A stretch of DNA of 48,375 nt. It comes from an uncultured Clostridia bacterium (GTDB lineage: Bacteria; Bacillota; Clostridia; Christensenellales; Borkfalkiaceae). The position numbers and the translations under genes were made by a program. The notes under the pieces are model-generated. The model saw only the letters and a list, made by a program, of their open reading frames with translations. It was not told the DNA's origin and ran no database searches. Where the stretch lies: NCBI GenBank assembly GCA_947630115.1, contig CANRGG010000013.1:1-48375 (forward strand). The letters are read 5' to 3'. Below, one piece after another: positions 1 to 48,375 of this stretch. Each line of letters begins with the position of its first letter. Positions within the stretch are counted from its first letter, which is position 1.

Positions 1-40
1 TTTGGGCAAAAAACACCACTTTTTGGGTGATCTTCTGTGC

Positions 41-85
41 CTCTGACTCCGTCATTCGTTGGTTCGAATCCAGCTACTCCAGCCA
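41..85 (+). tRNA. 3' half of tRNA-Gln (CUG), attachment-site scar
   Basis: The sequence reads from the anticodon loop CTCTGAC (41-47, anticodon CTG 43-45) through TCCGT, a T-arm with GGTTCGAATCC, an acceptor strand and an encoded CCA (83-85). The five bases before the loop (36-40) do not pair with TCCGT, and no 5' half exists in 1-40. A break exactly at the anticodon loop is typical of tyrosine-integrase attachment sites in tRNA genes. Because the 3' end points right, the element that used this site should lie to the left, outside the window. Confidence 0.75.
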
Positions 86-91
86 CATTGG

Positions 92-141
92 GATAATTCG
101 AACTTTTTTGTAATTCGCAAAACGTTCGGATTATCTTTTTC
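92..141 (+). terminator. Hairpin with T-run after the tRNA fragment
   Basis: GATAATTCGAAC (92-103) pairs with GTTCGGATTATC (124-135, one G-T pair), followed by TTTTTC. It would end a transcript of the tRNA. Confidence 0.5.
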
Positions 142-177
142 TATGGAAGAGTTCAAAAACTTCAAAATATAAAGACA

Positions 178-200
178 GGCGGGAGCAACTTGCTCCCGCC
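178..200 (-). terminator. Terminator of the HAD gene
   Basis: A perfect 9-bp stem (178-186 with 192-200) and a 5-base loop lie five bases beyond the stop codon of the minus-strand HAD gene. On the minus strand it is followed by TGTCTTTATATTTTG, so the U-run is poor. Confidence 0.55.
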
Positions 201-205
201 GATTT

Positions 206-742
206 TCATTTTATCTGCACAAGATAGATTGCATAATGGAAATGTTCCATATTGATTTCGCAAACTTTACTGACATTAGGATATTGAAGTAATTCCAAAT
301 TATCTTCAATCAGCAGGAAATTGTCCTGTCCGACGATTGGTTCCAACTGCCCCATGGAGCGGCGAAAAGATTTCTTTTCATCATAAATGATGTCCTTAAA
401 GTATCGGTTCAAATTGCACATGGACAACACGGCTTCGGCACGTTCTTTTCTTGCCCTTGTCCAAAGGAAGCAATTCTGTTTTCCGTTCTTCATGGCAACT
501 TCCAGTAGATCGTCATTCAAAAGAATACGATATGGTAGCCACTCCTGCGCAAAATATTCCTGTTTGAGCCGAATGATCGCATCCGATACAGCGGGGGGAA
601 TACAGTTCAAATTTTCTCTTGTGATACGGTGAACTCCGTCAAGTCTTTGATAGCCCAAAGATTCAAGCGCATAATTATAAGCATCGCTATTGAGCTTTGA
701 TGATGCGATCAAAGTGTCATCTAAATCAAATACGAATTTCAC
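206..742 (-). CDS. HAD-superfamily hydrolase
   Basis: A 178-residue protein of the HAD phosphohydrolase fold. Motif I is DLDDT with the nucleophile Asp6 and acid/base Asp8, motif II is the Thr95 in LWTRAR, and motif IV is the acidic pair Glu146-Asp147 in LLIEDN. The cap region is short. HAD enzymes remove phosphate from small molecules or proteins; the substrate cannot be read from sequence. The start is GTG and overlaps the stop of the upstream DprA-like gene (GTGA), so the two are translationally coupled. HAD-like genes next to DprA-like genes are common cargo in mobile elements, which fits the setting. A hairpin follows the stop. Confidence 0.75.
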   Translation of the reverse strand: MKFVFDLDDTLIASSKLNSDAYNYALESLGYQRLDGVHRITRENLNCIPPAVSDAIIRLKQEYFAQEWLPYRILLNDDLLEVAMKNGKQNCFLWTRARKERAEAVLSMCNLNRYFKDIIYDEKKSFRRSMGQLEPIVGQDNFLLIEDNLELLQYPNVSKVCEINMEHFHYAIYLVQIK

Positions 743-1479
743 GTTGAGAATGCTTCGAGCGTTTTTGCAGTTAAAACGGCCGCGCCATCCTGTAAAATTT
801 GTCGGTTGAGACCGAATTGCGGGTCGTCATTATCCTCCTCTCGGTACATGACAAAACGTTCCCGCCCGTATGCCTTCGCCTTCTCCATGGCATGGCGGGA
901 GCCGCTGTCGCCCTCACCCTTCAGATAGCTTGCAATCAAAATAATGCGGTTTGCAAACATCGCCTGCAATCCGTCACGGGCGATGAACCGACCGATCCCC
1001 TCCTGCCGCGTGTTGGGCTCAAGGATATATTCCGAGACGACAAGCCCGCCGCTCTCCACGATTTTCTCTGCGAGCGTCGCATTTTCCTTGGGATAAATGT
1101 CGGAAAGCGTCGTCGGGAGAAAGGCGACCGTCTTTCCGCCGCAGGCAAGACACTCCCGATGTGCGACTGTATCGCACCCCCGCGCAAGCCCACTGACGAT
1201 CACAAAACCCTTTTGAGCGAGTGCAGCCACAACCCTTTTCTCGCGGGCAATAATCTCCTCCGACGGGTTCAAAACGCCGACGACGGCGACATTGTGATCA
1301 AGGTTTTTCAAAAGGGAAATATCTCCCCGATAGGCGAAGAGATATGGCTTTTCGCTTGCGCGGAGCGGAAGAGCGATGCGCGGGAAATCTTCATCGAATG
1401 CACAGTGAAGATTTATTCCGTTTTCATCCAGCTCGCGGGCATATCCTCGCGCCGCTTTGACATTTATTGTTCGATAAGA
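739..1479 (-). CDS. DprA-like (SLOG fold) protein, 5' end damaged
   Basis: The Rossmann-like DprA core is clear: VSGLARGCDTVAH, followed by GGKTVAFLPT, IYPKEN, SEY and GSRHAMEKAKAYGR. The reading frame is open from 1479 and continues the family upstream (PYLFAYRGDISLL before KNLDHNVAVVG), so a TTG start at 1311 would cut off conserved residues. No ATG, GTG or TTG exists in frame between 1479 and 1311, although a strong AAGGAGGT stands at 1481-1488. Either a rare start codon (ATA at 1467) is used or the 5' end is lost. DprA-like proteins in mobile elements are thought to handle single-stranded DNA or sense nucleotides; true competence DprA is longer. Probably a decayed gene. Confidence 0.65.
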   Translation of the reverse strand, partial: SYRTINVKAARGYARELDENGINLHCAFDEDFPRIALPLRASEKPYLFAYRGDISLLKNLDHNVAVVGVLNPSEEIIAREKRVVAALAQKGFVIVSGLARGCDTVAHRECLACGGKTVAFLPTTLSDIYPKENATLAEKIVESGGLVVSEYILEPNTRQEGIGRFIARDGLQAMFANRIILIASYLKGEGDSGSRHAMEKAKAYGRERFVMYREEDNDDPQFGLNRQILQDGAAVLTAKTLEAFST

Positions 1480-1487
1480 TTACCTCC

Positions 1488-2390
1488 TTATAGATTTATG
1501 AAGTTGTCATTTTCCGTCTTTGCCGCTGTGATTGTTCTTGACGGCGTGTAGTACGCGGCGGGGTTGAGCTTCCGTCTGGAACGGTCAAGCAATTCCTTGA
1601 ACTCGTCGGGATAGACTCGGCTCATTTCAAGAAGTGCTTCCCGCGCGCTCTCGTTCTCCTTGCTCCGCCTGTCTGCCGCCCGCCATTGCTCAAAGAGAGA
1701 ATGAATTTCCTTATAGGCTCTCTCCTGCTCTATGCGATAGGCGGCATTGTCTGTGCGAAGGTCTTTGATCTCCTGTTCGGCATCCTTTCTTTTCCTCGGC
1801 GTGGGCTTGTCTGCTTCTCCACCGACCTGTTCATGGATCCCCGCAAGATACTCGCTCGCTTCCCGCTCGGCATTTTCTGCCGTTTCTGTCGCCTGCTTCT
1901 CTGCTGCTTCCATGATCTTCTTCGCTTTGTATTCTGCGGTAGAGAGGTGCTTCGCGCCGCTCCCTTCCTCGCCTCGCTGTAATCCCCACTTCTTCCCAAC
2001 TTTCTCCCAAAACTCCGTTTGAAGCTGCGAGAGCTTCTTCCTGTCATAGAGGTCTTTGGAACAGAGCTTCCCATTGGTGATGGGAACGAGGTTCAGATGA
2101 AGATGCGGGTTCGTTTCGTCCATGTGGACGACCGCCGAGAGAATGTTTTCATAGCCGAATTTCTCCGAGAAGAAATCAAAGCAATCCCAAAAGAATTCCT
2201 TGCATTGCCATTCCGTCAACCCCTCGAAAAACTTCTCGTCCGAGCCGAGAACGAAGGAGTTCATATACACCGCGTCCGAGCGGATCTTCCGCTTCAAATT
2301 CAACGTTGCAATTCTTCCGTTGATCATCTCGATATTATGCCCTGCGCTGTTTTCTTGAAGCGACCAGATGTAAAAAATCTCCCCGCAAGG
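1488..2390 (-). pseudogene. MobV/Pre-type relaxase, N-terminus lost
   Basis: The protein carries the relaxase metal motif HMDETNPHLHL (His68, Asp70, Glu71, His75, His77 counted from the Met at 2327). This is the HxDExxPHxH motif of plasmid mobilisation enzymes that nick DNA at oriT. A long charged coiled-coil tail follows. Homology begins inside the domain: the N-terminal catalytic region before motif III is missing, and the frame closes at a stop just upstream of 2390. It cannot mobilise DNA alone. Its 3' end abuts the DprA-like gene, an arrangement expected in a mobilisable element. Confidence 0.75.
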
Positions 2391-2635
2391 TTAATTTTGT
2401 ATTCAAATCCATTGCATTTTATGCTCTCAATAGTAGGATAAAAACCTTGATACAGAAAAAACATAGACAGAATATCAAGTGCCAGATTTACTATTTTTTC
2501 GGCAGATTTTCTACCCTTAATTACTACTGCGATTTTTCCCGCCGAACTGCTGATTGCAACCAAGCAATTGCAAATCTTTGTATCAAAAGATTTTATAGAG
2601 AATTTATTGTCCGCAATTACCTCAATTACATTCAT
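2324..2635 (-). CDS. Truncated protein of unknown function
   Basis: A 103-residue frame beginning MNVIEVIADNKF. Its last ~20 residues are read from DNA that, in another frame, still codes for MobV, so it looks like the N-terminal part of a gene fused by deletion to the relaxase fragment. No signal peptide or motif is seen. The middle contains GFYPTIESIKCNGFEY, which I cannot assign. There is no clear ribosome site upstream. It starts 11 bases after the methylase-like tail at 2646, so the two may have been neighbours in one operon. Function unknown. Confidence 0.35.
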   Translation of the reverse strand: MNVIEVIADNKFSIKSFDTKICNCLVAISSSAGKIAVVIKGRKSAEKIVNLALDILSMFFLYQGFYPTIESIKCNGFEYKINLAGRFFTSGRFKKTAQGIISR

Positions 2636-2645
2636 TATAAGTCGT

Positions 2646-2738
2646 TTACTCCATAGGTTTGATCATGGACGCGATGAAGAAGATTTCATCGGGGGTTAGG
2701 GCGTATTTTTTGTAGAGCTGGGCGTAATTTCCGCGCCC
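2646..2738 (-). pseudogene. C-terminal tail of a DNA methyltransferase-like protein
   Basis: Directly after the stop of the restriction fragment the same frame continues as GNYAQLYKKYALTPDEI and ends in SMIKPME. This resembles the last residues of bacterial DNA methyltransferases that accompany type III restriction subunits. The piece is only ~30 residues long and has no start. The assignment comes from memory of the family and is weak. Confidence 0.35.
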
Positions 2739-3239
2739 TTAAAATACTTTTTCGAGCGGTTGCCAATGGTCGTCTGCCATATCCATTGCAAAAACCGTAT
2801 TGTTGATATAGAGCCGATTATCCTTATCGCGGACAAAGCCCCAATGCAGTCCTTTCTCCTGCGCATACTTCTTGAAAGCATTGAATTTGTTTTCAATTTG
2901 AATGTCAACGTTTTTATTCTCGCCTCTACTCTCGCCGCCTTTGGTTTCAATCACCCAAACCGTGCCGTCTTTCATCTTGATAATATAATCGGCATAGAAA
3001 AGCCATTGATGGCGGAGTGCGTCGATATAGACAATGGAGAAATATTGTTGTCCCGAATCGCCGTTTTTATAGACCCAATCAATATCTTCGCGCTTTTCGC
3101 AGTACTGCTCAAAGAGCATTTCCGAAGTACTGCGCACGACGCTCGTTGCAAACCCCGAAGTATAGCCCTCATAGGCGTTGCTCAAATAATCGACTTCGTT
3201 CTTAACGCCCGTATCAAACCATGCACATACCCATTTTAG
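2739..3239 (-). pseudogene. Type III restriction (Res) subunit, C-terminal fragment
   Basis: The frame reads WFDTGVKNEVDYLSNAYEGY, then SEMLFEQYCE, WVYKNGDSGQQYFSIVY and a nuclease motif with Asp66, Glu80 and Lys82 (DYIIK...VIETKG, counted from a TTG at 3185). That is the PD-(D/E)xK endonuclease end of type III Res helicase-nucleases, which normally exceed 850 residues. Conserved sequence continues upstream to ~3236 and then stops abruptly at the end of the vWA gene, so the helicase part has been deleted. It is not expected to cleave DNA, since the ATP-driven motor is absent. Confidence 0.7.
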
Positions 3240-6085
3240 CCTGCGTTTTGGACGTTTTCGCCACTGTTATCCGCTGCATTATCCACTCCGTCTGAAGCGT
3301 GGGTTAAGCGGGCGAAGAGCTTCTTAAGGAAAGTGAACTTGAACTTACGGAGTGCGATGTCGAGCAGGAAGAGGCAGAGCGCAATGGAGATAAGGATTGG
3401 GCGCGGATCGAAGGTATGGGTGCGGATTTCCACCCTGCCGAAGAGTTCGCCCGCCTTGGAAATAAGCTTCTCCTCGCCCTCGACGTCCGTCCTCGATGAT
3501 ATCGCGATGAGAAGCGTTCGACCATTCTCGAAGGGGTCGTTGGACGGGTCGTACTCGGCTGAATACGAGAAGACTCTGTAGGTATGGAGCGCCGAGAACA
3601 CGTCGTCGTCAGGTACGTCGGACGCCTTACTTATCCCCGAAATGTTGAGCGAGCGGGGCACTTTCATCACAGTGATGTCGTAAACGCCCGCCGCGCGGTT
3701 CTCGAACTCGAAGCGATTGCCGTCCATCGAGATCTCGCTCAAGTCGAACTTTGCGACCTCGCCCCCACTCGGAGCCTTGACGAACGCGACGAGCTTTTTG
3801 TCGCTCTCGATTTCGCTGTCGAAGCCGTAAATGCTGCCACGTGTATGGTAATTGTCCTCGGTGAACTCGACATTGAGGTCGGGCGTAGTGGTGATACCGA
3901 CGGGCATAAGCGACGAAGCGATATTTCCGATAATCTTCTTGCCGACGTCGCTCTTTATGAAATTATCCGACCAATAGCCGTAGAGGTCGCTCGTGAAGCT
4001 GCCCACTTTGCCCTCGCCGTACTTCCACTCTGCGTAAAGCGGAACGAGGTTGGCGCGTAAAACGACGGTCGCCGCTCCCTTCGCCATGGTGGAAAGCACG
4101 CCGTTCATAGAAATTCGTTCGAGCGCCTGTGTGTCGACGCCGTCGAGCGCGGACGAAGAAGTGCCGACACGGGGTGTGAATTTCTCGGTCAGAGCGCCGC
4201 TGTACTTGTCGACGCCAAGCTCGCTTTTGAGTATCCCCGACATAGAGCGAATGTCCGACTTGCCCATCTGGTGGCACTGATTGCCGCAAACGCCCGCGAG
4301 TCCCGAGGTAAGTTGCGAATTGACCGCGACCTCGGTGATGGTGATTTCGTCCTGCTGATAGGCATTGCGCATGATGTTAAGGTAGTCTCTCGTGCTGTCG
4401 TTGGGATTGCCGTTCGAGATGAAGAGGATGTGTTTGCGTTGGACGTCGGGCACTGCCGCGAGCGACATACAAACGTGCTGGAGCGTGTCGGCGTAGTTGG
4501 ACGAGCCTGTGAAGCCCTCGGCAGCCGCGCAAATCGCGTCCTCGACCTTTCGGCGTTCGGTCATCGGGGTGAAGCCGAGCGTTTCGTCGAAGGTGTAGCG
4601 AAGCACGGTGACCGCCACGAGGTCGCGCGGCGTGAGTGCGGAAAGCGCCTCGAGAGCGAGCGGAATGGCGATGTCCATGTTGCAATCGCCGTCGTCATCC
4701 ATCGCCTGCGAGCGGTCGATAACGATAGCGAGCGCAACGGGCGGGGTGAAGTCGGACGCTTGCACGGGCAGCATCTTCTGAAGGAGCGTGCCCTTCATGT
4801 CGAGGTCATATGAGTGCGGCTTGGGCACGGTTTCGCCCTTCTCGTCCTCGATCGTGACCACCTTGCCGCTGCTGTCCCGTTCGACGCCGCCCACGGTAAA
4901 CAGTCCGCCGCCCTTCTCGTGTACGAAGTCGTTAAGGAGTTCGTCGAAGCCCTCGGGAAGGTCGCTCGGAGCGATGTTGACGAGGATCACCTCGTCGTAA
5001 TTCTCAAGTTCGGTCGCGTCAAGGGGCGCTTCGTCCGCCGAAATGACCGTGATGTCGAGTCTGTCGGACGAACGCGACTTGAGGATATCGACGATCGTGT
5101 CCGATTCGCCCTTGTACTTTTCGATGACGAGGATTTTGTCGTAGCTTTCTATATTATAGTAGGTATAGTAGTCGTTGTTTTCGCCGATTTGGTCGTCCGC
5201 GCCACCAATCGTAAACTTCATTTCGTGGTGCCCGCCGCTTGCGAAGGCGTACTCAAATCCGATGGTCTGATCGCCTATTCGGACGGGGTTGTTCTTCGTC
5301 GAATAGATCTCCTTGCCGTTATCGGTGACGGTGAGATCGACCGCGCCCGTAAGCGAACTATATATGGACACGTCTATATGAAAACTCTCATCTACGGCGA
5401 GGCGTTTATCGGGGAAAGTGACCGCCGTTACGCGTGCGTCCGGCTCGAACTCAGTCGGAAAAAAGGTCGTGTCAATCCTTATGCCGTCGAGCGTAATGAG
5501 CTTCGCGACGTTGAGCGCCTCGCGGTCGGTCTGAAGTCCGTCGCTGATCAGCAAAATGCGCGCCGTGTCGGGTTGAGTGATGAGTCCCTCGGCGCTCGTG
5601 CCCGTGACGGGGTCCCACGCGAACGAAAGTGCGGAGTAAATGTCAGTCGCGCTGTCGTCGGGTTGCTCGCCGCTGATGTACCCTTGATAGGCTTCTTCGG
5701 CGGAGTAGCTGCCCATGGGGACGGCAATCTTCTGGTCGTAACCGAACTTGACGAGGGCGACGGAACAGCCTTCCTCGTCGTTGGCTTCAAGCACGTCCTT
5801 AATGAACTTGTCCGCTCTCTTCCTCGCATAGCCCGAGGTGTACGACGCATCGGCGAGAATGACAAGCTCGCTGTCGTAAATCTTCTCCTCCTGCTTGAAC
5901 GTTATGCCGGTAAGCGCCGTCACGCAAAGTATGATGACAAGGCAATGAATAATGACCGAGGCGATCCTGTTCTTCATGGAGTAAAAGCGTTTGCCCGTCT
6001 TGAAGAACAGAATGAGGGTGAACGCGATGAGCGGGATTATGAGAAGAAACAGATACGGACTTACGGTAAAATCTACTGACTTCAT
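3236..6085 (-). CDS. Large membrane protein with two vWA-type domains (cluster 1)
   Basis: A 949-residue protein. Two N-terminal membrane helices (~10-28 and 40-60) are followed by a vWA-like domain (~73-215), a beta-sandwich segment, a glutamine-amidotransferase-like segment (~316-405, ending KGGGLFTVGG), a second vWA domain (~450-620) and a C-terminal helix (PRPILISIALCLFLLDIA) before a basic tail. The MIDAS motifs are damaged: DASYT at 79-83 and DRSQA at 457-461 instead of DxSxS. The start at 6085 has GAGGTG seven bases upstream; a longer frame to 6160 would overlap the BatA gene. It is the last gene of its operon and a paralogue of the protein at 14615-17482. Probably part of an envelope complex; exact role unknown. 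Confidence 0.8.
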   Translation of the reverse strand: MKSVDFTVSPYLFLLIIPLIAFTLILFFKTGKRFYSMKNRIASVIIHCLVIILCVTALTGITFKQEEKIYDSELVILADASYTSGYARKRADKFIKDVLEANDEEGCSVALVKFGYDQKIAVPMGSYSAEEAYQGYISGEQPDDSATDIYSALSFAWDPVTGTSAEGLITQPDTARILLISDGLQTDREALNVAKLITLDGIRIDTTFFPTEFEPDARVTAVTFPDKRLAVDESFHIDVSIYSSLTGAVDLTVTDNGKEIYSTKNNPVRIGDQTIGFEYAFASGGHHEMKFTIGGADDQIGENNDYYTYYNIESYDKILVIEKYKGESDTIVDILKSRSSDRLDITVISADEAPLDATELENYDEVILVNIAPSDLPEGFDELLNDFVHEKGGGLFTVGGVERDSSGKVVTIEDEKGETVPKPHSYDLDMKGTLLQKMLPVQASDFTPPVALAIVIDRSQAMDDDGDCNMDIAIPLALEALSALTPRDLVAVTVLRYTFDETLGFTPMTERRKVEDAICAAAEGFTGSSNYADTLQHVCMSLAAVPDVQRKHILFISNGNPNDSTRDYLNIMRNAYQQDEITITEVAVNSQLTSGLAGVCGNQCHQMGKSDIRSMSGILKSELGVDKYSGALTEKFTPRVGTSSSALDGVDTQALERISMNGVLSTMAKGAATVVLRANLVPLYAEWKYGEGKVGSFTSDLYGYWSDNFIKSDVGKKIIGNIASSLMPVGITTTPDLNVEFTEDNYHTRGSIYGFDSEIESDKKLVAFVKAPSGGEVAKFDLSEISMDGNRFEFENRAAGVYDITVMKVPRSLNISGISKASDVPDDDVFSALHTYRVFSYSAEYDPSNDPFENGRTLLIAISSRTDVEGEEKLISKAGELFGRVEIRTHTFDPRPILISIALCLFLLDIALRKFKFTFLKKLFARLTHASDGVDNAADNSGENVQNAG

Positions 6086-6092
6086 ACTCACC

Positions 6093-8051
6093 TCAATAAC
6101 CCGACAAGAATTGCAGCAGCCACTCGAGCACGAGAAGCACGAGAAGCGCCGCTGCGACATAGACGAAGAGATCGGTCGTAACTTCGCCGTAAACCACCCT
6201 GTTAATTACAGCATTATAATCGGAAACGTTAAATATAGAGCTACATTCGCTCGGAACCTTGACGAAAAGCCTTCGCACCTCGTCGTCGCGCTTCATATCG
6301 AACTTGGTCGTCACCGTGTAACTCCCGTACCCTTTGAGCGCGAACTGCTCGGGGAAGGTATTGAGCACGGTGTCGTTCCCCTCGGGGTCGGTAACGGTGA
6401 GGTCGGAGCCTTTGCACATGATCTTTGCGCTCTCCCCCACTTCGTATAGACACCTGTCCGTCGTAACGGGCATGTAGTAGTTAAGGACGTTGTAGAGGAA
6501 GATGATGAAGTCCCAGGTGAAAAAGGACGAGCGATTGATGTTGAAAGGCATAACCACCGTTTTGTGCGTCGGAGTGTTGCGTGCGAGGATCATCGGACTC
6601 CCTTGGCAGAAGATGAGCGGAGTGTAAGCGTCCGAATAGTTGTTGACGGTCGTGTATGCGGTAACGCCGATTCGTGAGGCGTTCATTACGTCGGTGAGCG
6701 GGTGCGGGTCGCCGAGCGTCATCGACGTGAGTCCGTTAAGCTGCACCCTTTTCCCGAGCCGAACGTCCATTCCGCTGACCGTCATGTCGGGGTCGGAGAT
6801 TATCACCAGTCCGTCGCTCGGAAGCCCGCTCTGAACAACGTCCTTCGGGAAGGAATGTTCGTATATGTATATATCATACCCCTTAAGTTCGGCGTCCTCG
6901 TCGTAACCCGCTTGCTCGAACGTGATGGTGCGGTTCATCTTCATTTCGTCCTTCATGATGTTGAAGGCAAGGAAGTAGAAGGAGTTGGGGTCGGAGCTGT
7001 AATATTGCACCTTAATTCTGTCCTTCTCGCCGCCGTAAACGGTGACCTCGTCGTCGCAATTAAGCGAATCGTTGAGGTCATCGAACCCTATCGTCACATG
7101 GTCGTAAATCGAGAAAATCCAGTTCACCGAGCCGCCGATGTCGGTGTCGGACGCGCGAATTTCAAACGACTTCTTGACTTCCATCGCGCCCATTTCGTCC
7201 GAAACGACGAACTCGACGGGAATGGCGAGCGAAAGGTCGCGCTCGTCCCCACCTATGCTCGCGCCGAAAATGCGGCAGTGCAGCGTCTCGGTGCGCGAAA
7301 TCTTGCCGTAAGCCGCGACTTCAACATGAAAGACGTACTCGCTGCCCGCATACCCCACTTCGCAGTTCGTAACGCCGATGTTCCACTCGCGGTCATAGTC
7401 CGAGAGCCGAACAAGCTCGACGCCGTTGCCCGTGATGCCGTATTCGGTGCCCGTGAGGACGACGGTCTTCGCGAGCGGATTGGCGTCCATTCTCGAACGC
7501 GCAAGTTCCATCGCCGCGTCTATGTCGCACTTGCCAAACGAGCACTTGGCTTCGGCGAGCGCGGTAACGACGTCGGAGTAGTTGTCCTCGGTCGCGCTTT
7601 CGATGAGGTAGTGCGGCTCGTCGTCCGCGAGAATGACGGAAAGCTTGCCGTTGCCGTTCATGAGCACGTCGTCGATCCCGAGCCTTATTTCGTCGATCGC
7701 GCGATCGAAACGTGTTTCGTCATAGCCGACATAGGTCGCCTGCATCGCCGCTGACGCATCGACCAAGTAAACCATTTCGGTTACGGGCGTTTCGGCGTTC
7801 TCGAGGTAGGCGTTGGGCTGTGCGAGAATAAGCGCACACGCTGTGAGCGCGAGCGCTTGCGATAGAAAGAGCAAGATGCTTTTGAAGGAGTCAAAAGGCG
7901 TTTTTTTGCAAAGTTTCAACGCCTCTTTCCAAATGTAAGTGCTCGTTATGACCTTCTCTTTGTACTGCGGCTTAATGACGTAAATTACGATCAGCACGAT
8001 AATTGCAGCGAGTCCGAGAAACCCTAACGGCACCAGCCACTTAAGCGCCAT
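6093..8051 (-). CDS. BatA-like membrane vWA protein (cluster 1)
   Basis: A 652-residue protein with the N-terminal BatA signature: a helix (LKWLVPLGFLGLAAIIVLIV), a basic cytoplasmic loop (STYIWKEALKLCKK) and a second helix (ALALTACALILAQP) leading into a vWA domain. The MIDAS motif reads DASAA (98-102), lacking the last serine of DxSxS, so metal binding is doubtful. A large extracytoplasmic region follows, and a final helix (LFVYVAAALLVLLVLEWLLQF) closes the protein. Ribosome site AGAGAGGTAG. It lies 7 bases before the large vWA gene and 12 after the Gly-rich membrane protein. Bat proteins occur in MoxR-vWA systems linked to envelope stress and protein assembly; the specific role here is inference. 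Confidence 0.8.
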   Translation of the reverse strand: MALKWLVPLGFLGLAAIIVLIVIYVIKPQYKEKVITSTYIWKEALKLCKKTPFDSFKSILLFLSQALALTACALILAQPNAYLENAETPVTEMVYLVDASAAMQATYVGYDETRFDRAIDEIRLGIDDVLMNGNGKLSVILADDEPHYLIESATEDNYSDVVTALAEAKCSFGKCDIDAAMELARSRMDANPLAKTVVLTGTEYGITGNGVELVRLSDYDREWNIGVTNCEVGYAGSEYVFHVEVAAYGKISRTETLHCRIFGASIGGDERDLSLAIPVEFVVSDEMGAMEVKKSFEIRASDTDIGGSVNWIFSIYDHVTIGFDDLNDSLNCDDEVTVYGGEKDRIKVQYYSSDPNSFYFLAFNIMKDEMKMNRTITFEQAGYDEDAELKGYDIYIYEHSFPKDVVQSGLPSDGLVIISDPDMTVSGMDVRLGKRVQLNGLTSMTLGDPHPLTDVMNASRIGVTAYTTVNNYSDAYTPLIFCQGSPMILARNTPTHKTVVMPFNINRSSFFTWDFIIFLYNVLNYYMPVTTDRCLYEVGESAKIMCKGSDLTVTDPEGNDTVLNTFPEQFALKGYGSYTVTTKFDMKRDDEVRRLFVKVPSECSSIFNVSDYNAVINRVVYGEVTTDLFVYVAAALLVLLVLEWLLQFLSGY

Positions 8052-8063
8052 ATTCTACCTCTC

Positions 8064-9608
8064 TTAAGGATCCAGTCCGTCGAGATACTTGTCAATGAGA
8101 TCTTTGATTTCTGGCGGGATGGAGTCGTCGTCTTGAAGATTTTCCTTGGAACTCTCGCCCATGCCGTCTTTATAGTCCGTCTTTCCGTCGATTACGGAAT
8201 TGTTGTTCTTGCTGCCGCCTTCTACGGGACCGCCCGTACTGCCCATGCCGCCCGTGCCGCCATCTTGCGCGTCGCCGCCCGTGATGAACTCGTTGTCGAG
8301 CTTTTCGTCGCCGATCGGAGGCTCGCCTTCGCCCATGCCGCCCTGACCTTCGCCGTCGCCCGCAGAACCCGAGCCTGGACCGCCCTGACCTTGACCGCCG
8401 CCGCCTGCGCCGCCCTGACCGCCTTCGCTTTCACCGCCCTGACCGCTCGAACCTTCACTGCCCTCGCCGTCTCCGCCTTCACCATGGCCGCCAATGCCTT
8501 CGCCGTCTCCGCCGCCACCATCGACTTCGGGTCCTTCGCCCTCGCCGAGATTGCCTTGGTTCTCGCCTTCACCGCCGAAACCGCCCATACCGCCTTGACC
8601 GGGCTGACCGCCCTCGCCGGTTTGACCGCCGATCTGACCATGACCGCCGTAGCCGCCACCCTGTTGCGGGAAATTGCCTTCGCCCATGCCGCCTTGACCT
8701 TCGCCGCCCATGCCACCTTCGCCTGGCTTGCTGTTTCCGCCGATGCCGTCGCCTTTCTCGCCCTCTTCGCCCTCATCGGGGTTCTCCGCGGGCACAAAAA
8801 TAGCTTCGACCGTCAAATCCTCGGTAACTTCCCAGTCGTAGCGCTCCGAATAAATATAGTCGTCGCTCCAGGCGTAAAATTCGTAGCCTTCAAACGCAAC
8901 GGCTTTCACCGTCTCCGCGTCCTCACCCTTCTTTATCCTCTGAACCGTTTCGCCGTCGATGTAGCCGCCGACCTCGTCGCGAACGAGGTAGGTGACCGTA
9001 ACGTACTCCGCTTCGGGATCCTCTTCGTCCGCATTGTCGGGATCCTCGAGATCCTCGTCGTCGTCCTTGTCCCCCTTATCTTCGTGGTTCGGGTCGTGAT
9101 CGTCAATCGAACTACTCGGTTTTTCGGGTAACGTGGCGGCATATACGCTGACCGCCGTCATGGACGAACTGAGCAAAAAGCTGACCGCGAGCAAAATGAT
9201 TGCCATGCGCGAAAAGTTGAATTTGAGGCTCTTGGCGCTTACTCTACTCAACTTGTTCTTCGCGTCCTCGCGCTGAGCCATCGCAATGTACGACTGATCC
9301 TTTTCTAACTCGCACATCGTGACTATGCGTTCCTCGAGTCCGAGCCTATCTATAAGCCGCGCCATCGTCGCCGTCGTCGGTCTATAGAGCGTAAAGTAGT
9401 ATATGGGTGCGGAAAAAACGAACGCTGCCGCGAGCGTGCACCCGCAGACCGTTAGGACTAAAACGAGCTTCGCGTGTAAAATAAGCACGACGATCGCCGC
9501 GGCAAACACCGCAATGAACGCCGTAATAAGCGCCGTTATCGCCGCCTTTGCGCACCCGATCAGCGCGAGTCTTCTGTAATACTTTTTAAATAGTTCATTT
9601 TTTCTCAT
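8064..9608 (-). CDS. Membrane protein with InlB-like repeat and Gly/Glu/Gln-rich tail (cluster 1)
   Basis: A 514-residue protein. Two helices (~22-47, 48-70) and a third (~152-175) flank a cytoplasmic segment with LIDRLGLEERIVTMCELE, recalling the N-terminus of DUF4175-type proteins found beside MoxR/BatA genes. After the third helix comes an acidic stretch, then a region like one InlB B-repeat (YLVRDEVGGYIDGETV to EDLTVEAIF), then ~160 residues of low-complexity Gly/Glu/Gln (GGMGGEGQGG type) and a more ordered acidic end with DSIPPEIKDLIDKYLDG. The paralogue is at 20407-21528, sharing the helices, the LDRxGLEER motif and the C-terminal pattern. The flexible tail may span the cell wall; that is inference. 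Confidence 0.7.
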   Translation of the reverse strand: MRKNELFKKYYRRLALIGCAKAAITALITAFIAVFAAAIVVLILHAKLVLVLTVCGCTLAAAFVFSAPIYYFTLYRPTTATMARLIDRLGLEERIVTMCELEKDQSYIAMAQREDAKNKLSRVSAKSLKFNFSRMAIILLAVSFLLSSSMTAVSVYAATLPEKPSSSIDDHDPNHEDKGDKDDDEDLEDPDNADEEDPEAEYVTVTYLVRDEVGGYIDGETVQRIKKGEDAETVKAVAFEGYEFYAWSDDYIYSERYDWEVTEDLTVEAIFVPAENPDEGEEGEKGDGIGGNSKPGEGGMGGEGQGGMGEGNFPQQGGGYGGHGQIGGQTGEGGQPGQGGMGGFGGEGENQGNLGEGEGPEVDGGGGDGEGIGGHGEGGDGEGSEGSSGQGGESEGGQGGAGGGGQGQGGPGSGSAGDGEGQGGMGEGEPPIGDEKLDNEFITGGDAQDGGTGGMGSTGGPVEGGSKNNNSVIDGKTDYKDGMGESSKENLQDDDSIPPEIKDLIDKYLDGLDP

Positions 9609-9668
9609 ATCTTTTTCCTCCTCCTTTTAGTTGAGACACGGTATATCATGAATTAGGGGTTAACTGTT

Positions 9669-11135
9669 TTAACTCCCGCTAAACGTGACATTGACCGAAG
9701 GCATAAGGTAGTTCCAATCGTACTTCTTCTCGATCGCGTCCCACTGGGTTATGGTGCCGCGGTATGTAACGGTTTCCAAAGAGATGCACCGCGAGAAAAT
9801 TTCGCTGCTTATCGAGGTCACGCCGCGCCCGATGGAGACGGTGCGGAGGTTGTCGCAGTCCATGAACATTCGGTATCCTATGGTCTGCAGCGCGGACGGA
9901 AGATAAATGTCGGTCAGCGCGTCGCAGTCGTAGAAGGTCATCATGCCGACGTTCTCGAACGTGCTGGGGAGCTTGACGCTCTTGAGGTTCTTGCAGCCCG
10001 AAAAGCAGTCGTCACCCGCCGTTCTGACGCCTTCGGACAAGGTGACCGAAACGAGGTCGTCTATCCTATAGAAGGCTTTGCGTGCAATGTTCTCGACTTC
10101 CGCGGGCACGACGAGATCGGTAACGAGACTGTTCGAGCTCATGTCAAAGATGTGGTGCGCGTACTCCGCGGGCAGCGTTTTTCCGTACTCATACGTCATG
10201 ATCGAGCAATAGCTCGTGAGGTCTGCAATGCGGATCGTGCTTAACGCCGTGCAGTTGTAGAAGGCTTGGCGCAAAATTAACTTGATGCCCTTGCCGAGCG
10301 TGACCGTTTTCATGCCCGTGCAGTTCTCAAACGCCTTGCGATGAAGTTCCTCGACGCTGTCCGAAAGGATCACGGTCTCAAGCGCCGTGCAACCGCTGAA
10401 AGTCTTGTACCTTATCTGCGTCACTTCGTTCGGAATGGTGACATGGGTGAGCGAAACGCAGTCCTTGAAGCACTCCGCGCCCATCTCGGTAAGGATGTCG
10501 GGAAGCTCGATCGAGGTCAGATTTCGGCACCCTTCGAACGCCATGTAGCCAAACTCGCGCACTGTCTTGGGAATGGTTATCCTGCTCGCCTTGCTGCCGC
10601 TGAAGCCCATGTTCGCGATTTTGACGACGGGGTAGCCTTTGAACGCGAGCGGAATATCTATGGTCGAGTCGCCGAGGTGGTCGCCCGCTGCAACCGAATA
10701 GCCTTCGATGTCGCCGTCTCCGCCGAAAATCTCGGTAATCTCGTACCCGTTCGACTTCATCGTCTTCCCCTCGTTGTTTACCGAAGGCGTTTCTTCCTTG
10801 TCGGGTTTCGCCTGCTCTTCGGTCGGATCGTCGGGGTCAATCGGTTCGTTCGGGTCCTTTTCGGGCTGTTTCGGGTCTTCGTCCGTCTTCGGCGGCTCGT
10901 AGTTCGGGTCGGGATAGTGGCAGAGCGTGCACTCACCCTTGTAGAAGTTGTGAATGGACTTGCCCTTCGGCTCATCAGTGTCGCGACAGGTCGGCTCGCG
11001 CCAGTGATAGGTCGCGTCGTAGCTCCACTTGTCCGCGTAGGTATGCTCGTGAACCGTATTTCCATTGCACCCGTCAAGCGCGAAAATGCCAATGAGAGCC
11101 GTTATTAAGCAACCTATCTTAATTTTTACGCTCAT
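9669..11135 (-). CDS. BspA-like leucine-rich repeat lipoprotein (cluster 1)
   Basis: A 488-residue lipoprotein. The signal peptide ends in the lipobox LDGC (Cys23). The mature N-terminus holds a small module (HEHTYADKWSYDATYHW, then IHNFYKGECTLCHYP) shared with two other lipoproteins in this window. A Pro/Asp/Glu linker follows, then about ten LRR_5 (BspA-type) repeats from ~residue 140 onward, such as FSGCTALETVILSDSVEEL. These repeats usually bind proteins or surfaces. It lies between the DUF58 gene and the Gly-rich membrane protein; AAGGAGGG precedes the start. A ligand for the vWA domains or an exported adhesin are both possible. Confidence 0.8.
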   Translation of the reverse strand: MSVKIKIGCLITALIGIFALDGCNGNTVHEHTYADKWSYDATYHWREPTCRDTDEPKGKSIHNFYKGECTLCHYPDPNYEPPKTDEDPKQPEKDPNEPIDPDDPTEEQAKPDKEETPSVNNEGKTMKSNGYEITEIFGGDGDIEGYSVAAGDHLGDSTIDIPLAFKGYPVVKIANMGFSGSKASRITIPKTVREFGYMAFEGCRNLTSIELPDILTEMGAECFKDCVSLTHVTIPNEVTQIRYKTFSGCTALETVILSDSVEELHRKAFENCTGMKTVTLGKGIKLILRQAFYNCTALSTIRIADLTSYCSIMTYEYGKTLPAEYAHHIFDMSSNSLVTDLVVPAEVENIARKAFYRIDDLVSVTLSEGVRTAGDDCFSGCKNLKSVKLPSTFENVGMMTFYDCDALTDIYLPSALQTIGYRMFMDCDNLRTVSIGRGVTSISSEIFSRCISLETVTYRGTITQWDAIEKKYDWNYLMPSVNVTFSGS

Positions 11136-11182
11136 TTTCCCTCCTTATGGTTTTTCGCTATACGTGTATGGAATGAGAGCAG

Positions 11183-12079
11183 TTACTTTACCACGCCCGT
11201 CTGCAACAATTTGCCAAACAGCACGCGCTCGATGGGTGTGTCGCACGAAACGCTGATGTAGGTCGCGCCCCGCCGCTTGCAGAAGTCGTCGATGTCCGTG
11301 AGGAAGTTGCGTAGCGCCTCTGCATAAGCCGCGAGCAGCTTCCTTCCGATACGCACCTTCATGTTGCGCGGATCGTCGAAAACGGTCGTTTCGGTGTCGA
11401 TGAGGTGCATCCTGCCGTCGTACGAGGGGTCGAGTTCCTCGGGCATCATCACCTGCAGGAGCAGCACGTCGCGGTGCTTGAATGTCAGGTAGTCGACCGC
11501 CTTCTTCCAACTGCTTTCGGTCAGAAAATCGGAGATTATCACCGTCAGTCCACTCCCACTGCCCGTGTCGGGACAGCGCGTAACGCACCTTTCGATGTCG
11601 ACGTCACCGTCGAAGTCGCACTCCGTGAGGCTACCCATCGCCCTGTAAAACGCGTTCTTCCCGACGATCGTGCCAAACGGGTTCTGTGCCTTGTCCCCTC
11701 GCATGAAGTTAAGCGACAGCCTATCCATGTTGTGCACCGTCAGGAACCCGAACGCCGCCGCAGCCACGATCGCGTACCGCGCCTTTTGCTCTTGGTCCTT
11801 GCCCATCGAACCCGAGCAGTCGAGAAAAATCTGCGTCTGCATCTGCCGCTCGTCCGTGAACAGGCGAAGGAAATGCTTTTCGAACCTGCCGTACAAATTC
11901 CAGTCGATCCTGCGGATGTCGTCGCCGAACTGGTATTCGCGGAAGTCCGCAAATTCCACCGTCTGTCCGTACGCCCGCACAACGTTCTTGCCACCGAAAT
12001 AGCCGTTCTGCGAGACGTTGAGCATCAGCGAAAGGGACTCGAGCCTGTTGAAAAACTCATCGTTAAGGGCAATTTTCAT
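11183..12079 (-). CDS. DUF58 domain (vWA-like) protein (cluster 1)
   Basis: A 298-residue cytoplasmic protein. The hallmark of DUF58 is seen at 50-61 (QFGDDIRRIDWN), followed by an intact MIDAS-type motif DCSGS (87-91). It lacks membrane helices. DUF58 proteins are partners of MoxR AAA+ ATPases and of BatA-like proteins, and are thought to help assemble or activate envelope complexes. Here no MoxR gene is nearby. It is 47 bases upstream of the LRR lipoprotein and 95 bases downstream of the repeat-bearing lipoprotein; AGGGGG provides the ribosome site. The paralogue at 19508-20410 is nearly identical through the FADFREY...GDDIR block. Confidence 0.85.
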   Translation of the reverse strand: MKIALNDEFFNRLESLSLMLNVSQNGYFGGKNVVRAYGQTVEFADFREYQFGDDIRRIDWNLYGRFEKHFLRLFTDERQMQTQIFLDCSGSMGKDQEQKARYAIVAAAAFGFLTVHNMDRLSLNFMRGDKAQNPFGTIVGKNAFYRAMGSLTECDFDGDVDIERCVTRCPDTGSGSGLTVIISDFLTESSWKKAVDYLTFKHRDVLLLQVMMPEELDPSYDGRMHLIDTETTVFDDPRNMKVRIGRKLLAAYAEALRNFLTDIDDFCKRRGATYISVSCDTPIERVLFGKLLQTGVVK

Positions 12080-12174
12080 ACCCGTCTACCCCCTTTCTCT
12101 GAATTTCTCACCGCCGAACCCCTTTGTATAGTAATCCGCTTATACTTAAATTGTATCATATATGAATAGCATTT

Positions 12175-14361
12175 TTAGAAGTCGAGGTAGGGTCCGGGGT
12201 CTTCTACGTCTTCGGTGTGCTTGATTTCCTTGAACTGTTTGAAGTCATCGGGGATGGTAACTTTGTAGGAGCCGACGAGGAATTCGAGAACGGTTTCTTG
12301 CGCGTTGCCATTTTCATCGGTGTTGGTTATTGTAGCGCTTGCGCCGCAGAGCATACCTGCGGAATCGAAGGCATAGTAAACGGTAAATTCGGTTGAATTG
12401 GGTTCGTTCTCTTTGCTGCCGTCGGACTTGTTGCTGAACTTGATCAGGTAGATGGTATAATCGCCCGAGACCTTCTTAAAAAGTTCGAAATTCTTTGCAG
12501 GCAAGTATGAGCCGCTGCCGTCATAGTTCAGATGTTCGCTGACGGCTTCGCAATAGCCCGAAAGTAGCATCATGATGTTCTCGGTGATGTCGTAGGTCAG
12601 CACGTTCGAGTAGTAATCGCTATAGCCTTCATTCAGGTACTTCCCCTCGGTCGCCTTGCCGTCGTCGGTTTTCGTTCCGCGCTTAATACGTTGGTAAATG
12701 TACTTTCCGTCAAGATATTGTTCGCAGTCGACCGTCTTTTTGTCCGCACCTTCGCCGGTTGCTTCGAAGTCCCTGCCCTTGGTCGTCTTGTGGATGAGGT
12801 AGCCGTCGGCGCTGTACTTGTCGAAGGTGATTTCAGTCTCGGAGTAAGCGTTCTTGGTCTTGAGCTGAACGTCGCCGCGCGGTGCGATGTAGTCGAAGCC
12901 ATAGCCCGCCTGCGAAACGCTGTTCCCGAAGACGTTGTACGCATCAAACGCATCGTCCTCAGTTGTCACTTGCTGCATATCCGTCTCGGTGAAGTCCTTA
13001 CCGGGATCGAGGTTCTTATGCGGAATGGGGACCCAGGAGGGAGCGCCCGAGGTCGGCGTATAGGTCTCTTGGGGGCGGGCAATGCTATCCTTGATTTCGG
13101 TAACAAGAATATAAGCGTCACTGCTCATGTCGACCCCATCAATCAGGTACTTCATATTGTGTCTGAATGCGACTAAATATCCCTTATAATAAGCGGCTTG
13201 CATCGTGGTGTTGATCGGAAGAGCGATACCCGACGAGCTGTCCTCTACCTCTCTCAGAACCTGGATATAGTAGTAGTCGCCGCTACGGGCGTACTTTTTC
13301 GTGACTTTTTCGGTCGCGCCGATGCAGTATTGGAACTCGCCGAGGTGATATCTGAAGCTGTCGAAGATGTCCTGCGCGACATAAGCTGCCGCCTTTTCTA
13401 TTCTGTATGATTTCGGCGTCTGACCGTCGATCATCTCGTACGCGCCATGCATATTGGCGTAGTAGGTAGAATTTTCGGAAGGCGCGTAGTACTGCGTGGT
13501 CTGGAGTACTTCCTTTACGTTGAGCTTGGTCGCGTTATTGATACTGCCGTTCAAGCCCTTGAACTGCCATATGGCGATTGCCGAGTAGAAGGCTTGGTGC
13601 CTGCTCTCGTCGATGAGGATGTCGCCGAACGCGAAGCCCTTGCCGAGCTCGATGTTGCGAAGCGTTTGGGTGATTGTCGCCCAAGCCTTATCGACCTCGG
13701 ACTGCGTCTGCGCTCCTTTCACGTCCGCAGCGCCGTCGGTCATGTCTTGGAACTCTACGTCTTTGAAAACGTCTTCTATATTGGTATAATATTGATCGGG
13801 TTTTACGGTCTTATCGGGCAGAGCTTCGATATCGACGTTCTCGTCGGGCTCTTCATATTCGCCGTCGCCGGTATCGGGAAGTTCTTCTTCACCGCCGGGG
13901 TTTTGTTCTTCGCCAGGAGTTTGCTCGCCACCTGGATTCTCGCCTTCGCCGGGAGTTTGCTCGCCACCGGGGTTTTCACCTTCTCCGGGAGTTTGCTCGC
14001 CACCGGGGGTTTCGCCCTCGCCGGGAGTTTGCTCACCGCCGGGGTTCTCGCCTTCGCCGGGAGTTTGCTCGCCGCCGGGATTTTCGCCTTCGCCGGGAGT
14101 TTGCTCGCCACCGGGGTTTTCGCCTTCGCCGGGTTTCACGGACGATTCGCGCTCGTAGCCGCAAACGATACATTTGTCCTCGTTAAAAGTGTGCTTCTCC
14201 TTGGTCGGTTCCGCGTCGTCGCAGAGAGGCTGATGCCAATGGTAGGTTTCGTCACTCGACCAACTCTCGGAGTATAGGTGCTCATGGGGCTTTGCGCACG
14301 CCTCAAGTCCGATAGCCAGGATTAACGTAATTACGGTAAGGAATAAGAATTTCCGTTTCAT
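12175..14361 (-). CDS. Repeat-bearing lipoprotein, first gene of cluster 1
   Basis: A 728-residue lipoprotein with lipobox LEAC (Cys22). The mature N-terminus has the shared module (HEHLYSESWSSDETYHW, then HTFNEDKCIVCGYE). Residues 77-160 are seven copies of a 12-residue unit (PGEGENPGGEQT, the last degenerate), a likely extended wall-spanning stalk. The remaining ~560 residues form an extracytoplasmic region with no family I recognise, containing many Tyr/Asp pairs and ending DPGPYLDF. It has a strong promoter (14405-14433) and ribosome site GGGAGG. It has no counterpart in cluster 2, where the LRR lipoprotein comes first. Its place suggests it is the exposed part of the complex. Confidence 0.75.
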   Translation of the reverse strand: MKRKFLFLTVITLILAIGLEACAKPHEHLYSESWSSDETYHWHQPLCDDAEPTKEKHTFNEDKCIVCGYERESSVKPGEGENPGGEQTPGEGENPGGEQTPGEGENPGGEQTPGEGETPGGEQTPGEGENPGGEQTPGEGENPGGEQTPGEEQNPGGEEELPDTGDGEYEEPDENVDIEALPDKTVKPDQYYTNIEDVFKDVEFQDMTDGAADVKGAQTQSEVDKAWATITQTLRNIELGKGFAFGDILIDESRHQAFYSAIAIWQFKGLNGSINNATKLNVKEVLQTTQYYAPSENSTYYANMHGAYEMIDGQTPKSYRIEKAAAYVAQDIFDSFRYHLGEFQYCIGATEKVTKKYARSGDYYYIQVLREVEDSSSGIALPINTTMQAAYYKGYLVAFRHNMKYLIDGVDMSSDAYILVTEIKDSIARPQETYTPTSGAPSWVPIPHKNLDPGKDFTETDMQQVTTEDDAFDAYNVFGNSVSQAGYGFDYIAPRGDVQLKTKNAYSETEITFDKYSADGYLIHKTTKGRDFEATGEGADKKTVDCEQYLDGKYIYQRIKRGTKTDDGKATEGKYLNEGYSDYYSNVLTYDITENIMMLLSGYCEAVSEHLNYDGSGSYLPAKNFELFKKVSGDYTIYLIKFSNKSDGSKENEPNSTEFTVYYAFDSAGMLCGASATITNTDENGNAQETVLEFLVGSYKVTIPDDFKQFKEIKHTEDVEDPGPYLDF
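13882..14133 (-). repeat. 36-bp coding tandem repeat, seven copies
   Basis: Seven in-frame copies encode PGEGENPGGEQT variants (one has ET in place of EN, the last reads PGEEQNPGGEEE). Copy number is likely to vary between strains by slippage. Confidence 0.9.
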
Positions 14362-14404
14362 ATTATCCTCCCTTTATATGGCTACAAACACTTATACATG
14401 TTTA

Positions 14405-14433
14405 ATTATAGCATACACAACCTATATAGTCAA
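14405..14433 (-). promoter_or_regulatory. Sigma-A promoter of cluster 1
   Basis: TTGACT (14428-14433), a 17-base spacer and TATAAT (14405-14410) read on the minus strand, about 45 bases before the lipoprotein start. No terminator is seen before 3236, so it may drive all six genes. Confidence 0.75.
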
Positions 14434-14584
14434 TATGGATAAAAAATTTTGAAGGGATAAAGTTTACATAATTTAGGGGGAGTGGATAAGGAGTAAATTT
14501 ATGAATGAACAGATACCAAAACTCCCCATGCAATCGACATAGGGGAAACAAACAACTTTGTTGCCAGATTGTATGGATTTCGTC

Positions 14585-14614
14585 AAAAAAGAGCGGTTGA
14601 ACCCGCCCTTTTTT
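14585..14614 (-). terminator. Intrinsic terminator of cluster 2
   Basis: GGGCGG (14603-14608) pairs with CCGCTC (14591-14596), flanked by A- and T-runs. It follows the stop codon of the large vWA gene directly and ends the upstream operon. Confidence 0.75.
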
Positions 14615-17482
14615 CTATTCGGTGCTCACTTGGGATTTATTTTTCTTCTGCGCAAACAATTCGTGGAGCCACTTGAATCTAAACTTGCGTACCGCAACGC
14701 CGAGCAGCAACAGAATGATCGCCGCGGTAAACAGATAAATTCTCGGGTCGACATCTTTGACAAGCAGCTGGAAGTTATCCATGATGATGGCAGCGTCATA
14801 GACAAACTTCTCTTCCCCCTCAACGTCATCACGGGATGAGAGCGCAATCATGAGATTTTTGCCGTTTGTGAATGTTTCGCTCTCGGTGAGATACTCCTTT
14901 GAATAGGAGAACGCCCTGTATGTTTTGAGGGTGGCGCTGCCCGCACGCTCCGCCGCCGCGATGTCTTGCGCAAACGCGTTAAAAGAACGCGGCACTTTGA
15001 CAATGGTTATGGTATAGATCCCTTCGGCTTTATTTTCAAAGGTAAACCGGTTGCCGCCGGGCGATAGCTCGGACAAATCAAAACGCGCTATCATACCGCC
15101 CGTCGAGCCTTTGGGGTGCTCGACATATGCCACAAGCTTTTTGTCGGGCTCCTCCTCGCTGTCAAAGTTGAACACGCTCATTTGCGTTCGATAGTTGTCC
15201 TCTATCATCCTCGCTTCCAGTGTTTTCATGGCGATGTCCGATGTCGATATCAGTCCGAACACAATGTTCTCGACGAGCTTTTTCCCGCTTCCTTTTTCAA
15301 GCAGCGGTTTGCCCCACTCTCCGCTTAAATCGCACATATAGCTGCCAACCTTTCCCTTGCCGTATTTCCACTCGGCATATAGGGGCACATACTCGGCGAT
15401 CAGCGGGTTTTTGACATCGTTATAGCCCTTGAGCGCGGTGGTGAAGTAGCCTCCGAGCTTTATGTTTTCAAGCTCACTCTCGTTTACGCCGGCAAACGCG
15501 TCTGTATGCTCATTGATGGTAATATTGTACTCTTCTTTGATCGCGCCCGAGAGTTCCTCGTCGAAGTCGAGGTCCTCCCAGAAAAGATCGGGAAGTTCCT
15601 CGGTTGAGCCGAGGAAGTTGTGACACTTTGCGTTCAAATGCTGCTGATCCCGTTCGTTAATATGTCCGTTGCCCAATATCGCAACGGTCGTCGTGATATG
15701 CAAGTCTTGAACGCCGAGACTCCAAGGATAATAGGCGTCGTAACCATCGCCGAGGGCGGCGTCGGTTATGATAAGCATATGATGGCGACGGACATTTTTC
15801 GGAAGCGTTCTGAACGAACGCGCTGCCTCATAAAGCGAGTTGCGCAAATTGGTATTGCCGCCGTACATGTTGGCGATATCTCTGATTTTTTTCAGCACCG
15901 TGGGCTTCTTGGACATCGGCGTCATTTCAAGAGGCGTCTCGTACGTGTCGCCGATGATGGTTGCTCCCACATAATCTCTCGGCGAAAGTTTTTCCACACA
16001 GCTGAGGGCAGCATTCACCGCCTTGTCGATGAGCGAGCCGTTCTCATCCTCCTTTTCGGCCATGGAACCGGAGCAGTCGATGATGATCATCAGTCCCAGC
16101 GGAGGCTTATAGTCAATGACGTTGACGGGGAGCATTTCTTGCAGGATGGTGCCCTCCATATCCGCTTGATCATAGGCGTGTGGCTTTCCGTGCAAAAGAC
16201 CCGTCGAATCCTCGGTGTAAGTGTATTCGCCGTTCTCGTCTTTTTCGAGCCCCCCTACGGTGAACAGACCTCCGCCGTAGACGTCGACATAGTCTTTCAG
16301 GTTCTGCCAAAAGCTATTGTCAAAATCGCCGCTCGCGATATTGACGAGAATGATCTCGTCGTATTCCTGCATTTGGGGCAGCGTTTGGGGAATGTCGTCC
16401 CCTTTCTGCTTTGTCCGGATGTCAAGCGTCATTTTTCCCGAGGCAATTTTTTCTTGAAACAGTTCTTCCATGCCCGCCGACTCGCCCTCATACTGCTCGA
16501 TCACGAGGATCTTGCTTTCCTCTTCGAGGTCGAAATAGGTGTAATACACGTTGTTTTGAACGAGATGGTCCTCATCGCTTGTGAGGGTGAATTTCATCTC
16601 GTGGTGACCTGCCGAAGAAAAGACGTAATCATAGCTGATTGTAGTCACGCCGATCGGCAGCGTGCTCTGGATGGGAACGGGCGTGATGACCGTCTCTTCC
16701 TTCGTGTCAGTGAGAGAAAGGGTGACATTCCCCTGGATCGCGCTTCTCAGCTCGACCTGGAAGTTGACGTGGTCCCCGACATTAAAGCTGCGTTCGGGAT
16801 ACTTTACGCCCGAGATCCACATATCGGGCACCTGTTCGCTGCCGAAAAAGGTGGAGTCAATTCTCACGCCGTCCATCATGATCCTGCGGACGACCGACTG
16901 CGCCTGCTGGTCTGTCTCGATCCCGTCGCTGATGACGACGATCCTCGCCGACTCGGGGTTGGTGATGACGGGGATGTCGTCGCCGCTCGTCTCGTTTACC
17001 GGGTCCCAGCAGAAGGTGAGTGCGGCACAGATATCGGTGGCGGTGGTATCGTTGGGCGCGGGCGCATGAAGATAGGTCTCAAACGCCTCCTCCGCGTCGT
17101 ACATGCCGGGCTCCAAAGCGACTTTTTGGTCATAGCCGAAGGTCACGACAGAGGTCTTGCACCTTCCGTCGTTTGCGTCCAGAAGTTCGTATACGAATTT
17201 GTCGGCGCGCTCTTTAAGAGAGCCCGCGGAGAAGGAGGAGTCAACCAAAATGACCAACTCGTTGCGCTCATTGGGGAGCTCCCAGGAAAAATAGATCCCG
17301 GCGAGGGCGAAGATAGAAAGGGTGAGCGCCACGCAGTGCAAGACGAGTGCGGTAATGCGGTTGCGCGTGCGCCGGTACTCCTTTTTCAGTCTGAAATGGA
17401 GAATAAAGGGCACGGCAAGTGCGGGAATGAGCAACAGCAACAGCCATGGACTTACAGAAAATCTGATTGCGAATTCCGACAT
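14615..17482 (-). CDS. Large membrane protein with two vWA domains (cluster 2)
   Basis: A 955-residue paralogue of the protein at 3236-6085 with the same order: two N-terminal helices (~12-30, 44-65), vWA 1, a beta-rich segment with AGHHEMKFTL, an amidotransferase-like segment (~324-411, YGGGLFTVGG), vWA 2, and a C-terminal helix (IYLFTAAIILLLLGVA). Both MIDAS motifs are intact here: DSSFS (81-85) and DCSGS (469-473). The ATG at 17482 was chosen because AAGGAGG sits seven bases upstream; a longer frame would overlap the BatA gene. It is the last gene of its operon and is followed by a terminator. It probably binds a metal-dependent ligand outside the cell; partners are most likely the neighbouring Bat and LRR proteins. 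Confidence 0.82.
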   Translation of the reverse strand: MSEFAIRFSVSPWLLLLLIPALAVPFILHFRLKKEYRRTRNRITALVLHCVALTLSIFALAGIYFSWELPNERNELVILVDSSFSAGSLKERADKFVYELLDANDGRCKTSVVTFGYDQKVALEPGMYDAEEAFETYLHAPAPNDTTATDICAALTFCWDPVNETSGDDIPVITNPESARIVVISDGIETDQQAQSVVRRIMMDGVRIDSTFFGSEQVPDMWISGVKYPERSFNVGDHVNFQVELRSAIQGNVTLSLTDTKEETVITPVPIQSTLPIGVTTISYDYVFSSAGHHEMKFTLTSDEDHLVQNNVYYTYFDLEEESKILVIEQYEGESAGMEELFQEKIASGKMTLDIRTKQKGDDIPQTLPQMQEYDEIILVNIASGDFDNSFWQNLKDYVDVYGGGLFTVGGLEKDENGEYTYTEDSTGLLHGKPHAYDQADMEGTILQEMLPVNVIDYKPPLGLMIIIDCSGSMAEKEDENGSLIDKAVNAALSCVEKLSPRDYVGATIIGDTYETPLEMTPMSKKPTVLKKIRDIANMYGGNTNLRNSLYEAARSFRTLPKNVRRHHMLIITDAALGDGYDAYYPWSLGVQDLHITTTVAILGNGHINERDQQHLNAKCHNFLGSTEELPDLFWEDLDFDEELSGAIKEEYNITINEHTDAFAGVNESELENIKLGGYFTTALKGYNDVKNPLIAEYVPLYAEWKYGKGKVGSYMCDLSGEWGKPLLEKGSGKKLVENIVFGLISTSDIAMKTLEARMIEDNYRTQMSVFNFDSEEEPDKKLVAYVEHPKGSTGGMIARFDLSELSPGGNRFTFENKAEGIYTITIVKVPRSFNAFAQDIAAAERAGSATLKTYRAFSYSKEYLTESETFTNGKNLMIALSSRDDVEGEEKFVYDAAIIMDNFQLLVKDVDPRIYLFTAAIILLLLGVAVRKFRFKWLHELFAQKKNKSQVSTE

Positions 17483-17498
17483 ATGATCCTCCTTTCCG

Positions 17499-19511
17499 TT
17501 ATCTCCCCACGATATCGCGGTGTTGCAGCCAATACTCGACAAAGAGCAGTACGACGACGGAAACGGCGAACCAGAAGAAGATATCCTTCCCCATCTCTTT
17601 GACGTATTCGGAGTTCATGATCCTGAAATTAAGGTCCTCCATTCTGAACAAACTCGACTCGATGACGGGCGTCCTGACATAGGCCTTTCTCACCTCGTCC
17701 TCTTTGTTCAACGAAAAACGGGTCGTGAAAGTATAGGTGCCGATCTCGTCGAGGGGCACCTCGCCGGGGAACTCGGTGAGAAGAGAAACCGTTTCCCCGC
17801 GCATATTCTGGACGAGCAGCGAGGAACCCTTGCAGTTTACCGTCGCCTTTTCGCCGATCTCAAAGCAATACTGCGAAAGGGTGACCGGCATGTAGAAGTC
17901 TATCATGTTGCACATGAGAAAGAGGAAATCCTGCGGTCTTGTGGTGAGATTGGACATGTTTACGCTGAACGCCATGACGACGATCTTTGAACTGTGCCAA
18001 TTTCTCGCGAACAAGACGGGGTCGTCGCCGCAGTACATGACGGGCACAAATCCCGATTCGGGCGTCGCCTCGTACAGATCATAGGCGGAGACGCCCAACT
18101 CCTCCACCGAGACCCGGTTGGTGAGCATATGCGGCGAACCGTATGTGAGATTGGTAAACTTTCCGAGCGCTTTGTGCTCCTTGAATTCGAGGCCGAGCGC
18201 GGGACCGATCTCCCTCATCGCCTCCTCATCCGGGTCGAGCAATACGGTGATGCCGTCGTCCGGCAAACCTCTTTGCCCCATTTCCGCGATTTTCGAGGGA
18301 ACCGTGTGCTCATACAGGTAAATGTCGCTGCCGCTGCTCTTGGCGGCCTCCTCTCTGATGGTGGAGGTGAAGGTGACGTCGCGCGTGGCGGCAAATCGCT
18401 GCCCGACGGAGCTTATGCCGGAGGAAAAGAAGATATTTCTGTCCGATGTGTAGTGTTCGATGGCGACGCGGTCCCGAATGCCGCCGTAAACCATCATCGT
18501 GTCGTCGTCGGGCAGCGAGTCGTTCAGCCCTCTGAACTGCACGAGCACTTCCTCGAAATTTCCCACGACATTGTCAAGACTGCCGCCGATCGCCTCGTTT
18601 GTCGGGTCGACGACGAGATTGACATGCTGGATCAGCTCCTCGCCGTTGTCGTCCACGTTAAAACTGATGGGAATTTCGAGGGGATCCAGATCAAAAGCCC
18701 CGTCGCCGTTGTCGATCCCCTTGATTTCAAAATGGAGAACCGTGTCCATAGAGACCTTGCCGTAAGCTGCCACGTCCAAATAAAAGACATATTGGTTTTG
18801 CTCGTAAGAAGCGACGCAGTTATAAATTCCGACATTCCACTCTTTTTCCGGATCGGCGAGGTTGACAAACGTCACCGCGTCGCCCATATATCCGAGCTCC
18901 GTTCCCGAAAAGACGGTCACTTTCGCCGCAGGATTGTGCAGCACTCGATCCTCCGCCATCAGCATGGCGGCTTCGAGATCGGAACTGCCGTAGGTGCATT
19001 CCGCTTGTTCGAGAATGTCTATGACGTCCGAATAGCTGTGCCTGTCCGCGTCATCGACGATAAATTCGGGAGTCCTGCCCGCCAGAATGACGGAGATACT
19101 GCCGCCCTGCCGGATCAACACCTCGTCAACGAGCAGTTTCGTCTGATCGATTGCCCGTTTGAAGCGCGTTTCGCCCGTCGTCTTGACGAGTTTGCTGCGC
19201 ATGCTCGCGGACGCGTCTATCACGACAACGCGTTCGTTGCTCTCTTTGATGGTCTCTTCGGTCACAAGGTGAGGAGAGGCGATGATCAGGGCGCAGGCTG
19301 TGATCGCAAGCGCCTGCAAGAGAAAGATAAGCCAATCCCGGAACGGCTCGATGGGCATTCTTTTGCGGCGGTATTTTTGACTCCGGATCCACATAAAGGT
19401 GCTCGGCAAAAGCCGCCTTGTGTACTTCGGCCGTATAATGTAGATCACAACAAGAACGCCGATTCCTATCAACCCCAAAAAACCGAGGGGTACCAGCCAT
19501 TGAAGTATCAC
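17499..19511 (-). CDS. BatA-like membrane vWA protein (cluster 2)
   Basis: A 670-residue paralogue of 6093-8051. The BatA N-terminus is clear (LQWLVPLGFLGL helix, STFMWIRSQKYRRKR loop, QALAITACALIIASP helix). The MIDAS motif DASAS (99-103) is complete, unlike its cluster 1 relative. An extracytoplasmic region and a C-terminal helix (IFFWFAVSVVVLLFVEYWLQ) follow. The start is GTG and overlaps the stop of the DUF58 gene by four bases (GTGA), so the two proteins are made in step. In Bat systems DUF58 and BatA act together at the membrane. The first ~80 residues match cluster 1 much better than the rest, so the pair is an old duplication. Confidence 0.82.
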   Translation of the reverse strand: MILQWLVPLGFLGLIGIGVLVVIYIIRPKYTRRLLPSTFMWIRSQKYRRKRMPIEPFRDWLIFLLQALAITACALIIASPHLVTEETIKESNERVVVIDASASMRSKLVKTTGETRFKRAIDQTKLLVDEVLIRQGGSISVILAGRTPEFIVDDADRHSYSDVIDILEQAECTYGSSDLEAAMLMAEDRVLHNPAAKVTVFSGTELGYMGDAVTFVNLADPEKEWNVGIYNCVASYEQNQYVFYLDVAAYGKVSMDTVLHFEIKGIDNGDGAFDLDPLEIPISFNVDDNGEELIQHVNLVVDPTNEAIGGSLDNVVGNFEEVLVQFRGLNDSLPDDDTMMVYGGIRDRVAIEHYTSDRNIFFSSGISSVGQRFAATRDVTFTSTIREEAAKSSGSDIYLYEHTVPSKIAEMGQRGLPDDGITVLLDPDEEAMREIGPALGLEFKEHKALGKFTNLTYGSPHMLTNRVSVEELGVSAYDLYEATPESGFVPVMYCGDDPVLFARNWHSSKIVVMAFSVNMSNLTTRPQDFLFLMCNMIDFYMPVTLSQYCFEIGEKATVNCKGSSLLVQNMRGETVSLLTEFPGEVPLDEIGTYTFTTRFSLNKEDEVRKAYVRTPVIESSLFRMEDLNFRIMNSEYVKEMGKDIFFWFAVSVVVLLFVEYWLQHRDIVGR

Positions 19512-20410
19512 GTCACCCTCCTGTACAGCCCGATGTCGAGCAGTCTCTTGAACAGCATATCCTCTATGGGCACGCCTGTCGATACGGTGAGATAATCTAT
19601 GCCGAGTTTTCGCGAAAAGGTCTTGATCTCTTCCTGATATTCGTCCATCGCCTGAGAATACGCCGAGATCATCTGCTTGCTGATCCTGAGCCGCAAATGC
19701 CTGCCGTCGACAAGATGTTCGGTCTCCGAGTCAATGAGCTCCGATCTGCCGGTGAACGAGGGATGGATCTCGTCGGGCAGAAGCGTCTGAACGAGCAGCA
19801 CCTGATGAGCTTTGAAAGTTAAATAATTGACCGCCTTTTGCCAATCGTTGTCCGTGAAGAAATCGGAAATAATGACGCTGATCCCGTCGTTGCCGCCGAG
19901 CGCGGACATGGAGAGAATGGCGTCGCTTATTTTGGCGTCGCCATCGAATTTGATTTTCGCGAGGTTTTCGATCACCGAAAAAAAGGCGTTCTTCCCGACC
20001 AAATAGCCGAACGGATTTTCACACTTGTCCTCGTTGATCAGATAAAAACTGACCTTATCCATATTCCGTACGGCAAGATACCCGAATGCCGCGGCAACGC
20101 TGATTGCGTATTCCGCTTTTTCCCGGACCGCCCCCATCGAGCGGGAGCAGTCGAGAAAGATCCTGATGTGCATGCGGCGTTCATCGGTGAAGAGTTTGAT
20201 GAAGTATTTCCCGAAACGGGCGAAAAGGTTCCAATCGATTTTTCTTATGTCGTCCCCGAGAAGGTATTCTCTGAAATCCGCAAACTCAACCGTCTGGCCG
20301 TAGGACTTTATTCTGTGCGTACCGCCGAAAATCCCCATCAGACTCGATTTGAAATTGAGCGACAGCACTTCAAGCCGATCGAAAAATTCATCGTTGAGAA
20401 AATTTTTCAT
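19508..20410 (-). CDS. DUF58 domain (vWA-like) protein (cluster 2)
   Basis: A 300-residue soluble protein with the DUF58 block YLLGDDIRKIDWNL (49-62) and an intact MIDAS-type motif DCSRS (87-91). It overlaps both neighbours by four bases (ATGA with the upstream membrane protein, GTGA with BatA), the tightest coupling in the window. DUF58 proteins normally work with a MoxR ATPase, which is missing here as in cluster 1. The order differs from cluster 1, where DUF58 comes before the LRR gene; here it sits between the Gly-rich membrane protein and BatA. Confidence 0.85.
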   Translation of the reverse strand: MKNFLNDEFFDRLEVLSLNFKSSLMGIFGGTHRIKSYGQTVEFADFREYLLGDDIRKIDWNLFARFGKYFIKLFTDERRMHIRIFLDCSRSMGAVREKAEYAISVAAAFGYLAVRNMDKVSFYLINEDKCENPFGYLVGKNAFFSVIENLAKIKFDGDAKISDAILSMSALGGNDGISVIISDFFTDNDWQKAVNYLTFKAHQVLLVQTLLPDEIHPSFTGRSELIDSETEHLVDGRHLRLRISKQMISAYSQAMDEYQEEIKTFSRKLGIDYLTVSTGVPIEDMLFKRLLDIGLYRRVT

Positions 20411-21528
20411 TGATTGTTTTTCGAGTCCTCCATGAGCGTTTCGAGATATTTCAGAAGCATATCCTTCTCTTCTTGCGCAAGAGTATCGTCTTTTAAGATG
20501 GCGTCCTTCGCGGCCTCATAGTCGATCTCGTTATGGTAATCGGTGTTTCCGTCGATCACGGTGTTGTTGTCCTTTGCGGTCGAGCCGCTTGCGCCACCGC
20601 CGCCTTCCCCTTCGCCGTCTTGACCTTCGCCTTCACCGCCGCCTTCCCCTTCTTGGCCGTCGCCTGCGCCGCCGCTCTGCTGGCCGCCGCCCTGTTGGCC
20701 GCTGCCCGCGTTGCCGCCCTCTTGTCCGCCCCCTTCTTCCCCGGGACCGACAACAATTTCCTTGGCAAAGATCGCCGTCACGGAAAAGCTGGACATGACG
20801 TTTTGATCCTGCCGCTCGGCAGTGAAGACACCGTCCGACCAAAAGCTGAACACATAGCCCTCTTCGGGGATCGCGACGACCGCCTTGGCGCTGCCGCCTT
20901 TTTCAAACTCCTGAAAAAGCTCGCCTTCCACCCTGCCGTGCTCGCCCGCCTCGTAGAGTACGCTGACCTTCTCCTCTTCCTCATCGGGTTCCTCCGGATT
21001 TTCGGGGTCTTCTGGTTCTTCCTGTTCGACATCTTGGTGAGGCATTTGGATGATGTCTGCGGCAGAGAGCGTTGACAACGTCGTCATGGATACGCCGAGG
21101 ATCGTCGCCACCGAAATCAACACGACCGCGATCGTGGGCAGGACAAACCGTAAACTCTTGGGATTGACGCCTTCGAGCTTTTTTACGGCGTTTTCCCGCT
21201 GCATTTGCGCAATGTTCGAGTCGTCGTTTTCAAGCTCCACCATCGTGACCATGCGCTCTTCGAGCCCCTGCCTGTCGAGCGCCGATGCCATACTTTTTAT
21301 GGTTGGCTTAAACTTAAAGTGATACAGGAGCGGTGCGGCACATCCAATTGCGAGGACGACCGAACCGATCGAAATCCCGAGCACAACTCCCACGCTTAAA
21401 TCGAGAAACAGCATGATGAGCGCCACGAAAAAGTTTACGCCGAAACCGAAAATGACAGAAAGACAGATGGATTTCAAAATCGCGATTCGTTTTAACCGTT
21501 TGTAATATTTTTTGAAGATATCTTCCAT
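20407..21528 (-). CDS. Membrane protein with Gly/Gln/Glu-rich tail (cluster 2)
   Basis: A 373-residue, shorter paralogue of 8064-9608. It has two helices (~20-45, 48-70), the cytoplasmic motif LDRQGLEERMVTMVELE, a third helix (~128-150), an acidic Pro/Glu linker, one B-repeat-like segment (VLYEAGEHGRVEGEL to SFSVTAIF) and a ~70-residue Gly/Gln/Glu-rich stretch with GGQQGG and GEGEGQ words. The C-terminus (DTLAQEEKDMLLKYLETL) parallels the other protein's end. Ribosome site AGGAGG. It is second in the operon, 31 bases after the LRR lipoprotein. Its role is unknown; the family resembles the DUF4175-like component of MoxR loci. Confidence 0.7.
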   Translation of the reverse strand: MEDIFKKYYKRLKRIAILKSICLSVIFGFGVNFFVALIMLFLDLSVGVVLGISIGSVVLAIGCAAPLLYHFKFKPTIKSMASALDRQGLEERMVTMVELENDDSNIAQMQRENAVKKLEGVNPKSLRFVLPTIAVVLISVATILGVSMTTLSTLSAADIIQMPHQDVEQEEPEDPENPEEPDEEEEKVSVLYEAGEHGRVEGELFQEFEKGGSAKAVVAIPEEGYVFSFWSDGVFTAERQDQNVMSSFSVTAIFAKEIVVGPGEEGGGQEGGNAGSGQQGGGQQSGGAGDGQEGEGGGEGEGQDGEGEGGGGASGSTAKDNNTVIDGNTDYHNEIDYEAAKDAILKDDTLAQEEKDMLLKYLETLMEDSKNNQ

Positions 21529-21559
21529 CTTGCTCCTCCTTTAATTGAATTTGCAAATG

Positions 21560-23038
21560 TTATCCTTTATAGACCGCGCCTTCTTCCTCGATCGTTATGT
21601 TGTCTTTCAGATGGACGTTGTACTTGCCTAAACCGTAGTTCCAACAATCGCCCGCCCCCGTATTGCCGAGCATGCCGAACTTCCCAATGCTATCCCATTC
21701 CTCCTGAGTGCCGTCGAAATAGATATCTTTGAGCGCGGTTTCGACAAAGCAGCGCTGTCCGATGCTGTGAAGCCCCGCGCCCAAGTGAACTTCTTTGAGG
21801 TTGGAACACATGAAAAACACCTCGCGCTCCAGCGTCTCCGCCCCCATTAGAGAGACCGTTTCAAGACCTTTCATGCTTTGAAAGGTCTGATCTTCGACAA
21901 CCTTCACGCCGTTTGCTTTTATTTCTTTCAACTTATCGCACCCCTCAAAGGCGCGGATCCCGATTTCGGTGACCGAGTCGGGGATCGTCACACTTTCGAG
22001 TGAACTGCAGTTATTGAATACAAATTTTTTGATCCTTTCCGTGCCTTCGGGTAAATCTACCTTGGTAAGGAGCACTTCTTCTCCGGTCTCATTGAAGTAC
22101 AGATCTCCGCCCTTTATTAAGGGGGATCCCGAAAAGTCTATGGCCATCCAATCTTTTAAGTTATGCGCCACGACCTTTGTGATCGGGCAATGGAAGAACG
22201 CTTCGCCGTCCAACGATTTGATCGTGGAGGAAACATACAGGGTTTTCAGCGAAAGGCATTGCGAGAAGCAGCTCTTCGCCACATACTCGAGCCCCTCGGG
22301 AAATTTGACCTCTTCGAGGGCGCACCGATAAAAGGTTCTTGCGTACAAGTTTTTGAGCTGATTGGAGAGGGTCACCTTTTTTAGGCTCGAGCACTCCAAA
22401 AACGCCCTGTGATCCATGAAAGTGACCGAGTTTGGTATGACGATTTCCTGAAGCGAGGTGCAGTGGGCAAACGCCTCGTAGCCAATGACCTTGACAGACT
22501 CCGGGATATGAACGGTCGTCAAAGACTTCTCGTTTTTGAAACCGTAATCGTCTATCGCGGTGACGGCTACTCCTTTGAAGGTTGCGGGAATATCCAATGT
22601 TGTCAAACCTTTATGATTGCCGATCCCGATGGAATAGGTTGCCGAAGAGTCGTTTCCAAAGACCACAGTATACGAGAACCCATCCTCCCCGACGACCGTC
22701 TCGCCGATTCCGAATTCGTCATGCATCGGCTTACTGTCGTCAATGTCCGGCTCGCCTTCGCCAGACGATGAGCCCGTGCCATCCGACGGCTTTGTCGCAC
22801 CCGGGTCTACTGTACCCGTCTTTCTCGAATACCCGCACAGATGGCAGACGTCGTTTACAAAATTGTGTTTGTCTTTCCAATTGTCGCCGTTCTCGTCAGG
22901 GTCGCGCCAATGATATTCGGAGTCGTAATACCAAACTCCGTTATATCCCTCCGCTTCCGACTCTTTTTCGTTGCAAGAGGAGGCCGAGAACACCATGAGC
23001 GCTGCAATGAAGAGAAGTAAAATTTTTTTTGCCTTCAT
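21560..23038 (-). CDS. BspA-like leucine-rich repeat lipoprotein, first gene of cluster 2
   Basis: A 492-residue lipoprotein with lipobox SASSC (Cys22). The mature N-terminus carries the shared module in a shorter form (VWYYDSEYHWRDPDENG, then HNFVNDVCHLCGYS). A Ser/Gly/Pro linker leads to BspA-type LRRs from ~residue 150, such as FAHCTSLQEIVIPNSV and FEGCDKLKEI. It is the paralogue of 9669-11135 but comes first here. A promoter lies at 23209-23236 and AAAGGAGGG before the start. The 170-base leader contains a GC-rich hairpin. Likely anchored outside the membrane as a binding partner; the target is unknown. Confidence 0.8.
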   Translation of the reverse strand: MKAKKILLLFIAALMVFSASSCNEKESEAEGYNGVWYYDSEYHWRDPDENGDNWKDKHNFVNDVCHLCGYSRKTGTVDPGATKPSDGTGSSSGEGEPDIDDSKPMHDEFGIGETVVGEDGFSYTVVFGNDSSATYSIGIGNHKGLTTLDIPATFKGVAVTAIDDYGFKNEKSLTTVHIPESVKVIGYEAFAHCTSLQEIVIPNSVTFMDHRAFLECSSLKKVTLSNQLKNLYARTFYRCALEEVKFPEGLEYVAKSCFSQCLSLKTLYVSSTIKSLDGEAFFHCPITKVVAHNLKDWMAIDFSGSPLIKGGDLYFNETGEEVLLTKVDLPEGTERIKKFVFNNCSSLESVTIPDSVTEIGIRAFEGCDKLKEIKANGVKVVEDQTFQSMKGLETVSLMGAETLEREVFFMCSNLKEVHLGAGLHSIGQRCFVETALKDIYFDGTQEEWDSIGKFGMLGNTGAGDCWNYGLGKYNVHLKDNITIEEEGAVYKG

Positions 23039-23135
23039 ATTCGATCCCTCCTTTTAATTTAAGCTGATAAATTATTTTTATTTGAGAACAGCCCCCTCTT
23101 CTTTCAGCCTCTTGCGAAGGTGAGGCAGCGGGAGC

Positions 23136-23151
23136 CGTCAGTGTTGACGGA
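23136..23151 (-). other. Hairpin in the long leader of cluster 2
   Basis: CCGTCA-GTGT-TGACGG is a perfect 6-bp stem inside a GC-rich island (23095-23180) in an otherwise AT-rich leader. It may be a regulatory RNA structure or an inserted small repeat. Only the stem is certain. Confidence 0.4.
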
Positions 23152-23208
23152 GCGGCCGCAGAAGCATTCCGCCCCATATTTTTCTTCTTCAGATACGATA
23201 CCACTTAT

Positions 23209-23236
23209 ATGATATCACATTCTCGGGAAATTGCAA
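23209..23236 (-). promoter_or_regulatory. Promoter of cluster 2
   Basis: TTGCAA (23231-23236), 16-base spacer, TATCAT (23209-23214) on the minus strand. It predicts a ~165-base leader before the LRR lipoprotein. Confidence 0.6.
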
Positions 23237-23405
23237 GTACTTCTCGATATTTTTAATTGTCGTCCCGACGATTATTTGCCTCCCTTTTCGCCCATTTGTA
23301 GAAACTTTTTGAATGTCAAGAAGATTGCAACTCTATGACTTCAGACAACGAATTAAAGATCTTTGAATTTTCCGTAACAGGTAAAAACTTTTTCACAACC
23401 ATTTT

Positions 23406-23736
23406 TCAACTTTTTTTGATTTTCGAAATTTTCTTTGAGATTGCTTGATGACTGACACCTTTTGAAGCCGCTATATCTTTTTGAAGCAATCCCAAAATGA
23501 CGTATTTTGTCAATATCTGTAACTCATCTGACGTTAAGCGTTTGAGTGCGTAATACAGCTTTTTGTCGGCAATTTGCTCGGTCCATTCGAGGTCATCTTC
23601 GAAATCTTTTTGGGAAACCATGTTTCTAAAAAATTTTTTATAGAGCGGGCTGTCTTCTTGATCTCATTATCATCACTCGTATAAAAGTCTATAAAACTTT
23701 CTTCTGAGATACTGTACCTGATATTAGAAGGCTCCG
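23406..23736 (-). pseudogene. Sigma-70 region 4-like DNA-binding protein, truncated and frameshifted
   Basis: The intact part (71 residues from an ATG at 23621) has a helix-turn-helix: LTSDELQILTKYVILGLLQKD, then SHQAISKKISKIKKS, as in the sigma-region-4-like regulators of integrative elements. No ribosome site precedes it. Upstream, another frame reads RYSISEESFIDFYTSDDNE and SIKNFLE, which looks like the missing N-terminus. The two join by a -1 shift at TTTTTTA (23627-23633). The 5' end of that frame runs without a start codon into a palindromic repeat at 23737-23778. Probably a dead gene; a working frameshift is the alternative. Confidence 0.5.
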
Positions 23737-23778
23737 CTATTAGAAGGCTCCGCAGAGATCTGCGAAGCCTTCTAATAG
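23737..23778. repeat. Palindromic intergenic repeat
   Basis: CTATTAGAAGGC (23737-23748) pairs perfectly with GCCTTCTAATAG (23767-23778), and an inner stem CGCAG/CTGCG closes on AGAT. A second direct copy of ATTAGAAGGCTCCGC begins at 23722. It resembles a REP or small MITE-like element and abuts the truncated sigma-like gene. Confidence 0.7.
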
Positions 23779-23819
23779 TTTACGTCTTTAATCGATTTAA
23801 GGCACTTCTTCCCCCTTCT

Positions 23820-24398
23820 TCATTTCCGCTCCTTTTCTTCATGAGGCAGACGGCGGGATTTTCGCCTTTTGAGCGCAAGTCGGACGATCAGATAAATCAA
23901 AACTCCAACGATCACAATCGCCAAGCAAAAAATTGTCCAAAAAATAAATTCAGGAGAAAAATACCAAGAAGAACCGACCGCAAATGATAAATGATCTCCT
24001 TGATCCAAGGGAAATACACCTGTTCCAAGAATGATAAGCAGCAGAGTAAATATTAAGATTGCCACAAGCAAAATCACGGAAAGAAGAATGATCTTTCCCC
24101 AGTGGGAAACGCTCGAAACGCTTTGATCGGATCTTCTGTCCGCTTCCTTCGGAACTTCTTCCGAAGGCGGCTCCGATAAGGCATGCTCGTCCTCGAAAAA
24201 AACCGACATGGGGACCTGAAAAAGTTTGCTGATCTCCACCAGTTTTTCCATGGTCGGGCATGCCCGATCGGTTTCCCATTTATAGACCGTTTGCCGCGAT
24301 ACGTCTAACTTTTCGGCGAGTTTTTCCTGCGTCAGCCCTCTTTCTCTCCGAAGCCGATAAATTTTTTCTCCAAAGGGACCCATATCTTTTGATTTCAC
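23820..24398 (-). CDS. XRE-family regulator with membrane domain
   Basis: A protein of up to 192 residues. The N-terminus is an HTH_XRE domain (LRRERGLTQEKLAEKLDVSR, then TVYKWETDRACPTMEKLVEI). A linker leads to two membrane helices (IILLSVILLVAILIFTLLLI and FWTIFCLAIVIVGVLIYLIV) and a basic end. It would be a membrane-tethered transcription regulator. The GTG start at 24398 lies only ~6 bases after the predicted transcription start, so the message is nearly leaderless; an ATG six codons further is the other option. The same layout recurs at 40240-40866. Confidence 0.75.
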   Translation of the reverse strand: MKSKDMGPFGEKIYRLRRERGLTQEKLAEKLDVSRQTVYKWETDRACPTMEKLVEISKLFQVPMSVFFEDEHALSEPPSEEVPKEADRRSDQSVSSVSHWGKIILLSVILLVAILIFTLLLIILGTGVFPLDQGDHLSFAVGSSWYFSPEFIFWTIFCLAIVIVGVLIYLIVRLALKRRKSRRLPHEEKERK

Positions 24399-24410
24399 CC
24401 ATTTTTTTGT

Positions 24411-24439
24411 ATTCTATCATAGATCACAACACAAGTCAA
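24411..24439 (-). promoter_or_regulatory. Promoter of the XRE-membrane regulator
   Basis: TTGACT (24434-24439), 17-base spacer, TAGAAT (24411-24416). The start codon follows almost at once. Confidence 0.6.
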
Positions 24440-24481
24440 GGCCTCTGCGGAAAAAAATTTTCTAATTTCATTTTTTTGCTT

Positions 24482-25246
24482 TTACGATTGTTCTTCCAGG
24501 TCCAAGAACTTCACATTTGAGAACATTTTTCTGTCATATACGACCTTTTGATCCAGCTTCACCATGCCGTCCTTCTTTTCATAATGAACGTTCACGGTTT
24601 CTTGGTCTCCGGCGCCGCCGTTGAACCAGCGATCTCCATTGCTATCGCCCATCCCCATCGGCACCGAATAAATGAAAGCCAGTTCCCCTTCTTCCTCAAA
24701 GAGATCTTCCGGAAGTTTGACATGCTTGGAATAGAGAAACTTCAAAGTCAAAAGCTCTCCCGTTTCTTTGTTATAGGTCTCATCGAGACCATATTTGTTC
24801 GATACATATCCTTCCTTTCCCCGCTCGCCGTGGACAACGCACACCGGCTTCGACAATGCGCTGACGGTAGACATTTCCTCGAACGGCCTTGAGATGATCT
24901 CATCAAAAATAGAAACGCCTGTATCGTACTCCCGCCAAAAATATCCCATGTCGCGCACGAAATCCTCCGTTGACTCTCCGATAAAAAAGGCATAGGAATA
25001 TGCGTCGATGTGAGCCTCCCAAACCCTCGGATCATCCAAGAAACTCGAGCCAAAATACACCGTGGCATAAGCGTTATCAGGTGAAAATTCCTGCTCGTCA
25101 AAGATGATCAGGCTCTTCGATAGGCTTTTGGTATAGCCCATCGACGCGCTCTCGCCCCAATTTTTCTCTTCCGTGCAGGCACTCAGACCGGTCGCCATAC
25201 AGATCGCCGCGACCGCAATCGCAAAGCAAGCAGTTTTTTTCATCAT
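24482..25246 (-). CDS. Lipoprotein of unknown function
   Basis: A 254-residue lipoprotein with lipobox LSAC (Cys24). The mature part contains FDEQEFSPDNAYATVYFGS and HVKLPEDLFEEEGELAFIYS and ends VKFLDLEEQS; no known domain is recognised. AGGAGGTG precedes the start, and a promoter at 25268-25296 with three iterons suggests activator control. The XRE-membrane regulator follows 83 bases downstream on the same strand but has its own promoter. Function unknown. Confidence 0.7.
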   Translation of the reverse strand: MMKKTACFAIAVAAICMATGLSACTEEKNWGESASMGYTKSLSKSLIIFDEQEFSPDNAYATVYFGSSFLDDPRVWEAHIDAYSYAFFIGESTEDFVRDMGYFWREYDTGVSIFDEIISRPFEEMSTVSALSKPVCVVHGERGKEGYVSNKYGLDETYNKETGELLTLKFLYSKHVKLPEDLFEEEGELAFIYSVPMGMGDSNGDRWFNGGAGDQETVNVHYEKKDGMVKLDQKVVYDRKMFSNVKFLDLEEQS

Positions 25247-25267
25247 ACACCTCCTGATTTTTTCCTC

Positions 25268-25296
25268 ATTTTATTCCGAAACTTCTTCCTTGTCCA
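25268..25296 (-). promoter_or_regulatory. Promoter of the lipoprotein gene
   Basis: TGGACA (25291-25296), 17-base spacer, TAAAAT (25268-25273). The -35 is imperfect, as expected of an activated promoter. Confidence 0.55.
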
Positions 25297-25305
25297 TAAA
25301 CTATC

Positions 25306-25338
25306 GGTTTGCATTTGGTTTGCATTCGGTTTACATTT
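25306..25338 (-). repeat. Three 11-bp iterons upstream of the -35
   Basis: GGTTTGCATTT, GGTTTGCATTC and GGTTTACATTT follow one another without a gap on the plus strand, ten bases beyond the -35 of the lipoprotein promoter. One copy per helical turn is a classic layout for a response regulator or similar activator. Confidence 0.7.
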
Positions 25339-25369
25339 TTGATAGATTTCTCCGAGGAACATTTCCGCT

Positions 25370-25394
25370 TTTCCCGCGCTTGACAAGCGGGAAA
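25370..25394 (+). promoter_or_regulatory. Inverted repeat over the -35 of the flavodiiron gene
   Basis: TTTCCCGC (25370-25377) and GCGGGAAA (25387-25394) flank nine bases that include the -35 box. It is a probable repressor site, regulator unknown. Confidence 0.6.
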
Positions 25395-25408
25395 TAATCT
25401 GGTATACT
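25380..25408 (+). promoter_or_regulatory. Promoter of the flavodiiron gene
   Basis: TTGACA (25380-25385), 17-base spacer, TATACT (25403-25408), with AAAAAGGAGG before the start codon. Confidence 0.85.
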
Positions 25409-25433
25409 TTTCCAAAAAGGAGGCAGATCGAAT

Positions 25434-27224
25434 ATGAATATCACGGCAGACATTCGCTATATCGGCGTCAACGATCATGAGATCGACCTGTTCGAGGGAC
25501 AATATAAGGTCCCGAACGGCGTCGCGTACAACTCCTACGTCATTTTCGACGAGGAGATCGCCGTCATGGACACGGTGGACGCCCGCTTTACGCACGTTTG
25601 GCTCAAAAATTTGAAGGACGTCTTAAACGGCAAAACGCCCGACTATCTCATCGTCCAGCACATGGAGCCCGACCATTCGGGCAGTATCCTCGCCTTCATG
25701 ACGGCTTTCCCGAAGGCCACGATCGTCTCGTCCGCCAAGGCGTTCAAGATGATGGAACAGTTCCTCGGCACCGATTTTTCGGACCGGCGGATCGTGATCG
25801 CAGAGGGTAACGCTTTGCCGCTTGGGAAACACAAGCTCGAATTCATCGCGGCGCCCATGGTCCACTGGCCCGAGGTCATGCTCACCTACGACGCGACGGA
25901 CAAGGTCCTCTTCTCGGCGGACGCGTTCGGAAAATTCGGCGCTCTGGACATCGAGGAGGATTGGGCCTGCGAGGCGCGGCGGTATTATTTCGGCATCGTC
26001 GGAAAATACGGCGCGCAGGTGCAGGCGCTCCTCAAAAAAGCCGCCGCGATCGAGATCGAAAAGATCTGTCCCCTTCACGGCCCCGTTCTCCATGAAAATT
26101 TGGGGTATTATCTCAATCTTTATCAGCTCTGGTCGTCCTACGGGATCGAGAGCGACGGCATTTTCATCGCCTATACGTCGGTCTACGGGCATACCGAGGC
26201 TGCGGTCGAGCTCTTGAAGGAAAAACTCGAGGAAAAAGGCTGCCCGAAGGTGGCGATCGCCGACCTTGCGCGGGACGACATGGCGGAAGCCGTCGAGGAC
26301 GCTTTCCGCTACGGCAAGATCATCCTCGCAACGACGACCTATAACTCCGAGATCTTCCCGCCCATGCGCGATTTTCTCCATCATCTTGTCGAGCGCAACT
26401 TCCAGAGCCGGCACGTCGCGTTCATCGAGAACGGAAGCTGGGCGCCGACTGCCGCAAAGGTCATGCGTTCCATGCTCGAACCGTGCAAGAACCTCACCTT
26501 CTCCGAAAACAATGTGCGGATCCTCTCCGCGCTGAACGCCGAATCGACGGCGCAGCTCGAGGCGCTCGCCGAAGAATTTTGCAGGGACTATATCGCCCGC
26601 TCCGATCATGCCGACAAGAACGATCTTTCCGCGCTCTTCAAAATCGGCTACGGGCTGTACGTCGTCACCTGCCGCGACGGGGAACGGGACAACGGCTTTA
26701 TCGTCAATGCCGTGACCCAGCTGACAAGCTCCCCCAACCGGATCGGCGTCGCGATCAACAAAGCGAATTTTTCCCACGATCTCATCAAAAAGACGGGCGT
26801 GCTCAACGTGAACTGCCTGTCGGTGGACGCCCCCTTCCGCGTGTTCGAGCGCTTCGGCTTCCACAGCGGCAGAGATGTCGATAAATTCGCCGATCTCGAC
26901 GAGCGGCTGCGCTCGGAAAACGGGCTGCTCTTCCTGCCCCGCTATATCAATGCGTTCATGTCCCTCAAAGTCGAGCGCTATATCGACTTCGAGACGCATG
27001 GGATGTTCGTTTGCACGGTCACGGAGTCGCGGGTGATCTCCGACGCCGAGACGATGAGCTACACCTATTATCAGGAGAACGTCAAGCCGCGCCCCGAGAC
27101 GGAAGGCAAAAAGGGCTGGGTCTGCAAAGTCTGCGGCTATGTGTACGAGGGAGAAAATCTGCCCGAAGATTTTGTCTGTCCCCTCTGCAAACACGGCGCG
27201 TCCGACTTCGAAAAGCTCGAATAA
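25434..27224 (+). CDS. Flavodiiron protein fused to flavin reductase and rubredoxin
   Basis: A 596-residue enzyme that reduces O2 to water and/or NO to N2O in the cytoplasm. Domains in order: metallo-beta-lactamase-like diiron domain (1-240; ligands His76, Glu78, Asp80, His81 in HMEPDH, His144, Asp163, His215); flavodoxin-like FMN domain (243-390, TSVYGHT loop); flavin-reductase-like domain (~398-550, VTQLTSSPNRIGVAINK); and a C-terminal rubredoxin with Cys564, 567, 582 and 585 (CKVCGY, CPLC). The fusion supplies its own electron chain, so only a NAD(P)H or rubredoxin-reducing partner is needed. All metal ligands are present. It stands alone with its own promoter and operator; a terminator at 27370 separates it from the convergent operon. 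Confidence 0.93.
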   Translation: MNITADIRYIGVNDHEIDLFEGQYKVPNGVAYNSYVIFDEEIAVMDTVDARFTHVWLKNLKDVLNGKTPDYLIVQHMEPDHSGSILAFMTAFPKATIVSSAKAFKMMEQFLGTDFSDRRIVIAEGNALPLGKHKLEFIAAPMVHWPEVMLTYDATDKVLFSADAFGKFGALDIEEDWACEARRYYFGIVGKYGAQVQALLKKAAAIEIEKICPLHGPVLHENLGYYLNLYQLWSSYGIESDGIFIAYTSVYGHTEAAVELLKEKLEEKGCPKVAIADLARDDMAEAVEDAFRYGKIILATTTYNSEIFPPMRDFLHHLVERNFQSRHVAFIENGSWAPTAAKVMRSMLEPCKNLTFSENNVRILSALNAESTAQLEALAEEFCRDYIARSDHADKNDLSALFKIGYGLYVVTCRDGERDNGFIVNAVTQLTSSPNRIGVAINKANFSHDLIKKTGVLNVNCLSVDAPFRVFERFGFHSGRDVDKFADLDERLRSENGLLFLPRYINAFMSLKVERYIDFETHGMFVCTVTESRVISDAETMSYTYYQENVKPRPETEGKKGWVCKVCGYVYEGENLPEDFVCPLCKHGASDFEKLE

Positions 27225-27369
27225 ACCGAAAAAACTCGCCGCTTACGCAGAAAAATCTCGAAAAAAGCGGCGGAAAAACGTCGCTGTCCGAAAAAATGTT
27301 CGGCAAAATCTGAGTAAAAAATTTTCCGCATAAAAATACGGCAAAAATGATTAAAAAGGTATAAAAAAA

Positions 27370-27393
27370 CGGCTCCGCTTCCTTGCGGAGCCG
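27370..27393. terminator. Bidirectional terminator between convergent genes
   Basis: CGGCTCCGC (27370-27378) pairs with GCGGAGCCG (27385-27393) around a six-base loop, with an A-run before and CTTTTC after. It serves the flavodiiron gene and the iorAB operon. Confidence 0.85.
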
Positions 27394-27408
27394 CTTTTCA
27401 TCTTAAAA

Positions 27409-28032
27409 TCATCTGATAAAATTGGTATTTGCCCCGAACTCGCTCTTTGGCGGCTCGACGCCCGCCCGTTTGCCCGCCTCGACGCATTTGAGGAGCCATG
27501 CCAAATTCCGGGAAAGATTCCGCATGGTTTGCAGGCCCTCTTCGTCCCGCATGACTTCCTCGGGCGAATTGCCGTGGACCATGTTCCAATACGAGGACGA
27601 GACGATCGGCATTTCCGAGATCCCGAGATGTTTCGCGACGGCGTCGAGCGAGGCGGTCGTGCCCGCCCTTCTTGCCGAGGCGATCACCGCACCCGGTTTC
27701 TTTTCGAAATTCTCCCTGCCCGCAAAGAACATCCGGTCCATCGCGGAAAGGAGCCGCCCCGACGGATGTGCATAGTAGACGGGCGTGCCGAACACGAACC
27801 CGTCCGCCTCCTTCGCCTTTTCGAGCCAGCCGTTCACGCAATCGTCTGCAAAGATGCATTTCCTTGTCTTTGCACAGCTGCGGCAGCCGATACAATCCTG
27901 CACGGGAGTGTTCCCGATCTGCAAGATCTCGGTGTCGATCCCCTCTTCGTTCAAAAGAGAAGCGATGACCGAGAGCGCGGTGAACGTGCAGCCGTGCGCC
28001 CGCGGGCTCCCGTTAAAGAGCAAAACTTTCAT
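27409..28032 (-). CDS. NAD(P)H-dependent flavodoxin-fold oxidoreductase
   Basis: A 207-residue flavin reductase of the NADPH-dependent FMN reductase type. The FMN-binding phosphate loop is FNGSPRAHGCTF (residues 5-16), and CIGCRSCAKTRKC follows, a cysteine cluster seen in iron-sulfur flavoprotein relatives. GTPVYYAHPSG is the second flavin loop. It lies three bases after iorB, so it belongs to the iorAB operon. A role in moving electrons from ferredoxin or NAD(P)H to flavin fits the setting, but the acceptor is unknown. Confidence 0.85.
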   Translation of the reverse strand: MKVLLFNGSPRAHGCTFTALSVIASLLNEEGIDTEILQIGNTPVQDCIGCRSCAKTRKCIFADDCVNGWLEKAKEADGFVFGTPVYYAHPSGRLLSAMDRMFFAGRENFEKKPGAVIASARRAGTTASLDAVAKHLGISEMPIVSSSYWNMVHGNSPEEVMRDEEGLQTMRNLSRNLAWLLKCVEAGKRAGVEPPKSEFGANTNFIR

Positions 28033-28035
28033 CTT

Positions 28036-28611
28036 TTACCTCGCAAGCTCGATCCCGCGGCGGATCGCCAGCTTGTTGAGCTCCAAAAACTGCGGCTTGA
28101 CGTTCTCCGAAAGGATGGTGTCCCAATCGATCTCGGTCAAATGCATGGAGCCGATGATCGTTCCAAGCAGGATCATGTTCATGACCTTGCTGTTTCCGAT
28201 CTTCTCCGCCTCTTTGTCGGCTTCGATGACCGTGGTGTCCGCACAGCGCTTGAGCTCTTCGAGGATCCCCTTCGGATATTCGGTCTGTCCCGAAGTGATC
28301 GGGATACCGGGGATCTCAAAATCGTTGACAAAGACCTTGCCGCCCTCTTTGAGATAGTCAAGATAGCGCAGAGCCTCCATCTTTTCGAACGCGACGAGCA
28401 CGTCCGCCTGCCCGAGCTCGATGACGGGAGAAAAGACCTTCTCCTTCGAATAGCGGATATGCGACGTGACCGAGCCGCCGCGCTGGCTCATACCGTGGAT
28501 CTCGCTCATCTTCACGTCGTAATTTGCCTTCTGGAGCCCGAGCGTTAAAATTTTGCTCGCGAGGATCGTGCCCTGTCCGCCGACGCCCACGAGAAGAATG
28601 TTTTTCGTCAT
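28036..28611 (-). CDS. iorB: Indolepyruvate:ferredoxin oxidoreductase, beta subunit
   Basis: A 191-residue subunit with the N-terminal Rossmann motif GVGGQGTILASKIL (7-20) of the 2-oxoacid:ferredoxin oxidoreductase gamma/beta family, followed by SEIHGMSQRGGSV. With IorA it oxidises aryl pyruvates from aromatic amino acids to aryl-acetyl-CoA, reducing ferredoxin, or runs the reverse direction. The start at 28611 overlaps the iorA stop by four bases (ATGA); the longer upstream frame lies inside iorA and is rejected. Confidence 0.93.
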   Translation of the reverse strand: MTKNILLVGVGGQGTILASKILTLGLQKANYDVKMSEIHGMSQRGGSVTSHIRYSKEKVFSPVIELGQADVLVAFEKMEALRYLDYLKEGGKVFVNDFEIPGIPITSGQTEYPKGILEELKRCADTTVIEADKEAEKIGNSKVMNMILLGTIIGSMHLTEIDWDTILSENVKPQFLELNKLAIRRGIELAR

Positions 28612-30413
28612 ACCTGACCTCCTTTGATCGCCGCTTTCGGGCAGATCTGCTTGCAGACCGTGCAGCCTACGCACATCGTCTTGTCGATGAACGCCTTTTT
28701 ATCCTTGACCGAGATCGCAGGGCAGCCGCTTTTCAGGCAAGCCTTGCAGCCGATACACTTCTCCGTCTCCACTTCGCACTTCTCCTTATAGGCGTCGGGC
28801 CACTCGTTCTTGTCGTACAGGCTCATCTTTTTGAGCACGCAAGGATAGCGGGTGATGATGACGCTCGGCTCCTTCAAAGAGACCGCCCAGTCGAGGGTCT
28901 CGCGCACGAGTTTCAGATCGTTGGGGTCGATGACCCGGACGTGCTCGATCCCGAGCGCCCGGACGATCCCCTCGATGTTCACGATCTTCGTCTCCTCTCC
29001 CTGCGCCGTGAAGCCGGTGCCGGGGTTCTGCTGGTGACCCGTCATGCCGGTAATCCGGTTGTCGAGGATGACCGTGATCGCATTGCCCTTGTTGTAAACG
29101 ATGTCGAGCAGCGACGTCATGCCGCTGTGGAAGAAGGTGGAATCTCCCAAGACACCAACGACGCGCTTCGTGTTCCCCTCGACCATATCGAGCGCCTTCT
29201 GGATCCCATTCGCGCCGCTGACCGAAGCACCCATGCAGCAGTTGCAGTCCATGGCGTTATAGGGTGCGGCATAGCCGAGCGTATAGCAACCGATGTCGCC
29301 CGAGACGATGAGATCTTTCCGCTTTCCGAGTTCAAAGAAGAATCCCCGGTGCGGGCAGCCCGCGCAGAGTGCGGGGGGACGCGCGACGATCTTCGTGCGG
29401 TCGAAGTCCCTTGCGGGGATCTCTTTGCCCGTGACGGCTTTCCGCAGCACGTCCGAAGTGAGTTCGCCGAATGCGGGGAAGAATCTCGTTCCGTCGGGAG
29501 CATATTTTCCGTACAAAATGTCCCCTGCGCCGAGCATTCTCACCGCCTCTTCGAGGATCGGGTCGTTCTCCTCGACCACATACACCTTTTCAAGCCCCTG
29601 CAGGAATTTCTTCATGAGCCCCATGGGCAGCGGAAAGCTGAAACCGATCTTGAGATAGTTCGCCTCGCCGCCGAATACTTCCTTTGCATAGTTGATCGCC
29701 ATGCCGCTTGCGATGACTCCCACCTTTGCGCCGTTGTCCTCGATGTAGTTCCAGGGGCAGTTATCCGAATAAATTTTGAGTGCGTCGAGCCGTTTTTCGA
29801 CTTCGGCGCGGCAGACCCGCGCGTTCGCGGGCACGCAGACGTACTTTTGCGCGTTCTTGACGTAAGGGACGATCGGACGCTCCGCCCTCTCTTCGAGCTC
29901 GACAAGGCTCTTGGAATGGCAGACGCGGGTCGTCACGCGGATGAGCACGGGCGTCTCGTACGTTTCGCTCATTTCAAAGGCGAACTTCGTCATCGCCTTG
30001 CATTCCGAAGAATCGGAAGGCTCAAACATGGGCACCTTTGCATGGCGCGCATAGTTCCGGTTGTCCTGTTCGTTCTGGGACGAATGCTGTCCCGGCTCGT
30101 CTGCCGTGACGACGACGAGCCCCGCGTTCCCGCCCGTGTAGGCGACCGTGAAGAACGGATCGGCCGCAACGTTGAGCCCAACGTGTTTCATGCTCGCGAA
30201 GCTGCGCACGCCGCCGACGGACGCCCCGTAAGCCGCCTCCAGAGCGACTTTTTCGTTCGGCGACCATTGCGCGGAAATTTCCCGGTACGAAGAGATGTTT
30301 TCCAGGATCTCCGTGCTGGGTGTTCCGGGATACGCAGCGGCAAAACGGACGCCGGCTTCAAAGACGCCGCGCGCGATCGCTTCGTTCCCCGTCATAAGCT
30401 GTTTTTTAGACAT
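28608..30413 (-). CDS. iorA: Indolepyruvate:ferredoxin oxidoreductase, alpha subunit
   Basis: A 601-residue TPP enzyme subunit. The N-terminal pyrimidine-binding domain (NEAIARGVFEAG, AYPGTPSTEI) is followed by the TPP motif GDIGCYTLGYAAP...NAMDCNCCMGAS and GDSTFFHSG. Two ferredoxin-type [4Fe-4S] motifs close the protein (CIGCKACLKSGCP and CVGCTVCKQICP). The start is the ATG at 30413, preceded by GGAGGT. It is first in a three-gene operon under the promoter at 30471-30499. The enzyme is oxygen sensitive and typical of anaerobes that ferment amino acids. Confidence 0.95.
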   Translation of the reverse strand: MSKKQLMTGNEAIARGVFEAGVRFAAAYPGTPSTEILENISSYREISAQWSPNEKVALEAAYGASVGGVRSFASMKHVGLNVAADPFFTVAYTGGNAGLVVVTADEPGQHSSQNEQDNRNYARHAKVPMFEPSDSSECKAMTKFAFEMSETYETPVLIRVTTRVCHSKSLVELEERAERPIVPYVKNAQKYVCVPANARVCRAEVEKRLDALKIYSDNCPWNYIEDNGAKVGVIASGMAINYAKEVFGGEANYLKIGFSFPLPMGLMKKFLQGLEKVYVVEENDPILEEAVRMLGAGDILYGKYAPDGTRFFPAFGELTSDVLRKAVTGKEIPARDFDRTKIVARPPALCAGCPHRGFFFELGKRKDLIVSGDIGCYTLGYAAPYNAMDCNCCMGASVSGANGIQKALDMVEGNTKRVVGVLGDSTFFHSGMTSLLDIVYNKGNAITVILDNRITGMTGHQQNPGTGFTAQGEETKIVNIEGIVRALGIEHVRVIDPNDLKLVRETLDWAVSLKEPSVIITRYPCVLKKMSLYDKNEWPDAYKEKCEVETEKCIGCKACLKSGCPAISVKDKKAFIDKTMCVGCTVCKQICPKAAIKGGQV

Positions 30414-30470
30414 TCTGACCTCCACTTCATTTTTTATCGACGAAACCTGCGGCTTTTCGCCGCAATTTGT

Positions 30471-30499
30471 ATTGTAACATAAAAAGATACGCCTGTCAA
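30471..30499 (-). promoter_or_regulatory. Promoter of the iorAB operon
   Basis: TTGACA (30494-30499), 17-base spacer, TACAAT (30471-30476). A small hairpin TGCGGC/GCCGCA sits at 30448-30464 in the leader. Confidence 0.85.
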
Positions 30500-30539
30500 C
30501 GAATTCGCATTCGTTTCGTTTTTTCTTTGCGCAACCGAT

Positions 30540-31215
30540 CTTCCCTTAAACGCTTCAAAGGAGCGGCCGCTTCAAAAAAGAGCGGCGCTTCGCCACGGCC
30601 CGATCAAAACGAAAACGGCAGAGGCAAAAACGCTCCTGCTTACGGACCGGACGGCGCGGAAAAAATTCGGTTGACTTCCGAAAAATGCCAAAACCGCTTT
30701 GCGCAGCCGATCTTTCTCGAAACCTTTGAAAAATGAAAAAAGCGGCCATTTTGCCATGGCTCGAGTAAACGAAAACGGCAAAGGCAAAAATATTCCTACT
30801 TTTTCAGCATTCGAATGGTCTGGACAGTAGATCTTCTGCTTTTTTGACACTCAAACGGCCCGGACAGTAGAGCTTCCTGCTTTTTTCGCCTTTCAAACGG
30901 AAAAGACGCGCGCAAAAGTTCGGATTGCTCCCGCAAAATGTCAAAGCCGCTTTGCGCAGCCGACCTTTCCTCGAAACCTTCAGTAGAAAAGAGCGGCGCT
31001 CCGCTCAGCCCGATCAAAGAGACAAAAGCGCTCCCTGCTTTTTTGCCTTTCAAACGGCCCGGACAGTAGAACATCCTGCTTTTTTCGCTTGAAAGGCGAA
31101 AAAAAGTGTGCGAAAGTTCGAAGTCTCCCGCAAAATGCCAAAGCAACTATGCGCAGCTGATCTTTCCTCGAAACATTTGAAAAAAGAGCGGCGTTCCGCT
31201 GCGGCCCGGGCTTAT
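30540..31215. repeat. Degenerate noncoding tandem repeats
   Basis: Three word types recur in loose rotation: AGAGCGGCG-(C/T)TCCGC-type hairpins (near 30578, 30992, 31186 and a weaker one at 30740); AAACGGCCCGGACAGTAGA with CCTGCTTTTTT (near 30810, 30851, 31051); and AATGCCAAAGCCGCTTTGCG-like blocks followed by CCTCGAAAC (near 30683, 30939, 31134). The units are ~190-250 bp and diverged. No credible gene is seen in the 830-base gap. Confidence 0.75.
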
Positions 31216-31246
31216 CAAAATTCCGAACCCATGCGAAACGCCGCTC
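31186..31246 (-). terminator. Terminator of the thiamin operon
   Basis: GAGCGGCGTT (31186-31195) pairs with AACGCCGCTC (31237-31246) across a 41-base loop, followed on the minus strand by TTTTTT. It begins 15 bases after the thiC stop. Its distal arm is the last copy of the repeat hairpin. Confidence 0.65.
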
Positions 31247-31261
31247 CCCATTTCTCGATCG

Positions 31262-32575
31262 TTATTTCTCGGTGCAGAATTTGACTTCCTTGCCCTCGAG
31301 GATCATGTTCGTCGTGCGAACCGCACACATCTTGCCGCACATCGAACAAGTATGCCGCTCCGCAGGCGGCGTGCTCTCATAATACCGCTTTGCCTTCTCG
31401 GGATCAAGCGCCAGCGAAAACATCTTCTCCCAATCGAGCGCATGGCGGGCGTCGGACATTTCGTTGTCCCGCTCCCGCGCGTGCGGGATCCCCTTCGCAA
31501 TGTCCGCGGCATGCGCAGCGATCCTGCTTGCGATGATCCCTTCCTTCACGTCGTTAAGATCGGGCAGCCGCAAGTGCTCCGCCGGCGTCACATAGCACAA
31601 AAAGTCCGCACCGCTCGCCGCCGCGATCGCCCCGCCGATCGCAGAAGTGATATGGTCATACCCCGGCGCGATGTCCGTAACGAGCGGGCCGAGCACATAA
31701 AACGGCGCATTATGACAGATCCGCTTTTGCAGCTTCATGTTCGCCTCGATCTCGTTCATCGCCATGTGCCCGGGGCCTTCGACGAGCACCTGAACGTTCC
31801 GCGCCCAAGCCCGCTCGGTGAGCGCGCCCAGCTCGATGAGCTCCGCAATCTGCCCGCCGTCCGTGCTGTCGTCGATACAGCCGGGACGAAGTGCGTCACC
31901 CAAACTGATCGTCACATCATATTCATTCAAAATATCGAGCACTTGATCGTAATATTCATAGAAGGGATTCTCATTGCCCGTCATCATCATCCAGGCAAAG
32001 AGCAAAGAGCCGCCGCGGGAGACGATGTTCATTCTGCGCTTATCACGGCGGAACGCTTCGATCGCCCGGCGATTGATCCCGGCATGGATCGTCATGAAAT
32101 CGACGCCCTCCTCCGCATGGGCGCGGACGACGCGGAGAAAATCCTCCGCCTTGATCTCGAGAAGATCCTTTTCAAGATAGCCGATCGCGTCATACATGGG
32201 CACGGTCCCGATCATCGCAGGCGATTTCTTGATAAGTTCGCGGCGGAAGGTGTTGGTCTTGCCGTAGTTGCTCAGATCCATGATCGCCTCGGCGCCGAAC
32301 GAGATCGCAGCGTCCACCTTCTGCATTTCCACATCGTAATTTTTGCAGTCGCCCGAGATCCCGAGGTTGACATTGATCTTTGTTTTCAGCCCCATGCCGA
32401 TCCCTTCAGGCGAAAGCGACTTATGATTGACGTTACAGGGGATCGCGACAACGCCTTCGGCGACCCGTTCACGGATGGTCTCCGCGCTTAAAAATTCCTT
32501 TTTTGCGACGATCTCCATTTCGGGCGTTACGATCCCATTTTTCGCCGCTTCCATCTGGGTTTTATAGTTTCTCAT
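31262..32575 (-). CDS. thiC: Phosphomethylpyrimidine synthase
   Basis: A 437-residue radical SAM enzyme that rearranges the purine intermediate AIR into HMP-phosphate, the pyrimidine half of thiamin. Conserved blocks include [50 protein letters not shown] and [14 protein letters not shown]. The C-terminal cluster motif is C410-x2-C413-x3-C417, one residue tighter than the usual Cx2Cx4C, as in the short anaerobe form. It is the last gene of the thi operon; a palindrome lies in the 69-base gap to thiD. Confidence 0.97.
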
Positions 32576-32609
32576 GATTATCTCCTTAAAATTTTTACTT
32601 TATTTTGTG

Positions 32610-32628
32610 TACTGTGTCTGAAATAGTA
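32610..32628. promoter_or_regulatory. 19-bp palindrome upstream of thiC
   Basis: TACTGTGTCTGAAATAGTA, two differences from the consensus TACTATGTCTGACATAGTA. GTG on the left and CAC on the right extend the symmetry to 25 bp. Confidence 0.6.
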
Positions 32629-32644
32629 CACCATATATTGTTCT

Positions 32645-33442
32645 TTAATTGGCAAATTCCGATTTCAAATCAAACAGGTGGTTAAGAAGTAAACTCCCCT
32701 TACCCAACTCGATCCCCGACGCCAGCGCTCCGGAAAGATAGCGTTTTGCACGCTTCACCGATTCCGGAAGCGGATAGCCCTTTGCAAGGTTCGCAGCGAT
32801 CGCGGCGGAAAGCGTACACCCCGTGCCGTGCGCGTCTCGGTTTCCGATCCGAACGCCCGGGATCCATTCGACTGCTCCATCAAAATACAGGCAGTCATTC
32901 GCGTCTCCGACTGTATGCCCACCTTTTACGAGCACGGCGCAGCCGAAATTTTCCGCAATCTTCTTCGCCGCCCACTCCATATCCGCGGCACTTTCAATGT
33001 GCAGCCCCGCTAAAATTTCTGCTTCGGGCAAATTCGGCGTCAAAAGATCCGCAATCGAAAACAATTTTTCCTCAAGTGCCGTCAAAGCGTCCTCTTTTAG
33101 AAGCCTCGTCCCCGAACTCGAGACCATGACCGGGTCCACAACGATGTTTTGCGCCTGAAAAAAACTCAGTCTTTCCGCGATCGTTTCGATCAGCTCCTTC
33201 GAACTTACCATGCCGACCTTCACGGCGCCGGGCGGGAGATCCTCGAACACCGCGTCGATCTGCTCCCGCAGAAAATGCGGCGTTACCTCCGAGACATCCA
33301 AAACCCCCATGGTGTTCTGCGCTGTCAGCGCGGTGATCGCGCTCATCGAAAAAACCCCATTCATCGTCATCGTTTTGATGTCTGCCTGAATGCCAGCGCC
33401 TCCGCAGGAATCGCTTCCGGCGATCGATAATACAGCTTTCAT
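32645..33442 (-). CDS. thiD: Hydroxymethylpyrimidine/phosphomethylpyrimidine kinase
   Basis: A 265-residue ribokinase-like enzyme that phosphorylates HMP and then HMP-phosphate. The start SIAGSDSCGGAGIQADIK, the middle VDPVMVSSSG and LTPNLPEAEIL, and the end motif DAHGTGCTLSAAI with its catalytic Asp are all present. The ATG at 33442 has AAGGAGAT upstream; a longer frame to 33529 lies in untranslated leader. It sits between thiE and thiC, with palindromes before it and after it. Confidence 0.96.
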   Translation of the reverse strand: MKAVLSIAGSDSCGGAGIQADIKTMTMNGVFSMSAITALTAQNTMGVLDVSEVTPHFLREQIDAVFEDLPPGAVKVGMVSSKELIETIAERLSFFQAQNIVVDPVMVSSSGTRLLKEDALTALEEKLFSIADLLTPNLPEAEILAGLHIESAADMEWAAKKIAENFGCAVLVKGGHTVGDANDCLYFDGAVEWIPGVRIGNRDAHGTGCTLSAAIAANLAKGYPLPESVKRAKRYLSGALASGIELGKGSLLLNHLFDLKSEFAN

Positions 33443-33547
33443 ACCATCTCCTTGTATTATTTTTATTGAGCGGCGGAAGGTGGTGCCCCCGATACGCCGC
33501 TGAAAACGCCCTTTGGGCAATTTTCTCAAATTTTACTATATTTTGTG

Positions 33548-33566
33548 TACTATGTCTGACACACTA
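33548..33566. promoter_or_regulatory. 19-bp palindrome upstream of thiD
   Basis: TACTATGTCTGACACACTA, flanked by GTG and CAC. The surrounding ~50 bases (ACAATATA before, ACAAAATA and AGTAAAA after, minus strand) match the thiC upstream region closely. Confidence 0.6.
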
Positions 33567-33578
33567 CACTTTATATTG

Positions 33579-34226
33579 TTAATTTTCTCTTTTGATCAGT
33601 CGCTCTGCTTCCTCTTTCAGCTTTTTTGTCTCAGCAACAATGTCTTTTACCCCGAAAATCGCCGAAACGAGCGCAAATCCGCTCATCCCGCACCCCTTCA
33701 ATGTCCCAATATTGGCAAGCGTGAGGCCGCCGATCGCAACCGTCGGGATCTTTACCGCGTCTCCGATCTGTTTGAGTTCCTCTTTCGTGACGCGGACGGC
33801 ATTCGGCTTTGTCGGCGAAGGAAAAATCGCGCCGACGCCGAGATAATCCGCCCCCGCGTGCTCGGCGGCCAGCGCCTGCTGCACCGTTTTCGCCGTCGCG
33901 CCGACGATAAAATCCCTCGAGACAGCCTTGCGGATCTCCCCGACGGGCCGGTCCTCGATCCCGACATGCACCCCGTCCGCGCCGCAGCGCAGCGCCAGAT
34001 CCACATCGTCATTGAGGATGAACGGCACTCCGAACGCCCGACAAAGCGCCCCGATCTCGACCGCTTCGCGCAAAAGTTCCTCCCCGCGCAGCTCCTTTTC
34101 CCGGAGCTGAATGATCGTCGCGCCGCCTTCGAGTGCCTGCCGAACTTGTTCCAAAAGTGGAACCGACGGAGCGCATTTTCGGTCCGTTATCGCGTATAAA
34201 AGCAGTTGTTCTCGCTGAAATTTCAT
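33579..34226 (-). CDS. thiE: Thiamin-phosphate synthase
   Basis: A 215-residue TIM-barrel enzyme that joins HMP-PP with thiazole phosphate. Diagnostic motifs: YAITDRK, QLREKEL (phosphate and base contacts), FILNDDVDLAL, DGVHVGIED, GATAKT, ADYLGVGAIFPSPTK and AIGGL. It overlaps the upstream thiE-like gene by four bases (ATGA). With HMP-PP from ThiD and the thiazole from ThiG/ThiH it completes the pathway in this operon. Confidence 0.95.
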   Translation of the reverse strand: MKFQREQLLLYAITDRKCAPSVPLLEQVRQALEGGATIIQLREKELRGEELLREAVEIGALCRAFGVPFILNDDVDLALRCGADGVHVGIEDRPVGEIRKAVSRDFIVGATAKTVQQALAAEHAGADYLGVGAIFPSPTKPNAVRVTKEELKQIGDAVKIPTVAIGGLTLANIGTLKGCGMSGFALVSAIFGVKDIVAETKKLKEEAERLIKREN

Positions 34227-34819
34227 ATATTTCTCAATTTATTAATATATTCCTGCACATTTTCGCAGGTCATCGCGCTGCTCATGACACAAACGCCGCG
34301 CGCGCCCGCGGCTTTCACCGCCCCAGCGTTTTCCGCCGTAATCCCCCCGATCGCAAAGACGGGGATCCTCACCCGCTCGCAGACGCCGCGAAGAAACTCC
34401 AGCCCCCTGCCCGGAAGGCCTTTTTTGCAGTCTGTATCGAAAATGTGCCCCGCGACAATGTAATCGCAGCCGAGCGCCTCGCATTGGAGCGCCTCCGCGA
34501 CGCTGTGGCAGGACGCGCCCAAAACCCGGAACGTCCGCCGCACGCTCGCAAACTGCTCCTCCAAAACGGGGAGCGGCAGCTGGACCGCCTCCGCGCCAAG
34601 CAACTCCGCTTCCTCAAAAAAATTGTGAAGGATTACGGGTGTCCCATAGCGCGCGCAAATGCCCATCGTCTCCCGCGCCAGCGACAAATACTCCTCTTTT
34701 GTCAGGTCTTTTTCGCGCAAAATGAGCGCGGACGGCTTCGCCCGGGCGATCTTTTCGATCCGGGATAGAAAATCTTCTCGGCAAAGCCGACGATCGGTCA
34801 CGCAGAGAACGTCAAACAT
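34223..34819 (-). CDS. TenI/ThiE-like thiamin enzyme
   Basis: A 198-residue paralogue of ThiE (VTDRRLC, ILREKDLT, GASCHSVAEAL, CDYIVAGHIFDTDCKKG, FAIGGITAENA). It lacks the NDD motif of ThiE (here HNFFEE) and has HIFDTDCKKG in place of IFPSPTK, which points to TenI, the thiazole tautomerase that acts between ThiG and ThiE. It overlaps thiH by eight bases and thiE by four. Tautomerase is the better call than a second synthase; the residues that settle it were not compared by alignment. Confidence 0.82.
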   Translation of the reverse strand: MFDVLCVTDRRLCREDFLSRIEKIARAKPSALILREKDLTKEEYLSLARETMGICARYGTPVILHNFFEEAELLGAEAVQLPLPVLEEQFASVRRTFRVLGASCHSVAEALQCEALGCDYIVAGHIFDTDCKKGLPGRGLEFLRGVCERVRIPVFAIGGITAENAGAVKAAGARGVCVMSSAMTCENVQEYINKLRNI

Positions 34820-36062
34820 ACAGATAATCGTTCAGAACGGGCTGCAGACCCTCGTCCTCGATGTCGCGGTACGCCCTTTCGAGGCTTCTGCCGTCGGCGA
34901 TCTCGAACTGTTCATCCCCCTGCTCCGCTGTCTGCGCGCCGCTGTACTTCTTTTCATGGTCGCCGACCCCCGTCGAAACGCCCGCCGAGATCTTCGTCGC
35001 GGCGATCCGGACGATCCCGTTGCGGAATTTCGCGCTCTCGCGCGAGGAGACGGTGATCCCCGCATACGGCAGAAAAATCCGGTAGGCGCAGAGGATCTGG
35101 CAGAGCTGTTTTTCATGCACGTCCATCGGGTTGATCTTGTCGTTGTTGATGATGGGACGAAGGCGCGGACAGGAGAGAGAGATCTCCGCATGCGGGTATT
35201 TGCGCTGCAAAAAGTAGGCATGCAGGGCGGTCGCAAGGGCGTCCTTCCGGAAATCGGAGAGCCCCAACAGCGCCGCAAAGGCGACGCCGCGCATGCCGCC
35301 GAGCAGCGCCCGTTCCTGCGCCTCGAACCGGTACGGAAAGACCCGCTTGTGCCCCAAAAGATGGAGCGTCTCATACTTTGCAGGGTCATACGTCTCCTGA
35401 AAGACGGTGACGTAGTCCGCGCCGCATTCATGGAGATAGCGATATTCGTCGGTGTTGACGGGATAGATCTCGAGCCCGACCATGCGGAAATACTTCCGCG
35501 CGAGCTTGCACGCCTGCCCGATGTATTCAAGGCTGCTCATCGAGCGGCTCTCCCCCGTCAGAAGGAGCACTTCTTCCATGCCGCTCTCCGCAATGATCTT
35601 CATCTCGCGCTCGATCTGCTCCTCGTTCATCTTCATCCGCTTGATATGGTTGTAGCAGTTGAAGCCGCAATAAATGCAATAATTTTCGCAATAATTTGCG
35701 ATATAGAGCGGCGTGAAGAGGTAGACGGTGTTGCCGAAATGCTTGCCCGTTTCGAGGCGGGCGCGCTGCGCCATCCGCTCCAGAAAGGGCTCCGCCGCGG
35801 GCGAAAGAAGGGCTTTGAGGTCCTCAATCGAACAGCGGTCGCGCCCGAGCGCCGCCAGAACGTCCTTTTCGGTGTATTTTGCGGCGTCGAAGGAGTTCAC
35901 CTCGCCCATGACTTTCTCATAGATCCCGGAGTCGATCTTCTCCATGCCGGGAAGATAGGCGGAAGGGTCGGTCCGCGACGACGGATCGTTTTCGAGGCGG
36001 TGTTTTTTCCGGAGCGCCTCTTCGGACAAGAATTCCGAATCCACAAAAAAATTATTTTCCAT
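34812..36062 (-). CDS. thiH: 2-iminoacetate (dehydroglycine) synthase
   Basis: A 416-residue radical SAM enzyme that splits tyrosine into p-cresol and dehydroglycine for thiazole synthesis, the anaerobic alternative to the ThiO glycine oxidase. The cluster motif is C125-x3-C129-x2-C132 (CENYCIYCGF), then LLTGESRS and YPVNTDEYRYLHECGADYVT. The ATG at 36062, two bases after the thiG stop, starts the true protein; the longer frame runs antiparallel through thiG sequence. Oxygen lability fits an anaerobe. Confidence 0.95.
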   Translation of the reverse strand: MENNFFVDSEFLSEEALRKKHRLENDPSSRTDPSAYLPGMEKIDSGIYEKVMGEVNSFDAAKYTEKDVLAALGRDRCSIEDLKALLSPAAEPFLERMAQRARLETGKHFGNTVYLFTPLYIANYCENYCIYCGFNCYNHIKRMKMNEEQIEREMKIIAESGMEEVLLLTGESRSMSSLEYIGQACKLARKYFRMVGLEIYPVNTDEYRYLHECGADYVTVFQETYDPAKYETLHLLGHKRVFPYRFEAQERALLGGMRGVAFAALLGLSDFRKDALATALHAYFLQRKYPHAEISLSCPRLRPIINNDKINPMDVHEKQLCQILCAYRIFLPYAGITVSSRESAKFRNGIVRIAATKISAGVSTGVGDHEKKYSGAQTAEQGDEQFEIADGRSLERAYRDIEDEGLQPVLNDYLYV

Positions 36063-36064
36063 GA

Positions 36065-36832
36065 TCAATCCTGTAAAAAGCCGGTGAGCGGATCGGACGC
36101 GGACGCGCCGCGCGAGAGCACCCTGCCAAGCCCCGAACAATATGCCTGCCGTCCCGCTTCGATCGCCTTTCTGAACGCCGAAGCCATGAGCGGAAGATCC
36201 CCCGCCGTCGCCAGCGCCGTGTTTGCCATGATCGCCGCCGCCCCCATCTCCATCGCCTCGCAAGCCTGGGAGGGTCTGCCGATCCCCGCGTCCACGATGA
36301 CGGGAAGATCGATCTCCTCAACGAGGATCCGAATGAATTCGCGGGTTTCAAGTCCCTTATTGGAGCCGATCGGCGCCGCCAGCGGCATGACCGCCGCCGC
36401 CCCCGCATTGACAAGATCCCGCGCCGCATAGAGGTCGGGATACATGTAGGGAAGGACGACAAATCCCTCCTTGGCGAGGATCTCGCAGGCGCGGACGGTC
36501 TCGTTGTTGTCGGGAAGGAGATATTTCGAATCCCGCATGATCTCGATCTTGACGAAATCGCCGCAGCCGAGCTCTCTCGCGAGCCGCGCGATCCGCACCG
36601 CTTCCTCGGCGTTCCTCGCCCCGCTTGTGTTGGGGAGCAGGGTCACCCCCTTCGGGATATAGTCGAGGATGTTCTCCTTTTCCTTCGTGTTCGCCCGCCG
36701 GACCGCCAGGGTGATGATCTCCGCACCGGCGTCCTTGACCGCCGCCTCGATCAGCCGGAGCGAATACTTCCCCGAGCCGAGGATGAAACGCGAGGAAAAT
36801 TCCCTTCCGCCGATCACAAGTTTATCGTTCAT
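36065..36832 (-). CDS. thiG: Thiazole synthase
   Basis: A 255-residue TIM-barrel enzyme that builds the thiazole ring from deoxyxylulose phosphate, dehydroglycine and ThiS thiocarboxylate. The start [19 protein letters not shown], the catalytic-lysine region [17 protein letters not shown], and [21 protein letters not shown] are diagnostic. It ends two bases before thiH. AGGAATGG gives a weak ribosome site. Confidence 0.96.
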
Positions 36833-36853
36833 ACCATTCCTCCGAAACAGTTT

Positions 36854-37651
36854 TCAATTACAATCTTCATATTCCGCCGCATTTTCGCAAAGAGAGACGA
36901 TCGAGGGCGTCTCGGAACAGACCGCACAGGCGGGATCGCGCCCGCAAAACTCCGCCGTCCGCGCCGTCATCGAGAGCCCGTCGAAATAAAACACCCTGCC
37001 CGTGAGCAGTTCCCCCGCCCCGAGCAAGTATTTGATCGTTTCAAGCGCCTGTACGCCCCCCAGAACCGCCGCAGCGGCTCCCACGATCCCGACAGAGGCG
37101 CAGGTCGCGCCGTGCGGCACAGAGCCGATCAGACACCTTAAACAGGGTCCTTGACCGGGGACGTAGGTCAACGCCTGTCCCGAAAAGCGCACGACCCCCG
37201 CATGGGAATAGGGCTTCTTGCCGAGCACGCAGGCGTCGTTGATGAGAAATTTGGTCCCGAACCGGTCCACGCAGTCAAGGACGAAGTCATACGGCTCGAT
37301 CAGCGCGGCGATATTGGCGGCGTTGACGCGGCCGGGATGAAGTTCCACCTTCACGTCCGGGTTGAGTTCCCCGACGAATTTCCGGGCGGAGTCGGCCTTT
37401 GCCTCCCCCACGCGCGCCGTCGTATGCAGGATCTGCCGCTGGAGGTTGGAAAGTTCCACCCGGTCGCAGTCGGCGATCCCGATTGTGCCGATCCCCGCCG
37501 CCGCCAGATAGGAGATGGCCGCCGAGCCGAGCCCGCCCGCCCCGATGACGAGGACTTTGGCGGACAAAAGTTTTTCCTGCCCCTTCCCGCCGATCTCCTT
37601 CAGGATGAGCTGGCGAGCATAGCGCAGTTTCTGATCGTCTTGAAGCGGCAT
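36854..37651 (-). CDS. thiF: ThiF-type adenylyltransferase
   Basis: A 265-residue E1-like enzyme that adenylates the C-terminus of ThiS with ATP so that sulfur can be added. The nucleotide loop VIGAGGLGSAAISYL (residues ~36-50), DCDRVELSNLQRQ, the Asp of DCVDRFGTK and the zinc cysteines (CLRCLI; CGRDPACAVC) are present. The ATG at 37651 is one base after the thiS stop, with GAGGGG upstream. MoeB has the same fold; the thi context decides. Confidence 0.93.
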   Translation of the reverse strand: MPLQDDQKLRYARQLILKEIGGKGQEKLLSAKVLVIGAGGLGSAAISYLAAAGIGTIGIADCDRVELSNLQRQILHTTARVGEAKADSARKFVGELNPDVKVELHPGRVNAANIAALIEPYDFVLDCVDRFGTKFLINDACVLGKKPYSHAGVVRFSGQALTYVPGQGPCLRCLIGSVPHGATCASVGIVGAAAAVLGGVQALETIKYLLGAGELLTGRVFYFDGLSMTARTAEFCGRDPACAVCSETPSIVSLCENAAEYEDCN

Positions 37652-37652
37652 C

Positions 37653-37847
37653 TCAGCCCCCTCCGACGAAGGAGACGATCTCGACCGTATCGCCGTCGCG
37701 AAGGACGACAGAGCCGATCTGAGACTTTGGCACGATCTGCCCGTTGATCTCCACCGCGATGAAGGCCATGGAATAGTTCGCCGAAGCGAGATAATCGGAA
37801 AGAGTCTCTCCCGCAAGATCGTATTCTTCTCCGTTGATTTTTACCAT
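37653..37847 (-). CDS. thiS: Sulfur carrier protein ThiS
   Basis: A 64-residue ubiquitin-fold protein ending in the essential Gly-Gly (VSFVGGG). ThiF adenylates the terminal glycine, which then carries the thiocarboxylate sulfur to ThiG. AVEINGQIVPKSQ and LRDGDTVEIVSF are typical. It is the first gene of the operon, directly behind the TPP riboswitch terminator. Confidence 0.96.
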   Translation of the reverse strand: MVKINGEEYDLAGETLSDYLASANYSMAFIAVEINGQIVPKSQIGSVVLRDGDTVEIVSFVGGG

Positions 37848-37861
37848 AAAAACTCCAAAAA

Positions 37862-37883
37862 CGGGCTTCCTTTCGGAAACCCG
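37862..37883 (-). terminator. Riboswitch-controlled terminator
   Basis: CGGGTTTCC and GGAAGCCCG (37875-37883 and 37862-37870) pair around GAAA and are followed by TTTTTGG on the minus strand. It lies between the TPP aptamer and thiS, so TPP binding should cause early termination. Confidence 0.85.
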
Positions 37884-37895
37884 CGACTTCTGTAT

Positions 37896-37981
37896 TGCTT
37901 CCTTACGTTGGGATTATCCAAATCAAGTTTCAGGTCGAAGGTCGCACCTTCCTCTCAGCCTGTGATACAAGCTCCCCTGCA
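37896..37981 (-). ncRNA. TPP riboswitch
   Basis: On the minus strand the aptamer reads GGGGAGC, CTGAGA (37953-37958), ACCTGA (37930-37935), GGATAAT (37913-37919) and AACGTAAGGAAGC, the conserved THI-box elements in order. It senses thiamin pyrophosphate and controls the eight-gene thi operon through the terminator at 37862-37883. Confidence 0.95.
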
Positions 37982-38000
37982 ATGTTCTGTTGTTGTTTGT

Positions 38001-38029
38001 ATTATAACAGGGCGGAAGAAAAAAAGCAA
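38001..38029 (-). promoter_or_regulatory. Promoter of the thiamin operon
   Basis: TTGCTT (38024-38029), 17-base spacer, TATAAT (38001-38006), about 14 bases ahead of the aptamer. Confidence 0.8.
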
Positions 38030-38088
38030 GTCTTTTTCGGAACTTGCGAAAAAATATTCCGCTTCCCCGCCGCCCGTCCGCGATTTCC

Positions 38089-38117
38089 TTGACTTTTTTC
38101 CCGCTTTGTCGTATCAT
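38089..38117 (+). promoter_or_regulatory. Promoter of the small membrane protein gene
   Basis: TTGACT (38089-38094), 17-base spacer, TATCAT (38112-38117), with GGGAGG before the ATG. Confidence 0.75.
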
Positions 38118-38137
38118 GATCGCAAGGGAGGCAAAGC

Positions 38138-38524
38138 ATGGAAAACCGAATGCGCGCGAGCCTGAAACTTTTTCTGACCGTTCTTTTCCTCAGTTGTCTG
38201 CTCGGAGGAGCCGCCGCCGCGCTCTGCCTGTTCCTGCTTCCGGAGCGCGATACGGCGGAGCGGACCGTCGCGATCGTTTTCATCGCGCTGTACGCCTTCT
38301 TTCTCCTGCCCGATCTCATGCTTGCGGTCGAATATTTCGCGTCGCGGGCGGATCGGATCCCGGCGCAGAGAAGTTTTTGGATCGGTTATTACTTCGGCGA
38401 TCTGATCGCGATCGTCCTCTTTCTCCTTGCGCCCATCTCGGGCACGATCTGGTTTCTTCTCACTTTTGCCAAATTGATCGGGAACCGCAAACGGGATAAG
38501 AGCGACACTTTTGAAGATCTTTGA
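38138..38524 (+). CDS. Small four-helix membrane protein
   Basis: A 128-residue integral membrane protein with about four helices (LFLTVLFLSCLLGGAAAALCLF; VAIVFIALYAFFLLPDLMLAV; SFWIGYYFGDLIAIVLFLL; SGTIWFLLTFAKLI) and a basic C-terminus (GNRKRDKS). I do not recognise a family. It has its own promoter, diverging from the thi operon, and GGGAGG as ribosome site. The cupin gene follows 27 bases later, so the two are probably one operon. Confidence 0.7.
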   Translation: MENRMRASLKLFLTVLFLSCLLGGAAAALCLFLLPERDTAERTVAIVFIALYAFFLLPDLMLAVEYFASRADRIPAQRSFWIGYYFGDLIAIVLFLLAPISGTIWFLLTFAKLIGNRKRDKSDTFEDL

Positions 38525-38551
38525 AAAAAATTTAGATAAAGGAGCATAAAC

Positions 38552-38881
38552 ATGATTGATTTCAGCAAAATCGAAGAGGAAAAAATCCCGAACATGCGCG
38601 GCGGCGAAGGTGTGGCGCGCGTCAAGAGATATGCGGATGATCTCGTGAAGGTCATGCAGATCACGCTCGAGAAGGGCTGCTCGATCGGGCTGCACCGGCA
38701 TGAGAGCGATCTGGAAGTGATCTATGCGATCTCCGGCGAGGCGGTCTGCACGCTGGACGGGAAAGACGAGTACATCCGTGCGGGGCAGTGCCATTATTGT
38801 CCCCGCGGGAGCGCGCATATGGAGAAAAACATTTCGGACGAGCCGTTCGTGATGTTGGCCGTCGTCCCGAAAATTTCCTGA
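38552..38881 (+). CDS. Cupin-fold protein
   Basis: A 109-residue single-domain cupin. Motif 1 reads GCSIGLHRHESDLEVIYAISGE (two histidines and a glutamate as metal ligands) and motif 2 GQCHYCPRGSAHME. Such small cupins bind a metal and often a sugar or small acid; the substrate is unknown. AAAGGAG precedes the start. It follows a small membrane protein gene. Confidence 0.85.
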   Translation: MIDFSKIEEEKIPNMRGGEGVARVKRYADDLVKVMQITLEKGCSIGLHRHESDLEVIYAISGEAVCTLDGKDEYIRAGQCHYCPRGSAHMEKNISDEPFVMLAVVPKIS

Positions 38882-39024
38882 CGCCACGTCATTGCGCTGA
38901 ACTGCGGTCAAATAGATTCATTTCGCCAACCGTCGGTCAAAATGATCCGCCCGACCGTCCATTTCAACGCCTTACCAGCCAAAATGATCAGCTCATTAAA
39001 GAAAGTCGATCGGATTACGAACCA

Positions 39025-39064
39025 AAGGGCCGCCGCGCCTTGCAAGCAAGGCGCGGCGGCCCTT
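39025..39064. repeat. Perfect 19-bp inverted repeat with AA centre
   Basis: AAGGGCCGCCGCGCCTTGC (39025-39043) is exactly complementary to 39046-39064. It is extremely GC-rich and lacks a proper T-run. Degenerate CCATTTGGCCCTT words follow at 39064-39105. It could be a terminator for the cupin operon (140 bases downstream) or a mobile repeat. Confidence 0.65.
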
Positions 39065-39205
39065 CCATTTGGCCCTTCCATTTGACCATTCCATTTGGCC
39101 CTTCTTTGACCATTCGTTTCGTTCGTGACGCATTTCACGGCGCCCCAAAATCCATTTCACGGCGTCCAAACTTCGTTGCCGCCCGCAGCACGTCGCAGCG
39201 GCCGC

Positions 39206-39322
39206 TCAGTCCTCTTTCGATTCTTGCAAATCAGCCAAAACGCGGTCGGAAACTTCGATCAAGTCCGCGATCGCATAGATCAGCCCCGTCAAATGCGCCA
39301 AAAGTTCATTCAATGGTTCCAT
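39206..39322 (-). CDS. Possible 38-residue small protein
   Basis: An ATG preceded by AAGGGGGGAAACACAA opens a 39-codon frame (MEPLNELLAHLTG to DLQESKED). The predicted protein is an amphipathic acidic helix with Leu/Ile/Val every three to four residues. It has no recognised family. The strong ribosome site is the best support; it sits in a gene-poor region. Confidence 0.4.
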   Translation of the reverse strand: MEPLNELLAHLTGLIYAIADLIEVSDRVLADLQESKED

Positions 39323-39411
39323 TTGTGTTTCCCCCCTTATTTTTTCTTTTGTATGAAAAACTGCCCGACCTTCCTCAGCTCACACCTGAAAAACGGAGGC
39401 GCGGGGTTGAA

Positions 39412-39458
39412 AAAAACGGCAGACAAAGAAATCGTTGCGATCCCCGTCAGCCGTTTTT
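39412..39458. terminator. Terminator-like hairpin
   Basis: AAAAACGGCAGAC (39412-39424) pairs with GTCAGCCGTTTTT (39446-39458) with one mismatch and has a T-run on both strands. Confidence 0.55.
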
Positions 39459-39603
39459 CCTCGCCGCATGGCGAAATCAGAGCCCACAGCCGCCGAAATT
39501 CAAAAAATCAACGCAGTTTCCGATGTTTCGATCGGAAGATTTACGCGTTCATTCTAACATGGACGCCCTCATCCGTCTGTATCATCGTAGTAATTTTTTG
39601 TGT
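39412..39603 (-). ncRNA. Candidate small RNA
   Basis: TTGCAA (39633-39638), an 18-base spacer and TATAAA (39609-39614) form a promoter on the minus strand, and a terminator ends at 39412, giving a ~190-base transcript. Inside only a 14-codon frame is found. This is a structural guess with no family match. Confidence 0.25.
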
Positions 39604-39663
39604 CGAATTTTATATCATTTCGGCGAATTTTGTTGCAATTTGTAATTTTTGCGTCAATTCTCC

Positions 39664-40179
39664 TTAATAATCATAGATAAAATTGCCGTTCGCGTCAAAC
39701 AAAACGATGTCGGAGAGAATTTCTTGCCACTCGCTGTCATCCATTTTGAAATGCACCCTGCCGCGCCAGAACCGCTGCTCTCCATTGATCGGATAACCGG
39801 CCTCCAAAGCATGAAATTGATCGAGATCATAAATATAATTATGAGCAACTTCAGTCATATCTTTGTAATTTTCCTCTAATTCCGTAGATGAATAGAGAAA
39901 AACATGCAAAGAGATCGTTGCGGGAAAGAGTGTAAATTCATTTGTAGCCACCGCTTTGATGACCCCGTTCTCACTTCTCAATACAATAGAAATCTTTGTA
40001 AGCAATCCCATCGGTTCAACTTCCGAGTTTTCCGATTCAAGCGGGATCTCAGCTTCTTTCACTTCTTCTGCTTCTGCCGCGTGAGCGACATTGTGAGGCA
40101 ATCCGACGCAGAGAAACGCCAACATAAGCGCAAACGCCGTGCAAAGGACCGCCAAAAGTGCTTTCTTTGTTTTTGTCAT
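39664..40179 (-). CDS. Secreted protein of unknown function
   Basis: A 171-residue protein with a typical signal peptide (KTKKALLAVLCTAFALMLAFL, cleavage near AHAA). The mature part has ISIVLRSENGVIKAVATNEF and ends WQEILSDIVLFDANGNFIYDY; no family is recognised. AGGAGGTCAC precedes the ATG. It lies 60 bases after the XRE-membrane regulator and may be its target or partner. Confidence 0.65.
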   Translation of the reverse strand: MTKTKKALLAVLCTAFALMLAFLCVGLPHNVAHAAEAEEVKEAEIPLESENSEVEPMGLLTKISIVLRSENGVIKAVATNEFTLFPATISLHVFLYSSTELEENYKDMTEVAHNYIYDLDQFHALEAGYPINGEQRFWRGRVHFKMDDSEWQEILSDIVLFDANGNFIYDY

Positions 40180-40239
40180 AAGTGTGACCTCCTAAAAATT
40201 TTGCCTAAATTCTACCTGGGAAGCCATATAAATTCTGTT

Positions 40240-40866
40240 TCAAATTGAATTATTTTGTGTCATTTCGGTGCCGTCTGATACATTTTTTCGCTTATTCCTA
40301 ATTTTCCTGATCACGAAAAAAAGAACCAAACCCAATATGAAAAGAGAAAGGATAAACAGAAAAAGAAGCCAAAAAAGAGTTTTACTATTTATGTGCAAAT
40401 AAAATAAGTTTTTATATCCATATCCCCTCGCTGTCAAAACAATGACTACTATTACAAAAAGCCCCGCCGCAACCGAAATCGTATAAGGTAAAATCCTTTT
40501 GCTGCGTTTTGGGACGGGTTTTCTGGGCGGATAGCGATCCATCAATCCAAACGTGTTTGAAAAAAGACTCTCATCCTGAAAAAACGCTGCCCCAGAATAA
40601 ATCGCCGCCTCGGATTTCCCTCTTTCCAGCGAGATCTCCGAGGCGGCAATCGCTATGTCATTTTCATCTTGTTCAATTTCTTCTGTATTTTCCTCGGTAG
40701 GCAGTCCGTATTTTGAAATCAAAATCTCCATTTGCCGAGGCTTCGGATTGCTCGTGCCTTTTTCCCAACGGCACACAGTGGAGCGAGAAATATCAAGTTT
40801 TTCCGCGAATTTCTCCTGAGAAAGATGATGCTCCCGCCGCACTTGCTTTATCTTTTCGCTCAACAT
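40240..40866 (-). CDS. XRE-family regulator with membrane domain
   Basis: A 208-residue protein. The N-terminal HTH_XRE domain (EKIKQVRREHHLSQEKFAEK, LDISRSTVCRWEKGTSNPKP) is followed by an acidic linker and two membrane helices (TISVAAGLFVIVVIVLTARG and LFWLLFLFILSLFILGLVLF), with a basic end. The ATG at 40866 fits the domain start; a longer frame would read through the promoter. A palindrome in the promoter spacer suggests that it represses itself. The architecture matches 23820-24398. Confidence 0.75.
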   Translation of the reverse strand: MLSEKIKQVRREHHLSQEKFAEKLDISRSTVCRWEKGTSNPKPRQMEILISKYGLPTEENTEEIEQDENDIAIAASEISLERGKSEAAIYSGAAFFQDESLFSNTFGLMDRYPPRKPVPKRSKRILPYTISVAAGLFVIVVIVLTARGYGYKNLFYLHINSKTLFWLLFLFILSLFILGLVLFFVIRKIRNKRKNVSDGTEMTQNNSI

Positions 40867-40907
40867 GCTTCGCGTTTTCCTTTTCAACAATAAAAATATT
40901 GTAAGAA

Positions 40908-40936
40908 AATATATCACGAAACTTCGTGATTGTCAA
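40908..40936 (-). promoter_or_regulatory. Promoter with operator in the spacer
   Basis: TTGACA (40931-40936), a 17-base spacer and TATATT (40908-40913). The perfect palindrome ATCACGAA-AC-TTCGTGAT (40913-40930) fills the spacer, so a bound dimer would block RNA polymerase. Confidence 0.85.
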
Positions 40937-41149
40937 GATACAGATAAAAGGCGCAATGTTTTCTCCTACATTTTAGAATAAATTTGTCTAAAATGCCTCT
41001 TCTTTGTTCAATATTTAACGATTTTTCGGCAAATCCCGTCATTTTTCGGAGCTTTTCGCCCCTTTGCAAGCGCCATTTCAACTCTGTTTTTTGACCGTAT
41101 TTTGTTTCAAAATTTGCTTCTCTGCGCCAATTTGCTTCCAGGCGCGCCG

Positions 41150-41780
41150 TTGCAAGCTTTGGTGGCTGTCTATACTTTCTTGTACATTCAAAGCCGCATT
41201 GCCCATTTGCAAGAAACGCGACTTCATCCGCTTAAAGCCTCGATGGCCTGTTCGCAAGCCCGACGATTGCCCTTACCGTTTCACTTTTGATCCTTGGCTT
41301 TCTTGACGCTTCCACGGCCGCTCGAAACTCTCGACAATTTCGGGGCGCTTCTCGGACACCTGCCCGCCTCCTAAACTCCTCAAATCCAAGCTCGGTTCGT
41401 CCGTTCAAAGCCCTGTTGCCCGTTCGCGAGCCCGACGATTACCCTTGCCTTCTCGCTTTGGATCCTTGGCTTTCTCGACATTCCTACGACCGCTCGGAAC
41501 TATCGACTACTTCGGCGCTCCCTACGGCCGCTTGCCCACCTCCTGAACTCCTCAAATCCAAGCTGGATTTTTTGTCCGCACAATGCGCTGTTGCCAATTC
41601 GCGAGTTCAGCGGTTGCCCTTACCTTCTCGCTTTAGATACTTGGCGATCTCGACGTTTCCACAGTCCCTCAAACGCGCGGCCATTTCGGCGCATTCTCGG
41701 ACACCTGCCCGCCTCTTGAACGCCTCGGAAAAGTCTGAGTCATTCGTCCGTTCAAAGCCCCGGCGCGCACCACTCCTTTT
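41150..41780. repeat. Degenerate ~175-bp tandem repeats
   Basis: About four diverged units can be aligned by eye, starting near 41150, 41291, 41463 and 41639. Each carries TTCAAAGCC, a block ending CCCTTGCCTTCTCGC-like and a block GGCCGCTC. The unit is ~142-176 bp. No gene in 40937-41923 is credible, though a plus-strand frame stays open by chance. Smaller related pieces (GCGCCATTTCAAC) occur near 44200 and 39000. Confidence 0.65.
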
Positions 41781-41923
41781 CTATCAGCCCAATTTCGTTC
41801 ACCTTACAAATTTATTCGACCCGCGGACCGGCTCGGCGATAATGCCCCTTGTCCGCCTCTTGAAGGCTTTGACGCGACCGCTTTTTCTGCAACAGGCGCA
41901 ACTCAAGCCCCGGGACCGTTATG

Positions 41924-41963
41924 AAAAAGAGGGACGGAAATTCTTCATTTCCGTCCCTCTTTT
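41924..41963 (-). terminator. Terminator of tRNA-Trp
   Basis: A 16-17-bp stem (AAAAAGAGGGACGGAAA at 41924-41940 with its complement at 41948-41964) closes on a seven-base loop right after the tRNA CCA, with T-run. Confidence 0.85.
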
Positions 41964-42038
41964 TGGCAGGGGAGACGCGACTCGAACACGCAACAGACGG
42001 TTTTGGAGACCGTTGCTCTACCATTGAACTACTCCCCT
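41964..42038 (-). tRNA. tRNA-Trp (CCA)
   Basis: Read on the minus strand: acceptor AGGGGAG pairs with CTCCCCT, D-arm TAGTTCAATGGTAGAGCA, anticodon stem ACGGT with loop CTCCAAA (anticodon CCA), T-arm GTGTTCGAGTC and an encoded CCA. All seven acceptor pairs are Watson-Crick. It has its own promoter and terminator. Confidence 0.97.
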
Positions 42039-42051
42039 AAAAGACGCTATC

Positions 42052-42080
42052 ATTATATAATATTCTTCGGAATTCGTCAA
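42052..42080 (-). promoter_or_regulatory. Promoter of tRNA-Trp
   Basis: TTGACG (42075-42080), 17-base spacer, TATAAT (42052-42057), 13 bases before the tRNA. Confidence 0.85.
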
Positions 42081-42157
42081 CGATTTTTCGGGTTTTTCCT
42101 CGATCTTCCGCGGAAAATTTTTCTTCCTTCCATCGTCGAAAACCGCCCCAAATCGAA

Positions 42158-42176
42158 TATTATGTCACGCATAGTA
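42158..42176. promoter_or_regulatory. 19-bp palindrome between tRNA-Trp and an 87-residue gene
   Basis: TATTATGTCACGCATAGTA, three differences from the shared consensus. GCATAGTACTATG around it matches the purB site. Confidence 0.45.
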
Positions 42177-42196
42177 CTATGCAAAACTCGAAAAAA

Positions 42197-42460
42197 TCAA
42201 ATTTCGATTTCAAAATCGGGCACTTCCACGAACCAACGCAGCCTTTCCGGCTCAAAATACACATACCGCTTCTCGCCGCGGATCAGGCAGGTATAGCGAA
42301 TCGGCAAGCGCGCGCCGCTGCGGGATGGAGCGCGCTCTGACGCCAATATTCTCTCCACTTCGAACTCTCTGCCGTCCCGCCAGTGAACGGAGAGCGGAAT
42401 TACGCCGCCCTCCGCACCGAATCTCGCTGTAACTCCGACATCGATCCTCTTGCCCCTCAC
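42197..42460 (-). CDS. Small conserved protein of unknown function
   Basis: Up to 87 residues from a GTG at 42460. The pattern FGAEGGVIPLSVHW-DGREFEVERIL, then RYTCLIRGEKRYVYFE and a final RWFVEVPDF resembles the small DUF family with DGR...RYTV...YLFFE...WFVE known from Clostridia. The start is uncertain: no good ribosome site is seen and the frame stays open far upstream, through the tail-fibre gene's 3' end. It follows that gene by 40 bases. Confidence 0.55.
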   Translation of the reverse strand: MRGKRIDVGVTARFGAEGGVIPLSVHWRDGREFEVERILASERAPSRSGARLPIRYTCLIRGEKRYVYFEPERLRWFVEVPDFEIEI

Positions 42461-42500
42461 GCAGACAGTATGCCCGCTTTCCGAAATTTCAACGAGACGG

Positions 42501-43925
42501 TCAAACGATTTTTTCCCAGCTTGTCCATGAACCGGAAGAAAAGGTCCGAATGTGCACCGAGGCGTCGGAGCGCTCCGAAAACGCGACCTGCACCGCCAAA
42601 TTCTCCTCCTCTTGCGCCAGCACCATAATACACCAGCGCATGTCGTTGTCCAAAACGTTCTCCCGCGACATGGGCGCGTTGAGAAGCGGCGCATTCGACA
42701 GGCCGCGGACATGGAAAAATCCCATTTTTTTCATCGAATTCAAGTCAACGCCGTCCATGAGATTGGTCCCGATCGGCATTTGCGGATCGTTCGTCAAAAG
42801 CCCGAGCCCGAGATCGCTCTTCGTGAACATGATGTCGCCCGTTTTGCCGTTGATCGACCGGACCCCCGCCGACTCAAGCGAAGGCTTATCGGTCAGGTCG
42901 TTATAGCTGCCCGTGAGCGCAACTTGCGCAAGCCCGAGATCATTCTTCGAGACGATTACGTCCCCCTTTTTACCATTGACGGACGTGACGATCGCATTAA
43001 AATCAGGCGCGTCAACAAGATCATCAAAACTGCCGCTGATTGCAACTTTCGCGAGCCCCAAATCGTTTTTCGAGACGATCACATCACCTTTTTTCCCGTT
43101 AACGGACGTAACAATCGCATTAAAATCGGGTGCGTCAACAAGATCTTCAAAACTGCCGCTGATCGCAACTTCGGCAAGCCCCAAATCGTTTTTTGAGACA
43201 ATCACATCGCCCTTTTTCCCGTTAACGGACGTGACGATCGCCTTGAAATCGGGTGCGTCGGTCAAATCGTTGAAGCTGCCCGTGAGCGCAACTTCGGCAA
43301 GTCCGAGATCGTGCTTCGAAATGATGACCTCGCCCGTCTTGCCGTTGACGGAAGTCACGCCGCCCCCGGCACCGCCCGCACCGCCCGCCGGTTTGTCGGT
43401 CAGATCATTGTAGCTCCCCGAAACCGCAACCCGCGCGAGCCCAAGATCGTCCGCCTCGACCGTGACGTCGCGGCTGCCATCGTAAGATTTGTCCCCGATC
43501 GTGAGCGTGCCGTCATTCTTTCCGCCCCCGCCTCCGGCGCTTCCCCCGCCCTTGTTGAGAAGATCGAGGATCTGTTCATGCAGAGACTCGACGGGTTTTG
43601 TCTGCGGCGCGCCGAATGTGCCCGCGCGGCAGCGGAGCCGGACAAAGGACGACGCGATCCGCTTCGAATCGCTGACGCTGTAAACACCCAAAAAGACGTA
43701 CTCGGAATGCGCGGAATCGATTGCGGGCATGTCGCATTCATCGCCCGTAAAAAGTTTTTCCGCCGCGCCGCCCTCCCATGCGACAACGGCAACGCGGTTG
43801 GGAAACTCCGCCCACTCTTCATCCAACATGAATTTGAGTCGGTAGACGCTGTTAAAGGATACGATCTCGTCAAAATCGGTCTTGGCGATCTTATCCTTCA
43901 CGCTGATTTCAATGGTTTTAGACAT
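42501..43925 (-). CDS. Phage tail-fibre-like repeat protein
   Basis: A 474-residue protein. The N-terminus (residues 1-105: YRLKFMLDEEWAEFPNRVAVV) resembles the BppU-type N-terminal domain of phage baseplate proteins. Near 112-125 there is a linker helix, then Gly-rich stretches and four full 41-residue repeats plus partial ones (VNGKTGEVIISKHDLGLAEV, then SFNDLTDAPDF), typical of tail fibres. The C-terminus (FHVRGLSN to SGSWTSWEKIV) resembles fibre tips. No other phage genes are near. It may be a domesticated adhesin or a prophage relic. A palindrome and a terminator lie upstream; the ribosome site is GGAGGT. Confidence 0.75.
   Translation of the reverse strand: MSKTIEISVKDKIAKTDFDEIVSFNSVYRLKFMLDEEWAEFPNRVAVVAWEGGAAEKLFTGDECDMPAIDSAHSEYVFLGVYSVSDSKRIASSFVRLRCRAGTFGAPQTKPVESLHEQILDLLNKGGGSAGGGGGKNDGTLTIGDKSYDGSRDVTVEADDLGLARVAVSGSYNDLTDKPAGGAGGAGGGVTSVNGKTGEVIISKHDLGLAEVALTGSFNDLTDAPDFKAIVTSVNGKKGDVIVSKNDLGLAEVAISGSFEDLVDAPDFNAIVTSVNGKKGDVIVSKNDLGLAKVAISGSFDDLVDAPDFNAIVTSVNGKKGDVIVSKNDLGLAQVALTGSYNDLTDKPSLESAGVRSINGKTGDIMFTKSDLGLGLLTNDPQMPIGTNLMDGVDLNSMKKMGFFHVRGLSNAPLLNAPMSRENVLDNDMRWCIMVLAQEEENLAVQVAFSERSDASVHIRTFSSGSWTSWEKIV
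42867..43358 (-). repeat. 123-bp coding tandem repeat
   Basis: Four consecutive 41-codon units (residues 190-353), each with SVNGK-GDVIVSKNDLGLA and DLVDAPDF words. The middle two are nearly identical at DNA level, so recent duplication is likely. Confidence 0.9.
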
Positions 43926-43997
43926 AATGACCTCCGAAAAATGTTCTTGCCTACAGCTTAAAACAATTTTCGGCGCAACGGGAAACTGACTGACAAA

Positions 43998-44023
43998 AAA
44001 TCCGCAGTCATTTCTGCGGATTT
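43998..44023 (-). terminator. Terminator between galE and the tail-fibre gene
   Basis: AAATCCGCAG (43998-44007) pairs with CTGCGGATTT (44014-44023), and minus-strand TTTTTTGTC follows. It would end transcripts from galE or from the palindrome region. Confidence 0.8.
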
Positions 44024-44037
44024 ACATATCTTGTGTA

Positions 44038-44056
44038 TACTATGTCAGACATAGTA
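44038..44056. promoter_or_regulatory. 19-bp palindrome upstream of the tail-fibre gene
   Basis: TACTATGTCAGACATAGTA, a perfect inverted repeat around one central base. It lies 113 bases before the gene and just ahead of a terminator. The rest of the gap 44060-44254 holds no gene, only repeat-like sequence. Confidence 0.65.
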
Positions 44057-44254
44057 CTATCTCTGGTTTTTACATTCGCACTGTCGATCGCCGCGCTCCG
44101 ATCCTCTCGCGCCCCGCTTTGGCTTTCGATCTCTGCCGGCGCGTGGCGCTCAGGCTTGCGATTGGCGCGCTTCCATGCTCTTAATCAACGGAAAAAACGA
44201 AAAACTGCTTTTCAAAAAAGAACGGGAGCTTTGCGACGCCCATTTCAATACTGT

Positions 44255-45262
44255 TTATTTTTTGTATCCATCGGGATTTCGGCTCTGCCAATTCCAGGCG
44301 TCGCGGCACATTTTGTCAAGATCTCGCTCCGCATGCCAACCAAGCTCCTCTTCCGCCCGCTTTGCCGAAGCATAACAAGCGGCAACATCACCTTCCCGCC
44401 GAGGCGCAAACTCATAGGGAATCTTTTTGCCCGACGCGCGCGAAAACGCTTCGATGACTTCCAAAACGCTGCTCCCCTTTCCTGTCCCAAGATTATACGT
44501 ATATACGCCACTTTTTAATATTTTCATCGCAGCAAGATGACCTTTCGCAAGATCGGTGACGTGGATATAGTCGCGAATCCCCGTGCCGTCGGGGGTCGGA
44601 TAGTCGTTCCCGAACACGCGAACCTTGTCGAGCTTCCCCGCGGCAACCCGAGCGACATACGGCAGCAGATTGTTGGGTGTCCCCTTCGGATCCTCGCCGA
44701 TCAACCCGCTTTCATCTGCCCCGATCGGGTTGAAATAACGCAAAAGTACGACCGTCCAGCTTTCGTCCGACACATACAGATCGCGCAGGATCCGCTCTTG
44801 CATGAGCTTCGTCGCACCATATGGATTTGTCGCGGAAACAGCACAATCCTCATCGAGCGGAAGGCGCTCCGGAACCCCGTAAACGGTCGCCGAAGAGGAA
44901 AAAACCAGCCGTTTTACGGAAAACTTTTGCATAATTTCGAGCAAATTCAGGGTGGCGCCCAAATTATTTTGATAATAGGTAAGCGGCATACGCACACTCT
45001 CGCCGACCGCTTTGAAGCCCGCAAAGTGGATGACCCAATCGAAATCATGCGTCGAAAAGATCCGCTCCATCGCGGCGCGGTCACAGATATTTTCGCAATA
45101 GAAAATCAGCTTTTTGCCCGCGATCTCTTCTACGCGCTTGAGCGATTCGGCGCTCGAATTGCTGAGATCGTCGACGACAACGACGTCCTCACCGCTTTTC
45201 AAAAGTTCCAAAACGGTGTGCGAGCCGATAAAGCCTGCTCCCCCCGTAACCAGAACGCGCAT
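44255..45262 (-). CDS. galE: UDP-glucose 4-epimerase
   Basis: A 335-residue short-chain dehydrogenase-like enzyme that interconverts UDP-glucose and UDP-galactose with bound NAD. GGAGFIGSHTVLEL binds NAD; SSSATVYG supplies the catalytic serine region and NPYGATK the YxxxK pair. LRYFNPIGAD, GNDYPTPDGTG and REGDVAACYA are family-typical. It lies 29 bases after purB, so probably co-transcribed. It supplies galactose for cell-surface polymers. Confidence 0.96.
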   Translation of the reverse strand: MRVLVTGGAGFIGSHTVLELLKSGEDVVVVDDLSNSSAESLKRVEEIAGKKLIFYCENICDRAAMERIFSTHDFDWVIHFAGFKAVGESVRMPLTYYQNNLGATLNLLEIMQKFSVKRLVFSSSATVYGVPERLPLDEDCAVSATNPYGATKLMQERILRDLYVSDESWTVVLLRYFNPIGADESGLIGEDPKGTPNNLLPYVARVAAGKLDKVRVFGNDYPTPDGTGIRDYIHVTDLAKGHLAAMKILKSGVYTYNLGTGKGSSVLEVIEAFSRASGKKIPYEFAPRREGDVAACYASAKRAEEELGWHAERDLDKMCRDAWNWQSRNPDGYKK

Positions 45263-45291
45263 AGCCTTCTCCTTTATGCAAATTTTGAATT

Positions 45292-46728
45292 TTATACACG
45301 AACTACGCCGCTTTCGCCGAGCAGCGCCTTATGCTTTCTGAGGATCGGATCGATCTCGCTGCGAAGGAACTCCTTGGTCTGCTCGGGCGCCCTGCCGATA
45401 AATTTTTTCGTGTCAAGGATCTCGGAAAGCCGTCCATGAACGGCAGAAAAAAGCGGATCTTTTTCAATTCTTTTTAACAAATCGTTCTCTTTTCCGCCCT
45501 GTTTGACCGCTTTGGCCGCCTCTTGCGACAGCACGCGGATCCGTTCGTGCAGCTCCTGCCTGTCTCCTCCCGCCTTGACGCACTCCATGATGATGTTCTC
45601 GGTCGCCATGAACGGAAGTTCGGCGGCGACGTGCTTGGCAATCGTCTTTTTGTAGACCACGAGCCCCTCCGTAACATTCAGATAGAGGTTCAAAACGGCG
45701 TCCACTGTCAAAAACGCCTGCGCGTTGACGATCCTGCGGTTGGCGGAGTCGTCCAACGAGCGCTCAAACCACTGCGTCGAAGCGGTCACCGCGCTGTTCA
45801 TCGGGAGCGAAAGCATATAGCGGCAAAGCGAGCCCATCCGCTCGCAGCGCATTGGATTGCGCTTGTACGCCATCGCGGAAGAACCGATCTGGCTCTTCTC
45901 GAAGGGCTCCTCGATCTCCTTCATGTTCTGCAAAATGCGGATATCATTGCTGAATTTATACGCACTCTGAGCGATCTGCGAGAGCACGCAGAGCACGTTA
46001 TAGTCGAATTTCCGGGGATAAGTCTGCCCCGTCACACCGTAAACCTTGGTGCAGCCCATTTTTTCGGCGACTTTTCGCTCAAGTTCTTTGACTTTTTCTC
46101 CGTCTCCATCGAAAAGTTCCAGAAAACTCGCCTGGGTGCCCGTCGTGCCTTTGACGCCGCGCAGTTTGAAATGCGCGAATAAATTTTGCATATTCTCATA
46201 ATCCATCATGAGATCCTGCAGCCAAAGCGTCGCGCGTTTACCGACCGTTGTCAGCTGCGCCGGCTGTAAATGGGTGAAACCGAGCGTCGGAACGTCCTGA
46301 TAGGCGAGTGCAAATTTTTTAAGTTTATCCATGACGTTGACGAGCTTTTTGAGCAAAATCTCCAGCCCGTCGCGCAGGATCAGAAGCTCGGAATTGCAGT
46401 CGACGAAGCAGCTCGTCGCACCGAGATGAATGATCCCCTTCGCCTTCGGAGCGACGTCGCCATAGGCGCGGACATGCGCCATCACATCGTGCCGCACCTC
46501 GCGTTCATAGCGCTCCGCCCTTTCATAGTCGATATCTTCGGCATGCGCTTTGAGCTCCTCGATCTGCTCCCGCGTGATCGGAAGCCCCAGCTCCATTTCG
46601 CTCTCGGCGAGCGCGATCCAAAGTTTGCGCCAGAGGCGGAACCGCTTCTGATCGCCGAAATTTTCCTGCATTTCTTTGCTCGCATAGCGGGTGTTCAAGG
46701 GGTTTTCATACAATACTTTGTCAGACAT
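45292..46728 (-). CDS. purB: Adenylosuccinate lyase (human-type)
   Basis: A 478-residue lyase that acts twice in purine synthesis (SAICAR to AICAR; adenylosuccinate to AMP). The signature loop reads QIGSSAMAYKRNPMRCER and is followed by ASTQWFERSLDDSANRR and LPFMATENIIM. These blocks and the length match the eukaryote-like branch (vertebrate ADSL) better than the ~430-residue Bacillus type. The ATG at 46728 lies inside a 19-bp palindrome, so the operator, if real, covers the start; a TTG four codons earlier is the alternative. It follows the cyclophilin gene by 62 bases. Confidence 0.94.
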   Translation of the reverse strand: MSDKVLYENPLNTRYASKEMQENFGDQKRFRLWRKLWIALAESEMELGLPITREQIEELKAHAEDIDYERAERYEREVRHDVMAHVRAYGDVAPKAKGIIHLGATSCFVDCNSELLILRDGLEILLKKLVNVMDKLKKFALAYQDVPTLGFTHLQPAQLTTVGKRATLWLQDLMMDYENMQNLFAHFKLRGVKGTTGTQASFLELFDGDGEKVKELERKVAEKMGCTKVYGVTGQTYPRKFDYNVLCVLSQIAQSAYKFSNDIRILQNMKEIEEPFEKSQIGSSAMAYKRNPMRCERMGSLCRYMLSLPMNSAVTASTQWFERSLDDSANRRIVNAQAFLTVDAVLNLYLNVTEGLVVYKKTIAKHVAAELPFMATENIIMECVKAGGDRQELHERIRVLSQEAAKAVKQGGKENDLLKRIEKDPLFSAVHGRLSEILDTKKFIGRAPEQTKEFLRSEIDPILRKHKALLGESGVVRV

Positions 46729-46732
46729 AGTA
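46714..46732. promoter_or_regulatory. 19-bp palindrome over the purB start codon
   Basis: TACTTTGTCAGACATAGTA, one difference from the perfect site at 44038. It contains the start codon of purB and its first four codons. Confidence 0.55.
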
Positions 46733-46790
46733 CTATGCAAATCTCCGTTTTTTTGATTTTCGGTTTGAATTTCAGTCGTTTTTTTGCCCT

Positions 46791-47312
46791 TTACACGTGT
46801 TTCGGCTCGGGATATTCGACGCCGAAGGTCTCCGCGGTCACCTTTTTCATCCGTTGCGCTTCAAGCGGTCTGTCGCGCTCGTCGGTCGGACAGGAGGCGA
46901 TCTCATCCACCGTTTCCATGCCCTCCGTCACCTTGCCGAAAGCGGCATAGAGGCCGTCGAGATGAGGCGCGTTCTTGTGCATGATGAAGAACTGCGAGCC
47001 AGCGGAGTCGGGCACGTTCGTGCGCGCCATGGAAAGAACTCCCCTCGTGTGTTTCAGGCTGTTGGGAAAGCCGTTCGAGGAAAACTCGCCCTTGATCATA
47101 TAGCCGGGCCCGCCGGCGCCCGTGCCCGTGGGGTCTCCCCCCTGGATCATAAATCCCTCGATGATGCGGTGAAAGATCACGCCGTCATAGAAGCCCTTTC
47201 GGACGAGCGATAAAAAATTATTCACCGTGTTGGGCGCGATCTCGGGATAGAGCTCCGCGCGGACCTTTTTGCCGTTTTCCATTTCGATCGTGACGACCGG
47301 ATTCTGACTCAT
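46791..47312 (-). CDS. Cyclophilin-type peptidyl-prolyl isomerase
   Basis: A 173-residue cytoplasmic rotamase. The catalytic region FHRIIEGFMIQGGDPTGTG (Arg of FHR) and the binding site SQFFIMHKNAPHLDGLYAAFGKV are intact. It lacks a signal peptide. It helps fold proteins at X-Pro bonds. GGAGAG precedes the start, 27 bases after the dCMP deaminase gene, so both share a promoter at 47804-47832. Confidence 0.93.
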   Translation of the reverse strand: MSQNPVVTIEMENGKKVRAELYPEIAPNTVNNFLSLVRKGFYDGVIFHRIIEGFMIQGGDPTGTGAGGPGYMIKGEFSSNGFPNSLKHTRGVLSMARTNVPDSAGSQFFIMHKNAPHLDGLYAAFGKVTEGMETVDEIASCPTDERDRPLEAQRMKKVTAETFGVEYPEPKHV

Positions 47313-47339
47313 GGTTTTCTCTCCTTATAAATGAATATT

Positions 47340-47786
47340 TTATTCCGTTTGGAATTTTTCGATCTTCGTGCCCGCCTCTTGGAAGAGACGCAGCGAAAAC
47401 TCGTCGGGATAGCCCTCCTTATAGACGACGCGCTTGATCCCCGCATTGATGATCATCTTCGCACAGATCACGCAGGGCTGATGGGTGCAATAGAGGGTCG
47501 CCCCGTCAATGTTCACGCCGTATTTCGCCGCCTGAATGATGGCGTTCTGCTCGGCGTGGGCGGCAAAGCACAGCTCTGCGCGGGTGCCGCTCTCGACGTT
47601 CATTTTATCGCGCAGACATTCGCCGCGCTCGACACAGGACATGATCCCCGAAGGCGCGCCGTTATAGCCCGTCGTCATGACGCGCTTGTCACGGACAATG
47701 ACCGCCCCCACCTTGCGGCGCAGGCAGCTCGCCCAGGAGCCGACCTCTTCGGTCAATTCCATAAATCGCCGATCCCATTTCTCCAT
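47340..47786 (-). CDS. dCMP deaminase
   Basis: A 148-residue zinc-dependent deaminase that turns dCMP into dUMP, the precursor for thymidylate. The zinc site is His77 and Glu79 of HAEQNA with the cysteines of PCVIC (Cys105, Cys108). VGAVIVRDKRVMTTGYNGAPSG and CLRDKMNVESGTRAE are typical of the ComEB/dCMP family, which is set apart from cytidine deaminase by this long insert. First gene of its operon. Confidence 0.92.
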   Translation of the reverse strand: MEKWDRRFMELTEEVGSWASCLRRKVGAVIVRDKRVMTTGYNGAPSGIMSCVERGECLRDKMNVESGTRAELCFAAHAEQNAIIQAAKYGVNIDGATLYCTHQPCVICAKMIINAGIKRVVYKEGYPDEFSLRLFQEAGTKIEKFQTE

Positions 47787-47803
47787 TTTTTCCTCCTTGG
47801 AAA

Positions 47804-47832
47804 ATTATAGCACAACCGCGCCGAAAACGCAA
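47804..47832 (-). promoter_or_regulatory. Promoter of the dCMP deaminase operon
   Basis: TTGCGT (47827-47832), 17-base spacer, TATAAT (47804-47809), with GGAGGA before the ATG. Confidence 0.7.
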
Positions 47833-47987
47833 GGGTTTTCCCGCCCTTCCCCGCCGCAACAAAAATTTTACGGCTTTCAAAAAATTCTTGCGGCTTTCAA
47901 AATCGGAGAAAATCCCCTATCTACGCCGCCTTGCTTTGATCTTCGGAACTTTTTCCCAAAATCCCCGAAAAAAATATCATTTTCTGT

Positions 47988-48015
47988 TTGACAGGCATTT
48001 CAACTCGGTTATAAT
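47988..48015 (+). promoter_or_regulatory. Consensus promoter of groES
   Basis: TTGACA (47988-47993), 16-base spacer, TATAAT (48010-48015). No CIRCE inverted repeat (TTAGCACTC type) follows, unlike most Bacillota gro operons. Confidence 0.85.
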
Positions 48016-48070
48016 AGAAAAGAACAAACGCAGGAAACTGCAAAGTAAAGAAATCTCAGGAGGTTATGTT

Positions 48071-48355
48071 ATGAATATCAAACCCTTATTCGACAAGGTC
48101 GTGGTAGAAGCGGTCTCCGTCGAAGAAAAGACGAAGAGCGGCTTCATTCTCCCCTCTTCCGCGCAGGAAAAGCCCCAAACTTGCGTCGTGGTCGCGGTCG
48201 GTCCCGGCGGCATCGTGGACGGCAAGGAGACCGTCATGCAGGTCAAAGTGGGCGACAAGGTGCTCTGCTCCAAATATGCGGGCTCCGACTTCAAAGTGGA
48301 CGGCAAGGAGTTCACGATCATCAAGCAAAGCGATATTCTGGCAATCGTAGAATAA
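48071..48355 (+). CDS. groES: Co-chaperonin GroES
   Basis: A 94-residue subunit that forms the seven-membered lid of the GroEL folding chamber. KPLFDKVVVEAV, the mobile loop KTKSGFILPSSAQEK, VAVGPG and VGDKVLCSKYAGSDFKVDGKEF are all conserved. AGGAGG precedes the ATG. The gap to the next ATG is 16 bases. Confidence 0.97.
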   Translation: MNIKPLFDKVVVEAVSVEEKTKSGFILPSSAQEKPQTCVVVAVGPGGIVDGKETVMQVKVGDKVLCSKYAGSDFKVDGKEFTIIKQSDILAIVE

Positions 48356-48371
48356 AAGGAGATAAATCATT

Positions 48372-48375
48372 ATGG
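48372..48375 (+). CDS. groEL: Start of groEL (cut off by the window)
   Basis: AAAGGAGATAAATCATT precedes an ATG at 48372, only 16 bases after groES. The identity is inferred from the universal groES-groEL order, as only the first codon is visible. Confidence 0.6.

Follow-up and report, generated by a model that had tools for sequence, protein, structure and literature searches.

Two moxR-less DUF58/vWA/LRR gene sets in a Ca. Gallimonas genome are copies of an amplified envelope operon

MoxR AAA+ ATPases are widespread, and the envelope role of their DUF58, Bat and vWA partners is poorly known. The stretch of DNA analysed here (the window, 48,375 nucleotides) carries two neighbouring sets of such partner genes, and a profile search found no intact moxR in it, in agreement with an earlier note on this DNA. 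We asked what kind of system the two sets represent, and where an ATPase acting on them might come from.

The two gene sets and their proteins

The window is C13:1-48375 of a MAG (G000) of 1,612,884 bases in 54 contigs, with a completeness of 93.86 and a contamination of 1.05. Two paralogous operons lie next to each other at 3236-23038, with every gene on the minus strand. Each ends in the vWA gene, as the earlier note had described; it had given both sets the same five genes, but the gene order differs between them and set B has a sixth gene.

In the order of transcription, set A begins with an LRR lipoprotein of the BspA type (21560..23038, 492 aa, lipobox by eye; Pfam LRR_5, E 1.2e-56). It is followed by a Gly-rich membrane protein (20407..21528, 373 aa; Pfam Flg_new_2, E 2.5e-8) with a Gly/Glu-rich tail, a DUF58 protein (19508..20410, 300 aa, MIDAS-like DCSRS; Pfam E 1.2e-31), a BatA-like protein with a BatA N-terminus and a vWA (17499..19511, 670 aa; Pfam BatA 1.6e-7, VWA_2 1.4e-10) and the large vWA protein (14615..17542, likely start 17482). 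The genes are tightly packed: two pairs of neighbours overlap by 4 bp, and the other two are 31 and 16 bp apart, with the vWA start put at 17482. Set B begins with a 728-aa lipoprotein (12175..14361) that carries 36-bp tandem repeats at 13895-14133, followed by the DUF58 protein (11183..12079, 298 aa, DCSGS; Pfam E 5.2e-30), the LRR lipoprotein (9669..11135, 488 aa; LRR_5 E 3.2e-63), the Gly-rich membrane protein (8064..9608, 514 aa), the BatA-like protein (6093..8051, 652 aa; Pfam BatA 2.4e-8) and the large vWA protein (3236..6160, likely start about 6085; Pfam). The two sets are only 51% (DUF58), 40% (BatA) and 41% (vWA) identical, and are therefore diverged paralogs and not assembly doublets.

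A promoter-like site stands before set A (23209..23236, minus strand; TTGCAA-16-TATCAT, TG before), and a strong one, matching at 11/12 positions, before set B (14405..14433, minus strand; TTGACT-17-TATAAT, TG before); the scan found 19 such sites where 10.1 were expected from shuffles. Between the sets lies a weak terminator-like hairpin (14524..14544, minus strand), of a class that was not enriched (11 found, against 16.4 in shuffles). With the promoter-like site before set B and the hairpin between the sets, the two would seem to be transcribed as separate units. The ORFs flanking them in the window had no match among the flanks of the set-A relatives and of the other cluster loci searched.

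The large proteins had been described as double-vWA proteins. Two vWA stretches were indeed found by Pfam in each copy, but there seems to be more to these proteins, with GATase1-like sequence placed on both sides of the second vWA by weaker matches. The GATase1_like family (PF07090) matched their C-terminal part below the Pfam cut-off (E 1e-3 and 7.5e-5), and the stretch before the second vWA matched the PDB profiles 3soz (E 2.7e-6) and 2gk3 (E 3.4e-5), which we take to be GATase1-like structures. From these matches and the alignment of set A, the second vWA seems to be inserted into a GATase1-like domain.

The DUF58 proteins, of about 300 aa, have no hydrophobic stretch by eye. In the BatA-like proteins, whose BatA and VWA_2 matches passed the Pfam cut-off in both copies, two TMs at the N-terminus precede the vWA and one follows it at the C-terminus, again by eye. 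Judged in the same way, the positive-inside rule would put DUF58 in the cytoplasm, and the vWA and LRR parts outside. The MIDAS motif DxSxS is intact in DUF58 of all 48 rows that have a DUF58. In the window it is intact in the first vWA of both large proteins and, by DxSxS, complete in the BatA of set A; in set B both the second vWA (DRSQA, S, N) and BatA (DASAA, with Ala for the last Ser) have a degenerate motif.

The Gly-rich proteins start with TMs, carry an InlB B-repeat-like domain and end in a low-complexity tail, and their family is conserved across the lineage. DUF4175 matched 9/24 members weakly (E 8e-4 at best; where bits were given, the match fell short of the cut-off), and the first member, that of set A, gave no match. 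In the LRR proteins the LRR_5 repeats were confirmed in both sets by Pfam, while the signal peptide and lipobox Cys were read by eye only; their best NCBIfam match was the LRR adhesin HupY/LrrG, far below the cut-off of that model. The 728-aa lipoprotein had no Pfam match at E 0.01 and shares an N-terminal region with the LRR protein of set B. It was also considered as a homolog of the first gene of another cluster (C1), and this was rejected, as the similarity covers a signal/His-Cys stretch only (E 0.005).

Amplification of the operon and loss of moxR

Profile searches of G000 gave 8 DUF58, 9 BatA and 9 vWA matches, which make up nine clusters: the window sets A and B, C1, C3a, C3b (in which the Gly-rich gene is broken into two ORFs), C19, C6, C23 and C38. 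We searched 103 genomes of the genus (Ca. Gallimonas in GTDB). The vWA profile matched 73 of them, and 69 were counted as cluster-bearing after short matches had been removed. One to three clusters were present in 66, and seven or more only in G000 (nine by match), G112 (seven, one of them spread over two contigs) and G075 (seven). Amplification to seven clusters is thus unusual, given the one to three of the 66 others.

A tree of concatenated DUF58, BatA and vWA (56 rows, 1820 columns) placed seven of the G000 clusters (A, B, C1, C3a, C3b, C19 and C6) in one 27-row clade with SH-aLRT and bootstrap support of 100/100. The same clade takes in every cluster of G112 and G075 as well as the relatives of set A; G002, G008 and G016 contribute their second-type clusters to it. 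As C38 grouped beside G024, and C23 beside G079 and G092, that is, with other species, these two may be mis-binned, and we set the G000 count at seven. The window thus holds two out of seven or more paralogous copies that one envelope operon has in this genome. The earlier note had proposed that an envelope machine was expanded here and has exported LRR proteins as partners; this is supported, and the expansion is larger than the two sets it had seen.

Within the clade, moxR was absent in 6/7 G000 clusters, and moxR-less orthologs were found for most of them: window A with G112 C18; C3a with G112 C28/C73 and G075 C33a; C3b with G112 C4 and G075 C33b; C1 with G112 C14; and C19 with G112 C26 and G075 C4. 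The sole sister of window B was G075 C40, whose contig begins inside BatA. Some copies (G000 C19, G075 C4 and G075 C33b) have no DUF58 either.

The missing moxR genes could be an artefact of assembly or binning. The contigs of two G117 clusters start with the same stretch of at least 60 nt encoding the MoxR C-terminus, so near-identical moxR copies do break assemblies; C6, C23 and C38 of G000 end at or near the moxR position, and the last two are the clusters that may be mis-binned. However, the contig continues beyond both cluster ends for A, B, C3a, C3b and C19, and beyond the upstream end for C1, with no moxR there, and moxR-less clusters of the same gene order also occur in G112. We consider an artefact very improbable as an explanation, and for the window itself it was already unlikely.

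Across the genus, moxR is mostly found beside the operon. At a PF07726 cut-off of E 1e-15 we obtained 64 MoxR rows in 61 genomes, and 57/64 are followed on their own strand, at no more than 8 kb, by a vWA gene; the remaining 7/64 sit on contigs having no vWA row. MAGs can miss moxR copies, and every moxR count given here is therefore a minimum. Of the 69 cluster-bearing genomes, 50 had a single cluster and a single MoxR. Outside the three expanded genomes, 54 of the 80 vWA rows had MoxR upstream and 26 had none there, many of the latter starting a few kb or less from the contig start. We also examined named loci, the best 80 of 489 found through DUF58. Among the 69 of these 80 that were testable for MoxR (more than 900 bp upstream), MoxR stood immediately before DUF58 in 61. 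The eight exceptions in this sample were L147 (Lapin-021 bin90), in which MoxR is two genes further up, and seven loci without MoxR (four in G112, two in G075, and HAN108). About one MoxR per cluster has been kept in G119 (three clusters, three MoxR), G120 (two clusters, one of them in pieces, and two MoxR) and G121 (two clusters, three MoxR). The operon with moxR is also present in Anaerocaecibacter muris CLA-AA-M11 (L161), a relative with a named strain. In our reading, the ancestral operon of the lineage was (LRR protein)-Gly-rich membrane protein-MoxR-DUF58-BatA-vWA/GATase1-(LRR protein).

Set A seems to hold a trace of this history. The locus L147 is a set-A relative, its DUF58 being 89% identical to that of set A, and it has the order trypsin-like protein-MoxR-LRR-Gly-DUF58-BatA-vWA. 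The 136 bp before the LRR gene of set A (23060..23195, minus strand) align with the last part of the L147 moxR with a score of 69, in comparison to a mean of 14.2 (sd 5.5, maximum 38) for 1000 dinucleotide shuffles. Among 1930 placements in the window it ranked first, and those that do not overlap it scored 40 at most. The remnant-like stretch is weak as protein (33 aa, E 0.80; none at E 0.05) and clear at the DNA level only. No such remnant was seen at the matching place in G112 (C18), though the adjoining promoter-like stretch (23194-23257) and the equivalent place there share 78% identity over 67 nt, and none was found at the other moxR-less clusters. L147 is nested within the set-A group in the tree, which fits a loss of moxR rather than a gain. 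The earlier note had treated the absence of MoxR as a defining feature; this is not supported, and the finding that the note itself had named as a refutation was obtained, as moxR adjoins homologous clusters in close relatives and stands before the LRR gene of the set-A relative L147. The moxR-less condition is very probably a derived loss of moxR and not a new kind of machine.

The LRR partner and the closest known systems

The nearest known systems are the MoxR-DUF58-Bat operons of the Bacteroides aerotolerance type, with the Borrelia bb0170-bb0176 and Rhizobium cmd operons. As described in PMC5700661, these have in common with the clusters studied here a DUF58 protein, a BatA with two N-terminal TMs and a vWA, and a further vWA protein, all in a single operon. 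The relatives of the window copies also have moxR directly before DUF58, and the window copies have none save the remnant; they are therefore derived members of a moxR-bearing family. The clusters of this lineage differ in that a GATase1-like/vWA protein and LRR lipoproteins are added, and in their many copies per genome. The BatD, TPR or SH3 partners found in Bacteroides and Borrelia gave no Pfam match at E 0.01 in the eleven cluster proteins of the window.

The LRR_5 repeats and the lipobox-type signal seen by eye are shared with the BspA-type LRR surface proteins. Here, however, these proteins are encoded inside MoxR/DUF58/vWA operons, and we found no such link, and no description of LRR-MoxR-vWA clusters, in the open-access papers searched. 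The earlier note had said that the combination of LRR and vWA looks undescribed, which agrees with this search; within the lineage, however, the pairing turned out to be common. Among the named loci (best 80 of 489), an LRR-profile match followed the vWA gene in 58 of the 65 that were testable, a count that could be slightly high, as the profile includes the lipoprotein N-terminus and at least two proteins labelled LRR (the 728-aa protein and a 552-aa trypsin-like protein of L147) are not LRR proteins by Pfam. The other seven loci of this sample comprised five with an upstream LRR match and two cut by contig ends. An LRR ORF was also present inside 7/7 clade clusters of G000, where the whole MAG has about 23 LRR_5 ORFs (a hand count from 108 matches), ten of them in or beside cluster genes.

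It could be argued that the clusters are the usual MoxR/Bat machine for envelope stress (aerotolerance), and that the LRR genes are co-transcribed passengers and not clients. In other bacteria, Bat operons and regions have been tied to the integrity of the envelope and to oxygen tolerance (PMC5700661). In addition, the size and position of the LRR protein vary between cluster types, and the type III clusters (G019, G014 and G021) have no LRR match and carry other secreted proteins instead. The counts given above speak against this, both for the named loci and for the seven clade clusters, and we find the passenger reading rather doubtful. A nearly constant LRR lipoprotein partner suggests a client or an output, and the LRR lipoprotein may be the client of its cluster, a suggestion that we make with reserve.

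We also compared the clusters with the MoxR-vWA ternary conflict (immunity) systems of multicellular prokaryotes (Kaur et al. 2020, PMC7159879), with which they have a MoxR and vWA core in common, as well as several paralogs per genome; one genome can have as many as six paralogous VMAP systems, according to that paper. Those paralogous systems are reported each to retain their own core set. In the window, by contrast, Pfam showed no VMAP-like (VMAP/iSTAND) third component or effector domain, and membrane and surface parts are present instead. Nine window proteins (the set A LRR protein being left out) had no PADLOC match at E 0.01, and MoxR gave only weak AAA matches. A conflict system is thus a highly improbable explanation.

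Selection, DUF58 conservation and the supply of MoxR

The loss of the motor gene, with the remainder of the operon kept, makes this lineage a natural experiment. Among ortholog pairs of moxR-less copies, the dN/dS values were 0.05-0.17 for DUF58, 0.10-0.22 for BatA, 0.08-0.20 for vWA, 0.10-0.19 for the Gly-rich protein and 0.12-0.29 for the LRR protein. The moxR-bearing copy (C6 with G112 C20) gave 0.04 for DUF58, 0.20 for BatA, 0.18 for vWA, 0.22 for LRR and 0.09 for MoxR, and the pair of window A with L147, in which moxR is present in L147, gave 0.05-0.20. DUF58 had the lowest value in each set compared, with the exception of C1 and G112 C14. The moxR-less copies are under purifying selection.

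As a reference we used the 84 DUF58 positions whose conservation reaches 95% or more among 75 MoxR-linked DUF58s. The moxR-less DUF58s kept 79-81 of these in 12/13 rows (set A 81, set B 79), and HAN108 kept 76; MoxR-linked rows on the same branch kept 91-94% in a leave-one-out comparison.

The moxR-less copies might need no ATPase at all and form a passive DUF58/BatA/vWA/LRR surface scaffold or adhesin complex, with MoxR serving its own cluster only. The copies without DUF58 would fit this, as would the MIDAS residues gone from BatA and the second vWA of set B. So would G075, which showed no MoxR match despite its seven clusters. The moxR-less DUF58s speak against such a scaffold, as they retain their MIDAS, nearly all of the MoxR-linked conserved positions and low dN/dS values, and the MAG of G075 is incomplete (93% complete). 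We regard a passive scaffold as unlikely. The G075 result, which could mean independence from MoxR, the copies without DUF58 and the degenerate MIDAS of set B also count against the explanation that we prefer, namely a MoxR shared between clusters.

A MoxR is available in the MAG. G000 has one strong MoxR (C6:374-772; PF07726, E 2.7e-62), inside a third cluster of the order (end of Gly-rich gene)-MoxR-DUF58-BatA-vWA-LRR, and G112 has two (C20 and C15). Of the two possibilities raised by the earlier note, an ATPase encoded elsewhere is the one that the genome search favours. A replacement by another ATPase was dropped, since the sole other AAA_3 match in the MAG (C5:66636, weak) is Lon by Pfam, and the 728-aa protein had no Pfam match. 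A 22-nt stretch before the C6 moxR reappears only before the DUF58 gene of C38, and this is unexplained.

Across 11 compared clusters, identity was 71-97% for MoxR, 49-94% for DUF58 and 31-71% for vWA. The MoxR proteins of G112 C15 and L147 share 85% identity and pair as sisters in the MoxR tree (93.6/99); for the DUF58s of the two clusters the identity is 51%, and for their vWAs 40%. Nearly the same MoxR can thus accompany very different clusters. The one or two remaining MoxR ATPases probably act in trans on the moxR-less clusters. For the way in which they would work, the analogy is to NorQ/NorD and other MoxR AAA+/vWA pairs, in which a MoxR hexamer acts on a client via its vWA partner; in NorQD a vWA finger enters the MoxR pore, and such pairs remodel clients (PMC13036017). 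The partner here is a DUF58 protein together with membrane vWA proteins, and no nor genes were present among the proteins scanned.

In the explanation that we prefer, the operon was amplified and rearranged in one group of related species, and moxR dropped out of most copies. A cytoplasmic MoxR hexamer would engage soluble DUF58 (vWA-type) adaptors, and these would pass the work driven by ATP on to BatA and vWA/GATase1 proteins anchored in the membrane. The LRR lipoprotein of each cluster may then be matured, assembled or displayed at the cell surface by the extracytoplasmic vWA domains of these proteins. The motor end would be common and conserved, and the outer end copied and diverging. As some copies have no DUF58, the supposed adaptor would need to be shared too. 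The chances of this explanation as a whole (amplified, rearranged copies, most without moxR, and the remaining MoxR acting in trans) appear to us slightly better than even.

A more far-reaching form of it, which we propose tentatively and rate a little short of even, is a hub with spokes. One (or two) MoxR motors might drive at least seven diverged DUF58/BatA/vWA/LRR machines in a 1.6-Mb genome, most of them without a motor gene of their own and a few without DUF58, so that the surface LRR displays were multiplied and the power unit shared. If it is true that one motor serves all clusters, the specificity of MoxR must reside in a short conserved surface of DUF58. The seven clade clusters of G000 total about 64 kb, or 4.0% of the 1.61-Mb MAG.

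Contig starts in G117 and in the genome carrying the window

We observed that two cluster contigs of G117, another MAG of the same genus, open with an identical sequence (C64, L141:1-60; C23, L142:1-60), and that this sequence is the 3' end of moxR. The shared start suggests that near-identical moxR copies are present within this one genome, and that they break the assembly.

In G000, the MAG that carries the window, the first 77 nt of contig C6 (L019:1-77) exactly matched the interior of a Gly-rich paralog on contig C24 (L042:13075-14160). The gene after this paralog encodes a Beta_propel (PF09826) protein, which occupies the place of moxR.

An AT-rich leader of 22 nt was found 5' of moxR in C6 (L019:190-215), and contig C38 of the same MAG carries an exact copy of it at its end, 5' of DUF58 (L021:10370-10400). 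No third occurrence was seen among the loci compared.

Tandem repeats and a neighbouring gene pair

The gene for the 728-aa lipoprotein contains a 36-bp tandem repeat (6.6 copies, window 13895-14133), encoding PGEGENPGGEQT-type repeats. A 123-bp unit (3.7 copies, window 42907-43359) lies inside a 474-aa ORF that had no above-cut-off Pfam match, and a 172-bp unit is repeated 2.8 times at window 41246-41726.

In Lapin-021 bin90, the set-A relative has a macro-domain/DarT toxin-antitoxin pair on its upstream side (L147:1217-3108).
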